Assembly (NCBI RefSeq): GCF_027943255.1
Contig: NC_072896.1
Location: forward strand, 9,176,001-9,240,000
Direction: 5' to 3'
From: Anastrepha obliqua
Taxonomy: Eukaryota; Arthropoda; Insecta; Diptera; Tephritidae
DNA: 64,000 nucleotides
Shown here one piece after another: positions 1 through 64,000 of this stretch (its first letter is position 1; every line of letters begins with the position of its first letter). A model generated the notes under the pieces. It saw nothing but the letters and a program-made list of their open reading frames with translations, ran no database searches and was not told where the DNA came from. Both the position numbers and the translations under genes were made by a program.

Positions 1-1160
1 CCGCAAGATACCCTCGCTCAGCATAACCCCAATGATGCAATGGCGTTTACAATTAAAAGTAAAAATGTTGTAATTTTTATAGTTTTACGAGCTAAGTTTT
101 TTACAATTTTATGTATTTTTACAGCAAGTTTCCATTGTTTTGTACATAAAATGTTTCCGCACCTCAAAGCGCGCGCGACTTTGCGACTCCTCCACAGCAA
201 CAGCACCAGAAGTAGTAGCCGCCACAGCAGCATTAAGGTTGCAACAGCGTCATTGTTGCTACTCACTTTTTTGTGTTCATTTCTTATACTATGTACTGTT
301 ATTGTTATTGTTTTCGGTTTTTTGCAAACCAAAAAAAAAACTACTTTGTCCGCTCAAGGCGCAACTGCAGTGCCCCTGAGCCAAATTTATTGCTAAAAAA
401 TACAATTTTTTTCTCCAAATTATTATCTATTACTTTTGTTTTTGTTTTGGCCACAGTCTGAATTTTGATTTTAGCGCCGCGTGAAGGCGTTAAACTTGCG
501 CTTTGATGCCAAGGCAGAATTTTTGAAGTGATTCGATTAAATTTTCAATGTTTGAATTATGCGAGTAATGAGTAAAGTATAAGAAACTTGAAAGGAAAAA
601 CACGCGTTTCGAATGGGCGTCAATGCAAAAAACAAAAAAAAAACAAAAATCGCATGATTTATGGCGACAAACTGTGTTTTTATGCTTAAAGTTTTTTTAT
701 GAAAATTATTGTTCTTTTTTTTATAAATATATCTTGACTACAACGATGGAATTTTTAGGCGATAGAAATTTTGCTTTTATTTTGTTACAAGAATAAATTT
801 GTTTGAATGCAATTATATAATATGTTGCAGTATTTGCGTTAAAATTCAATATCAACTTGGCCCGAAAAAATTTTAATGCTATTAAACATTCGAAAAAGTC
901 ATTAAAATAACGGATTTAAATGTCACATACCGTACTTTTTATAGAAAATATTATTTTGTGTTTTTGACAAAACTTAAAGAGTTGAAAAATCATTAATTCT
1001 TAAGCTTTTTAAATTAACAAAAATCGTTAACTTAAATTAAATTCGTTAAATGTTTAGTTTGTTATCTACATTGTTATGATGCATTTAATTTTTTTTATTA
1101 ATTATTTAAATAAAAATCGTGTACTGAAAATTACGTGGGAAGCCAGTATTTTGGCATTTT
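1..1160. other. A+T-rich unique DNA, no gene recognised
   Basis: Both strands hold only short open frames of low-complexity composition, rich in Leu/Ser/Phe/Lys runs and unlike any family I know. A small less A+T-rich patch with a GCGCGCG run and CAGCAG-type triplets lies around 165-240. Nothing else is supportable. Confidence 0.5.
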
Positions 1161-2490
1161 ATTTACTTTCTAAATATACCGAAATTCAGGTGGCAACCCT
1201 ATCCAAAAATTGTTCTTATAAAACTTTGCTAGAAATACTTTTTATAAATTGCCAATATTTTCACATTTTATTAACTTTCTAAATTTACTGAAAACTAGGT
1301 GGCAACCCTGTTCAAAAATTTGTTTTATAAAATTTTGTCAGAAACTTTCATATGTTACAAATATTTTGACATTTTATTTACTTTCTAAATATGTATATTG
1401 AAATTTACATGGCAACCCTATCCAAAAATTGTTCTCATAAAAGTTTGCTAAAAATACTTCTTATAAGTTACCAATATTTTGAGAATTTATTTCCTCTCTA
1501 AAAATATGGAAAATTAGGTGGCAACCCCGTTAAAGAATTTCTTATAAAAATTTTTCGAAGATACTTTTCATTTATTACCAATATTTTCACATTTTATACA
1601 CTTTCTAAATATACTGAAATTTTGGTGGTCCAAAAATTGTTTTTATAAAAGTTTGCCAAAAATACTTTTTATTTGTTAGCAATATTTTCACATTTTATTC
1701 ACATTCTAAACATACTGAAAATTAGGTGGCAGCCCCATTAAAAAATGTGTCTAATAAAAGTTTGTCCAAAATGCTTTTCATGTGTTACCAATATTTTGAC
1801 ATTTTATTTATTTTCTAAATATATGGAAAATTAGGTGGCAACCCTGCTACAAAATGTCTTATAAAAAAAAAAATTTTGACATGTTATTTACTTTATAAAT
1901 ATATTTAAATTTAGGTGGCAACTCTATAAATAATTTTTCTTATATAAGTTTGCTAAAAATACTTTTCATTTGTTATCAATATTTTCACATTTTATGCACT
2001 TTCTAAATTTACCGAAAATTAGGTGGCAACCCTGTTCAAAAATTTGTCTCATAAAAGTTTGTCCAAATACTTTACATACATATGTTACCAATATTTTCAC
2101 AATTTATTTACTTTCTAAATATATGGAAAATTAGGTGGCAACCCTCTTCATTTTTTTTCATAAAGGTCTGTCCAACACTTTTCACTTGCTATTAATATGT
2201 TGACATTTTATTTAATAAATAATATCATATTCGAAAGGGTAGCAACCCTTATGCAAATATTTTCAAAAAGAACACGGATCCCAATAAAATTTGTGAACAT
2301 TTATTATTACCAACACATATATCGGTTATGATGTACTTTTACTTTTTGAATAATTATTAATTTTTTACTCGAAATTAGGTGGCAACTCTCATCAAATATT
2401 TCTGGACTAGAGCAGTCACAAGTGTCCCCAATGAGTTAACTTATTTATTTTTAAAATTATTCCAAAAAAGTGGCAACATTGCGCGAATAA
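1160..2490. repeat. Satellite block 1, ~109-bp monomers with GGTGGCAACCCT box
   Basis: About 13 diverged monomers in direct tandem order. The box GGTGGCAACCCT or a variant starts near 1189, 1298, 1408, 1517, 1623, 1725, 1834, 1914, 2022, 2134, 2238, 2378 and 2468, so spacing is mostly 102-112 bp with one short (80) and one long (140) unit. Each box is preceded by TTTACTTTCTAAATATACTG-like DNA. Each is followed by AAAAATTTG, then a segment like TTTCATTTGTTACCAATATT. Monomers are A+T-rich apart from the box. The same two conserved segments recur in the blocks at 17-19 kb and 61-63 kb. Confidence 0.88.
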
Positions 2491-3250
2491 TTTTCCACGG
2501 TACCACTTCACTAAAAAGGGTTGGAAAGTATCTAACTACAAATCTTCTTACAGATCGTTGGAGCTGCTTCCTGGTTTGGAAGATGCAATGGCATGTTATG
2601 CAGGACCATTGAAGCAATTACGAAAAGCAACATGGAAAGCCTATGGCTATGGCTTTAGACCCTACACAAATGTTAAAAGGACATTTCTGTAAGACATTAT
2701 TTTCTGATACCATAGATATTACATGCAATAGCAGAGCTAAGAGCTGGAATCGTTTCGAGCCGAAAATATGTTTAGAAGATAACTGAATGGGTTGGATAGA
2801 AAAATAAAAAAATTTCGAGATTTCCAAAGGATTTCGGCGAATGTGATATTCGTTTCTACTAGGGAGACCAACTCTCTCTCTCTGCTTTAGAAGTAAAGCT
2901 GAAAAGTGACAATTTGAATTCAGTTAAAGTCTACTACGCATTCAAGGAAGTGTTTGCTTTAAGATTTTAGACGACCTCAGCTCTCGCTCAGCTACAGAGA
3001 TATTGTTCGACGTTCTCTAGTCCCTGCTCATCCTTGTCGCCATTTGAGAGGAATCCTATCCGCTTGCCGTTTAATTTTTTTTTCATTCATCCTTGGTGTA
3101 TTTACTTTGCCTCCCGACACCTGTATTCCTTGGCCCATCTACTATTTGTTAGTTCAATGAAAAGGAATACGAGCTGAGCCGATGTTTACGTGAAGACAAA
3201 GAATGCCCGAGTTATGGCCAAAGTTTAATCAAAATAATTAAAGAATTAAA
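2490..3250. other. Unique DNA, no gene recognised
   Basis: Moderate-complexity sequence with a short CT run near 2873-2883. A stretch read on + around 2680-2785 is open for about 33 codons but matches nothing I recognise. No terminal repeats or transposase motifs were seen. Confidence 0.4.
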
Positions 3251-3253
3251 TAA

Positions 3254-3478
3254 TTGGCCGTACACTTCCGTTACGTTTTTGGGCGAGCTGCTCCTCCTAT
3301 TTGTGGTATGCACCTTGATGGTGTTCCACAAATGGAGGCACGTACAGTTTTAAGTCGACTCCGAACGGCAAATGGCTTTTCATAAGGAGCCTTTTAATTG
3401 CAGAAACATAGTCGGAGGTTTGCCATTGCCTACCGAGGGACGGTCACTATTAGAAAACACTTTTTCTTTTGGATGTTC
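3254..3478 (-). mobile_element. SINE body, 5'-truncated (tRNA head missing)
   Basis: On the minus strand it follows the body of the SINE seen at 15013 and 43732: a TATTAGAAAA-like segment after the head, GGCAATGGCAAACCTCCGA, a CTCCTTATGAAAAG block, the GCCGTTCGGAGTCG block (partly changed), a CATTTGTGGAACACCATCAA block, then CACAAATAGGAGGAGCAGCTC. The tRNA-related head with its B box is not visible, so the copy is truncated at its 5' end. Clearly an interspersed repeat; the family name is not assigned. Confidence 0.75.
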
Positions 3479-3479
3479 A

Positions 3480-5313
3480 TAGACAAAGCTTACTGATAGT
3501 AAATTTCTTTCTTTCATTTGGCATCAGTGATGCTAAGTATACCTCTGTATTCTTCCAGAACTCATAGTACCTTTTTTGACCACTTCACACCCAACTCGCT
3601 TAAGAGCTTCCTACAAATAGATAGTTAATAATTTCGAAGGGACGCCATTTCACTATAGATGATAGACTTTTGTTATATACTGTAAAGAGTCTTGAACACT
3701 ACTACTTCTAGAACCACTTCTCTTAATGCTGCTCATTCAGCCCAAATGGCGCTACAGTAGCCAGATAACTAAAGAGTGAGAATTTCAGTCAGAGCACTTT
3801 TGAGTAGATTCGGAAGATATCAGGCACTGAACCATGAATTTTACTCCGCAAAGTTTACCCATTTGCTTTTCGGGAATTCTTGTGAATAACTTTTTTTCTG
3901 CGCTGAAATTTATAGGTGCTGAGACGATAAGATTTGAGGAGCAACCATTCACTTTAAAATTTACGGAATATGATTTGAAGCTGCGAAGCACAATTCGTAC
4001 TACCAATTGTCATCTAAGTGGATTTATTTAGTTTTCTTTGAGCTTTTTGGAATGGATGAAATAACAAAATGGAAGAGATGGTAGGTGCAGCTCGCTGATT
4101 TGCCATTGTCGCCAGCAAAACTATTAGTAAACACTCGTTCGTGGATAACCACTCGTTGGTGGAGTACCCACTCGGCCGCTTATCTCAAAGCTTTACCTTC
4201 ATTTAGGGACCACCTAACTCTGGTATATGTGGCTCTCATGGCATATGGAATGAAAAGCTTAGCACTGCAGCTGTGGCAACCAAATAAAATCAGATATGAA
4301 AATAAAGATATGTAAATAATTCACTATTTAACGACCATTTTTAATATTCAAAAATAAATAAAGTAAAATGACAGTTAATGGCACAAGTATTTAGTCAATT
4401 AAATTTTTAAATAATCTCGCACACTTTTTATGCAGAATATTTTAAAGTATACTCATAAACTGCTGATCATAAAAAAATCATAAGAAGTCATTTATTTACA
4501 TATTTATTTTTTACATTTTACATCTGCACATATCAAGAATGCATAAATTGGAAGAAATAAAAATAAGAATAAAAAAAAACACACATACAGCTATAGACAC
4601 TCCTATGATCACACACCTAAGTGCGTATTAATATCACAAAGATTTGTGCTTATTTTAAAACATTTATCAACTCGCGCCGTTGTGGCCAAAATTCGCACAA
4701 AAAAAGAGCAAAATATTGTAGCTACAATTGCCTACTAATCGATAAATTTGATTAAGTGCCAAAAGTTGTTCCACACAATGGCATGCCGCGCTCTGCCCTA
4801 TCACACCTACCACCCCCACACTGTCATGGTATTGCTCTTTAGCAGACAGTTCTTTTTCTTTGCGCTTTTGCTTTGCACCTCTTTTCTTCCTTTGAACGCC
4901 ATTGTAGCTTTTTGCTCATTGACTCACAATAAGGCAGAGAAATAAATCATAACAACAGCAATAAAAGTGGAAAACGTGTGGCGCAAACAAAGGGCGAGAG
5001 TAGCAGAAACTTTTGTCAAAAATGATAATCGTGTGGTTATATAAAACAGCGAAAGTTTAAAGTACAATATTTTAAAAACCGTAAATAAAGGCAAAAATGA
5101 GAGAAATACGAGTATTTTGGAATTTTGAATTTGATCGTTTATAAAAAAATTAAAAAAGTTGTGAGGGCAAAATTTACTTTTTACAAATAAAATGATAGCT
5201 GTCAATAAATGAATGGGAAAATAATAGAAGAATCTGAATAAATCGGATCTGCTGCCTAGCATCGAAGTCCAATTAGATACCACCACCTATGAATATATAT
5301 ATAATACTTATAT
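3480..5313. other. Unique DNA, no gene recognised
   Basis: Short open frames at 3834-4031 (+) and 4085-4315 (+) have no recognisable domain. A scrap like the SINE segment GATTTGCCATTG occurs near 4098-4110 but is too short to call. The rest is A+T-rich with no tandem or inverted structure that I can see. Confidence 0.4.
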
Positions 5314-5420
5314 AAATTGGCGCTTACACCCTTTTTGTGTGTTTGGCCGAGCTCCTATGCCACAAATAGGAGATACATACATACATATGTATGTACGTCT
5401 TGATGTTGTCTGTCGAGGGG
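5314..5420 (-). mobile_element. SINE 3'-end fragment interrupted by a TACA/TATG microsatellite
   Basis: On the minus strand this shows the SINE tail: CAAATAGGAG, GAGCTCGGCCAAACAC, then AAAGGGTGTAAGCGCCAATT, the same order as at 7790-7840 and 43955-43990. A (TACA)n/(TATG)n microsatellite of about 30 bp (near 5370-5398) lies between the AGACGTAC part and CAAATAGGAG. Confidence 0.65.
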
Positions 5421-5499
5421 CGGCCGGCAGAAAAGATGTTTTCTATGAATTGATGTTTCATGAACGGAGATTCTCTTCAATCTTGCGAACAGGAAACAG

Positions 5500-6430
5500 T
5501 CGCAGGGAGCCAAATCTGTGTTTGGCCAAATAATCTCTCTCTAGCAAAGACGAATGAGCCAATCGATATACCGACATCGTCAGCAACTTTTCTAAATGTG
5601 ATTCGATGATGAAACTTGCCGTTACACGAAAATATTGTGCCTTGCCGTGCAAACAAACTTGGTCTTTTGCATACTTTAACTTACAGAACATAGCATCGGA
5701 CTTGGACCTGCATCTGTACACCATTAAAATTACTTAGAAGGTTAAGGATGATGACCATAGAAAATTTAGTTAATTGGGCTTTGGGGCCATTTCCAAGAGA
5801 GGAACTCAATTTTTGCCAAAAAATCACCTTGGTGTGAATTTTCTGATGAATGGCTAAGCTTACGAACAAAATTGTGATTTCAAGACACACGTAGCTCGCC
5901 AGTTGGCTACGAATTGACAAATAGTTAGTTTATGGAGCGGATTTTAGACTGGCGCCATCATTGCTTCGCCTTTCTTCAAAAACGACATTAGGGAGGCCAT
6001 AACCGTCAACGGCTCGTTCTTCTGATCAATAACCCATTTCTTTTGACCCAAGCAGAACGGTTTGCATTCCAGCAGGATCTGTAGGATTTCAGAAGGCAAC
6101 TACGTGCCCAGGCAGCTATGTGCCGCCACACAGTACGATGGATGTGCTGCATGAATGACTTGAGGGAATGGTTATGTCTCACGAATGTGATATAAATTGG
6201 CCACTAAGATTGTGCGACTTGAGTCTACTAGACATTAGTGAAACTCTTGACTCTTTTGAAGACTGACACCCTCAAAGTGAACTCAACATAGACCATTGCT
6301 TAAATTCAGCTGAATCTATGCAGCAGAGTCAGCAGGAATGGGATTTCTGGGAGAACCGTAACGCCACGTGAAGTTGAGATGAACTTTTGACCTTTGTCAT
6401 ATTCATTACTTCAGCCATACAAGGATCTGC
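5500..6430 (+). pseudogene. Decayed Tc1/mariner transposase (DUF4817/DDE_3, DD41D-type)
   Basis: Plus-strand translation in shifting frames reproduces the family's landmarks in order. At about 5690-5760 there is an LHLYTIKIT-like segment (family: LxAYKIQLTQEL). Near 5935 comes RLAPSL (family: VWCG...GIIGP). Near 6003 is AITVNGS. Near 6040 is FFWPKLNGL. At about 6135-6230 is TMDVLHE followed by DINWPLRLCDLSLLD (family: NWPPRSCDLTPLDFFLWG). The second catalytic-Asp region (QQDGATCHT) has decayed to a KATTC-like string. Stops and frameshifts are frequent and no terminal repeats remain. It belongs to the same broad lineage as the intact element at 15381-16695 but is clearly an old, independent insertion. 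Open frames on the opposite strand here are shadows. Confidence 0.72.
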
Positions 6431-7685
6431 CAGTTAAAGACAATATGTATTTTGTTAATGCCTCACACACAACTGGTTTTACTTTCTTTTAACTTTGGCC
6501 CGCCCTTAACTATTATAAAGCCCAGTAGCATTAGTTTGCCTTCGGTTTGTTATATTGATGGTTAATGGGCAATTATTCGTTAATCTACTATTCATTAATT
6601 TGAACTTGATTAAACATTTGAAAACAATAAATATCGAACTGTTAAATTTGCGTGTTCTTAGAAGCTGACCCTGAAAATGTATGGAAAATCTTACAAAACA
6701 AAGAAATATGGCACACCTCGCATGAAGGCAAAGCGAAATTAGAGTTTAAGTGAAAAAATTGCAGTGAATAGAAGCAATCAAATGCAGTTTTAAACAAATT
6801 AGTTTCACTAATGACTACAGATACTGATTTTTTTATTGCTCTCTACATACCTATGTATGCGTGTATGTTTGCAAACCACCGCACGCTCCAGCGATTAAGT
6901 GGTTTTCGGAACAACCAGCCACATGCAAGCATGAAAAAGTAAAATACGGGTATTTGTATAGGCGCGTGCACTTGCATATAGTATTTGGGTAGCGTTGTAG
7001 TTTGTGTGAATATCGTTCGTTTTTGAATAAAAAACCTCAGCATTCAATTTACATATCAATACCATTCATTAGTACTTTACTAGCAAGTTATTTATTTATT
7101 TATTGTGTTTTGCTAAGAATGACCATAATTAAATCGTAATTGATTGCAGTGATTGGCAATGCACTGATTTCTATGGAAATCATAAAAAATAGTTGTAAAA
7201 ATACAACCCATGGACACAAATCACAAACTGGTAGCAATTAGAGTTGACTAAATGTGTGCAATAAACCCACGTAAGGAAGTGCAAGTGGACATGAAAATGT
7301 TGAAATGCGTGTAGGTGTGGGATAATATATGCATTCACATTGACGTGCAGTACGTGGTCAAATTATTATACTCATTTGAGAAAAAAAGTATATTTATAAA
7401 AAATTTAATCTACTATTAGCACCATAACATCGTTTCATCAGTTATAAGGATAAATAATAGCTTTACTGAATATTAACTGCGGCTACGCTCGCATTTATTT
7501 CTCATAAAACGTAAATCAACTAGAGCCTACGAGTGTTGTTGGCAAACTTAAGCTTTCCTCTTATGGGCCAAAATACGTAATTATTCTTGCCTAAAACTTC
7601 ATCGCTGCAATTTTGATAAAATTTGACGAAGATGCTAGACAGTAAACTAAATTGTGAATGGGGGAGAGAAAAATTTGAGAAATTG
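6430..7685. other. Unique A+T-rich DNA, no gene recognised
   Basis: Non-repetitive A+T-rich sequence with a few TATGTATG/TGTGTG short tracts. No coding region, RNA gene or terminal inverted repeat is supportable. Confidence 0.4.
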
Positions 7686-7850
7686 CATGAAAAAGCTCCT
7701 CATAAAAACCATTGGCGTTTGGAGTCGGCTCAAAACTATAGCTTCCTCCATTTGTAGAACAACATTAAGATGCGTGCTACAAATAGGAGAAGGAGGTCGG
7801 CCAAACACCTAACAGAAGTTAATGCGCCAATTATTTATTTATTTTTTTTT
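7686..7850 (+). mobile_element. SINE 3' half
   Basis: Contains GAAAAAGCTCCTCATAAAAA, GGAGTCGGCTCAAAACTATA, CTCCATTTGTAGAACAACAT, ACAAATAGGAGAAGGAGGTC, GGCCAAACACC and GCGCCAATTATTTATTTATT, in the SINE order. It is 5'-truncated. Its tail is a TATT tract rather than the TA tract of the 43732 copy. Confidence 0.8.
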
Positions 7851-8990
7851 TATTTAACGAACTCTTTTTTCGTTGAATCGAAAGTCATATATATCGGAAG
7901 CATGATGGAAAGAATAATGAGATGGTGCCTATCGTGGTCCCGTTACTTTGCTCTCAGCGAATTTGACAACGAGTTACGTAATTTTAGCACCAGTATTGCC
8001 AGATTACCATTTTCGTAACTTGATTTACAATTTTTTTTGTTATTTAGTCTCGAAGTTTTAGTTCTTTCTTCATGACATTTTTCTAGACTGTTCTAATTAA
8101 AATGTAATGTTTATAATTTTGTAAAATATACATTTTTTAGTAATTAGTTAAATAATTCACTCAGTTTTATTTAGCTTTACTTTTTTTAACATCTGGTGGC
8201 ATTGCCCACGATTGCAGGTGTTGTTGGTGTTCTTCTGTTTTCGGCAGTCAAATCTCTTTCTCGCTACTGCAGTGTTGCCTAGCTTTGAATATAAAGACGC
8301 ACTAAAATGCCCATTTTAAGAAAATGAAACACCAAATTTTTATTGAATCACTTAAAGAATTAATTTATAAGTTTTTTTTTTTGTTAAGCTAGACTCATTT
8401 GGTAAGGGACCGACTTATTTGTTATATTTGAGGTTATGTAACTAGATAAGGTACTCTTTTTGTAAAAATGTCAGTATGGTTTCTTTAGTATTTTCTGGTA
8501 TTTTGCGGCTTATTTTTACAATGAATACACCTCTTGATGCCCTATGACCCACTAAGAATTGATGTCCGGAAGAAACGATTACACCTCTATGGTTTTAATC
8601 CGCATACAGTAAAATCAAACGCCTTTTAAAATGTGTAAAAAGGTTTTCAATCTTAAGAAGAGTTGACAGAGGGACATTTAATATTCTTGCGCAACCTTAA
8701 AAGAAGCAAAAAATTAAATTCACACTTTCAAAACATCAAATTTTATAAGAACCAACTAATTTTCATTAGCACTCAGAGTGGCCTTTTTTAACCTTCTTTT
8801 GTATAATAATATAGTTTGTTTTTTAACTTAAAGTTTCGGTAGCTTTAAATTAAAAAAAAAGAAACAAATATGAAACTTCAAAATTTTCAAATGATTTTGA
8901 CTTTTTTTGTCAGCACATTTTTATGAATTTTACAAATTATGTTTACACCGTGCTAAAGTTTTTGGGAAACTAACGAAAAACTGAAAAATA
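7850..8990. other. Unique A+T-rich DNA, no gene recognised
   Basis: T-rich and A-rich homopolymer tracts separated by unique sequence. A less A+T-rich patch at about 8195-8280 (CTGGTGGCATTGCCCACG and following) contains GGTGGCA but no neighbouring satellite monomers. Confidence 0.4.
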
Positions 8991-9790
8991 AAATTCACAA
9001 CTTCTGTTGTCGAATACTCGAAATTGAATTTATTGAAAATTTTCGCTTTTACTTAGAAAACCAAGTCGTTTTTCTTCAAATTCCGACATTGTAGATTTTT
9101 GTGAATTGTACTCAAAAATTCAAAAACATTTTCTGGTGAGAAATATTTTTTTTTCTTTTTTTTCTTTTTTCAAATTTCCACATTTTGGGTTTTTTGATTA
9201 TATTCAAATAGAAGATTGAAATTTCTCCATTTTATGGTGAAAACTAATTTTCTTTTTTTAAAATTTCAGCGTTTTTAATTTTTGTAATTATACTCAAAAA
9301 TTCGAAAACGATTTGTTATGGATTTTTTTTTTATTTTTTCAAATTTTGATATATTTTTTTTTTTTTAATTCTGCGCAAATAAGAGAGATTTTACTTTTTA
9401 TAGAGAAAACCGAATTTTTTTTTCAAATTTCGAAATTTTGGTGTTTATATGAATGATTTATTTTTATGACTGATTATACTCAAAAATTCGAAAATAATTT
9501 ATGAAAAAATATAATGGTTTTTTTTTTTTTGAACACTAATTCCAATTTCGATATTGTAATTTTTCTTAATTAAAGTTAATTACAGCTAAAAATTCGAAAA
9601 TAAATTATGTAAAACAAAAATATGGAAAAGACTTGATTAAAAAAATATATGAAATTTTTTGGGAATGTTTTTTCAAATTACGACTTTATAGATTTTTATT
9701 AATTACAGTAAAAACTTCGGATAATTTATTTGGCAATTTTTTTTTTTTTTTAATTTTTACATTTTAAATTAATTTTAATATTAATCAAAA
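8990..9790. repeat. T-rich degenerate minisatellite, ~80-120-bp units
   Basis: Recurring order: CAAATTTCGACATT-like box, ATTTTT, AATTATACTCAAAAATTCGA, AAA, GATTTATG, long T run. Copies of ACTCAAAAATTCGAAAA (or close variants) appear near 9110, 9290, 9479 and 9585. The T runs (8-14 nt) are all on the plus strand, so the array is strongly strand-asymmetric. The units are too degenerate for an exact period by eye. Confidence 0.7.
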
Positions 9791-11880
9791 GAAAGAGTGG
9801 AATTTTTATTTTTTAAGGAGAAAATAGCGCTAGAAATGAGAAAATATTTACTGATAAATGAAAATATTACTTAAGAGTGTTACGCAAAATGTGGGGTAAA
9901 AAGGTGATACGAATTTTTTACAGAGGAAAACAATTTCTGCATTGAATTTTCGTCTCGAACGTTGGGAGACAGCTAAAACATAGGTGTAAGTTGCTTTATT
10001 ATTTCAATAAATTTACAACAAGCAACTTAGTTTTTCTAACGTCTGCGAGTTAATCCATTGCACTGCGTCTTCCTAACGACTGCGTGCAAGATAAAAATTA
10101 AATCATCAAATTTTTTGCCTTCACATATAGTAAGGTATATTTTTTCCCTATGTCCCACTCTCTACTTACAATATTTTAGTATTGTGAACGCAAATTACTT
10201 CTCAATGTCACTTTTTTGCAATAAAAGCACATTTTCTGAGTCCATTTCGTATGCCTTATAGAAAAATTACAAATACCGAAAATTTCTGGATTTTTAAGAA
10301 ATAATCGCGTTATTTTTGGGAATTAAATACTCTAGTATATACGGGTTCAATGAACTCATTCCCGGGATGCCGCGCACCCAGCCTGTTTTGAATTCCGAAA
10401 GTCTTCGGACTAGTCAATTCAAACCAAGTGACTGGTGGTTATTCTTACAAAGTCTGGTGCAATTCTCATATGTCGCTAAATAAAAATAAGCAAATAATTG
10501 GAATTAGGTGCTTTGTCCCTTATACATCGATTACAAAATAATATGCCGCAAATCCCGATAACAGCAAAACCTCTAAAAAGGACATCTCTAGCACCTATGC
10601 GTGTGCCTTCCAATTATTGCCGAGCGCTTAAATCATGTGAAAGAAAATGTGATGGAAATTCTTCTCTATTTTCAGTAACAAATTTGACTTTATAAAAGCA
10701 CGAGAAAACTTTAAATTACACGCTTCAGTTTTACACTGTAAGAGGTCAAAGTTCACTTGACTTCAATTTGCAATATATTTTAAAATACGCAACTCATGCG
10801 AACTCACACGCCAGCCATCGCGCCTATCGATAACTCTGTGAAATTGCGTGCGCTTGTAAGTTTTTAAATAAATATATGTACATATATTTATATACGCAAT
10901 ATTTTATGTAGTCCCATAAATTAATTCGTGGCCACACGAAAAAAATAGTTACATATTTTCCCTGCTCTTATTTACATAGAAGAAGAATGAAAAATCGCTA
11001 GGGTGTACGGCATGGGTGAGTACGCCATAATTTATGGCGATGCGTCATGCGTGTATGCGCATACATCTATGTATGTATGTGTTCACTTATGGTTAAACAT
11101 GTAAGCTGTTTTAATTTAGATTACTTTTTTAAATTATTACCCAGCCCGATAACAGCGCCGCGAGTGTCGCAATCAATATATTTTTGCTAAATCCATATAC
11201 GAGTATGCATTAATTAGTCATTAGTCTCGAAAGCCTATTATGCATTAATTAGTAGACTTACTAGTCGCTTTAAACAAAAATCGAATAAAAATTGAAATTA
11301 GAATAATGGGGATCCGCAGAATTACTTCATACCCTATGACACAATTCCTAGGCACTTACATAGTCTACTCAGGCGCGGTTTTATAAACTCGAGCCCTATT
11401 TGTGTTCTCTCTTTTTGCTCTAGTCGTATGCCCAGCGTAGAATGCTCATATCTTCTTCTTATGTTATAGTTTGGTTGCCCCACTTTTAGGTTTGATCTTT
11501 CAATGTTGGATGGTACATTTTTTTATTTTTTTTCAGCCTTATCCTAATGAACTTTTACTTATGCGAGTACGTGTGAGTATTCAATTACTTCAACCTATGT
11601 TAACTTGTCACAGGCTAAGTTATCATCAAGGACTATAATGATAAAATTTAGCCTGGAAGTTATTTCATCCCAAGAAAAAACAACTTTTCCATTGCCTAAT
11701 TTCAACTTATCTCCATTGAAAACGAGCTTTTTCTTCATATGCTTTACAATTTGTAAAGAGTCAATTCTGAGACCAGTTGCACAGTCAATATTTTGCTATA
11801 TAGCGAAAGCAGTCCCAGATAAGATTGTCAACTTAATCATTACGCCTTGATGAGGCTTTTGAATGTTGAATTTTGTATGA
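9790..11880. other. Unique DNA, no gene recognised
   Basis: Includes a less A+T-rich patch near 10360-10430 (CCCGGGATGCCGCGCACCCA) and TATGTATG tracts near 11065. The open frames at 10498-10695 and 11605-11850 (+) show no family features. The 3' edge runs into the RTE relic. Confidence 0.4.
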
Positions 11881-11884
11881 CGGA

Positions 11885-12965
11885 ATTTTATCGGAGCCCA
11901 TGCGAACCGAAGCCGGTGTGAGGCTGTATCTTATCAACGCTACTTTTCCTGGTCGGCATTGATGAAATTCTAGCCAGCTCAGTTGATAATAAGGAAGAAG
12001 GTGATTACTCTGGCACCCTAATACAATGGAGCACCTTAAAGATTGCGCACTTGGAAGAGAACCCTCGAAAAAGAACTTAAGGCTGGAGGCGAATCTTTGA
12101 AAGAGGTCGAAGTCATCGCGAAGGAACGTGATCGTTGGAAGCGTTTTGTAGAGGCCCTATGCCCCATTAGGGAAGACAGGAATTAAGAGATCTTGAAGAT
12201 TTAGATTTCGCCAACGGTATAGTACTGCTTTCAGACATGTAAAGTAAACTGAACGCCTTTGTAAAACACTCTAACACTGCTGAACTCAAAGTCAATGTAA
12301 AGAAAAAACAAATATTTGGCAAAAAATGCTAATGACGCGTCCTTCAATATTGCAGAGAACAGCATTGACAAAATGAGTGGCTTTCAATATCTTGGCAACC
12401 TATTCACAAAGCAATAAACGTATTTGTTAATCTCCGAATGCCCAAAAAAATCAGCGTCCAAACCAAACTTCGTATCTTTAATTCAAATGTTAAGCCTGCA
12501 CTCCCGCTTGAAAAGCATTGTGTCCATCAGCAGAAATCGTTTAAAAGCTGCAAATGCTTGGAAACCGCAACTTGAGATACATCCTGCGCATTTGGTGGCC
12601 AAATAATTGGGTATCGAACGCCGACTTACACTGACAATACCAACAAAAACGACTCGCGCAAGGAATCAGACAGCGCAAGTTGAACTGACTCGGTCATACA
12701 CTACACAAGGGAGGCACGGAGATCAGCAGACAAGCACTAGCCTGCAATCTCCAGGGTCAGCGGTCTGAGGCGGACCTAGGAGCTCATGGCGCCGTTTCAG
12801 CGAAAGTCAAATGAAAGCTGGGGACAAAAACCTGACGTGGCAACAATTAAAAGCAAAAGCAGGGAACAGAAAGAAGTGGACTAATTTTGCTTTGGCCCTA
12901 CGATCCGCAACAGAGCTCGACGGTCTTTTTTGAAAGAAATTTCATACGCTCACAAAAGAGATGTG
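11885..12965 (+). pseudogene. RTE-clade non-LTR reverse transcriptase, rearranged relic
   Basis: Around 11915-11985 the + strand reads GCILSTLLFLVGIDE, the RT motif-B region of RTE elements (R-Q-G-C...). Around 12190-12240 it reads LEDLDFANGIVLLSD, the motif-C region in which the catalytic FADD has become FANG. KVNVKKKQIFG, then FQYLGNLFTK follow at about 12290-12415, then LRIFNSNVKPAL (12465-12500), LRYILRIWWP (12570-12602) and, near 12680-12750, RKLN-stop-LGHTLHKGGTEISRQAL. These are the typical connection and C-terminal parts of RTE proteins. Between motifs B and C lies an out-of-place segment (separate entry). Many stops and frameshifts make it non-functional. Confidence 0.8.
12040..12186 (+). 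pseudogene. Misplaced RTE C-terminal tail inside the RT core
   Basis: An uninterrupted 47-codon reading runs RTWKRTLEKELKAGG ... AKERDRWKRFVEALCP ... EDRN followed by TAA. This is the very end of an RTE-type ORF, yet it lies between motif B and motif C of the surrounding relic. The relic has its own C-terminal region further downstream. It is better preserved than the DNA around it. It could be a nested 3'-end insertion of a younger copy or the product of a rearrangement. Confidence 0.7.
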
Positions 12966-15012
12966 TCTACAAGCAAAAATGTGTTGAAAAATTATAAAAT
13001 TAATTTTAAACTGCAAGTAATCACAAACGGCTTAAACTATTGGGGTACTACTTTTTTACTATACAACCCTTGAGACATTAGCTATCACTCCTCAGAAATA
13101 AAATTTATCAAATATGTATTTCCTGTTACTTATAAAATTTCCAAAACAAAAATATAATTCTTCAAAAATTGGTGTTGCCGTGCGTGGCTTCACAAACTTT
13201 GACATTTTTAGGTGAGTTGCAAGTGATTAGAGTAAACTAAAATTTCTGATTATAGCTTGGACTGAATAAGCAAGAAAGAGGAGTTTATTTTTATCAAAAT
13301 CGCACTAACTAGAATTTTGCAGTTTTAGTGCAGTTTTTGCGAATAAAGTTTTGAGAAAAACTCCTTACGTGAACTTTAAAAGTACCTCTCAACGGTAGAT
13401 GGCTTTCTTAATGAGGAGATTTTTCATGGCAGAAGTACATTCGGAGTAATGGCAAAAATCGATTTTCTTGTGTGTATCAATGAATTCAGCTCAGTAGACT
13501 TTTCCCTAACCGTCAGAATTTAATAGAACTTTGATAGGTTTATACAACAGAAGTTGTACTACAAAAGTGTTACTATGTTTTTTCAATACCAAAATTAAAA
13601 AAGCCTAGACTAAATATTACATGTCCTGTAAATAAATTAATTTGCTTTCAAAAATACATAATCAGACGCAAAGTACATATGTAAGTCAGAATATAATCAC
13701 TATTCCAGAAACAAATACACTTTAATGTACATGAATGTGTGTGTGTACGTAATTGCAATTAAAACCACGCAAATAAATTGCGGTAGAAATATGTGAGTTT
13801 GCGGTAAATGTAAAAATTGAACATGCGGTCGGATATAATGTCAAGTGCGTGCAGCACATAAAAAAACGTACAAAAATTAACAGAACATATAAATAAACCA
13901 TAAAATGATAAATAGCAGAGGGGAAAACATGATATGTAGTGCTTTTGTAATTAAAAATAAAATAATACAAAGGGAAAGTCAAGTAATCGCATATGCAAAT
14001 GTATGTCTGTAATCATGTAAAGTACATACAACACAAATATATATCAGGTACCTATCAGGTACCATAAAAGGCAGGAGTTGCGGCAAAATTTAATTATTAT
14101 ATGCAACTGCGCAAACGATTGCTAAATTACGGCATTTGGTTGAAATTTTTACGCAAGCAAGATTCAATTTAAACTCATACCCGAATGCCCTGTAGGGAAA
14201 GCTTGAAGTAATGTGACGAATTTCTCTTGCTCTAGTGCAACAAATGCCACTGGTGTAACTTTTTGCTCGTTTAATATTGTCAAGAAAGAAGAATTTCTGC
14301 TGAGATGAAGTGAGTGTCAAGAATAATAGCTAGTTTTCAGCGATTTCACTGTGGTTCCAAGCACACTTTTACACTTGATTCCATAATCTTTGTGGAAAAC
14401 TAGCCATATCCTTTGGCGAGTCTAATTAACCATTTTCAGGTGTTCAAGTTGCCCATCTAATCGAGAGCGTGGTTTTCGAAAAATTTAAAGCTCAGCGTGT
14501 GATGGTTTTGGATATACTCCGATGCAGAGAGATAACATAGTGACTAGAAAATAATTATCTTGATTTAAAATACAAAATCATTGAAGGACTGCCCTTTAAA
14601 AGCTCACTGGATGCCTGAAATGCCTATTGCCATGCCTAGAGACGAAGAACTCTTCCTAATAGACGCCTCTTATTATTATTAAACCAGGTGGCGCATCAAT
14701 TAACCTTTTATCGCCTCGCTACCTAAAATGTTTTGATACTCAAATAGATGATCACTACGAACTTTAAACGCCCTCTCCCCGAAGTATTCCTCATTCGTAC
14801 AGAAAGTTTTGAATTGACTCAGTTTTTAACCTCTACAGCTTCTACATAAATTATTGTGTTAGTGAGTTTTAGACCAGACTAAATTTTCTCACGTAAAATA
14901 CGACCCTTAACCGACTGGCCATTTACCTCACTATCAAACATTTGTGTGTGTGATTTCGAGCTACAACTCTGAGATCACGCTCAGAGCATTAGTAAAAAGA
15001 AAAGTAAAGGGA
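12965..15012. other. Unique A+T-rich DNA with scraps of known repeats
   Basis: No gene recognised. A short minus-strand SINE scrap (CATGAAAAATCTCCTCATTA) lies at about 13408-13427. CAGGTGGCGCATCAATTAAC at about 14685 resembles one end of the GGTGGCGCAAAATTAAT MITE family found at 16962 and 53152. A tandem doublet of TATCAGGTACC occurs near 14042-14062. Confidence 0.4.
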
Positions 15013-15238
15013 GCCGCCGTAGCCGAACGGGTTGGTGCGTGACCATTCGGAATTCAGAGAGAACGTGGGTTCGAATCTCGGTGAAAGATCAAAATAAAGA
15101 AAACGTTTTTTCAGTTAATCCTCCGAGTGTAATTTTGCCACGGAAAAGCTTCTCAAAAAAGATATCTGCCGTTCGGAGTCGGCTTGAAACTGTAGGTCCC
15201 TCCATTTGTGGAACAACATCAAAACGCACACCATAAAT
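15013..15238 (+). mobile_element. tRNA-derived SINE, head and body, 3'-truncated
   Basis: It starts GCCGCCGTAGCCGAACGGGT, which fits a pol III A box. GTGGGTTCGAATCTCGGTG (15066-15084) is a near-perfect B box. The head is about 75 bp, like a tRNA, but continues straight into non-tRNA body sequence (AAAGATCAAAATAAAG, then GCCGTTCGGAGTCGGCTTGA, CCATTTGTGGAACAACATCA) instead of ending. It stops after ACGCACACCATAAAT, lacking the GGAGGAGGAG tail block. No poly-T pol III terminator was identified at its end. Confidence 0.88.
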
Positions 15239-15380
15239 GCATTTTTCAATCAGACGCTTCATTCAAAACTAAAACTAACTTTTTAGGCAATGCAAATTAT
15301 TATACGGCAACCCTAAGTTTCATGACAAATGCACTCGGTTAAAGCACTTTATGGAATATTAAATTTTACCTAATTTTATA

Positions 15381-16695
15381 CAGGGTGGCTGATGAATTTT
15401 TTCTACATTAAGAAACTCAAATAACTTTTTTTTTAGTGTATGGAATTCATTTATTTTTTTTTTCAAGTTGAAGGTCATTAAATTTTATTAAATGTAGCTT
15501 AACTAGTTTTAAAAATAATTGAATTTAAATGCCCCCCATGCTCGTTGACACAAGTGCGGGATCTTAGTAAAAAGTTGTTCATTGCTGCTTTGAGAGTTGC
15601 GACAGGAATAGCCGCAATTGTTGTCCGAATGGATTGTTTTAGTTCATCCAAATTTGTTGGCTTTGTTTTATAAACTTCTTGTTTACATAAACCCCACAAG
15701 AAAAAGTCAGGTGCAGTAAGGTCAGGCGACCTGGGGGGCCAACGAAATTCGGAGTTTCTTGAAATCAGTTTATTGGGAAATTTTCGTCGCAACTCTGTCA
15801 TAACAGTCTGGGCTATGTGAGACGTTGCCCCATCTTGTTGAAACCACACAGAGTTGAAAGGAATTCTCTTTCGGCGTAGTTCTGGATAGAAAAATTCTTT
15901 CAGCATTTTCAAATAACGGTCTCCAGTAACCGTAACGGTGTGACCATTTTCTTCAAAAAAATAAGGCCCGACAATACAGCGTGAAGAAACCGCACACCAC
16001 ACTGTCACGCGAAGAGAATGCAATTCCGTCTCGTGGAGTATCTGTGGGTTAGAAGTACTCCATATTCGACAATTTTGTTTGTTCACATTGCCGTTTAAAT
16101 CGAAATGGGCCTCATCAGACGTAAAAAGGCAGTTTAACATGTTTTGGTGTTCTTCCACCATTTGCAGGATCTTCTGGCAAAATTCCAAGCGAATCGGCAA
16201 GTCTTCTGCATTCAGTTTGTTAACCATTTGAATTTTGTAGGGAAATAAGTCTAAATCTTTGTGCATTATTGTTTGCAAAGACTGTCGGCTGACACCAAGT
16301 TGAGCAGATAAGCTTCTTGTTGAAACCCTTGGATTGCTTTGTATAGCTGCAGCTACAGCAGCGGTCGTTTCCTCCGTCCGAACTGGTGGGTTTCGATGAT
16401 AAGGCCTTCTTGCGACTGTTCCTTGCTCAGCAAAATGATTCACCAGTCTCATTATGGTCCATCTGCTCGGGGGATCGCCGCCAAACATCCGCCTGTACTC
16501 TCTCTGTACCAAAACTACGGACTCCAGTGCGTGATAGCGGCGGACTATCCAAATTCTTGTTTGCGTGTCCCAGTTATCCATTTTAATAAATTTTAAAGAT
16601 CAATCTGCAAATTAAAACAAAAATGGAACAGATAACTTAAAAAGAAAAAAAGTTAATCAATTTTTTTTTGGTAGCGGCTTTCATCAGCCACCCTG
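15381..16695 (-). mobile_element. Intact 1315-bp mariner-like element (DD41D)
   Basis: Ends are CAGGGTGGCTGATGAA at 15381-15396 and its exact reverse complement at 16680-16695, a perfect 16-bp inverted repeat. TA dinucleotides flank both ends (15379-15380 and 16696-16697), as expected for Tc1/mariner insertion. The single ORF lies on the minus strand with about 115 bp of non-coding sequence on each side. Length, ends and an open transposase frame make it a structurally complete, probably recent copy. It lies just upstream of satellite block 2. Confidence 0.93.
15499..16581 (-). CDS. Transposase, Tc1/mariner superfamily (DUF4817 + DDE_3)
   Basis: A 360-residue DNA transposase that would cut and reinsert the surrounding element in the nucleus. 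Residues 5-60 form an N-terminal helix-turn-helix of DUF4817 type (VLVQREYRRMFGGDPPSRWT). A second HTH-like part follows at about 70-108 (STRSLSAQLGVSRQSL). The DDE domain shows D156 in TSDEAHF, D250 in WFQQDGATSHIA and D292 in TAPDFFLWG. There are 41 residues between the second and third Asp (DD41D), a spacing described for the rosa group first found in Ceratitis. The usual family length is about 340-360 residues. The start MDNWDTQ lies 114 bp inside the right terminus and no stop interrupts the frame. All three catalytic acids are present, so it may be active; activity itself cannot be judged from sequence. Confidence 0.93.
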   Translation of the reverse strand: MDNWDTQTRIWIVRRYHALESVVLVQREYRRMFGGDPPSRWTIMRLVNHFAEQGTVARRPYHRNPPVRTEETTAAVAAAIQSNPRVSTRSLSAQLGVSRQSLQTIMHKDLDLFPYKIQMVNKLNAEDLPIRLEFCQKILQMVEEHQNMLNCLFTSDEAHFDLNGNVNKQNCRIWSTSNPQILHETELHSLRVTVWCAVSSRCIVGPYFFEENGHTVTVTGDRYLKMLKEFFYPELRRKRIPFNSVWFQQDGATSHIAQTVMTELRRKFPNKLISRNSEFRWPPRSPDLTAPDFFLWGLCKQEVYKTKPTNLDELKQSIRTTIAAIPVATLKAAMNNFLLRSRTCVNEHGGHLNSIIFKTS

Positions 16696-16961
16696 TATTA
16701 GAGAAATTCTTGCATTCAAACAACAGATTCTTGCTCTCGTTTATAACTCAATAAAAATTTTATTTTGAGGAAAAAAATTAAACATATTCCTACCTTGTTG
16801 AGTGAAAACTAAATATGCGGGAAAAGTCTCAGACTTGAAAATATTTTCAGTTTTAACCTTTTTTTTTAAGGTACGAATGTAAATAGGTCGCCACCCTAGT
16901 TAAAATATATCTGAATAAATGTTTTCTTCAAAAGTTATACTTTGAAAATGAAATTCTAATT

Positions 16962-17136
16962 CAGCGCAAGTGGCGCAAAATTAATCACCTAATTTTGTTT
17001 TGAAATAAAATTTTTTAGAAAAAAAAATTATTTTGAGTGATGTAATTCTTTATATTTGTTATGCGCACGCTTGTCTGTTTGTATACTGCAATAAATTATC
17101 AATCTTCTGATAAGATGATTCATTTTGCGCCACCCT
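16962..17136. mobile_element. MITE with GTGGCGCAAAATTAATC termini
   Basis: Left end CAGCGCAAGTGGCGCAAAAT and right end (read inward on the minus strand) CAGGGTGGCGCAAAATGAAT are imperfect inverted repeats about 30 bp deep. The element is about 175 bp, with a TA after the right end. No coding capacity. The ends resemble those at 53152-53316, so both probably belong to one Tc1/mariner-type non-autonomous family. Confidence 0.7.
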
Positions 17137-18127
17137 GTATTTTAAAATATATTTTTATATTCAATTAGTTGCAACATTTTCATTAATTATCATAAGTAAT
17201 AAAAATTTTAGCAAGGCGGAAACCCAATTTTTTAGTTAGATGGCAACCCTATTTACAAATATGTGTAAAATAAAATTTTCTCAGATAGCTTTCGTTTAAT
17301 TCTAATATTTTATTATTTTAATTTTTCATTATTTTAACTTTTTTGATATAAAGGTGGCATCTCTTTTTAAACATATTTCTGAATTAAACAGTTCTTTGCT
17401 TTGTGTGTCATATTTTATATCTTGATTAATATAAATACATATTTAATTCCTTATAATAATTGAATTATTTCTCATTTTGAATTATTTTTTTAGTTAGATG
17501 GCAATCCTGTATACAAATATGTCTAACGCGCCATTTTCTGAAATATATTTCGTTTGATTCTAATATTTTAATACAGTGTTCACCTGTTACACTTAATTAG
17601 TTTAACTTTTTTGATATATAGGTGGCATCTCTTTTTCAAAATATTTCTGAATTAAAGTGTTATTTGCTTGGATTTCATATTCTAATGTCTTAATTAATTA
17701 ATGCATGCATATTTAATACTTTGTAATATTGGTATGTTTGAATTACCTCTCATATTTTATGAATTTTTAGTTAGATGGCAACCCTATTGACAAATATGTC
17801 TAAAATAACATTTTCTTAAATAGCTTTCATTTGATTCTAATATTTGAATACAGTGTTCATCTGTTACAGAAAATTAGTTATAATTTTTTTATACATAGGT
17901 GGGATCTCTTTTTAAAAATATTTCTGATTTAACTTGTTCCGAAATACCTTTTCTTTGATAATTATTAAAATATGTATATACTTAGTGGTATATTGTGTAG
18001 CTAGCATTAATTGCAATTTTTTTTTTTTATACTTATATGGCAACTCTTTTTAAAAATATTTCAGAATTCAATTATTTCTAATAGCTTTCCTTTGATATAC
18101 ATTTTTCAATATTTTAATTGCCTTATA

Positions 18128-18301
18128 CAGGGTTGGCCATATTAAACTGACCCATGTGATTATTAAAAAAATATGGAAAAAGAAACCTTTTTTTTTGTTT
18201 CATTGTGAAAAACATTTAATTTAGTTCAAGGAGATTCGTTTACATCACTTTTTGAATATGATATCGCGCAAGTGGTCGCCCTTAGCACGTATTTGGATAT
18301 G
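18128..18301. mobile_element. Left part of a mariner-like deletion derivative (outer copy)
   Basis: Begins CAGGGTTGGCCATATTAAAC right after a TA and is nearly identical to the first ~165 bp of the next element. On the minus strand its edge encodes HIQIRAKGDH then LRDIIFKK, a transposase C-terminus. It ends abruptly at the TA where the next copy starts, and the rest of this copy is not found beyond 18663. Confidence 0.8.
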
Positions 18302-18303
18302 TA

Positions 18304-18663
18304 CAGGGTTGGCCATATTAAACTGACCCATGTGATTATTAAAAAAATATGGAAAAAGAATCATTTTTTTGTGTTTCATTGTGAAAAACATTTAATTTAG
18401 TTCAAGGAGATTCGTTTACATCACTTTTTGAATATGATATCGCGCAAGTGGTCGCCCTTAGCTCGTATAGCGTAATGTGCCCGTTTTTCGGCGTTTTCCA
18501 TAGTTTTGGCCAGCGCCTCGGCCGATATGGCGGCTATTTCCCGTCGGATATTGGCCTTAAATGCGCCTAGTGTCTTTGGCTTGTTGACGTAAACCTTAGA
18601 TTTCAAATTACAGTAAAAAGTTATAGGGTTACTCAATGGGTCAGTTTAATATGGCCAACCCTG
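18304..18663 (-). mobile_element. 360-bp internally deleted mariner-like element
   Basis: It is bounded by perfect inverted repeats of about 27 bp (CAGGGTTGGCCATATTAAAC plus seven further matching bases) and flanked by TA on each side. Between them only the last part of a transposase remains: minus-strand codons 18636-18421 read VYVNKPKTLGAFKANIRREI ... RAKGDHLRDIIFKK. This matches the C-terminus of DUF4817/DDE_3 transposases, the same superfamily lineage as 15499-16581 but a different family by its ends. The HTH and all catalytic residues are deleted, so it could move only with help from a full-length relative. Confidence 0.88.
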
Positions 18664-19016
18664 TATATTTAATTTCTATAATTTTCTTTCGATGAGTGGC
18701 AACCCAATTTAAAAGTATTTTTGAATTTAAGAGTTCTCAATTACCTTTCACTTGATGCCCATATTGTAAAAATTTAATTAACTTACATATTTAGTCCTTT
18801 TACAGATTTAATATAGACGGGGACCCTATTTAAAATATGTATTTCCGGATCAAAATACTATTAACAATCTTCCTTGAATACCCACATTTTATTATCTTAA
18901 TTATCTTTGAAATTTAATACATTTAAATTTTTTGTACAACTTATACAACTCTATAATATTTTATATACTATTATATCGTAATTTACTTTCAAATTTAGAG
19001 CATTTAAAGCTTTTGC

Positions 19017-19707
19017 ATGAATGGCAACTCTATTATTCATTTAAATGTTTTGTCTGAAAGAAATGTTCCTCGTCTGGAAGAAAGCCTGTTCATTTGGCTT
19101 AGACAGTGTAGAGGACAAAAAGTATCTGTGAGCGGTACTTTGTTAAAGGAAAAAGCAAAAGAGTTCGCGTATACTGTAAACATACAAAACTTTGCGGCAA
19201 GTGAAGGGTGGCTTACCAATTGCAAAAAGAGGAATGGAGTCGTACCAGTAGTTGATATATTTAAGTGGATGAAGATGTTGCTGTCTTAGGATCACTAACC
19301 GACGGCGGAATTTTATCTGCGACAGATACGAATGAAAAGAGCAACGATGAAGATGAAGACGATACATCACAACCTTTGGCAGAGATGTCAGTTAAGGTAG
19401 CACGAGCCTCATTCGATAACTTACAAAGCTTTTGTCTACAAAACGAAACTGATGAAACAGCATATTTTCTCCTTAAAAACATTATTGAAAAGTCTGAGCA
19501 GCAGCAATGTACTTCGAAGCAAACCCGTATAAATGAGTTCTTTTCAAAGATTAATTGATTCACATTATCAGTTTAATAAAAACACTTTATAATTCGAAGT
19601 TTTATTTATTTTCTCTCAAAAATTTCGATCCATTTAATATGTCAAATACTCGATAATTCGTAATATTTTAAGAGTCTCTCGAATTTCGAATTAACGAGAG
19701 TCGACTG
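19017..19707 (+). mobile_element. pogo/Tigger-like relic, 5' truncated and internally deleted
   Basis: Two coding remnants are joined. From about 19045 the first reads RNVPRLEESLFIWLRQCRGQ, then VSGTLLKEKAKEFA, then FAASEGWLTNCKKRNGV, the CENP-B-type DNA-binding helix-turn-helix of Tigger/pogo transposases. The frame then shifts near 19260. The second (to 19556) gives an acidic tail (SNDEDEDDTSQPLAEMS) and the C-terminus SKQTRINEFFSKIN followed by a stop. The whole DDE catalytic domain is missing. The right terminus reads inward on the minus strand as CAGTCGACTCTCGTTAATTC and is followed by TA (19708-19709). The matching left terminus was not found. Confidence 0.82.
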
Positions 19708-19709
19708 TA

Positions 19710-21630
19710 TATAGAAAATTTAAATTAAAAATTGTTTAACGCTTTTAATTAAACATTTCTTTTTAATAGTGCAGAAGTATTTTCCATCAAAAAATGAATT
19801 GTTTCTCAATATTGAAACACTAAAATATATGCAGCGGTACAGTTATGCTACTTAAAATCAGTAATTTATAAAAAAATATCTAATTTATTAGCAAACAAAG
19901 CTGACTACGTAGCTTTTGCTTGAATATAGGCACGACAATCACGGCACTTATTATAATTACTTGCATGCAAATCGAAGAAAAAAAATTCTTTTGACCGGTA
20001 GCTTCAAATGCACACTAACCTCGCAAGAGATCGCTTCATTGCTGCTGCGGATTGGTAGGGCAGAATAAATTGGACTTGAAAGAACGGCGAGTGAATGAAG
20101 AAAAACGGTTTGGAAATTACAACTAAGAAAAGCTGCAAGCAAAGAAAAGCATCCATACATACAAAAGAACAGAGTAGAGCAGTAAAATAAAAATACAATA
20201 ATTAATGAGTTCATAAAAAAGAATAAAAATACGTAAAAGAGAGAGAAATTACTTGTAAAAAATTACACCATGAAATATGAAAATGAATGTTAGTGGTTGA
20301 GAGTTGTATGCAATATTTCCTTTTAACTTTTGCTTACCCACGAAGAAATGGCGAAAATAAGAAAACAACGTTAATAGAATTACTTCTATTCAATTATAAT
20401 TAATTGTCAAAAGAGGTTAAATACAAGGATTCAGTGGCGTCGGCAAACGAATAAAAGCAGAAAAACTTATAAAAAAGTAATAAGAAGGTTATGGGAAAGA
20501 AAACACCTGAAGATTTAATGGACTCAGATTTGTTTTATATTCTGAAATGCAAGCAAGTAAATCTGCTATAGCAAGGGGGGAGGGAAAAAGTAGTTAAGAA
20601 AAAAATATGAAAATCTGCACTTGACACACATAAGGTTGCAAAATTCTTACGTCGTAAATAATTCAGATTAGTGAAGGAAGTAAAAACGCAAAACCAAATA
20701 CCAAAAAAAAACAAAAAATGATAATAATAACAGCATCACAATTGACTTGCCATAAACCTGCCTTTATTTGTCAGTTGCCATTAACACATTTTTATAATTA
20801 TATTCTTCGCCATTTTTACTTTCATCGAATGACTTTGTAAATTTGCTTCAAGTATGAGTTAATCTTTGAAAAGCAATTTACGGGTATTTATTGGTATTTA
20901 TTTTCCTTGCAAATAAGGCACCGCACAAAATTGGCTTTTGATTAAAGTGCCATTAGTGTGCGCCCACATAGCCGTGCAGTGCCGTGCATTGCATGAGTAT
21001 GCACATACATTCACACACACACATACGTATATATGAACTTGAAGTCATTGAGTAAATCGATTTGTGCGAAGCGTTGTTTTTTTTGAATGAATTTGCAAAA
21101 AGTGTTGTTTTGTAGTAATTCAATGGATGGATGAATAAAAAAATGTGGTGGAAATTAAAATGTATGCATTTGAAATATAAAGAAATACTTAAGCAGAAAA
21201 GGCACAACAAAAATTAGTAATTTATTGGCTTGCATATTCTTTTAATGGTTGGTTGAGGCCATGGTGATCTCACAATTTATGTGCCTCCGGAGAGCAACTG
21301 AAGAGTATTTTTTTATGTAAAAATATGCACTCTATGGTGTGCCTTTGACTGCTGCGGAGTAATTACTATGTAGAAAATTTATTTTGTTTTTACTGAAGTT
21401 GTAGATTGTGGAAAAAGTTTGGTGCCGTGCCGCAAAATTAACATCAAGCCTTCGAGTGGAATTTAAATTGCGTGAGGCCCAAAGGCGGGATGTGCTAAGC
21501 GTTGATGTAATATTTATAAAATTAGTTTCATGTCTCTGATTCCAAGTGATAGATATGGGTTAATGTATTGCGATTTAGTGTGATCTTAAGCGATGCTATT
21601 AGCGTTGGAGTAATATCATGAATTGCACTG
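19710..21630. other. Unique A+T-rich DNA, no gene recognised
   Basis: Non-repetitive apart from A-rich tracts (20575-20720) and a CACACATACG-type tract near 21013-21030. No open frame has recognisable domains. Confidence 0.45.
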
Positions 21631-21634
21631 TTGT

Positions 21635-23050
21635 TGTGGCGTGATGTGATATGATATGATATGGTATGATATGATATGGTGGGATTGGATATGACGTGAT
21701 TTGATATGATGTGATAGGATTTTATATGGCGTGATGAGAGGAGACTTTAGTGATGTGATTTGATCTGATACGATGGTGGAGATGATGAAAGGGGATGTGT
21801 TTTGATATGAAATTATGAGCTTTTATGTGATGTGATGCTATTTGATATGATATGATGTGATTTGATATGATTGATGATGTGATAGGTTTTTATATGGCGT
21901 GTTGAGAGGAGACTTTAGTGATGTGATTTGATCTGATACGGTGGTTGAGATGATGAAAGGGGATGTGTTTTGATATGAAATTATGAGCTTTTATATGATG
22001 TGCTGCAATTTGATATGATATGATGTGATTTGATATGACGTGATTTGATGATGTGATAGGTTTTTATATGGCGTTTTGAGAGGAGACTTTAGTGATATGA
22101 TTTGATCTGAAACGATGGTAGTTGAGATAACGAAAGGGGACATGTTTTGATATAAAATTATGAGCTTTTATATGATGTGATGCCATTTGATATTATATGA
22201 TGTGATTTGATATGACGTGATGAGAGGTGGCTATAGCGATGTGATGTGATTTGATATAATACTATAGTATTCGGTATGATGTAAGGGGATGTGTTTTGCT
22301 ATGGTATTATGAGATTTTATACGATGTGATGAGAGGTGATTTTTGTGAGGTGATTTGACTTGATGTATGGTAAGGTTATATATTTTGATGTGATATTATG
22401 AGATTTTATAGGATGTGATACGATTTGGTAAGATATGGTGGTTTTTCATATAGTGATGTGATGTGACATGATACGATGGGGTTTGACATGATGAAAGGAG
22501 ATGTGTTTTGATATGGTATTATGAGATTTTATGTAATGTGGTGTATTTTGATGAGATCTGGTGGGACTTTATATGACGTGATGATATGGTGATATGTTAC
22601 AATGGTATCTGATATGGTGTAAGCGGATGTGTTTTTATATGATTTTATGCGATGTAATGTGATTTGATATGATATGGTGGTACTTTATATGACATGATGT
22701 GAGGTGACTTTAGTGATTTATGTACATAGTTTGATACCATATGGTGGAATTTAATATAATGATGTGGATGAGGTGATTATAAGTGATAATACTATATTTG
22801 GACGCGGGATATCATGTGATATGATTTGATTTGATATAGATTTGTATGGTGTAATGAGATGCGATGGATATATTTTGATATCTATTCTGGTACTTTATAT
22901 GATGTGGTGAGACTTGATGTGAGGATGTGATGTGATATGACATGGTGTGCCTATATTTTAAATGCGGTGCAATCTGATTTGATTCGATATGGAATTACAT
23001 GATGTTATGTAATGTCATGTGGGATGATGCTGCCTAATGTGATATGTTGT
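21635..23050 (+). repeat. GATRT-type tandem array, cytosine-poor on + strand, with ~170-bp higher-order units
   Basis: About 1.4 kb made of GATAT/GATGT/GATTT words (TGATATGATATGATGTGATT). The plus strand has very few C residues, so the strands are extremely asymmetric in composition. In the first part a longer unit repeats: GAGAGGAGACTTTAGTGA starts near 21736, 21904 and 22078, with a decayed form near 22222, giving steps of 168, 174 and 144 bp. Each unit also carries GGGGATGTGTTTTGATAT and ATTATGAGCTTTTAT. The array decays toward 23050. Confidence 0.9.
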
Positions 23051-23129
23051 CACTTGACCTTATGCTTGAGCATTCTATTATATAGTATAAACAGAATCAA
23101 ATCGCTGAGCGAACTTTGTCGGATGATTC

Positions 23130-23925
23130 AGTTATGATTATACTTATAGGTAAATATTATAGTACATATCGAAGAGGGATAGATACGGAACATTTCATGG
23201 CTTTGTTTACGAAAATGATCAAGTTAGTGTAATTGAGCATAAATAGTTTATAGATGTCGGAGGCCATGAACACCTCAAATACTTCTTTTTGCCTGCCACA
23301 TAAAAAACCTGGTACTTGGAAATCGCATCAAGACAATAAGCAAAATGTTGTTAGAAATCAAATAGATTTTGTACTTATAAAAAAAACAATTTGGTTCTGC
23401 AATTACTAGAGAACCTACTTATTCACGGGCTGATTTCTTTTCACCCCACAATATTTTATTAGTCAATATGAAAGTAAAACTTAAAAGCCGCATAAAGAAA
23501 GCTCATAAGCAATAACTTAACACCAGATTATTAAAGGAAAACGAAATCGTGTGCAACTCCCTCGCTTTGGAAATAAAAAACTCCTTAATATTCAACCCAT
23601 AAAGTAGCGGATATGAACAGCATATGCAAGCGTGTACTCGGATGTCCTGCATGAACCAAGGACTATGACGACGATAAAGCGATGGAACACTGATTATCTA
23701 TGGCATATTCGCCGTAATCAAAAATGCAGACCACTTCAACGCATCCTGGAAGGAAAAACGTAAGAAATACGCGGCATAGATAGGAAACAAATGCCATGGC
23801 TGCCTAATATTTGACAATGGACGAGAATCGCCAACTTTAGAGAACTGTGGAATGCGGCAAAAGTCAAAGAAGAAAGACTTTAGCAAGATTTCCTCTACGT
23901 GAAAAAAATTGTTGAGCATTCGTTA
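23130..23925 (+). pseudogene. Non-LTR retrotransposon relic: endonuclease end fused to C-terminal tail
   Basis: Around 23295-23385 the + strand reads PGTWKSHQDNKQNVVRNQID then FVLIKK, the end of an APE-type endonuclease domain. Around 23530-23580 it reads LLKENEIVCNSLALEIKNSL. Then, with the reverse transcriptase domain missing, about 23690-23900 gives LWHIRRNQKCRPLQRILEGK, IDRKQMPWLPNI and FRELWNAAKVKEERL. These match the C-terminal segment of RTE-like proteins (GHI.R...RIIEGKIEG...GRK...WL.NI). Several stops break it. Clade assignment (RTE-like) is tentative; that it is a non-LTR relic is fairly safe. Confidence 0.65.
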
Positions 23926-23939
23926 TAGGGAGGAAAAAA

Positions 23940-25530
23940 TGTAATACAGTCCGCTGAAAAAATTGCCTAAAATCAAAGTAATTTTTGAGCCACTTAAAAC
24001 TTGAACTTTGCTATAATAAAATTCAATGGACTACAAAACTGCGTACTGGAAATTTTTCAAAAAATTCTGATTAAAAAGTTTGAAATTTTGCTGAAAATCT
24101 GGCAGATTTTTTATGTATTTTGTGCAAAGTTTAAAACTTTGCGGTTGATTTTTGTTGTAGTATAGACAATAGTTCTATAAAAAAATAATCGAAATAAAAA
24201 AAAATAAATAAATAGTCGAGACTTTAAGAGTTACAATAACTCTTACATAATTTGAATATGAAGTCTTTCAAAGGAAAATTCCGATTTCCTGATTGCATAT
24301 AACCCATCAAGCGTTTGTGTAAAACAGTAAACTTATCAGACGTGCCTCATAATGATTCCAACAATTAGCTCACTAGAAATAAAATAAGCTCTATTAGAGC
24401 GAAAGTTGCAAACAGTTTAAGGACAGTAAAAAATTTGTTCACAACAAACGAGCGGAAACTGCCAACTGTATCCTGGCGATGGCGATGGTGATGGTGGTGC
24501 AACCATTTACTCATGAACAGTAAAAGTATCATGCATATATATGTATGTATGTACGTGCACTTAAGCGCATATGTGCTTAAATCGTTTATGGCTGCATTTA
24601 CATACATACACACATACAAATATGCCTATTTGAGCTCTTGTAAAACTTCAAGACGCAACCGGTAGTTAAAAAGCGTTAAAGCTTAATTGCCACTTTTTAA
24701 AAGCCACTTGAATAGGCAATTGGCCAATAATAACATAATAACAACAATTAGTTTGCGCAAAGAACAGCTTGGCTAGGCCGGTTTGCTTTGGTCTGTTCTA
24801 GTTAGTGAATGTAAGTGCAGGAGTATTTGTGTGCGTTTGCTTACGCATGAGAGTCTGTGTGTGTGTGTGTGTGTGTCTGAGCGATGAGAACTTTTCGAGG
24901 AAGACATTACTTACGTATAGCAGCTAAATTGCATATGTGTACTTTGCCTGAAGCGCTACTGGTTTCACCGTTGAAGCTCAGCTGATATTAACTGCATTCA
25001 ACGGTGGCTTCCGGTGTAGGCTAGTCAACGGACCGTAATGGCGGAACACTGTGGGTTGCTTTTGAGTGTGAAAATAGATGAATTTTATGTATATAAATAC
25101 ACGAAATTTTTCGGAACCATTTTTTGTAAATTTAGCAATTGCTGAAATTACATAATATATTTTTGAGTATATGGAATATGTAGAAGTGGGACAAACATTA
25201 AAAAAAAAATTATTATAATTATTTATTTTCTTATTTAAAATGCTTCAAAGTATACAGACGCACTTAAAATACAAACACAGCGACAGTTTGCTAAGTTTTG
25301 ACAATTCGTTTATTTCTTTTATTTAATTTTCTGTTATAAGTTTATATCTTAGCCCACACTACAACTACAACAAAACTCAAAATATGGCAATTTTTACTTT
25401 TTAATCAGAATTTTTAGGACATTACTAGAACATTAAAAAAAGTTAATTTTTTTTTAGAAAAAATTTTCTAAATATTTAAAATTTGTTTCTAAATATCTGA
25501 ATTTTTTTTCTAAAATACAAGGATTTTTAA
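23940..25530. other. Unique DNA with microsatellites, no gene recognised
   Basis: Contains a (GT)n tract (24855-24877), GTATGTATGTACG-type tracts (24538-24555) and a GATGGCGATGGTGATGGTGG tract (24476-24497). The patch at about 24760-25050 is less A+T-biased than its surroundings. No coding region is supportable. Confidence 0.45.
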
Positions 25531-25990
25531 ATAATCAGCTAGAATTCTTCGTCAATTTAAACTTGCACTGGAGATAAACGAATGTTTTTAATTTTTCTAG
25601 AAATTTTTTTCTACAAATTCTGGGTTTGCAGTTTTATTCCCCACTTAATTCTAGTGGAAATTTAAAGTGCCGAAAAATTATCATTGATTTTTATACATTA
25701 TACTACAACAAAACTCATCTAGCTCAAAGTTTCACAATTTCTACAAAATTTCAAAAAATTGTCATCAATATCGCAAACTTTTTAATTGAAATTTTTAGAA
25801 ACATTTTTGTAAGAAAAATTAACAATAATCAATGAGAATTTTTCGCCACTCTAAACTTCCACTAGAATTCAGCAATTTGTCTCTTAATTTTCCTATACAA
25901 AATTGTATAAGAATTCTGGGTATGCAGTTTTATTCCTCACTTAATTCTAGTGCACATTTAAAGTGGAGAAAAATTCTGATTGATTTTTGA
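25530..25990. repeat. Two-copy direct repeat, ~296 bp apart
   Basis: Both GCAGTTTTATTCCCCACTTA (25628) with its continuation AATTCTAGTGGAAATTTAAA, and the preceding TCTACAAATTCTGGGTTTG segment, recur near 25924 with a few changes. The upstream segment around 25540 has a diverged match near 25830. This looks like an old tandem duplication. Confidence 0.65.
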
Positions 25991-26810
25991 TAATTTTTAG
26001 TTTTATTAATTTTTTCTTGTTTTTTTTTTGAGAGTATTACACATTTTCTTGCATATAAAAAAACTCGAGCATTTCTTAAATGAAATAATTCCAACTAACT
26101 TCTTCTAAAGTCTTCTATGTCAGCAAAACCTGTACCATTTTTTTACTACGCCTTTATAAATTTATTGACTTATGAATCAAACGCCCCTAAAAAAATATTT
26201 CTGATACACAAAATCAAAGCCTTTAATAAACTTAGGTAGATCTCTCAAATAATGCAGCCAACATTGTCGATTAAAGATTTATAAAGCAAATTCATGAGAA
26301 ATTTAGCCATCCATAAACTGGCGCATTAAGTTTTCATACACATTTAAGGAAGATTGCCGCTCAGGGGAAAGTGGGAATCTTAAATCCGGTATCTACAGAA
26401 CATTAGCCGGATGAAATAGAAGATTAGTCAAAAATTAATTGATTCAGCTTCATGACCATACAACTTTTATTTGGAAGCCGATCATACATTTTATCGAGGA
26501 ATGATTTGAACTAATTGAGTATCTTGTCTCAAACAAGCAACCTGACTAACCTAACCTGACCTAAGTGTTTTAAAGGTCTTCAAGGCCGTGAGCTCACAAA
26601 ATAAAAGTACGTCATTTATTGCCTCAACAGCATACTTCCATAGCCATATAGCGTCTTTAATGCTGATAAGTGATTAGAATAATGAATGAGAATACTCGAA
26701 AGATTTCCTATGAAGACAAAATTTAAATTATTCAATAACATTTCGGCGAAAAAAATTCAATTTTATTTTAATGCAGAAAATTCCCAAGCTCAGGATATTT
26801 CAGCACCAAG
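25990..26810. other. Unique DNA, no gene recognised
   Basis: A+T-rich. A short CTAACCTAACCTGACCTAA tract at about 26538-26556 is the only distinctive string. Three near-copies of CCAAGCTCAGGATATT occur at about 26786-26842, just before the RTE relic. Confidence 0.4.
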
Positions 26811-26814
26811 CTCA

Positions 26815-27285
26815 GGATATTCAGAAACACCAAGCTCCGGATATTCAACGCATGTGTCCAGTTGACGCTGCTTTATGGAAGTGAAACGTGACCTGTTTCG
26901 AAAACGATAAAGTAGAAACTTCAATGCTTCATCAACAAATGCTTGAGTGTAATTTGCAGAATATTCTGACCTAACATAATAGGTAACGGAGAACACTGGA
27001 GACAAGTGAACGAGGAACCCATCTCACGCTAGCTAACATGCAGGAAAAGGTGTTGGATAGGAAACGCTCTTAGAAAACTGTCCCACAACATCACAAGAAC
27101 GGCGCGAGATTAGAATCCTCAGGGAAGCAGAAACCGAGGCCGCCCACAGAACAGCTGGAAAAGATTCATCATACATGAATTATCTTTCATGAACACAAAT
27201 TGGGACAATGCTAAGACGATAGAATCTAACCGCGTACGTTGGAAGTGGCTTGTGAAAACCCTATGCTCTTCAAAGAAATAGATAT
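26815..27285 (+). pseudogene. RTE-clade reverse transcriptase C-terminal relic
   Basis: A nearly colinear + strand reading with stops gives VQLTLLYGSET-stop-PVSKT, FINKCLSVICRIF-stop-PNIIG, then WRQVNEEPISR-stop-LTCRKRCW and IGNALRKLSHNITRTARD. It continues as NPQGSRNRGRPQNSWKRF and ends RVRWKWLVKTLCSSKK-stop. This is the connection and C-terminal part of RTE proteins (LLYGSETW ... RKWRWIGHTLRK ... NPQGSRRRGRP ... ALCS). At least four stops, two of them TGG changed to TGA/TAG-like, show it is dead. It differs enough from the 11885-12965 relic to be a separate insertion or subfamily. Confidence 0.8.
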
Positions 27286-28810
27286 GGGAGACTCACCCGA
27301 AAATCAAGTCTTAAAAAATATTTCATTCAAGACCGCTCCGACTGTCATGAAAATATGCCGCACGTGTGTGTGATATACGTGTCAATGAGTAACCCCACCA
27401 AGAAAATTCAATAATTGCTATTCTATGGAGCGAAATAGTCGGTTTTAAGAGGTTATAAGTTAAGGACTGACGGTGGTTTCCTGAGCCAGCAAATGACAAA
27501 TTATGGGGGTTACAAATACCCACAATCGTTAAATAAAAGTTGATTGATTCAATAAAGGTTCCAACAGGAAGCAGCTGAGTCTTCTGAAATACATCCGCTC
27601 CAGATACTGGCGATAACATAAGCCGAATACAACCCCTTTATCCCATAAGAATCAGATTTTTCGTAACTACTTTGCCCCGGGTAGTTGGGTACTACTCAGA
27701 AAGAGCCTAGTAAAAGTCGTAAACTGTGAATTACTTGTCTTCTGTGAGTGAAACCAAACTTTTTAAGTAATGAAGCAAACAAAAATTATTTTTTATAATT
27801 TTTTTCAAGCTAAGTTTAAAATATTTTACATTTTCATGTAAAAAAAAAAAATAGAACAAATATCTGCTTGAAATGTAAATTTGTACATATGAATAGAGTT
27901 TTTTCAAACTTTCCTACACCGAAAACCCACAGTGCGGGTGTGGCTCGTTTTTGACTAGCCTAGTCTAGTCTAAGCTGCTGCGTTTACATGCATATGGTAT
28001 GCACACCAAAATGGGACACCCATTCCTACATGCATAGCTACGTAATAAACAAGCAGATGTATGAGCATAAATATGCGCTTCGCTATTTTTAATGACTTAA
28101 TTGGCCTTCAATATGTATGCTTCTGTGTGTGGGGCACATGACTCAAACAAGATTGCATATTCAATTACACAGACACATACACTCAAACTCCCATGCGCTG
28201 CAATAGAATAAGAATTAGAATATTTTCAAACGCATGCTAGCTACAATGCAATTTCTGTTCACTGTTACGGCGCTGGCTCTAAACGGTTTGCTTGATTGAA
28301 TTAGTTGCTGAAGTGGCAACAAGTAATGCGGCAACTCGTTGCATTACTGCTTTATTTTTGTTTTTGTTTTTATTTATATTTTTTTCTCCATTTTACTTTT
28401 ACTGAGTATTATAATTTTCCATGCCAATTTGGTTTTTTATACACACAAGCACATCTTTTGGTTCGCTTTTAAGCAGTGAGCGTCTGCTGCGTAATTGATT
28501 TGATTTCGTTGGGTTGGTTGCGCAAATTTAATTAGATTTTTGCATGCCACCAATTGTGCGGAACACATCCAAAATATTATTATTGCATTTAAAGAAGCAG
28601 CATTAAGAGCAATTTTCGATTATTTTTGCATTGTGACTATTCAAGCAAACACTTTCAAGATGCGGAAGCGATGGTTGGAAAAATAAATGTAGGAATCGTT
28701 TTGTATGTATCTCGCATGGCATTGGAGCGGCGAGTGATCTCAAATTTAATTTACCTTTTTTGCATGTAGTATAAGTATGTATGTTTGTAGGCCATAAATG
28801 CAATCAATTA
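27285..28810. other. Unique DNA, no gene recognised
   Basis: The first ~350 bp may be the non-coding 3' part of the preceding RTE relic, but I cannot show this. CTAGCCTAGTCTAGTCTAA near 27955-27973 is a small direct repeat. The patch at 27950-28560 is less A+T-biased. No gene recognised. Confidence 0.4.
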
Positions 28811-28929
28811 ATTGGTAAAGAAAATAAAATTATGCACAGAGCAAGACAACTGGATTAAGAAAAATGTATTACTCAAGATACGAACAGTAGGACTAATTAA
28901 GTTAGCAAGCCATAAAAAATGGTTAAAAG

Positions 28930-29200
28930 AAACTCTCATACCGAGAAATATGGTTGGCCATAAAATTAACAAACTAAATTATTTAACAACTCAAGGATTT
29001 GGCACGAAAGTGGCCTAACATAACAAATGGTACGACATTTTTATGTATGGACAAAATAAATACTTGCTTAAAAACAAACTGTTTACACAAGCAGGCAAGC
29101 TAGCAGGACATAACAAATGGTATAATATAAAAAATTTTGTGCACGGAAATATGGCTGACCATAAAATCAACATACTAAATTATTTAAGAAAGTCAACATT
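28930..29200. repeat. Diverged ~200-bp direct repeat
   Basis: ATGGTTGGCCATAAAATTAA with CAAACTAAATTATTTAA near 28950 recurs as ATGGCTGACCATAAAATCAA with CATACTAAATTATTTAA near 29150. ACATAACAAATGGTA recurs near 29017 and 29108. This looks like a short decayed tandem array just upstream of the A+T minisatellite. Confidence 0.55.
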
Positions 29201-29454
29201 TTTTACATAAAATTAAGCTATTTTATGTAAAAAATCGTATGACATTTGTACATATGGAAAAAATATATTCTTTAAAAAATATGTCGCGTAAAATATTGCC
29301 CTGATAAATCCAACAAGTCATTGGCTCAACTAAAGTTCAAGTCTGTTTAAAACTGATGTGAAAAGTAGGTTGTAAAAATGGTATGCCATTAAATAAATGA
29401 AAACTTAAAATAATAACTTCTGCAATAAATATCCCACGAAAAATAATTAATTAA

Positions 29455-31100
29455 ACAATTTTTATAAAAAATAAAAGATTATCAAAAATTTTAAGGTAAA
29501 TATTTTGTAAAAAAGTAAAAGATTTATTGAATGAAGAATTATTGAATTAAAAATTTTATAAAAAAATGAAATAATATGAAGAATTTTGAAATAAAAATTT
29601 TATAAAAAAATAAAATAATATGAAGAATTTTTAAATTAAAAATTTTATAAAAAAACAAAAGAAAAATTAAATTAAAAATTTTATAAAAAAATATGAAGAA
29701 TTTTTAAATAAAAATTTTATAAAATAATATGAAGAATTTTTAAATGAAAATTTTATAAAAAATAAAGAAATATGAGGAATTTTTAAATTAAAAATTTTAT
29801 AAAAAAATAATAAAAGAATATGAATAATTTTTAAATTAAAAATTTTATAAAGAATAAGAAGAATTTTTAATAAAAGTTTTATAAAATAATATGAAGAATT
29901 TTTAAATAAAAATTTTATAAAAAAAGGAAGAATTTTTAAATGAAAATTTTATAAAAAGTAAAAGAATATGAAGAATTTTTAAATTAAAAATTTTATAAAA
30001 AAATAAAAGAAAAATTAAATTAAAAATTTTATAAAAAAATATGAAGAATTTTTAAATAAAAATTTTATAAAATAATATGAAGAATTTTTAAATGAAAATT
30101 TTATAAAAAATGAAGAAATATGAAGAATTCTTAAATTAAAAATTTTATAAAAAAATAATAAAAGAATATGAATAATTTTTAAATTAAAAATTTTATAAAG
30201 AATAAGAAGAATTTTTAATAAAAGTTTTATAAAATAATATGAAGAATTTTTAAATAAAAATTTTATAAAAAAAGGAAGAATTTTTAAATGAAAATTTTAT
30301 AAAAAGTAAAAGAATATGAAGAATTTTTAAATTAAAAATTTTATAAAAAAATAAAAGAAAAATTAAATTAAAAATTTTATAAAAAAATATGAAGAATTTT
30401 TAAATAAAAATTTTATAAAATAATATGAAGAATTTTGAAATGAAAATTTTATAAAAAATAAAGAAATATGAAGAATTTTTTAAATTAAAAATTTTATAAA
30501 AAAATAATAAAAGAATATGAATAATTTTTAAATTAAAAATTTTATAAAGAATAAGAAGAATTTTTAATAAAAGTTTTATAAAATAATATGAAGAATTTTT
30601 AAATAAAAATTTTATAAAAAAAGGAAGAATTTTTAAATGAAAATTTTATAAAAAGTAAAAGAATATGAAGAATTTTTAAATTAAAAATTAAAAAAAAAAT
30701 AAAAGAAAAATTAAATTAAAAATTTTATAAAAAAATATGAAGAATTTTTAAATAAAAATTTTATAAAATAATATGAAGAATTTTTAAATGAAAATTTTAT
30801 AAAAAAAGGAAGAATTTTTAAATGAAAATTTTATAAAAAAGTAAAAGAATATGAAGAATTATTGAATAAAAACTGAACTATTAAAAAAAAATAAAAAATA
30901 CGAAGAATTTTTAAATGAAAATTTTATAAAAAATAAAAGAATATGAAGAATTTTTAAATGAAAATTTTATAAAATATAAAAGAATATGAAGAATTTTTAA
31001 ATTAAAAATTTTATAAAAAAATAATAAAAGAATATGAATTATTTTTAAATTCAAAATTTTATAACATAATATGAAGAATTTTTGTATAAAAATTATTTTA
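29455..31100. repeat. A+T minisatellite with exact 348-bp higher-order repeat
   Basis: Built from 35-50-bp subunits of the form GAAGAATTTTTAAATAAAAA then TTTTATAAAA. A marker variant, GAAAAATTAAATTAAA, occurs at 29661, 30009, 30357 and 30705, exactly 348 bp apart each time. Three complete 348-bp blocks (29661-30704) differ at only a handful of positions, and a fourth is partial. Flanking subunits on both sides do not follow the 348-bp order. G is confined to short GAAG/GAATATG words and C is almost absent. Confidence 0.93.
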
Positions 31101-32640
31101 TAAAAACTGGCATGACATTTCTTATGCTTAAACTAATTAGAAATGAAATCTAGAAGATGATCCAGGGAGCAGTAGAGCACTCAATGGCAAATTAGAGTGA
31201 GTGGGATTGAGGTACAAAATATTTTATAAAAAAATATTTCATTTGAAGAAAATTTCAAGATTTATTTTAAGTTACGTTAGGTTAAGTTAAGTGAGTTTAA
31301 GTTCAGTGTAGCTAAAATCCTCCTTGCTCTGCTCTTTCAATTAAAATTAAGATTTCTGACTATATAAAATTTCAAATATTGTAATAAAGGTTGAAATATT
31401 AAAAAAATCGGCAGAAATATATTCAGAGGTTTGCCATTGTCTGCCGATGAACGGCCGCTATTAGAAACAACTTTTCTCTCATTTGGTGTTTCATGTTTGA
31501 GATTGCGAATTAGCACCTCCAGATGGCAGTAAGGCATCAACCCGTACGGGAACGAAGGCCGAATTACTACGTTGAAAAAAGTAGAATGAAATATGACTGA
31601 TGATCAAACTGTCAGTAGCGAATAATGTTTCACACAGAAAATATCTCCATATGGAAAAGACTGACAAATAAAATTGTTGACAGGAAAAATATGACAAATA
31701 ATTAAAATTGAAAACAGCGCCAACCATGAAATATGGCTGACGTCCAAAGTGTTAGTTGTGGAAAATGCTTAACATGGCAAAGCTGTCAAAAGAATGAAAA
31801 GACTGTCAAAAAATTTTTCGCACAAAAAAATGACTTGAGCGGAGATGATAAACACGAAATTCTTTTTAAGTCTTTGGCATTTGAAAAATCAGCAAAATTG
31901 AGAATGTGGAAAAAAGCTCATAGTTGACCATGAAAATGAATTGGGCAAAGAGCGAATATTTTTCTTCGTTGATAAGATAAAAAATAAAGCAAATAGCGAA
32001 AACAATTTTTTAATGTGAGCTAAGGAAAACGTGGGTATCTTAAACTCACACCTACATATTTTTATTGATATTTTTTGTTACACAAATGTGGATATGTGTT
32101 TGTGTATTTCTTGAACTTAACTTAAAAAAAAGTAGGAAAAATACACACAGTGGTGAAAATTATTGTGAAAAAGCTGAGGTAGAAATTTGTGGAAAATTTC
32201 TTCATGCTATACACACATACATACATAAGTTCATATGCACAGTGTAAACACAGCACTGCGACTTATTGACAAGTTTCAACAACTGCAGTTGCTTCTTATT
32301 TAGTTGTAATCATTTTTTTATATAAATTAAATACATTTTAAATTTTATATCCAAATTTGAATTTTATGCAAATAAGAAAAAAATTCAATAAATCATCAAA
32401 ATTTCAAACTTTTAAACGAGAATTAAAAAAAAAACTTCAGTACACACTTTTATAGCACATTGAATTTTGGCCTAAGAAAGTGTAAGTTTCAAATAAAAAA
32501 AAATTGTCAAAAATCAACGCGATTTTGAAGGCACTTCCATGGTAAACCTTGTTTTATTAAAATTTTATGGGCTATGCAACTGCATACCTAAAATTTTTCT
32601 AATTCTATCAATTTTTTTATCAAATATTTCTTAAAATTAT
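31100..32640. other. Unique DNA with one SINE scrap
   Basis: No gene recognised. The open frame at 31733-31927 (+) is Lys-rich with no domain. GTTACGTTAGGTTAAGTTAA near 31273 is a short GGTTA-like tract. A TACA/ATAC tract lies near 32211-32226. Confidence 0.4.
31424..31500 (-). mobile_element. SINE fragment
   Basis: On the minus strand it reads from a TATTAGAAAA-like block through GGCAGACAATGGCAAACCTC, with GAGAGAAAAG and CATGAAACACCAAATG segments before it. This is the part of the SINE just downstream of the tRNA head. It is short but ordered as in the other copies. Confidence 0.55.
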
Positions 32641-34010
32641 ATTTAAGAAATGTGAAATTTTTATGAGAAATTTGTAAAATTTTGAAGTAAAAATAAATGA
32701 TAGAAAAATATTTCTAAAAATTATAATTAAAAATTGTGAAATTTTGATGAAAAATTTTTAAAATTTTAAAGTAAAAAAAAATTTATAAAAATTATAATTA
32801 AACATTGCGAAATTTTCATGAAAAATTTTTTAGAAAATTTTAATAAAAATTATAATTAAACATTGTGAAATTCTCATGAAATTTTGTAAAATTTTAAAGT
32901 AAAAAAATTTCTACAAAAATTTCCTAAAATTATAATTAAACATTGTAATACTCTGATGAAAATTTGTAAAATTTTAAAGTAAAAAAAATTTGTAGAAAAT
33001 TTTTCTAAAAATAATAATTAAAAATTTTGAAAATTGGAAAAAAAATTTCTAAAAATTGTAATTATAAATTGTGAAATTCGATGAAAACTTTGTATAATTT
33101 CCTAGTAAAAAAAATTGTAGAAAACTTTTCTAACAGTTATAATAAAACATTGTGAAATTTTGTGGAAAAATTTGTAAAATTTTAAAGTAAAAAAATTTGT
33201 AGAAAAGTATTCTGAAAATTATAATTAAAAATTTTGAAATTTCGATGAAAAATTTGTAATACTTTAAGTAAAAAAAAAATTGTGGAAAAATTTGCTAAAA
33301 TTCGGATTAAAAATTATGAAATTCTGACGGAAAGTTTGTATAATTTTAAATAAAAAAAAATTGTAAAATTTTATATTAAATAAAAAAAAAAATTTGTAAA
33401 ATTTTAAAGTAAAAAAATTTGTAAAATTTTAAAGTAAAAAAATTTGTAAAATTTGAAAGTAATAATAATTTGTAAAATTTTAAAGTAAAAAAATTTGTAA
33501 AATTTTAAGGTGAAAGAAATTTTTTAAAAATTATCATAGAAAATTCTGAAATTTTGATGAAAAATTTTTAAGTAAAAAAAATTTGTATAAAATTAAAAAT
33601 TGTGAAATTTGATGAAAAATTTTTAAAATTTTAAAGTAAAAAAAAATCGTAGAAAAGTTTTCTAAAAATTATTATTAAAAATTTTGAAATTTCGATGAAA
33701 AATTTGTAATATTTCAAAGTGAAAAAAATTTGTAGAAAAATTTCCTATAATTCTGTTTAAAAATTAAGAAATTTTGATGGAAAATTTGTAAAATTTTAAA
33801 GTAAAAAAAATTTGTAAAATTTCAAATAAAAAAATTTGTAAAATTTTAAAGTAAAAAATTTGTAAAATTTTAAAGTAAACAAAATTTTTTCTAAAAATTA
33901 TAATTAAAAATTGTGAAATTTTGATTAAAAATTTGAAAAATTTTAGAGTAAAAAAAAGTTGTAGTAACATTTTTCTGAAAATTATCTGAAATTATGACAT
34001 TTTGAAGAAA
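32640..34010. repeat. A+T minisatellite, ~60-82-bp irregular units
   Basis: Recurring order: TTGTAAAATTTTAAAGTAAA, AAAATTTGTAGAAAATTT, CTAAAAATTATAATTAAA, ATTGTGAAATTTTGATGAAA. TTATAATTA markers occur near 32721, 32792, 32850, 32930 and 33219. Inner stretches (about 33350-33510 and 33780-33890) are runs of a ~26-bp subrepeat AATTTGTAAAATTTTAAAGT. It is not related by sequence to the 29.4-31.1 kb array beyond composition. Confidence 0.82.
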
Positions 34011-35384
34011 AATGTGTCAATTTTTCTTTTAATTTGCACAAAGTTTGATGCTGGTATTTATATACTTTTTGTAAGAGAAAGAATATCTTTTCATCAAAAA
34101 ATTAATCAAATTAAATAAATTACCGGTAACTTGCAAATAATTCCTTGTGTTTTAGTTATTTAATGCGGCTTATGACGAGAAGCTTAATTTTATTTTGGTT
34201 TTTAATTTAATTTTTTTTTTCGTTATTTTTCTTCACTGGTTTCAGGTATTTCCACATACTTTTGGCAATAATTCAAGTGACTATCGAAAGTTTGAGTGAT
34301 GGTATTTCCAAATATTAGGAAAATTTCATAGGGGAAGCGAGAGAGAATAGGGCACATTTGAAATAAAATGTAAAAGGTACTGCGACTGAGGTAAAGGTTA
34401 GTACAATGCTTTTCCCAAATAAATTTTATATAATTTTCCTGAACACCTTTGCTTCTTACTTGCATTATTTAAACTCCACAAATTTCAACCGCCTTTCGTG
34501 CGCTATTAAATTGCTTGCTGCCTTTTGCGCCAAACGTCTCTTTGACGCTTCACGCACAAATAACAAGTTCTGGATTTCACTACAATCGGAACTATTTTGG
34601 CAAAGCGCCAACCACAATTGAAAAAGCGGACGCCTTTGAATGTCAAAAAACAATTTTTTGTATCCCCTGCGCTACTTCAATTTGTTGTTATTGCTCGGCT
34701 ACAGACTTTAGCTTCGTCCATATCAATCCACTACACTTCACTACACTCCACTCCACTCCAACTCGCTTCCCTCCACTACCGCACACTCGCAGCATTTGTG
34801 GTCAGCATTTGATAATCGCACTGTGTCAAGCTGTGTCCGTGGTTGGCATTGTCGACGCAGTTGTTGCTCGTCTGTGTGTGTGCTGTATAGGCATCAACAT
34901 CACTTTGTGCGCCTAAGTGTATGCAAGCGCACATAATGCAGCTAAGTTAATCGCGCACTTGGACTGTTGTTCTCGGACAATTGAAAGTGTATAAAAAAGA
35001 TTTGTATTGAGCTGGGCAACTAAAGTGTTGTCATAAAAAATGTAAAAGAAATGGTAAAGAAAAAATGAAGTGAGGAATTCTTGTTTGTGTGCCTAAACGT
35101 GGGTAATAAAAAATTAATTTGCCACTCTTTGTTGCCACAAATACCGAACAAAAAGGGTTGCGTAGCCACGGGATACGTGCAAGTGAATGAAATTTTAGCT
35201 CTGAGTTATTTGCCTTTTTTTGTTAGGAAATGCTGAGGAAATGGTGAAAATTTTTCGCAATATTGCAGATAGAAGAAGAGTAAAAGAAGTCATATACACT
35301 GAAAAGCGGTGGGTGCTTAGTTATGTTTTGTTAAAAAGTTATATGAAGATTGAAGCTCTACTTCCGAGAAGGAACAAGAAGATT
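34010..35384. other. Unique DNA, no gene recognised
   Basis: A 133-codon frame at 34515-34916 (+) is Cys/His/Ile/Thr-rich and has no family resemblance. It coincides with a CACTCCACTCCACT tract (34740-34765) and is probably fortuitous. The patch at 34480-34980 is less A+T-biased than its surroundings. Confidence 0.4.
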
Positions 35385-35510
35385 ATCGAACTTTTTTTCA
35401 CAAAACTTAATAAGACTCGCTTTTCGCAGGCAATGGCGAACCATCCAGCGCATTTTTTGTCACAAAAGAGCTCCTTATGGCAACCAGACAGCATTCGGAC
35501 GCATTAAATA
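35385..35510 (+). mobile_element. Diverged SINE fragment
   Basis: TCGCAGGCAATGGCGAACCA, then CACAAAAGAGCTCCTTATGG and GCATTCGGACGCATTAAAT follow the SINE order GGCAATGGCAAACC ... AAAAGCTCCTCATAA ... CGGACG, with many substitutions. Head and tail are missing. Confidence 0.5.
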
Positions 35511-35759
35511 TAATTTATTTTTTCTTACATCTATGAGCTAATCGAAGCGCAAAGTGCTGTGGAATGTGTGGAATTCTTATTGATTAGGTTACTTAACATA
35601 TAGGAAGAGATACATAGTTTAATGCGCGTATAGTAAAATATATTTCATCAAACTCACATTTTTATGCACCGCAATAACTGACAAGCGACCTAGCAACCAT
35701 AACTTTTAATCATATTTAACCTTTTCTCGCAAATTTCATGTTTAAAAGTTAAAGCTTAA

Positions 35760-36480
35760 GGGGTTAGGTAGGTTTCAAAAGCTCAAAATAGGTACATTTT
35801 TATGAATTTCTTTTTATTTAATCAACAGAATATTTCATTCCATCAATTTAACACATAAAAGATACATATTTTATAAGTAGTTTGTGAAATTTTCATTGAA
35901 AAATTTTGAAAATTAAGGCGTGGACACGTCGTCTCCTATGACCCCTCAAAAAAAAGTTCTCTCGGCGTAGTCAGGATAACTCATGACAGATTTATCTGAA
36001 ATTCAAAAACAAAAAATTTTCTGTTAGTAGATGTTTCAAACTCGTGCTTGGACGAAGGAAAAAAAAAAACAAAAATTACATTTTTGGCGGCGTTGAAAAC
36101 AAAAAACCCTTATTTTGAGTAGAATTTGTACCCTTCATGCCCTTGAAAAATTACTTGGAATAGAAAAAAAAAATTCCTTCGTTCAAGCACGAGATAATGT
36201 TATTTTGAAGAAGTGTGCAAAATTTGAAAGAGATCGGTTCATAAGTTTTCGAGAAATCGTGACTACCGATTTCAAAAATGTAGTTTCAAGAAAAACGCGA
36301 TTGAAACGAACAATAGCTAAGCAGCTGCCTCGATATACCTGCCAATCCAAAGGCTATATCTCTTAGAATATGACTCGGATCGTTTTAAAATTTTAAAGGA
36401 ATATTCTCAACATATTCAATTATGAGATAAGCAAAAAAAAAAAAATCGATTTTTTGAAATTTTGAAACCCACCTAACCCC
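35760..36480. mobile_element. 721-bp inverted-repeat element flanked by TTAA
   Basis: Left end GGGGTTAGGTAGGTTTCAAA and right end, read on the minus strand, GGGGTTAGGTGGGTTTCAAA are 21-bp inverted repeats with one mismatch. TTAA flanks both sides (35756-35759 and 36481-36484), a piggyBac-like target choice or part of a longer terminus. Inside, CAAAATTTGAAAGAGATCGG and AGTTTTCGAGAAATCGTGA are strings I associate with abundant insect interspersed repeats. No transposase is encoded; the 83-codon frame at 36115-36366 shows no motif. Non-autonomous, superfamily uncertain. Confidence 0.75.
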
Positions 36481-36484
36481 TTAA

Positions 36485-37067
36485 CATGGCAATTATTCTC
36501 TACTAAAAGCTGTAACTCACTTAAGGCTACTCCCTCTGACATGACAAATGAACTTCATTGGTTGAGCAGTGACTCCAGAGTATAGCCAATATCATCCTAA
36601 TTATGAAGCGAGACACCCAATATAGGCTCCACAGCAAGGAGTCTTTCAACCACTGCTGAAACGGTTTGTGTATTTGAACTTACCTCATAAAGAACCGAAT
36701 TCGTTTTGCTCTCAACGATCACCAGAAAGCGACTTGTTTATATAAAACACGAAAAGGGCTAAGCTGTATAAAGCATGAGAAAAATAGCAGCTTTTGCTCA
36801 CAAAAAAGATGGGCCAATTTAAAATTCAGGCCGCTAACAAAATTAGTTTTCAGACTCATTGCGAACTCTAATAATTTTTGTTATAAGTTTGTTCAGAGCA
36901 AAAATATGAATGCAGAGTTTCGTGTTGTATTAAATGACTACGTGTAAGTTTACGGTGCCCATATCCCGCTTTATGTAGAAAACCTCTCTCATATGTGAGC
37001 CCAAAAATGCTTGATTGTATTCACTTCTAATGTTCTGCTCACTTGCCAATGGTGGCACATTGAACTA
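36485..37067. other. Unique DNA, no gene recognised
   Basis: No open frame, inverted repeat or tandem repeat that I can support. Confidence 0.4.
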
Positions 37068-37915
37068 CTGGGTTACGGAATAAGTTCGTAGCGTTTTTAC
37101 CGAAGACTTTTATTTAAACAAAAAACAATAATTATATCAATAAGTTAATCAATAATATATTCGCCGTTGCTGTTTACAACGTTTTCCCACCTCTCGATCA
37201 ATTCGTTGACGACTTGTGCAACATGGGGTCTGACGTTGCGGTGAAGGTGTACGGTTTGACCATGTCGATCAGGTCTTTGCGGTCGAATAGACTCATTCAC
37301 GCGATGTAGCTGGGCAATGTAAAGCTCCTTGTTGACCGTGGCATTCTTTTCGAGCATTATTCAGTGCACCTTGTCGTCCCAGTCCTACCAAACACATTGC
37401 ATGATCTTCTTTGGATGAAGAGTCAAGCCGGATTCTCGGCTTTGGCTTATCTCCTGGAGCCACCCACTCCGTTGGTTCATATTAATGTATAGGCACCATT
37501 TCTCATATTCCGAGACGATTCGGTACAAAAAGCGTTGTTTATGATCGCGTACTGCTCGATGGCGGGCGAGATGCTGAGCGGCAATTTGAATGCGACTTTC
37601 TTTGTGTTTTTTGTGGAGCTCGTGAGGCACCTAGGTTCCCAATTTTTCGTTAAATCCCATTGAATGAAAGTGATTGAGAATCGTTTTATGATCGCAACTC
37701 ATTTTTTCTGCCAATTCACTACTGGTTTGGCGACAGTTCTCCTTGAAAAGTGTTTGAGACATTCTTCATCGAATTCAGCAAACATACAAATAACTTAGTT
37801 TTTTATAGCAGAAAGATTTCTATCGAATGAATGTTTACTCTTTGCCAAACAGCAAGCAAATCGTTGTAAAATAAAGGCAAATATAAAAACGGAATGCACT
37901 TATTCCCCAACCCAA
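37068..37915 (-). mobile_element. Dead mariner element (TTGGGTTGGGGAATAAG ends)
   Basis: Right end read on minus is TTGGGTTGGGGAATAAGTGC; left end is CTGGGTTACGGAATAAGTTC. These are imperfect inverted repeats of about 33 bp, with TA on both flanks (37066-37067 and 37916-37917). At 848 bp it is shorter than a full mariner (about 1.3 kb), which agrees with the coding deletions described for its transposase. Confidence 0.85.
37145..37770 (-). pseudogene. mariner transposase pseudogene with both visible catalytic Asp lost
   Basis: From 37770 downward the minus strand reads SQTLFKENCRQTSSELAEKM, DHKTILNHFHSMGFNEKLGT, then a stop where the family has W (GxWVPHEL), then VPHELHKK, IAAQHLARHRAVRDHKQRFL. 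It continues as YRIVSEYEKWCLYINMN, where mariners have TGDEKW, so the first catalytic Asp is replaced. MLEKNATVNKELYIAQLHRV follows, and then HRNVRPHVAQVV in place of HDNARPHVAQ, so the second Asp is lost too. This is joined straight to LIERWENVVNSNGEYIID, the normal C-terminus. The segment holding YSPDLAPSDYHLF with the third acid has been deleted. The N-terminal HTH part is also largely missing. Confidence 0.88.
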
Positions 37916-37919
37916 TACT

Positions 37920-38600
37920 TTACTCAGTTGGATGGCACTACATTGTTTCAAAATCTGCAGCACTGCTAGCCTTTATTCGGCTGAAGATTACTTCGCAGAT
38001 CCTAAACCACTAAAGGCGTTTTATACCCCTTTTGTAAGATTCAGGCACGACTAAGTCGCTTTAATCGGGCAGTAATAGGGTAGCAACTATGTTCATTAGT
38101 AAAGAGATAACATTAAAAGATAAATGTTTTATATTCTATATTTTTATTTATTTTGTATTTTATATTTCATATTGTTTATATTTTATATTTTGCGGACTTG
38201 AATGTTCCCTTTATGAAGATTTTATCTGAGAATACCGATAGTGAAGTCTTACGAAGAATTATTTTCTACAATACCATCAACCTCTGACGATTTCCTAAAT
38301 ACTATTTTATTTATATTTTTCAAAAAAACAGTGGCCTAAAGCATACATTCTTAAGCAAACCAATGGGTTGAAATGTTCTACAAAATTATTTCTCGTGAAA
38401 TTGTACTATGTTTGCCCAAACTGCATATTTTACTCCGATAGGAATTTTAAGCCCTATTTTCCATTTGCTCTAAAAACATTAAGTCAAAAATTTCAAAACG
38501 TGCTAAGGCCACATAAAAATGTTATCTGACAATACGAACAGATATGGAGATTTCACTGATTGGGTCTAAGTCTCACATCCTGAGTTCGAATCATTCCAAC
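37920..38600. other. Unique A+T-rich DNA, no gene recognised
   Basis: A run of TATATTTTATATT-type repeats lies at about 38130-38190. A B-box-like GAGTTCGAATCATTCC occurs at 38580-38595 without a convincing A box. No gene recognised. Confidence 0.4.
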
Positions 38601-38639
38601 CTTGACTGGCTTTGACAACGAAGGAAACTCGCAGGTTTT

Positions 38640-39170
38640 CATCAAATTTCGCCCTTTCAACAGCAAAAACAAAAACATGGCTACTCTTGTAGCCGGAAAA
38701 TCTACTGTTCGAAGGACTATTCCAAAAGTGCCACATTTGAAGCATAAAAAATTACAAAAAAAAAAACACCTTTTAATAAATTTCGCAAAGAACGCCGCCT
38801 CGATGACCAGAAACAAAGTTAAAAAGAGGCTCTATTTATTCTGTATTTTTCGTAATATTTTGGCGCATTTTTGGTGTAATCGACGGTATGCATCCAAGGC
38901 TAACAACTAATAGTAATAAATTCTGGGGTTACTGCGTCGATTCGCTCACAAATATTGACCATCAGAGAGAATAGAATTAGCGCTCCAATAGAAGCTAAAG
39001 GAAAAAATAAAAATAAATGGAGAGAGTCGAGTATTTGGGGTTTATTAGTGTATTCAGGAAAAGGTCCAAAGTTGCCAGATCGGGCAAGATCGAGTAGACT
39101 GGTAATGATGAACCGTTTGTTGATGATGATGACGAAACACTTTCTTGAGTAAAGTCATCGGCTACTGCGC
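38640..39170 (+). pseudogene. Probable Tc1-like transposase relic
   Basis: Around 38690-38810 the + strand reads VAGKSTVRRTIPKVPHLKHK then KLQKKKHLLINFAKN. This resembles the end of the second HTH and linker of Tc1 transposases (TVRR.LK..GLKYKKLKKKPLLT...FAK). Around 39020-39060 a frame reads SIWGLLVYSGKGPKLP, reminiscent of VMVWGGISYYGKT. Between them the catalytic DE region is not readable and stops are frequent. The first match is fair and the second weak, so the family call is tentative. No inverted repeats were found. Confidence 0.45.
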
Positions 39171-41435
39171 CGTATTACATTTTGAGTCATCCTTTTGTAA
39201 CCAATAAACTTTAAACATAATTTTTCGTGATGAATGTCGCAAAATTTCGCAAACGTCTGCAATATTTGTTAATGAAATGCTTCAAGTTAAAATTGTGTTA
39301 TAAAGGCGTCTCTAAAACTCTATAGAAGAGCAACAACTGCCAATATTATTCAAAGTTCGCATGCGTCTCAAGTTTCGCGCATAGATGGAACACTCAATAA
39401 AAGCGTTTATCCAAAATTTACAGAAATATGAGCGCAACCGCTTTTCTGCTCCAAAATCACTGTCGAATTTATTTCAGTTTTTTATTAAAATAATCTTTTT
39501 TTTTTTTTAATTTTTGATTAAACCTATTTGTGTAAGTATATCTGGTAACATAAAATATATTTCTAACCATTCTATTTTCTATGTTTTAATTTATTTATTT
39601 TCAGCCACTCCGAGGGCCATCCAGCAGCAAACCCTCGCTTGCATTTCATTCTATTAAGTTTTCCCAAAATTAATCAATCTTAGACTCTTTAGCAAGCGTT
39701 CTCGGCAACAGCTTCCTCACTCAACTGCCTTTCGTAGCAACGCACTGATAAAGCATGCAAAGTAATTTCTTTTTATGCGCACTTTCAACATTTGCCACAC
39801 AATTGAAGGAAAGAATCGCATGCATCGGTGCATGCAACAGCAGATTTCAGGCGCTAAACAGAGCGTCAACCCAACGGCAGAAGTGATCAAGTGGCGCTCA
39901 AGTATCGCTGACAGAAGTGCAAGTACAAGTAAGCGGGTGTTAAGTATGTACACAAGCATGGGTGTAAGCGTGTGTGTGTGTGTGGCGGGAAGAATGTGAT
40001 TCTTTATTTTTGCTCCCATTCGCATGCAGCTGCATTTACATATTGTGACTTGGTGTTGTCATAAATTTAAAATATGCAAAGTACGCAGACTCGGGGGAAT
40101 ATGCATAAATCTGTGAGTGCATGTGCATGTGAGTGTGAGTGTGTATGTGTACATGTGGGATCATTATGCAGGGTGCTGCTGTCTCTGACAATAAGCCCTG
40201 CAGCATTACGTTTATCAATTTTTTGCATGAAAAAAGGTACAAAAAAATTGTTTAAATATAATAAAAAACATAAAAAACTGTGGCAGCGCTACAAGAATAA
40301 TAAATTGTATGTTTGTGTAATAACTGCTGATAAGCGACGGCAAGCAAATAAAAATAAACCATTGAATAAAAAAAAGTGTATGACATTGTGCAAAATTTAA
40401 TCAGCAGCTGCTGCTGCACTGAGTAAGTCACAACAAAAGGCAGAAAGACCAAAAAACAAAAAAAAAAAAACCAAACCAAAACACAACACCAACAAAAGTG
40501 ATAATGATTCACAGTAATGCCGGCAGGGACAGCGACAGTGACTATGATATCTCAGCACCAACAGTCAGCGCAAAGCAGCGGCGTAACTGTGGCGACCAGC
40601 AGGGCGTATGAGTGATAAAAAGGGGAGATATGTCAACAAATCATTTGCACTCGCCGCAGTGATGCATGCAGAAATCGCACAACGCATAAATGCTGACAAA
40701 CAGCGGCAATAACAACAATACAAGAACAACAACAATAGTGGTAGTGTATAATAAAAGTAACCACAACAATGACGAAAAGCGTAGCAAAAATGTAAAAAAA
40801 AGAAAAAAACCGAAAAACCGAAAAACCGAAAAACCAGCAATGAAACATCAGAAGTGATTGCAACGATAAACAGCAAACCAACCAACCGACCACATTACTT
40901 GCTTCAGTTGTGCCAGCAGCTTCATTGCTGAATTTCTTTAAAATATTAGCGATGAGCTCAGCTAGTTAGTTTGTTACCCGCACGTAAGTTTTTTATTAGT
41001 CAAAAAGAGCAAAGCGACAAGCATTTTAACACTGCGTTGGCAATGGTGAGAAGTATTCCATTGCTTAGATGCGCCCCTTGCGTTGATTTACTATCAAGAA
41101 GTGAAATAACAGGCAGACAAAAATATATATACTTGATTATTTGGAATTTTATGGCAACGCTACAAAAGTACGCATTTTCACTTGCATAACAGCAAAATGC
41201 TGAGATAATAAGTTTCGAGCACAAAGGGTGCATACAATTACGGAAAAGTCAATGTGCGCAGTATTTGCGATCAGCTACCTTCAAGTTATGAGCGAAAAAT
41301 ATATTTCAAAGCTAGTGAGCAAGTATTGTGTGTGCTAGAAGCACCCGAAGTGGACCGATTTCAAGATACTCTGCAACCAAATAGATTTTCTTCTACCACA
41401 CAGAAATATATGCCATAGAAAGGTGCAACTAACAG
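39170..41435. other. Unique DNA, less A+T-biased, with microsatellites
   Basis: No gene recognised, but this is among the most complex DNA in the window. It includes a (GT)n tract (39968-39983), GTGAGTGTGAGTGTGTATGT (40129-40148), a CAGCAGCTGCTGCTGCACTG palindrome-like tract (40402-40421) and about three to four CCGAAAAA units (40809-40836). Several overlapping open frames on both strands follow these low-complexity tracts and are not credible genes. Regulatory or intronic DNA is possible but not shown. Confidence 0.45.
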
Positions 41436-41439
41436 CAAC

Positions 41440-42664
41440 GAAACCTTGCATTTTCTTCGGGTAACCAAATTGCAGTTAAAGTCTTTTAACTCGGCAAACT
41501 GGCCTAGCAACATCACGGCTCTCAAAGGCTGCAATGTACCAGCCTGCCTTGTCCGCATAATCAGCAGTTATCTAAGTGACCGCATTCTGCGATATGAAAC
41601 TGAAATTGGCCAAAAAACGCGCAAGGTCTCCACAAGGATCAGTGCTGGGACCAACTCTGTGGAACATCATATACTACGATGCAGTCCTCAAGATGATGCT
41701 TCCGCCAAACGCCGAAATTGTGGGATACGCGAATGATATTGGCCTGGTGGTAGTTGATAGGAAACTTGACCACTTAAAGGAAAAGTGCAACGATGCTGCA
41801 GCGAGAATGCAACGATGTCTTAGCGAGGCTAAGTTAGATTTAGCCGATCACAAAACCGAAGCAGTTCTAATAAGTGCTGCAGGGCGAAAGTCGTTTGAGC
41901 TGAACATAGGTATACACCGTATAATCTCGAAAAATGCGATCAAATATCTTGCGGTCTGGATCGGACACAAGACTTTATTTCAGGCAGCATTTAATAAATG
42001 TAAGTTCCAAGGCCGCTTCTGTCAATGATGCCCTGACGCGACTTCTCCCTAATATAGGAGGGCCCCAGGGAAATCACAGACGACTACTGTCATTGGCTGC
42101 TAACTCTATAATTCCTTATGCAGCACCTATCTGGGTGGGGACCAAAAAGTCTAATCTACGGGAAGTCACCCAGACATACAGGTAAGGCGCGCTACGTGTA
42201 GCTTGCGTGTATAGAACGGTGTCTGATGATGCAGTTTGAGTAATAACGAGAAAGATACCTCTAAACCTCTTGGCAGATGAAATGTTTCGGCTCTATAACG
42301 GACAAGAAGCGCGGCCCACACCAAAAGAAAAAGCAGCGGAGCGACTGCTGACAATAGGCCGGTGGCAGCCGCGGTGGGATGAGTCACAAAGTGGGCCTGG
42401 TTAATGAGAAAATATGGAGACACCGACTATCACATTTCGCAGTTGCTCAACGGACATGGCTGTTTTCGGGAATACCTGTACCATTTTAAGCTGGCAGACA
42501 GCCCTTTCTGTCCAAACTGCCCGAATACTGACGAAAACACAGATCACGTCATGTTTTATTGCGACTGCTTTAGAGAAGAACGAGCTATCCTGGAGCAAGC
42601 CCTGGGCTATCAACTGTTCTCCAGCACCCTCATACGAGATATGTGCGCAACCAGCGGTAAGTGA
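41440..42664 (+). pseudogene. R1-clade non-LTR reverse transcriptase relic
   Basis: From about 41470 the + strand reads FNSANWPSNITALKGCNVPA (RT motif A region, expected D...FN(S/T)). VRIISSYLSDR, then after a frameshift SPQGSVLGPTLWNII (motif B) and AEIVGYANDIGLVVVDR (motif C, YADD changed to YAND) follow. Next come CNDAAARMQRCLSEAKLDLA and HKTEAVLIS. Further frames give VSSKAASVNDALTRLLPNIG, NSIIPYAAPIWVG and ISQLLNGHGCFREYL. The C-terminal zinc motif is CPNC...HVMFYC (C-X2-C-X8-H-X4-C). At least three frameshifts and the D-to-N change in the active site show it is dead. The upstream ORF1, endonuclease and first RT part are absent (5' truncation). R1-type elements usually target rDNA or other specific sites; no rDNA is present here. 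Confidence 0.88.
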
Positions 42665-43190
42665 GAGGCAGCGCAAACGTTCGCAGGTAAGATTATGACT
42701 CGACTTCGCCATATTGACGCACAGACGTTTGAGTGAAACGCTCAATATAGTATCATACAGAAGACAAGACGGTAGTGAGTTAAGGTAACAGTACAAGTTT
42801 TCCGATGTTTCCTTTACTTTCTAACCACCTATAAGCACAGTGGGAGTAATTGGGACTATTGACGATGCATAACCTTCATATGCCTACAGGAGAGGAATCT
42901 GGGCGCAGCTACCTGTTGTGACTTCGGACATAAGAGCGGCTCTACTTTTGTGGTCCCAAGGTAGAATTAGCCGAGGTGGAGGATGGTTATAGTATTAGTG
43001 GGAGCGTGCTCCCCATACCATTGGCGTGATGACACCTTTGAGATGTTTGTGGCATTTTAATTTCAACCTCCTTTAAAAAACAAAAGAAAAAGAAAGAGAT
43101 CTTATGAAGTAACCTCAGAACTAATAATGGACTGACTGTCTTATTGAGCTGACCACACTTAAGGGGATCAATCAAGTTTGGCTCAAATTC
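42665..43190. other. Possible 3' non-coding region of the R1-clade relic
   Basis: No coding similarity. The sequence is less A+T-biased than typical for the window up to about 43000, then has AAAACAAAAGAAAAAGAAAG (43078-43097). It may be the 3' UTR of the R1-clade relic, but the boundary is not visible. Confidence 0.35.
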
Positions 43191-43379
43191 AGAGTGAAGG
43201 AATCAAGATTGCTTACCAGGTCTGAAAAAAGCAGCAAAGAGGGTGTAAACTTCATAGATTCAGATTGCTTCCACGTCTTATACGAGAAGGTAGAAGCAGA
43301 GCAAGAAGCTCATAGAAAAGTATACTTAGACAATCTGCGATGTTTCAATCACTCCAAAGCTAATTTTGATTTTACAACC
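43191..43379 (+). CDS. Candidate exon or unknown coding fragment
   Basis: An open stretch reads (V)KESRLLTRSEKSSKEGVNF, then DSDCFHVLYEKVEAEQEAHR, then KVYLDNLRCFNHSKANFDF. Composition is balanced, unlike the fortuitous A+T-rich frames elsewhere. It is bounded by AAATTCAG (possible acceptor, 43183-43190) and by GTAAGT at 43380, a consensus donor. I do not recognise the protein. It could be an exon of a host gene, part of an unrecognised TE, or chance. No matching upstream or downstream exon was found. Confidence 0.25.
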
Positions 43380-43731
43380 GTAAGTGCTTTAAGGAATGCA
43401 TGAATTAATTCTAAGAACAACTTTGGCTCCATGCTTTGCCTCTTCTGGACGGTGACTTAGGCTCTCGGAAATGTCTGAAAATGTGATTCCCTAGCAGAAA
43501 TTGCATGCTTATCATTTTACTGAGCTCTTTTATGGGGAGCAAGGAAGCCGCGTTGTGAAGGTGTTGGAGAGGCACATCAGGATGCATTCCGTGGCTGTTC
43601 TGATAGCAGTATTTTGACTAGTTTGGAGGTTTGTCCACTGTGAACCTCTAGTACCAGGCGACTAGATGAGCACAGCGAAATTTAGTACCAATGGGTCAAT
43701 TCCTTTACATATCGCCAGCAACATTCCCTTG
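43380..43731. other. Unique DNA, no gene recognised
   Basis: Moderately G+C-rich for this window, with no recognised motif. It might belong to a TE untranslated region between the R1 relic and the SINE. Confidence 0.3.
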
Positions 43732-43997
43732 GCGGCCGCCGTGGCCGAATGGGTTGGTGGGTCGGTTCGAATCTCGGTGAAAGATCAAAAACTTAAGAAA
43801 AAGTTTTTTCTTAAAGCGGTCGCCCTTTGCCAGGCAATGGCAAACCTCCGAGCGTATTTCTGCCATGAAAAAGCACCTCATAAAAAATATCTGCCGTTCG
43901 GAGTCGGTTTGAAACTGTAGGTCTCTCCAATTGTAGAACAACACCAAACACCACAAATAGGAGGAGGAGGGTGTACGCGCCAATTATATATATATAT
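43732..43997 (+). mobile_element. tRNA-derived SINE, complete 3' end, deletion in the head
   Basis: Begins GGCCGCCGTGGCCGAATGGG, a pol III A-box match, then jumps to TCGGTTCGAATCTCGGTG (B box). About 29 bp that separate the boxes in the 15013 copy are missing. The body is full: GCGGTCGCCCTTTGCCAGGC, AATGGCAAACCTCCGA, TGCCATGAAAAAGCACCTCA, GCCGTTCGGAGTCGGTTTGA, CACAAATAGGAGGAGGAGG, GTGTACGCGCCAATTA, and a (TA)n tail. With the A and B boxes this close, pol III initiation is probably impaired. Confidence 0.88.
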
Positions 43998-43999
43998 GC

Positions 44000-44235
44000 C
44001 CAAGTGATGACAGTTAGAGATTTGAAAACCTTGTTCCTGTGGCAATTGCTGTTATATGCGCCGAGAAGGAGAGCAAACGGTCAAAGGTGACATCCGAAAA
44101 TTCGGGGTTGTAAACGGTCTGTACTGGTGTCTTATCGACTTTCACCTTTAAGTGTAGCTTTACCTTTCTCGTGCACGTCTAGATACCCACTGGTTGCCAT
44201 GGATTTTGTAGGGGAAACCTTAGTTAATAGGCTAA
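44000..44235 (-). pseudogene. Jockey-clade reverse transcriptase fragment
   Basis: On the minus strand: SPTKSMAT, then after a frameshift VKLHLKVKVDKTPVQTVYNP then EFSDVTFDRLLSFSAHITAI, AT, and after another shift NKVFKSLTVITWA. This matches Jockey-clade RT sequence after the palm (KSxATLFTTW...PKILGVTFDSLLSFSAHTTAI...NKVLKSLAGSTWG). Only about 75 codons survive, packed between two SINE copies. Confidence 0.75.
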
Positions 44236-44261
44236 ATTAGCAAAGGCCTGTGAGCATGATT

Positions 44262-44396
44262 AGATTTCGGATATGCGTAGGTTCGTCTCCGGGCATGAAA
44301 CAGTAAAATTATAGCAAAGGTTTTTGCCAATAGCGATCGCCCCTCCGCAGGCAATGGCAAACCTCCGAGTGTTTTTCTACTATGAAAAAGCTACTT
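44262..44396 (+). mobile_element. SINE 5' part with degenerate B box
   Basis: GTAGGTTCGTCTCCGGGCAT (44278-44297) is a degenerate B box. CAATAGCGATCGCCCCTCCG, CAGGCAATGGCAAACCTCCG, AGTGTTTTTCTACTATG and AAAAAGCTACTTA follow the SINE body order. It stops before the GTTCGGAGTCGG block. Confidence 0.72.
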
Positions 44397-44399
44397 AGT

Positions 44400-46580
44400 T
44401 TTTATATAATTTTTTTCTAGTTTTAATAAAATTGGAGTAACTCAAGGAGCTTTAAATCCGTTCTTTCTTCAAAATCGAAGACAAACTCTTCAATTTTATT
44501 CCTATCTAGGCACAAATTATAGATTTAAAAATATATATTCTTCTTCTTCCCTTTTGGAAATTTACTTATAACCTTTGCGAATTTGTCCAAGCTTCGTATG
44601 TTCCCTTACAAAGCTTTCCGGAAGCCCTTGCGTTAGCAGTGAGTAACAAAAAAATATACATTTCTGAAACTTACATTTCACACTACCAACATTCCGCAAA
44701 GTACTATAATAATTTCGCTTCTAACTTTCCTTCAATTAAAAACAAAACAAACTGCAGCAAACTGGAAAATTTCGCACGCTGCTGCCACCAATACGCCAGT
44801 ACTTACAGTACTTAACTGTTGATATGCCCGATAGTTGCGTAAGAAAAGCGAGACGAGCGTTACAAATTTTTGAGTTCAATGCCTCATTTTTCACAAACAT
44901 GCCGCAGCAATAACAACAAAGTGTGGCACATTGCAAAGCATAGCGAATGGAAGAAAATTGCAGCAAAAAAAAAACTAGAAAAAAATGTAAGCCTACCTTA
45001 TGGATGACGCGCAGTTGTAAGGCAGATGAAGCGGAGTGAAGAGTAGAGGCAGATAACTAATACTTAGTTGTGGAAGTAGTGTTTAGTAACGGTTGCAGTG
45101 GCAACACACTTGCATACCTACAAGTGGAAAAATTATATAAATAGTAGGTAGCCGGTAGAAGTCCTAGTGGTAGTTGTAGTGGCAGAAATAGCTGTAAGTA
45201 CAAGTAGTTGGATTTTTTTTTTTTGTTTGCTTTGCTAGCTAGTAAAATGGGCAGCATAATCAGCAGCACAGCTGGTCGGCAAAAAATTTATTATTCCACA
45301 GGCACATTTCGTTGCGGCTACCAGCATTGCATTTCATTAGAATGCGACCAGAGCGCCGAGCGTTCGAAGCAATGCAGTGGCATTACTGCTGTGGCGTTGT
45401 GGCAAGCGGAGTGTGTTTTTGTAGCGTGACGCGGTTTACGCGCGCCGTTCGCTGTTCGCAGTACGCTTGTTAACTTGTTTGTTTATGCGGCAAGCAAACA
45501 CACAGCTTGTGCAAGTTTTCTTTTTACCGCTGGTTTTTTTTTTTCGTTGTGCCTGCTTTTCTTAAGCCTCCTTTCTGTGCGGATTGGATTGCTTTTTTCG
45601 CTGTAACTTTAACTATTTTTTTATTTATATATTTTTTTGACTTTATTTTTTTCTTTTTTTTTTTTTCTTTTTGCCACTAAAACTTTTGCATTACTATACG
45701 AGTACTACTATTTTCAATTTCTTTTCAATAAACCGTAGCAAAAGTCACCAGCCAGTTGCTAGCGCTAGGCAGACAGCTAAGGCTGGGTGCTGGTTCCGTG
45801 CCTTGTGAGGTAAAATATAAAAGTAAAAAAAAAAAACCAAAAAAAGTGTACAAAAAATGCATAAGAGGCAGTTTAATTAGAATTACAAATGAGCAATGGT
45901 GCAGGCGTTGTCGTCGTCGTCGTCGTCGTTGTAGACGCCTTTGTTGCTATCGCTGCTGTTGCTGTGTTGCCTTGACTGCACGTCGCCGCAATCGTTTGCA
46001 TTAATTTTGTGGCACAATGGCGGCGGGTACGTTCAGTGAATAGCGACAGCGGGTGGCTATTTGAAGCGGATGGAAAATAGAATAGCAATAGAATCGCTCA
46101 AAATATGCTATGCAAAACTTGCAAATATGCAACGTGCGGCGGTGCGCTGCAATGTGCCAGCATTTGGTTACAGCTATAGCGTATGCTTATGTCTGTTTGT
46201 GTAAATGTATGTGTATGTATGTATGTAAGAGTAATGGCAATATTAGCGAGGAGTCTTTATCAGGGAATTTCAGTAAATTTTTTAAATATTCCCGACATTT
46301 CGGGACTCATTTCGGGATTTAACTTGGAGTCTTCTAATTTTGATCTTAATCTCCTACACAAGAGACAAAAAAAACCTAAGGTCGAAGTGCAAGCCTCATA
46401 AAGAATTTAATCTAATCTCCTACTTGCAAGCCGTTTTTAGTTAGTTGACCATTACAACCAGGCAATTGACATTAGAAAAAATAATTTAATATATTGCGTT
46501 CTAATTTATTGTTTTATTATAAAGACCCTAATTGCATTGCAAAATGAGTAACGAGTGCTGGTTGGATTAAATAAGATAAA
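44400..46580. other. Unique DNA with triplet microsatellite and CpG-containing patch
   Basis: No gene recognised. Short tracts: poly-T near 45649-45668 and a (CGT)n/(GTTGCT)n tract at about 45908-45967. A CpG-containing patch is listed separately. A TATGTATGTATGTAAG tract lies at 46212-46228. Confidence 0.45.
45285..45475 (+). promoter_or_regulatory. CpG-containing patch, possible promoter or 5' region (tentative)
   Basis: For roughly 190 bp the sequence is clearly richer in G+C and CpG than its surroundings (for example GAGCGCCGAGCGTTCG and TTTACGCGCGCCGTTCGC). It ends in GTTCGCAGTACGC, where TCGCAGT loosely resembles an arthropod initiator. No TATA box at the right distance was confirmed and no downstream coding exon is visible. 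Promoter function is a guess from composition only. Confidence 0.2.
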
Positions 46581-46587
46581 ATAATGA

Positions 46588-46700
46588 CTAATTTTGCGCC
46601 ACGTAGTACTACAAAAATGTTGAAAAGGCAGGAATTTGGTAAGAAAAATTCATTATTCAAAACAAAACTGCATGATTCATTGTGCGCCACATTGTATCAC
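46588..46700. mobile_element. Two right-hand ends of the GTGGCGCAAAATTA MITE family
   Basis: TAATTTTGCGCCACGTAGTA (46589-46608) and GATTCATTGTGCGCCACATT (46674-46693) both resemble the right terminus ATTTTGCGCCACCCTGTA of the MITE at 16962 and that at 53152. The first is followed by CTACAAAAATGTTGAAAAGG, which also follows the 53152 element, so the repeat unit extends beyond the inverted repeat. Confidence 0.55.
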
Positions 46701-46990
46701 AGTGGCATACAGAAAATTCTATTTAGAAAACTTTTAACATTCAGTGTTACTGTTATTAAGATATGTTTCAGTAAAGCAAACACACAGTGGTTAGAGGAAG
46801 TTGAGAATTTATATTTGAAAATTTTAGAAAAGAACTTTTTGTAACATTACAAATACACAGTTCGAATACACGATTTTTAGCAATAACATGACTCCAGAGT
46901 CTTTTGTTGAATAAATATTTTTTTCATACAAACAAAAGAAGAAAGAAATAAATCGGTAAAACTGTTCTAAACTTTTAACATTATGTAGGA
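46700..46990. other. Unique A+T-rich DNA, no gene recognised
   Basis: Nothing recognised. Confidence 0.4.
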
Positions 46991-47009
46991 ACGCTCTTGA
47001 AAGAAATGA

Positions 47010-47550
47010 TTTTTACCTATAAGATTTGCCATAGCCATAGTAGTGACAGGCAAATACCTAAACGCCGTGAGTGACATAATGAATAATGCACTCGCAGCAG
47101 TGCACCAATGGACAACACAGGCAGGCCTAGGGATAAATGCTGATAAAACGGATATGATACTTTTACTAGAGGGTACAAGATCCTCTATTGGCAACCCCCG
47201 AAGCTAAACGACGTGGAACGGGGTCTATCTCCTGCTATAATGTATTGGTGCTACTCAGCTATAGTAAAGCCAATATTACTATACGGCGCTCTGGTGTGGT
47301 AGACTGCGCTAAGAAAACCGACATATAAGAAGAATATGGAAAGTATTCAACGTCTTTGCACAACAGGTGCAGAACTACTCCAACGGCAGCGCTTGAAAGA
47401 ATACTCAACTTGTCACCGATTGATATTGCGGCGGAATGCACTAGCAGCTAAATCCACCGTAAGACTCAGCGCGACAGGCGAATTTACCTGTAAAACATTC
47501 GTACATAGCTCAATAGGCATTAGTTATGAAATGATGAAGTCAAAATGAGC
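47010..47550 (+). pseudogene. Non-LTR reverse transcriptase fragment (LOA/I-like)
   Basis: Near 47020-47060 the frame reads FAIAIVVTGKYLNAV, apparently a decayed YADD motif-C region, then MNNALAAVHQWTTQAGLGIN and ADKTDMIL. A deletion follows, then VELGLSPAIMYWCYSAIVKP, ILLYGALVW-stop-TALRK, and MESIQRLCTTGA. TPTAALERILNLSPIDIAAE appears in an alternate frame. The TGA.RTTPTAALE.ILNL.P string and VKPILLYG.LVWW are typical of LOA/I-group elements with an RNase H-bearing polyprotein; the exact clade is uncertain. Frameshifts and a stop show it is dead. Confidence 0.7.
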
Positions 47551-49435
47551 CCTGGCTCCCAGACTATAAGCAAGAGTAAAAAAAAAACAATTCAAGATGA
47601 AAAGCAATTATCATCTACTCAAGAATTCGTAGAATTTTATTGATAGCATCAAATTGATCCCAAGAGAGCCTTTAGGAAACGAGTTGGCGAAAAAATATTT
47701 AGAAACTTTTATGTAGCCTAAAGCACGTATACTTGCATACCTAAGCATATTTGTTGGTGTCTTTTTATGAGCTACCTGAAATGACTTGCCCGTTTTGTGT
47801 TGTCTTTAAACGACATATGGTAAATATTTAACTCTATTTGTCATACTTATGACAAAATTCTCATAAATAGCTGGCCAATTCATTTCTCGCTTTTATTTAT
47901 TACGGACTACGGCCGTTGGTGAATCGCTGTTGCACACGTCGAGAATTAATATTTTCATTTGTCAACTCATTTAATTGCCAGACAGCTGCATTCGAAAACA
48001 TTACTCTTATTTACCCATTCGAATGTGTTTTCTTATAATTAAGCGTTGGTAAATGTTGCTTTTGTATTGTGATTTTTACTCATTTATTTTTCTAGCAAAT
48101 GCATATTTAGTTAGACGCTCGAATGGCTTGTTATTCTGGCTTATTGAAGCGTACATATGTTTGCGCTATGTAAACAGATGTGTTCGTATGTATGTGTGCG
48201 TGCTGGTCTCGCAATTCATCAACAACTAATCAGGCAATGGTATTCGTAAAAAAAAAAAAAAATTACCACATACTTGCAAAGGGTATACGTTACATATCCA
48301 CAAAGTGTTGCAAAATAAGAACTTGCCACATACTATAATAACACTTATATAACATACACACATACAAGCGCACGTATATACAAAGCTGCATACAAATTAT
48401 CTCGCTGTAAAGCAATTCAATTCATTCTACTCTCATTCACTCTGCCTTAACCCTGCAGTACTTCACACAAATGCATACCCACACATTCGCAATTAACACA
48501 CATATATGTATATGTGGAAATATGCAAACATACATAAGTATGCATGTATGTGTATGTGTGTAGATATTATGTCGCATAGCTTTGCGCTCATATGTCTATT
48601 TGAATGACAGTCATTCAGCAGCTAATTAATGTTTGCGCTTGCTTGCGTTTCCACTCGCATCAAAAGGCAAAGCAACCGCCGCCAACAACACTCTCTTCTT
48701 GTCGCTTCTCACCACTACTCGCTTCTTTCATTTGTCATTTGTCCTTTGCCAGATTTCCGCGCGTCTGCATCTCAGCATGGCAATCTGCCACAGTTTACTC
48801 ACATCAACCTCTTCATTCCCAGCTGAACTACATAATTCTTCTTCAGCTCACTTGGCTGTGTCAATTAATGCCATCAATTACTCAGTGTGTGTCCTCAACA
48901 CGCAAAAATCTGCACACTTCTACTACATCCACAGCATTTTATCACCTCTCCTTACTTGTCGAACTGGCATTTTTGTGAATAGTAGTAAATATTTACAATT
49001 CCATTTCTTTTCCCTATCTTTTTTGATTTTTCAGTCCACATAGCATTTTCACACTACTCACCTGCTCATATCTGTTTAAAAAATTGTATAAATACATACA
49101 AATGGCAATATTTTAAATAATTCATTTCCTTCTTTTTCTTTGAATTCCAATCATCAATGACTGCAAAAACAGGCACAACTACCTCTAAACGAGTGACTGC
49201 GCATCGAAATTTGATGAAAGCGAATGGTAGTCCCACCACTGCCCGGTAATTAGTTGCTTGTCAATTGCAACATTAAAGTTGGTTTGCGCCATTATATGTA
49301 GAACCCTAGGTCTTGCTGAGTGGATTAGATTTTTTCTTAATTGTCTAATGAAATTGTTCTCACACTTGAACGCTTCATAAACTTCAGTGCAGTCAATGAA
49401 ATGTCAGAGGGGAATTGAACTTTGAATCAATTCAA
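47550..49435. other. Unique DNA with TATG/CACA tracts, no gene recognised
   Basis: TATGTATGTGTG-type tracts near 48188 and 48541-48560 and ACATACACACATACAAGCGC near 48351. Open frames at 48604-49043 (+) overlap in several frames, are Ser/His/Leu-rich and have no domain, so they are not credible. The patch at 48600-48960 is less A+T-biased. Confidence 0.45.
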
Positions 49436-49439
49436 ATTC

Positions 49440-49739
49440 AAGCAGAGAGGACTGCAGGAGGCTGGGTGGACTGACTGGCCACTTTCTATGGGCTAAGGTG
49501 GGCATCTCAGACACCGCACTCTGCCCAGCATGTGGAGAGGAGAATGAGACGGTGCACCACTTTCTGTGTGTCTGCCCAGCCCTCAATCAGGCTTGAGGTC
49601 TTTGGCACTGATGTGTTAAGAAGCGACCACCTTGGCTCCTTAGCACCACAAGATCTACTCAGATATCTTCGGAGGTCGAGTAGAAAGAAACTTAAAAAGG
49701 GCACCCGAGTGCAGTATAATGGACTTAATTGTGTCTGAG
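49440..49739 (+). pseudogene. C-terminus of a LOA/I-like non-LTR polyprotein with zinc knuckle
   Basis: The + strand reads EDCRRLGGLTGHFLWAKVGI then SDTALCPACGEENETVHHFL and CVCPALNQ (Cys/His knuckle). After one frameshift near 49588 it reads RLEVFGTDVLRSDHL and ends LLRYLRRSSRKKLKKG ... YNGLNCV-stop at 49736-49738. LLTGH ... C..C......H.L..CP ... is the standard end of I/LOA-type ORF2. It may belong to the same family as the RT fragment at 47010-47550, but about 1.9 kb of unrelated DNA separates them. Confidence 0.75.
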
Positions 49740-49779
49740 TGCTACATTTGCTAAGCTGTCCCGACAAAAAAAAAATCGT

Positions 49780-49960
49780 CTAAGCGATTTTGGATGAGTT
49801 CAACAAAGCGCATTTTCGTTCACGTGCTAACCGACGCCAAGTAGAAATGCCAAGTGAAACCAAGTTCGTCTCTTCTTGATCCATCCAACGCATTGGAGGC
49901 CTTCTTCTTTCACTTCTGGCACCTTGGCACCTTTTTTTCTACGCAGAAAACAAACCGAAA
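49780..49960 (-). pseudogene. Non-LTR reverse transcriptase C-terminal fragment
   Basis: The minus strand reads RRPPMRWMDQEETNLVSLGI then STWRRLARE, and in another frame VELIQNRLDD. This matches the end of a non-LTR ORF (RGRP..RW.D.VE.DL..LGI..W...A.DR..W...V..A.T...L). It lies tail-to-tail with the LOA/I-like fragment at 49440-49739. Short and broken. Confidence 0.6.
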
Positions 49961-50029
49961 TTTAGTCTATAAAAAGCCTCATTGCTTACGAAAATATTTC
50001 TAAAGAAAACATTTTATACATAAACTAGC

Positions 50030-51975
50030 TTATACCCGTGGGTTTCACCCCACATTTCTATCAAAAAGTATGCAATGTAAATAAAACAACTTTAACTTTT
50101 TTAAGTCAGTTTAGGTATTATTTGAGTATTATTTTGAGTATAAATAAAAAGGTTTTTCGGTGAGGAGGAATTTCTGATGGGTCCGGAGTTAAGAAACTCA
50201 ACGGGATAATGAACAGCCTGGGATTCTTCGACGACTGTTTCAATGGAATGATAAGTTGTGACAGTTCCTGGTAGTATTTCTTGAATTTTGAATATAGATA
50301 TTACAATGGAATGCATCAGCTGTTTTTTGTTTACATATTTACAGTGATGGCGATTAAACGATGATTTTATAACTTGTGGTGAACACTGTCAATATTTTTC
50401 GCTGTTAAACTTGCATTTCAATTTGATATGTGTTGTTTGCTATTTTATTAATTTGGATTATTTCATATTTAATTTCAAAATAAAACTATTTTAGCTTACA
50501 TACGTAATCATATAGCTTTGAGTGTAATATTTATGTAGCTAAACCGGCATTATTATCTAGGCATGGCGTAGTTTTTAAAGCATTTTTTTAAATAAAATTG
50601 ATATTTCGCTTAGATTGCTGGACTGTTTACTTACCGATACAGCTTTACCAATAAGAGAATGCATTCAATTCAGCAATACCTCTATCGTTGATAATATAAA
50701 TTCGTTTCTATATCAAATGGTCTAACCCCCATTTTTCTCTAAGCTCAAATTTTTTCTACCTACCTACTAACTTCATTAATGCGTCCAGTGATATGCAGTA
50801 TGAAAAATCCCATTTGTATAGGAGGTGTCACGCCCCATTTCTAGCTATCACCAGTTTTCATGCAGGTGTTAGGTATTAACCTTATATAATCTCTTACCAA
50901 ATTCAGTTGTCTAGCCCAAATACTTCCGGAAATATGGACAATGAAAAATTGAATTTACATGGGAGGTGCCAAGCCCCCTTTCTCGTTTTTCTCAGTTTTC
51001 TTGGAGGTGTTAGGGATTAACCTCATATAACCCCTTCCCAAATTTCATTCGTCTCGTCTAAATACTTCCAGAAATATGGACTATAAAAAATTCCAGTTGT
51101 ATGGGAGGTGCCACGCCCCCTTTTTCGTTTTTCTCAGTTTTTCTGGATGTGGTAAGGATTAATGTCATATAACCCCTTACCAAATTTCAGTAGTCTAACG
51201 TAAATACTTCCAGAAATACGGACTGTTAAAAATTCCAGTTGTATGGGAGGTGCCACGCCCCCTTTTTCGTTATACGCAGTTTTTGTGGATGTGGTAAGGA
51301 TTAATGTCATATAACCCCTTACCAAATTTCAGTAGTCTAACGTAAATACTTCCAGAAATACGGACTGTTAAAAATTCCAGTGGTATGGGAGGTGCCACGC
51401 CCCCTTTTTCGTTATACGCAGTTTTTGTGGATGTGGTAAGGATTAATGTCATATAACCCCTTACTAAATTTCAGTGGTCTAACGTAAATACTTTCAGAAA
51501 TATGGACTGGTAAAAATTCCATTTGTATGGGAGGTGCCACTCCCCCTTTTTAGTTATACGCAGTTTTTGTGAATGTGGTAAGGATTAATGTCATATAACC
51601 CCTTACCAAATTTCAGTAGTCTAACGTAAATACTTCCAGAAATACGGACTGTTAAAAATTCCAGTTGTATGGGAGGTACCACGCCCCCTTTTTCGTTATA
51701 CGCAGTTTTTGTGGATGTGATAAGGATTAATGTCATATAACCCCTTACCAAATTTCAGTGGTCTAACGTAATTACTTTCAGAAATACGGACTGTTAAAAA
51801 CTCCATTTGTATGGGAGGTGCCACGCCCCCTATATATATCAAAATATTTTTTAGCCTATGACCATCCCGGTAAGGTATCCAGTTCGTGTTTCAAATTTGG
51901 TTACGATCGGTTTATGCGTTTAGGCCGCAAGTCGATCTATAGATACATACATAATTTGAATTTTATATATATAGA
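50030..51975 (+). mobile_element. Interspersed element carrying an internal 142-bp tandem array
   Basis: The left boundary near AACTAGCTTATACCCGTGGG (50023-50042) with TTTCACCCCAC, and the right part GTTTCAAATTTGGTTACGAT ... GATACATACATAATTTG ... TATATATAGATT, are strings I associate with widespread insect interspersed repeats. Between them lie a ~700-bp unique segment and the 142-bp tandem array. A non-autonomous element with an internal minisatellite recalls Helentron-associated (DINE-1-like) elements of flies, but no helitron hairpin or TC...CTAG end was verified, so the class is open. Confidence 0.55.
50740..51840. repeat. 142-bp tandem repeat, about 8 units
   Basis: GGAGGTGCCACGCCCCC or a variant starts at 50821, 50962, 51104, 51246, 51388, 51530, 51672 and 51814: steps of 141 then six times 142 bp. 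Each unit also has CATATAACCCCTTACCAAAT, TTCAGTAGTCTAACGTAAAT, ACTTCCAGAAATACGGACT and GTTAAAAATTCCAGTTGTAT. Units from about 51100 on are much more alike than the two leftmost, a gradient typical of unequal exchange. Antisense frames of about 60 codons in each unit are by-products of the repeat. Confidence 0.95.
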
Positions 51976-52029
51976 TTTAATGACTCAATTTTATATGTTT
52001 AATAAATAATAAAAATTCGCACCTACAAA

Positions 52030-52200
52030 ATACTTTAAACTGGTCCATCTAGCGTTCGGAATTTCAACTCCATTAGACTATTTTTGCTGGTTCGCCGCAC
52101 AATGGTATTTAGGTGGCAAAATTAATAAATTCTTCGATTGTTCAATTTTAAAAATGGAATGACGTAGATTTGAGGTAAAAAGAGTCTATGCCCAAGTATA
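52030..52200 (+). pseudogene. Small DDE_3-type transposase fragment (tentative)
   Basis: Around 52050-52105 the + strand reads (R)S-GISTPLDYFCWFA, comparable to the family string RSCDLTPLDYFLWG around the third catalytic Asp. Little else is alignable. It lies between the 142-bp-repeat element and a MITE. Confidence 0.35.
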
Positions 52201-52361
52201 GGGAATCGTGGATGGGATTGATGCATCCTGCAGCTCCAAAAATTTGCTGTTCGCCCCTACAAGATAACTCCGATATTATTTGTGTGAATAACAAGATTGG
52301 TAGCTCTCAGCTTTCCGGTGTTTAGAGGTGTAAGCGAAGGTGGAAGAGTCAAGTCGATCTG

Positions 52362-52508
52362 AAGGGGGGATGATGAAGTTGCCTTCTAAATGGCAACAAG
52401 TTTGCGAACAAAACGGGCATATTTGACTTGAATCGGATAATTCTAAGTATGTTAAATAAAGCGTCAAATTTCGATCACAAATACGACATTTCTTTTTCCC
52501 CAACCCAA
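52362..52508. mobile_element. Truncated mariner-type MITE (TTGGGTTGGGGAAAAAG end)
   Basis: Its right end CTTTTTCCCCAACCCAA (52492-52508) is followed by TA. All 147 bp match 54147-54293 of the complete copy with about three differences; the left 35 bp with the other inverted repeat are missing. A Cys-rich 141-codon minus-strand frame crossing this region (52276-52701) is partly made of the MITE and is not a gene. Confidence 0.85.
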
Positions 52509-52509
52509 T

Positions 52510-53150
52510 ATTGTAAAAATTAGAAAACTTCCATAAACACAAAGCGATGTTTTGTACGCTGCATTTACATGGAAAATTGTGGAAAATAATCGCACGAAAA
52601 TATGCGCAGTAAGTTGAATTAAATTTTTTTGACGAGAGAATTTTTAAAGCCACTGTAAGCAAAACAAATATGGCCCACACATAAAAACGTTTTGAATACA
52701 TTTATGGTAGAATGTGTCAAACTTTCTAGTGGGAAGGTCAGCTGACGCGTGACCAGAAGCTCCCAAGGCCAGAAATATAATTAGAAGCCCTCGTATAGGA
52801 AATTTGTACAACTTTCTTTAGTTTCGTCAATCATTTGCTCGATTTTTGTTGCTGCCATAAGCACTTGCTTTAATTGTTTTTTTTTTCATGAAAAAAAAAA
52901 AACTGGAGCAACAGTTCAGCTTTCCCTTGATAGTATTTTTATGGCTAGAATGTATCGATAACCACAAAACAAATAACGAAAGTAAATTCAAAATTAAACT
53001 CAAAAGCGAAATTAGCGCTTACCTGCAACTCTCGCGATAAATGAATGTTTGCAGTAATAAATTTGCAACAAAGACAGAATGCAGCTGTTAATGAAACAAT
53101 TAAAATCAAGGGCTAATGAGGAAAGCGCGTATAATCACATATATGTAAGT
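52510..53150. other. Unique A+T-rich DNA, no gene recognised
   Basis: Poly-T next to poly-A at 52880-52902 (TTTTTTTTTCATGAAAAAAAA type) forms a small perfect hairpin. Nothing else is supportable. Confidence 0.4.
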
Positions 53151-53151
53151 A

Positions 53152-53316
53152 CAAGGTGGCGCAAAATTAATCGCTTTATCGAAAAATTTCAATTCTTTGC
53201 AAATGGCCTCATCGGTCTGTCCTATTTGACACTTGTGAACAAGACAGCTGCATTACCCAAACTTTATTTGGAACAGAAAGTTACTCCAAACCAATGGCGA
53301 ATTTTGCACCACCTTG
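53152..53316. mobile_element. 165-bp MITE with CAAGGTGGCGCAAAATTAAT ends
   Basis: Left CAAGGTGGCGCAAAATTAAT and right, read on minus, CAAGGTGGTGCAAAATTCG form inverted repeats. TA flanks both ends (53150-53151 and 53317-53318). It is non-coding, of Tc1/mariner type by its target site, and related to the copies at 16962 and 46588. Confidence 0.82.
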
Positions 53317-53319
53317 TAC

Positions 53320-54110
53320 TACAAAAAACATTTTGAAAAGGAAGGCATCGTGTATACAGTAATATTAGAAAGCAAACGAATGTTCAGCAGCAGAAAATGT
53401 TGCAGTAATTAATGATTGGTTACTTGGTTGATTTCAAGTTGAGCTTGGAATTGCTAGAGAATGACGCAAGTTGACTAACTGACCAGCGCTGCTGATTTTT
53501 ACCTTTCACTGATTGCCAACAAATTTAGCTAAGCGGCAGCTGTTTACAATTGCACTTATGGGGTTAATTCAAAAGAAAACTACACTCTAAAGGCCACATT
53601 ACATTCCAGCAGCTTCACGTCTGCAACTGATGTTGGATGCTCACCGCTGCAAGCAGCATTTTGCGGAAGCGGCAAATGCAATTGGAAAGCGCGACCAACA
53701 TTACAAGGATTGTTGCTTGTGGGTGTGCTCTTCAGATTTGGCTTTTCAACGTTTTCATTTGCCATTTAAAAGTTGCTTCCTTGCGTCGTCTATACAATTT
53801 CCAAGGTTTGCCGCCGGCTTAGAGCTGCTATGCTTTTGCTTATTTCGAGGTTTTATTTTGTAGTCTATTTCTTTAAACGACTGCACATTCAAGCATAGGG
53901 CTACGCTATAAAAATAATGCTATTTTATATACAAAGAAATACTTGGACTTTAGGGTGTCGCACAAAAAAAAAACAAAAGTTGCGATTTTTCCGCAGGAAT
54001 TAGAAAAATTTACTTTATTTTAAAAGCGTTCGCTAAAATTTAGCAGAAAAATATTAAAAATTACGTGAGCTGGAACGATTTGAAAATACCTTAAAAATCA
54101 AGTTTTTTAT
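53320..54110. other. Unique DNA, no gene recognised
   Basis: The patch at 53590-53830 is less A+T-biased and open on both strands over about 60-77 codons, but no protein family is recognisable. No repeats seen. Confidence 0.4.
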
Positions 54111-54111
54111 A

Positions 54112-54293
54112 TTGGGTTGGGGAAAAAGAAATGCCGTATTTTGGGTAAGGGGGGATAATGAAGTTGCCTTCTAAATGGCAACAAGTTTGCGAACAAAACG
54201 GGGCATATTTGACTTGAATCGGATAATTCTAAGTATGTTAAATAAAGCGTCAAATTTCGATCACAAATACGACATTTCTTTTTCCCCAACCAA
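54112..54293. mobile_element. 182-bp mariner-type MITE, complete
   Basis: Left TTGGGTTGGGGAAAAAGAAA and right, on minus, TTGGTTGGGGAAAAAGAAAT are inverted repeats extending to about 30 bp. TA flanks both sides (54110-54111, 54294-54295). The interior (GAAGTTGCCTTCTAAATGGC ...) is non-coding. The ends resemble those of the mariner at 37068-37915, so a related autonomous element could have mobilised it. Confidence 0.9.
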
Positions 54294-54299
54294 TAAATA

Positions 54300-55665
54300 A
54301 TATCAAGTTTTTTAAATAAAATAAATTTTTGAAAATACCTAAGTTCTGCATAAACTCACATTAGAAGAGTTAAATCGTAAAAGAACTGCCCAAAAGTTGT
54401 TTAGAATTGTATCAAGGGAAACAACATAAAGCGCTTTTTGATGCTATGTTGACTTTTTTAGAAGATAAGTTTAAGGAAAATTTGAATACCTAACCCAAAT
54501 GTTTACCTATTTAGACTTCAAAGAAAGGTATTTATTATTTAAAAAGTAAAAGGGTGATTTTGTATCTTTAAAAATCAACTCTTTCACGTCTAAAAAAAAG
54601 TTTTTAAAACCAAATTACTTTTTCAAAATAAGTTCTGCGTAAAATCCTAAAAGAACTGCACAAAAGTGCTAAATAATTTTATCAAGGGAAGCAAAATAAA
54701 GCGATTTTTGATGCTATGTTGACTTTTTTCGGAAGATTGGTTTAAGGAAACCTTGAATAACTCCGCCAAATTTTTACCGATTCTGACTTCTACGAAAAGT
54801 ATTTATTATTTCGAAGGGTATTTTCTCCACCCTTTTGTATCTTTAAAAATCAACTCATTCACGTCTAAAAACAGTTTTTAAAATAAAATTAATTTTTAAA
54901 AATAAGTTCTGCATAAACTTACGTTAGAAGAGTTAAATCATAAAAGAACTGCCCAAAAGTTGTTTAGAATTTCATCAAGGGAAGCAACATAAAACGATTT
55001 TTTAAGCTATGTTGACTTTTTTTGGAAGATAAGTTTAAGCAAATTTTAATAACTCAGTTAAATTTTTACCGATTGAGACTTCAAAAAAAGGTACTTATTA
55101 TTTAGAAAGTTTTTTTCTCCACCCTTCTGTATCTTTAAAAATCAACTCATTCACTTGTAAAAAAAATTGAAGCTAACTACAGAGATTTTTGATGCTTTGT
55201 TGACTTTTTTCGGAAGATTGGTTTAAGGAAAACTTTAATAACTCAGCCAAATTTTTACCAATTTAGACATCTAAGAAAGGTAATTATTATTTAGAAAGAT
55301 ATTTTCTCCACCCTTTTATTTCTTTTCAACCCTTTACATCTAAAAAACTGAAGCAAAATACAGCGATTTTTGATGCTATGTTGACTTTTTTCGGAAGATT
55401 GGTTTAAGGAAAACTTGAACAACTCAGCCAAGTTTTTACCAATTTAGACTTCCAAGAAAAGTATTTATTATTTATAAAGATATTTTCTCCACCCTTTTAT
55501 TTCTTTTCAACCCTTTCACATCTAAAAAAACTCAAGCAAAATACACCGATTTTTGACGCTATGTTGACTTTTTTCGGAAGATAGGTTTAAGGAAAACTTG
55601 AATAACTCAGCCAAATTTTTACCGATTTAGACCTGTAAGGCATTACTAGGGTGGTTTCTTCCACC
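54300..55665. repeat. Two-form tandem array: ~280-bp units then ~182-bp units
   Basis: GCTATGTTGACTTTTTT (or a variant) starts near 54443, 54713, 55006, 55194, 55375 and 55558. The first steps are 270 and 293 bp, the later ones 188, 181 and 183 bp. Long units contain an extra segment (AGTTCTGCATAAACTCAC ... AAAAGAACTGCCCAAAAGTT) missing from short units. Shared parts include TTCGGAAGATTGGTTTAAGG, AACTCAGCCAAATTTTTACC, and CTCCACCCTTTT. It looks like an array in which a deleted unit later amplified. Confidence 0.88.
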
Positions 55666-55809
55666 TTCTTGTTTTATTTCTTTGAAATCTAACCCATTCA
55701 GGTCAGAAAAGACGTTCACTCAAATATCACTACTTTGTTCCTGTTGAAAAAATTTAAAAAATGTGTATGCAGACCTTTCATGTCTAAGCACTTCTATCAT
55801 CTGCGGAGA

Positions 55810-56070
55810 TTTTTCGAAAGAAATATTTTTAAAAACTAATTTTACTAATAAAAAAACCAAATTTTTGAAGTTATTTTCAAATTGGTACGGCTCAATCTTA
55901 AATCTCAATATTTTTGCTGCAGTCGTTAAATACAATAAATTTTATAATAACAAAAAAATGGGCTACCAATTTTTTTTAGAAGAACTATTTTCAATAACTA
56001 GTTTTACTAATGAAAAAAACCAAAATTTTTGAAGTTAATTTCAAATTGGATTTACTTACGTAAATCTTAA
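55810..56070. repeat. Two-copy tandem repeat, ~162-bp period
   Basis: TTTACTAATAAAAAAACCAA with AATTTTTGAAGTTATTTTCA and AATTGG at 55841 recurs with small changes from about 56003. A ~160-bp unit is duplicated once. Confidence 0.7.
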
Positions 56071-56850
56071 AAAAAATTTTTTTTTTAATTTTTGCTGAAA
56101 TTTATAATAAAAAATGCATTATAGCGAGTAACACACCTTAATGTACATACACGCTAATCTCTTGCTTATAGTAGAGTCAGCAGAGCTGCCTAATAGTGTA
56201 ACAAAATATTACTGTGTGTGAGTGTCTGTTGAGCAGAAGTAACGTAAAATCCTGCTTACAAAGTTAAGCTACGTGCAACTGAAAGCAAAACAAAATAAAC
56301 AGAAATTAAATGGGAAAAAGATACGCGTTTGGCCAACTAAATGTCATCGTTTGCCTCCACACCAACAGCCAGGTCAGTCTGTGCCGAATACTTTGTAAAT
56401 GCGGATGAGTCGGAAAGATACTTTTTGCCTCTATGCTTGCCTTTTTTTAGTTTTTATTCTTATATCAGATTTTATTTTCATTTCTGCAATTTAGTAGATG
56501 AGAGATTGGAATATTTTGCGCTACTAGATTACATTTAGTAGTTGAGGTTAAAACTTAATGCGAGCCTTGCGAACATTTGCTGAACAGCGTTGAGTGGGCG
56601 AGAACAGGGCGTATGAGCAATAAATGGTTAGCAGCAGAGTAAGAGCGTACGTACTTAGAGGAATACATATGTATGTGTGCAGGAAACGATTGCGAATGCT
56701 GAAAATCAAACTTTTTTATAACTCCGGAAGGAAAAATCTCTCCAGGGCATAAGGAATATACATTTCGTAATAATAAAAATATACTACTGTAATTTGCTTG
56801 GTTTGCTCTTTAATGCTAGAAATTCACTCACAGACAAAGCCTGGCGAAAG
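56070..56850. other. Unique A+T-rich DNA, no gene recognised
   Basis: An open frame at 56341-56538 (+) has no recognisable domain. No repeat structure. Confidence 0.4.
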
Positions 56851-57265
56851 TCTGTATGAGCAGTGTGTGACAGATTAATGTTTTTTCCTAGAATGGAGCA
56901 TCATTTGCAATTTCTTTTCGAAAAAACCACTGGAAGTGCCACTTCGAATAACGTCCAGCGGAGAAGAGCCATAAAAACTGAATTTTTGTGGGCTAAATAT
57001 GAACCTAGACGATCTCTGTTCTTAGAAAGATGGCCTTTCATATCATATCGCCCAACAAGCAGTCGAGTTTTCGGGCTTAAGTATCGATAGTCGTGTTGAC
57101 AGCCAACTTGGCGATGCCAATTGAGCTCCTCGAGGTAGTCATTGGAACTTGTTAGACTATTTTTGTCGGTCTTTCTTCAAAACCAATGTTATGTGGATGG
57201 TTCACAAATAATCCCGATTCTTGAAACGATCGTTAACCAATAAACTTTTGAGTTAGAACTGAAAA
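56850..57265 (+). pseudogene. DD41D-type transposase relic
   Basis: First frame (56863-57030): FLFEKTTGSATSNNVQRRRA then IKTEFLWAKYEP, matching FFFEN..G.AVTVNG.RYR.ML.EFL..K. Second frame from about 56999: NMNLDDLCS-stop-KDGLSYHIAQQAVEF, matching LDD.WFQQDGATCHTAQQTI. The same frame continues through DANX-APRGSHWNLLDYFC (X is a stop, W in the family), matching NWPPRSCDLTPLDYFLW. From the Asp of KDG to the Asp of LDY there are exactly 41 intervening codons, the DD41D spacing. Stops and one frameshift make it dead. No terminal repeats found. Confidence 0.78.
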
Positions 57266-58545
57266 TCATTTGCATGGTCTCTCAAAATTTAAATAATGGG
57301 AAGAGCCACTACAGAAATAGCTGAAGCAGATATTACTTGGACGTATATCATTGAACTGGCAATAAAAACTGTGAGTGGTATTGTTTTGTTTTTTAGTATA
57401 CTCAAAAAGAAACCAGCCGTTAGTTACTCTTTTTTATTATGCATCTTTTCAACGGCAACCTAAACATTAAGACAATCGTAGCCACCCGAGCTTATAAACG
57501 GTCTATGTTTCGCAGGAACTTTTGGCAAATCGCGGTCATCGAATAAAAAACATCAACGTCTACAAAACAACTAAGTCTCGCTTAAAAAAACTCGAACCAG
57601 CGGTAGCAGAACCTCTTATTAAATTCAAAATGGAGGCGCTAAAATCGCTTGTCGATCTGATCACGGGACACGATCCATAAGGGCAATATAAATATGTCTG
57701 CCTTAAGCATTTGCAACATGCAAATACGTGTCTCCCCAAGAGAGAGAGAGTAACAATACAGCGCCCTTTTTTTTTGTTTTTGTACAGCTTTCGCTAGTCT
57801 TAGGGTATACATTTTTGAGGCAGTTGCATTGAGAACGAATTCGCTGCATTTACTATTCCTCAGCAGGGTTCCCAGAATCATTTAAGAAAGCTGAAGGAAA
57901 AAGCGGGAAGGAAAGCTGAAAGAAGAGTTAACCATGTGGTAACTCCCTCTCTCCTCGTTTTCTAGTAAACTTGTCTGTCTTAGGACTCAAGTAAAATGGG
58001 CATCAATGCCTGAGTGCTTGGGTTTCAAGTATGATTACCTGGCCGACTCAAATCCATTCATGCATCCATCGTTGAAAAACCGGAAGACCAAATTTGAATG
58101 CAACGAAATCCAATATCATTTCTGTGTTCACAACTCACAGACTTTGTTATTTTTTCTTTCGAATCAAAGAACACAAAGACAAGTATTTAAATCTCAGTTT
58201 TGCGAACCAGCATTAAAGCCCAGAATAGGCATCATAACGGCCGATGGTTGTAGCACTTGCCATTTAGTCAATTTAGTGAGTTGAGGGAATTCTGAATCGT
58301 TTTATGTAGTTAGGTTGGCATATTAAAGATGTGGAGATGAAGTAATGCTACTTAAATGGAAGTTCTAATAGGATAGAGCATTTAAATTTACAACTCTAGA
58401 ATCCATTTCACAGTGCACCGGAAATTCTTCAAATAAGCCGAAAATATCAAGCCCAAGAGCCGTTTTAAAGCAACTTCGCATAGGAGGTTTATTGGTGTAC
58501 TGTTTATGAAACTCAGATCAGTTTTGTTCAAAATTCAATTATTAG
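57265..58545. other. Unique DNA, no gene recognised
   Basis: A 92-codon frame at 58006-58284 (+) and others show no family features. A short GAGAGAGAGAG tract lies at 57739-57749. No repeats seen. Confidence 0.4.
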
Positions 58546-58549
58546 ATGT

Positions 58550-58840
58550 CTAAGAATGAAGCTTGTCGGTTCTGCGGTAAGGCAGCTGAAACCGCCATAT
58601 ATGCGCTGGTATCATGCCAAGCATTGAGGCGGAAGCTGGTCAAACACCCGAGTTAACATATTTTACCTGATGACACCCAGCACTTAGGTCTAAGCGGGAC
58701 AGAAACCTGGAGAAAAATATAAATAGGACAAATAAATAAAATAGAACAATTACTACAATTTATTGAGTAAGTTGGACGCAAAGAATTGATAGGTCTTTCG
58801 GGTCGCCGTGCTAAGTCCCCCCTAAGAATAATAATTCCTT
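58550..58840 (+). pseudogene. Non-LTR retrotransposon C-terminal tail with zinc knuckle
   Basis: The + strand reads SKNEACRFCGKAAETAIYAL then VSCQALRRKLVKHPS-stop (C-X2-C ... C knuckle, expected His replaced by Tyr/Ala context), TQHLGLSGTETWRKI and INKIEQLLQFIE-stop. The pattern CRFC...E...H.L..C.AL.R.R...L is the end of I/LOA/R1-type ORF2. It ends in AATAATAATT-like DNA near 58830. Short and interrupted. Confidence 0.55.
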
Positions 58841-58844
58841 TCTT

Positions 58845-59815
58845 TGGCCTTATTTCACATCAAAAAACTTTATATGGCTCGTTTAAGAGTCAGTACAGTT
58901 TAATTTTATTATACAGATCGCAATGTTTTCGGACATAAACAAATCTATAAAAATATTTTTTAAATATATTTTTTCATTAATACTCATAACAATTTGTTCG
59001 GCTTTTCAACTTTTTTTGGCAACAATTTTTTTTTTTGGTATATATTACTTAATTGGGGCCGTCTAGATTTAGATGCAGCCCCTGTTTTATCTGATAGACT
59101 ACAGTTTCCAAAATAACGGCATTTCAAACTGGCCCTCGGCTCACTGAAAGCTGATTTCGAAGGTGGTTCGGTATTGATGATTCCCAGAAATAACTGAGAC
59201 TCTATTAATAAAAAAATGTGTACCGAAATAACTCTGAAACTGAGGGAAATACCTACAAAGAAGCAAATTTGTAACGATTTTTGTTTTATAAAATGTGCTC
59301 GAGTTTTTTCATGATTTTTTATATAGACATTGGCATTGAAATTTCAACGTCTTTTAAATTTATGTTACAAGGCTGTTCCTAAATGACTTCTCAGCGGTTC
59401 CAAGAGAAATTTTTAAATAAAGGTACCTCGAAAACCTTGTCCCTAGGGCTGACAAATCGAAGGAGAGCGTTGATACTTGAAGGCCTTTAATTAACTATCA
59501 AAGTCTTTGGCCAAATTTTGAACTTGCACAGTATAATTCTTCTATCTAGCAACATGGGCATCATGACATGGCTTGGTATCTCAAAACCAAGACATTTTTT
59601 GTTTGTTTGTAAGTGGACCTTCAATTGTCGACTAAACCACGAATTTCAAATTTCGATAAAAAATAAAAAAATACTGATTTTTTTTTAATAAAAAAATACT
59701 GATTTTTTTTTTAATAAAAAAATACTAAAAAAAATTTTTTTAATAAAAAAATACCGATTTTTTTTTAATTTTTTTCTATTTTTGCAACTTCTCTTCTCTA
59801 ATAATAAATTTACAT
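58845..59815. other. Unique A+T-rich DNA with a short A/T tandem repeat
   Basis: About four copies of AAAAAAATACTGATTTTTTT lie at 59665-59770 (27-36-bp spacing). No gene recognised. Confidence 0.45.
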
Positions 59816-59818
59816 ACA

Positions 59819-59989
59819 CAGTGAAACCTCCCTTAGGCGGACACTCACCGTCAATTAACTTCTCTTCACCGAAGAGAGGTGTCCGCTCAAGAAAGGGTAA
59901 TTTGTTCCAAAAACTAAGACTTGCTAGGAAAAAAGTCCGCCCAAGGCAAGTAGCCGTCTAAAAAAGGTATCCGTTAGGAGAGGTAACTG
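59819..59989. mobile_element. 171-bp MITE with CAGTGAAACCTCCCTTAGG ends
   Basis: Left CAGTGAAACCTCCCTTAGGC and right, on minus, CAGTTACCTCTCCTAACGGA are imperfect inverted repeats about 25 bp long. TA follows the right end; the left flank is CA, so the target duplication is not clean. Internal GAGAGGTGTCCGCTCAAG is an inverted copy of part of the end. Termini of this style occur in Tigger/pogo-type elements. Non-coding. Confidence 0.75.
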
Positions 59990-61440
59990 TATATTAATTT
60001 TTTTATGTCCTCCAATTTGCTAAATCTTCTCAAAATTTGAAGATTTCAGCCCTATCAAACTGATGGTTTTTTCAAATTTCATCACCCATATTGCTTGCCT
60101 CTTCCCGACCTTTTCTTCCCATACATCAGTCTCTAACTAACTTCTACATGCATATATAAATTGATGATATACAAAAATGTTGTTCTTACATAATCGAATT
60201 TTCCTAAAACTGAACCCACACTGACTCCTCAACATAAGAATCAACAGGAAACATTTTATAATCAAGGACATACTTTTTAAAACCATAAATATGCTTGCAA
60301 AAGGGAGTCGCAGAATTTCATTTAATAATTCCAAATACTCTATGCCTAAGTGTGGTGCAAGCGTCAAAGAGCATAAGAAAGTTCACGACTAGGTAATGAT
60401 ATTTGATGATGAAAAGTATTTGTTTGCCATTAAGAAGCCATTGAATTTCCTATTTCAAAGTGTATGCTTTTATTTTTTCGTTTGTAAAGAATTTAGGACC
60501 TTAACCTTTTCATAGAAAAATTTCTACATAAAAGAATACATTAAGCAGGCGCTTAAATTTCGGCCTATACTGCATACATAAACACTTAAAATCCAGCTTA
60601 ATTTCCCTTCTCTTTTGATGCAATATTTTAAAAATAATTTCCATTACAGCTCAGCGCTAAGCTCACCATTTTCGTTGGCCGTACGCTGTATTGGAAAAGG
60701 TCGTCAATTACCTCTCTCACTCGCAATCATTCAACAAATTTATTAGCTGTTAAAAAACTCGTAAACTTTACAGACCTTTATAAAAGGGAAAAAGTGGAAT
60801 TTTTAAGTATCACTCACAGACGAGTGAATTTTAAGCAAAATGACCCTTGAAATTCGCATTCAAATCTGTTGATTTTATTTTTACTTTGTTGATGCGGTTT
60901 TGCATTTTAAATAAGGTTAAGTAGCATATGTGCATGTCTATGTATGTGTGTACAATAAGATATTGCGAAATGTATAAAGCGTTGGACTTAATTATATTAA
61001 ATTGCTACACAAAAGATTTAATCCGTAACTAGCAATAAATTGAGGCCGAAAGGATTTTACTTCAATATTTTTACACTCCGGTGGTAATAAAAAAAAAATT
61101 ATTGTACATAAAAAGGTGTATAGGTCAAAGTAGGAAACACGTGAAGAAATTAGATGGAAATCTCACTTTAGATAGAGAGAAAACAAATATTATCTAAATC
61201 TATTCTTAAAAAACCACGCACAATGTGGGATGCTGATGATTTTTCATATTCTTTTGTACATCCAAAACGCGACTTCGCTGCCAGCAGAGAAAATTGGAAC
61301 TAATAGAACGCTAAAACATGTCTGTTTTTCACAAATATAGTTAATATATATATTAATCTAAATATGAACCAAATTGAACCGCAGTGCTATATAGCCACTC
61401 ACTGGCTTTCTTGCCGATCGGCTAATTTTTAAAATGCAGA
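59990..61440. other. Unique A+T-rich DNA, no gene recognised
   Basis: Nothing recognisable on either strand. A TATGTATGTGTGTAC tract occurs at 60940-60955. Confidence 0.4.
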
Positions 61441-61444
61441 TTTG

Positions 61445-63430
61445 CATTCAATTAAAATTGTATTAGTAAAAACTATGTGGCAACACCAGTAAATACAAAT
61501 GTTTTTAAAGAATTTGAACTACTCTTCGTGTACTACCCGCAACCAATACTCAATGCATTTGTGTAATTAAATTATATTTTATCCAATAAAAAGTAATTGG
61601 CAACGCCACTCGATAATATTTTTTATTTAAAGATTTCTTAAACACATTCGTTTCATAACCATACTTTGCAAATTTAACGCAGATTTGCATTGAATAAAAA
61701 TTTTTTTAATAATAACTATGCGGCAACATCAGTACGCGCAAACGTTTTTTTAACAATTTGAGCCACTCTTCGTGTGTTACCCACATCCAATACTTAGTTT
61801 GCTATAAAATTAAAATTTTTCGAATAAAAAGTGGTTGGCAACGCCATACAAAAATAATTTTAATTTTTCTTAAACACGTTCATTTGATAGCTATTTTGTG
61901 TACTTAATTTAGATATTTTTTTATTAGAATTTTTTGTCAAAAACTAGGTGGCAACGCTATTAACAACTTTTTTTTATAGAACTTTAAACCAGCCACCAAG
62001 TAATATTTTTTAATTAAAGTTTTCTCAAACACATTCGTTTGATACCCATATTTTTATATTTAATTCAAATTTGCATTAAATTTTTAATTAAAATTAGGTG
62101 GCAACACCAGTAAGCGCAAATATTTTTCAACAATTTGAGCCACTCTTCGTATGTTACCCACATCCAATATTTAAGCCATTTTGCTATCAAATTGTATTTA
62201 TCGAATGAAAAGTAGTTGGCAACGCCACCCAAAAATAACTTTGTACTCAATTTTTCTTAAACCAGTTCATTTGACAGCTATTGTGTACTTAAATTAGATT
62301 TTTTTTGAAATTACAATTTTTTATCAAAAACTAGGTGGCAACGCCATTAAGAACTTTTTTTAAGAATTTTAAACCAGCCATCAAGTAATATTTTTTAATT
62401 ACAGTTTTCTTAAACACATTCGTTTCATACCCATATTTTTATATATAATTCAGATTTGCATTAACTTCAACTTTTTTAATAAAAATTAGGTGGCAACACC
62501 AGTAAGCGCAAATATGTTTCAGCAATTTGAGCCACTCTTCGTATGTTACCCACATCTAATATTTAAGCCATTTTGCTATCAAATTGTATTTTATCGAATA
62601 AAAAGTAGTTGGCAACGCCACCCAAAAATAACTTTGTACTCAATTTTTCTTAAACAAGTTCATTTGACAGCTATTTTGTGTACTTAAGTTAGATTTTTTT
62701 TTAAATTACAATTTTTTATCAAAAACTAGGTGGCAACGCCATTAAGAATTTTAAGCCAGCAACCCAGAATATTTTTTAATTAAAGTTTTCTTAAACACAT
62801 TCGTTTAATACCCATATGTTTATATTTAATTCAGAATGGCATACAATTCAACTTGTTTAATAAAAATGAGGTGGCAACCCGAGTAAGAGCAAACGTTTTT
62901 CAACAATTGGAGCCACTCTTCGTGTGTTACCCACATCCAATATTTAAACCATTTTGCTATCAAATTTTATCGAATAAAAAAATTAGTTGGCAACGCCTCC
63001 CAAAAATAACTTTTTACTAAATTTTTCTTGAACACGTTCATTTGACAGCTATTTTGTGTACTTAATTTAGATTTTTTTATATTACAATTTTTATCAAAAA
63101 CTAGGTGGCAACGCCATTAAGAATTTGTTTTTTAAGAATTTTAAACCAGTCTTCCTGTGGTACTCTCATCTAATACTTAATAGAACTTACGGCAACGCTA
63201 CTAAGAATTATTTTTCAATTAAATCTTTCTTAAAAGCCTTTAAGCTCCTAATTTTATATTTAATTGGGAATTTAAAAAACCGATTCATTTTTTAAGTTGG
63301 AAACTCTACTCAAAAATATGTTGTTTAATTTAAGTTTAAAAAATGTTGCGTCACCTGAATCTTTAATTACTGCATTTTGAACAAAACTAGGTGGCAACGC
63401 TCTCAAAAGATTTTTAAATTTAAATTTGCT
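61445..63430. repeat. Satellite block 3, ~380-390-bp higher-order units with GGCAACGCC boxes
   Basis: Monomers of about 110-135 bp, each with a GGTGGCAAC or GTTGGCAACGCC box, are arranged in a three-monomer order. The first carries AAGTAGTTGGCAACGCCACC, the second AAAACTAGGTGGCAACGCCA and the third AAAATTAGGTGGCAACACCA with GAGCCACTCTTCGT. The first type occurs near 61599, 61837, 62218, 62611 and 62989, so steps settle at 378-393 bp. Each monomer shares CATTCGTTTGATACCCATAT or CATTTGACAGCTATTTTGTG segments. It decays on both edges. Confidence 0.92.
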
Positions 63431-64000
63431 TACATGAAGCTTTGATTAATCCTGCTGAAGTGTGCGTCCTTAGTGGGCTGTAAAATCGGGTCACTCTGGT
63501 AACATGGAATCGACTCTTGTGCGGACGCTACATTTTTTTGAATCGTTGATGCTCAATAAGTACTTAATAAAATATTACTCGTTTTGAATTATAAATATAT
63601 GGTAACACTCAGTTAAGAGACCTGATATAGTTTTGTTTTCCATAACTAGCATTTCTCACGCCTAACACGGAGGCGGAACCACTGAAAACTGGAAGCAGAA
63701 GGCACTAGTTCACCTCCGCCGAGTTTAGTACAAGTCACGAACTATAGAAAAAAGTATGCAAACGGTAATATTAGACCCTTCCTTGAAGTCATCAATTACT
63801 CTTACGTTGCAGAGAAAAAACTCAAATTCGTCATAGCACCAAATACACAAGAACAGCGCCTCGGCTCAATGCATTAACTGATTTTTCTGCAAGGTCATAT
63901 GCCAGTTAAAACTCATCACTACGAATATCCTGTGCTTCTCCATGCACCCAGCTTTCTTCAGCTCATTTCTTTTCACAACCCATTCCCATTTGCTTTCCCC
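63430..64000. other. Unique DNA, no gene recognised
   Basis: One stray TGGTAACA box near 63500 and another near 63602 may be decayed satellite monomers. The rest is unique and not obviously coding up to the window edge. Confidence 0.4.

What the first reader, a model, noticed from the sequence alone, without database searches (positions are those of the whole stretch)
1160..63430. One satellite family with a conserved GGTGGCAAC box in three separate blocks across 60 kb
Blocks at 1.2-2.5, 16.9-19.0 and 61.4-63.4 kb differ in period (about 109-bp monomer, 260-277-bp dimer, 380-390-bp trimer). All monomers keep GGTGGCAACNCN and a second segment like TTTGATACCCATATTTT, in the same order. Outside these boxes the monomers have drifted heavily. 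A short box holding while its A+T-rich surroundings drift could mean selection or protein binding. GGCAAC is also a half-site of the RFX X-box consensus; that link is speculation.
Basis: partly seen in the sequence, partly recalled or inferred. Interest (0 to 1): 0.75.

Follow-up and report, generated by a model that had tools for sequence, protein, structure and literature searches.

The report
Dispersed fly satellite with conserved box
Short tandem-repeat arrays scattered through a fruit-fly genome have drifted almost beyond recognition except for one 14-letter word that stays much more constant, which suggests that a protein reads that word.

Summary
The three blocks are real and belong to one old family of short head-to-tail arrays dispersed through an 836-Mb fly genome (Anastrepha-like by its mariner gene). 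GGTGGCAACNCTNNNNAAAA occurs 504 times against 1 for the reversed control. Exact box pairs 90-120 bp apart occur 165 times against 0. In 50 arrays read (3 window, 46 on C1, 1 on C2), 358 boxes share their array's strand and 1 opposes; median spacing is 121 bp. The box, TAGGTGGCAACNCT plus a weaker AAAAA, is constrained. In a masking test that leaves out the monomers used to find each array, identity is 0.725 at the box against 0.54-0.67 elsewhere, higher in 34 of 40 usable arrays (repeated with a wider query). The second segment is recognisable but not specially conserved here; its word CATTTGATACCCATA marks a far larger set of arrays (13,158 exact, control 4). RFX fails: 0 of 266 boxes have the other half-site. 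No shared transposon ends were found. Best reading: a protein-binding box in a dispersed satellite-like family, comparable to nematode Box 1. The protein is unknown and binding is not shown.

The parts
1134..2480 (+). Block 1: array with monomers of about 109 bp; box places at 1189, 1298, 1408, 1517, 1625 (box mostly deleted), 1725, 1834, 1914, 2022, 2134, 2238, 2378, 2469
   Evidence: TRF, box listing, alignment and spacings
16886..19031 (+). Block 2: diverged array, TRF dimer of 277 bp; box variants at 17239, 17353, 17497, 17621, 17774, 17898, 18036, 18695, 19020; interrupted by a mariner-type insert
   Evidence: TRF, box listing, alignment
61476..63401 (+). Block 3: trimeric array of 381 bp; box places at 61476, 61596, 61720, 61834, 61947, 62097, 62215, 62334, 62489, 62608, 62729, 62870, 62986, 63104, 63188, 63296, 63390
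   Evidence: TRF, box listing, alignment
1189..1197 (+). Exact box GGTGGCAAC; other exact copies start at 1298, 1517, 1834, 1914, 2022, 2134, 2378
61947..61955 (+). Exact box GGTGGCAAC; other exact copies start at 62097, 62334, 62489, 62729, 62870, 63104, 63390
17239..17247 (+). Box variant GATGGCAAC in block 2; the same at 17774, GGTGGCATC at 17353 and 17621, AGTGGCAAC at 18695
62038..62052 (+). Best copy of the second segment, TTTGATACCCATATT; weaker copies at 62423, 62804 and 18751
18126..18667 (-). Decayed mariner-type element with inverted ends, inserted in block 2 (not part of the family)
   Evidence: inverted ends seen in the sequence; tblastn 38% over 78 aa at 18657-18427

Best explanation
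An old, dispersed satellite-like family. Monomers of about 110-125 bp sit head to tail in short one-directional arrays (median 6 boxes, about 0.8 kb) at roughly one to two thousand places, the number being a rough estimate. Shown: dispersal, tandem spacing, one strand per array, and excess conservation of one 14-bp box. Inferred: TAGGTGGCAACNCT(N4)AAAAA is the recognition site of a sequence-specific nuclear protein, most plausibly a multi-finger C2H2 zinc-finger protein given its length and its one free base between two well-kept cytosines. Each array then works as a docking platform with several sites, for silencing or insulating local chromatin or for marking the array. Monomers keep the box through purifying selection, or because only box-bearing monomers are re-amplified, while the A+T-rich spacer drifts.
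For: 504 strict words against 1 for the reversed control; 165 exact pairs against 0; 358 boxes on the array strand against 1 opposite, 308 spacings with median 121 and none below 60, in 50 arrays. Masking test: 0.725 at the box, 0.54-0.67 elsewhere, higher in 34 of 40 arrays, none of 20,000 sign flips as large; wider query 0.70 against 0.55-0.66. Between arrays 0.80 in the box, 0.474 outside, 0.332 by composition (the box was also the search key here). Net one-mismatch to exact ratio about 4.5 over 15 fixed positions, i.e. about 23% change per site, where sites diverging by half would give about 15. A free base (C 45%, A 21%, G 19%, T 15%) between C 92% and C 89% looks like a recognition motif.
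Against: No binding, chromatin or expression data. No relative of this genome could be searched, so selection between species was not measured. The arrays read were all found through the box, and 46 of the 47 fetched lie on one contig. A first test, biased against the box because the aligner maximises the flanks only, showed the box above the flanks in only 12 of 25 arrays. In one search one of 13 box columns ranks only 70th of 136. The box decays too: about 23% per site.
Confidence: 0.5

Rival explanations
1. The box is an amplification or rearrangement signal: a nick, recombination or transposase site that makes box-bearing monomers multiply and move, without any chromatin role. Pogo/CENP-B-like transposases are the obvious candidates.
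For: Period and higher-order structure differ between blocks while the box persists. The same role was proposed for nematode Box 1 (PMC3694981, passages). A Tc5-type transposase DNA-binding remnant abuts block 2.
Against: The remnant is not seen in the other 36 loci held when that search was made (L039-L058 were not in it). Breakpoints were not mapped systematically; the short step between 1834 and 1914 in block 1 lies in the spacer by eye.
Confidence: 0.2
2. No constraint: neutral relics of one ancient satellite; the box looks conserved because arrays were found through it and because monomers within an array were copied recently.
For: All fetched arrays were found by the box; within-array spacer identity also exceeds chance (0.568 against 0.332); one search gave no excess for the box.
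Against: The excess persists when the monomers used for finding are left out. The genome-wide mismatch ratio does not depend on the fetched arrays. Recent whole-monomer copying should lift every column alike.
Confidence: 0.15
3. The arrays are the central repeats of non-autonomous Helentron/Helitron-type elements that carry them around.
For: Dispersed short arrays of this kind in oyster are carried by Helentrons with the array always in one orientation (PMC7492417 and PMC8268682, passages).
Against: 500-base flanks of 50 arrays share no common left or right end: 25 matches in all, the largest group joining flanks of 6 arrays with upstream and downstream sides mixed, as expected of an ordinary dispersed repeat. 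Old, eroded ends cannot be excluded.
Confidence: 0.1

Closest known systems
Meloidogyne satellite DNAs with conserved Box 1 (PMC3694981, passages seen)
   Same: Satellites only 32-64% identical share a 17-bp box and differ in monomeric or higher-order organisation
   Different: That box resembles the CENP-B box and was studied in homogeneous satellite and higher-order arrays; here the word is different and the arrays are short, dispersed and strand-uniform
Dispersed satellite-like arrays of Crassostrea gigas carried by Helentrons/Helitrons (PMC7492417, PMC8268682, passages seen)
   Same: Short arrays scattered over whole chromosomes, no preferred position
   Different: There the conserved boxes are the element ends that flank the arrays; here the conserved box is inside every monomer and no shared flanks were found
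Alpha satellite with the CENP-B box (recalled; also described in PMC3694981, passages)
   Same: A short protein-binding box in an otherwise variable tandem monomer
   Different: Different sequence, monomer length and dispersal; no protein known here
Bactrocera tryoni satellites Btry_Sat1 and others, 154-182 bp (PMC4367827, passages seen)
   Same: Tephritid satellite DNA
Drosophila 1.688 satellite family (PMC7642928, search listing and start of abstract only)
   Same: A fly satellite family
   Different: Not compared by sequence here

Membership tests
Satellite-like tandem repeat | Head-to-tail monomers at a regular step | tested here: met
   308 spacings in 50 arrays, median 121, 261 between 80 and 160, none below 60; 358 boxes on one strand, 1 opposite
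Classical satellite DNA | Long homogeneous arrays in heterochromatin | tested here: not met
   Longest span among 50 arrays about 2.6 kb, median 772 bp. These 50 were found through single strict words, and assembled contigs may miss long arrays; heterochromatin itself was not tested
Conserved-box satellites (nematode Box 1 type) | A short segment conserved between monomers whose remainder has drifted | tested here: met
RFX X-box | Two facing half-sites, GTNRCC and RGYAAC, 0-3 bases apart (motif as recalled) | tested here: not met
   0 of 266 boxes with GGCAAC have the left half-site, also with one mismatch
CENP-B box | NTTCGNNNNANNCGGGN (recalled) | tested here: not met
   The column frequencies over 50 arrays contain neither TTCG nor CGGG on either strand
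CTCF site | CCASYAGRKGGCRS-like core (recalled) | tested here: not met
   AGGTGGC fits, but the columns before it are A-rich (A 68%, A 61%, A 54%, T 62%) and the base after GGCA is A in 88%
Helentron/HINE element | Conserved left and right flanks around the array | tested here: not met
   No common boundary among 500-base flanks of 50 arrays
Protein-binding satellite box | A nuclear protein that binds the box | not testable with these tools
   Needs pull-down, EMSA or CUT&RUN

The most novel reading that the evidence does not exclude
Over a thousand short, one-directional arrays of a single 14-bp site, dispersed through a fly genome, form a genome-wide architectural or silencing system read by one dedicated zinc-finger protein. 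They and the far more abundant CATTTGATACCCATA arrays would be branches of one superfamily that keep different boxes for different proteins.
Probability: 0.2. Interest if true: 0.82.

Novelty: new variant of a known kind. Interest (0 to 1): 0.52.

Why it matters
If the box is a protein site, this family gives hundreds of natural multi-site arrays of graded quality in one genome. That makes the old question of whether satellite 'conserved boxes' are functional directly testable. It would also point to an unknown DNA-binding protein in tephritid flies and to a chromatin role for dispersed satellite-like DNA.

Tried and rejected
RFX X-box: rejected. CENP-B and CTCF likeness: rejected against motifs recalled from memory (column frequencies). 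Helentron-like flanks: not found. General link to the Tc5-type transposase remnant: not found in the 36 other loci held in that search (L039-L058 were not in it). Pieces of mariner-like elements do turn up in 10 of those 36 loci; not pursued. Orientation domains along chromosomes: adjacent arrays agree in 46 of 83 (C1), 12 of 29 (C2) and 6 of 13 (C3) cases, close to shuffled expectation; up to 200 kb apart 14 of 20 agree, no separate test was run (merged from the first 100 places listed). Rfam: 0 matches in the window; tRNAs: 0. IMG/VR pair pattern: one hit, L059, a 54-bp repeat in a contig of 40% G+C that looks like a coding repeat and is not A+T-rich, taken as unrelated. TTTCATTTGATACCCATA: 3 single hits in viral and 10 in prokaryote contigs, judged chance from the numbers and not inspected further. 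Letter searches of papers: one search has 742 papers (20 listed), one search has 30 (29 listed), one search has 35 (20 listed); the listed ones looked unrelated by title and abstract start, the rest were not seen. The letters of the second segment are in 0 papers. Keyword searches (69 has 1,639 papers, 20 listed) showed no description of this family in their listings; that is not proof of absence.

The first masking test showed no excess for the box (12 of 25 arrays); it was replaced because only the flanks are maximised there. Searches ended in coding errors. L027 was fetched by a mistyped coordinate and is only an accidental region with 0 boxes. L003, L005, L027, L039, L047-L050, L052, L053 and L058 were dropped before the 50 arrays were counted (L027 is the stray, the others overlap kept loci). 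In one search, 40 of 50 arrays gave usable pairs at the box. DNA searches with whole monomers of blocks 1 and 3 met a busy machine and were not repeated.
Full report
What was checked. The window lies at G000:C5:9176001-9240000 in an 836-Mb genome of 204 contigs. Its mariner ORF is 95% identical over 90% of its length to an Anastrepha ludens protein from a record whose longest contig is given as 185,090,897 bases; contig C1 here has 184,948,302. I infer an Anastrepha-like tephritid; the species is not proven.

The three blocks. TRF finds periods of 109, 277 and 381 bp at 1143-2214, 17229-17932 and 61614-63149. GGTGGCAAC occurs 16 times, all on the + strand and only in blocks 1 and 3, against 0.23 expected. 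Block 2 has no exact copy but carries five one-mismatch variants on the + strand. The statement that all monomers keep the box is therefore too strong; the monomer at 1625 has lost most of it. Alignment of 37 monomers shows one unit of about 110-125 bp with the box, an A-run and a second segment in the same order in all blocks. So they are one family, not a chance short match.

The family is genome-wide. GGTGGCAACNCTNNNNAAAA occurs 504 times (273 + 231) against 1 for the reversed control; an exact box followed 90-120 bp later by GTGGCAACNCT occurs 165 times against 0. I read 50 distinct arrays: the three blocks plus 47 others (46 on C1, 1 on C2). All 47 were found through the box, and they come from C1 because the tool lists the first places only. 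Each of the 50 has at least 2 boxes, median 6, median span 772 bp, longest about 2.6 kb. With up to 3 mismatches, 358 boxes lie on the array's strand and 1 on the other; 308 spacings have median 121, quartiles 109 and 132, 261 between 80 and 160, none below 60; arrays are 73% A+T, flanks 64%. Words with up to one mismatch number 2,902 against 118 for the control. From the share of such words among boxes read (152 of 391 in the 50 arrays, which is biased upwards, and 8 of 39 in the window) I estimate 7,000-14,000 boxes in one to two thousand arrays; this is rough.

Is the box really more conserved? Anchored columns peak at TAGGTGGCAACNCT with a weaker AAAAA at +18 to +22 (28 arrays, 50 arrays). 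Between arrays, 187 monomers aligned with gaps give 0.80 in the box, 0.474 outside and 0.332 by composition; within arrays 0.823 and 0.568; of 13 box columns, 12 are among the best 24 of 136 and one ranks 70th. Because the box was also the search key, I ran a test without it: a 14-bp stretch of a monomer is masked, the rest is aligned to the same array without the monomers that had been used to find it, and identity is read at the masked stretch. The box gives 0.725, places off the box 0.54-0.67; it is higher in 34 of 40 usable arrays, and none of 20,000 sign flips reaches the mean difference of 0.143. With a wider query, in which only the ascertaining boxes were masked, the box stays highest at 0.70 (41 arrays), other places 0.55-0.66. 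An earlier version without the exclusion gave 0.76 (25 arrays at the box) against 0.61-0.71 elsewhere. A first version that masked only the box and compared it with flanks maximised by the aligner showed the box higher in 12 of 25 arrays; it is biased against the box, and I report it as a result against the reading. One estimate needs no fetched arrays: the net one-mismatch to exact ratio is about 4.5 over 15 fixed positions, about 23% change per site if sites are alike and independent, while sites diverging by half would give about 15.

The second segment. It is recognisable: of 33 copies within two mismatches (three from overlapping loci dropped), 14 lie 53-57 bp and 25 lie 44-64 bp after the start of a box. 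It is not better conserved than its surroundings inside these arrays. The exact word CATTTGATACCCATA occurs 13,158 times genome-wide against 4 for the control; in the first 100 places listed, all in the first 3 Mb of C1, copies within 1 kb of each other are on one strand and steps are near 118-129 bp or multiples. An exact box followed 35-65 bases later by TTTGATACCCATA occurs only 3 times. So a much larger set of arrays shares the second word but nearly always lacks the exact box. I could not read those arrays, and a test of a sequence recalled from memory did not complete.

Surroundings. A decayed mariner-type element interrupts block 2 (18126-18667), and a Tc5-type transposase DNA-binding remnant (Pfam 3.4e-15) abuts it at 19041-19286; the latter is not found in the 36 other loci held when I searched. 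One array (L012) lies about 630 bp from an open frame with a TIMELESS_C domain, so arrays can lie near genes; only 10 frames from 7 loci were scanned. Flanks of the 50 arrays share no common boundary; one dispersed repeat links flanks of six arrays, upstream and downstream sides mixed. This speaks against one mobile carrier. Neighbouring arrays are oriented as by chance.

Mechanism. Shown: dispersal, tandem order, one strand per array, constraint on one box. Inferred: a protein reads the box. The free base between well-kept cytosines, the graded edges, and persistence of a G+C-containing word in A+T-rich drift fit a multi-finger zinc-finger site; which protein is unknown. RFX fails because 0 of 266 boxes have the facing half-site; CENP-B and CTCF fail against recalled motifs. 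The rival in which the box drives array rearrangement has a precedent in nematodes (PMC3694981, passages) and was not tested systematically.

Comparison. The closest precedent in kind is the nematode Box 1 satellites; the closest in layout are dispersed oyster arrays carried by Helentrons, whose defining flanks are not met here. Hence a new variant of a known kind: a conserved-box satellite that is dispersed, short-arrayed and strand-uniform. Keyword and letter searches listed no description of this family; the library is partial and several listings were capped.

Noticed in passing
G000 genome-wide; first listed places C1:59217-2972755: CATTTGATACCCATA occurs 13,158 times exactly (reversed control 4), in strand-uniform clusters with steps near 118-129 bp: a far larger dispersed array set that shares the second segment.
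   Followed up: partly
G000: C3, C4, C5, C6, C9, C14 and others: 62 matches to the COX1 family in nuclear contigs, several near full length with internal TGA codons as in mitochondrial code, many on C6 and C14: numerous nuclear mitochondrial copies.
   Followed up: no
window 15499-16599 (-): Uninterrupted 366-aa mariner-type frame (DUF4817 helix-turn-helix), 95% identical to an Anastrepha ludens protein.
   Followed up: partly
window 19041-19286 (+): Tc5-type transposase DNA-binding remnant directly after the last box of block 2.
   Followed up: partly
window 50803-51831, 54981-55632, 29438-31079, 32622-33985: Other tandem arrays, among them a 142-bp one (7.3 copies, 90% matches) and a 181-bp one (3.5 copies, 86% matches), unrelated to the box by the box listing.
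   Followed up: no
L012:4986-7106 (-): A 707-aa open frame with a TIMELESS_C domain about 630 bp from a box array: a gene near an array.
   Followed up: no
L045:2141-3056: Overlapping long open frames of 229-273 aa in several frames on both strands, as expected of a simple or tandem repeat without stops.
   Followed up: no
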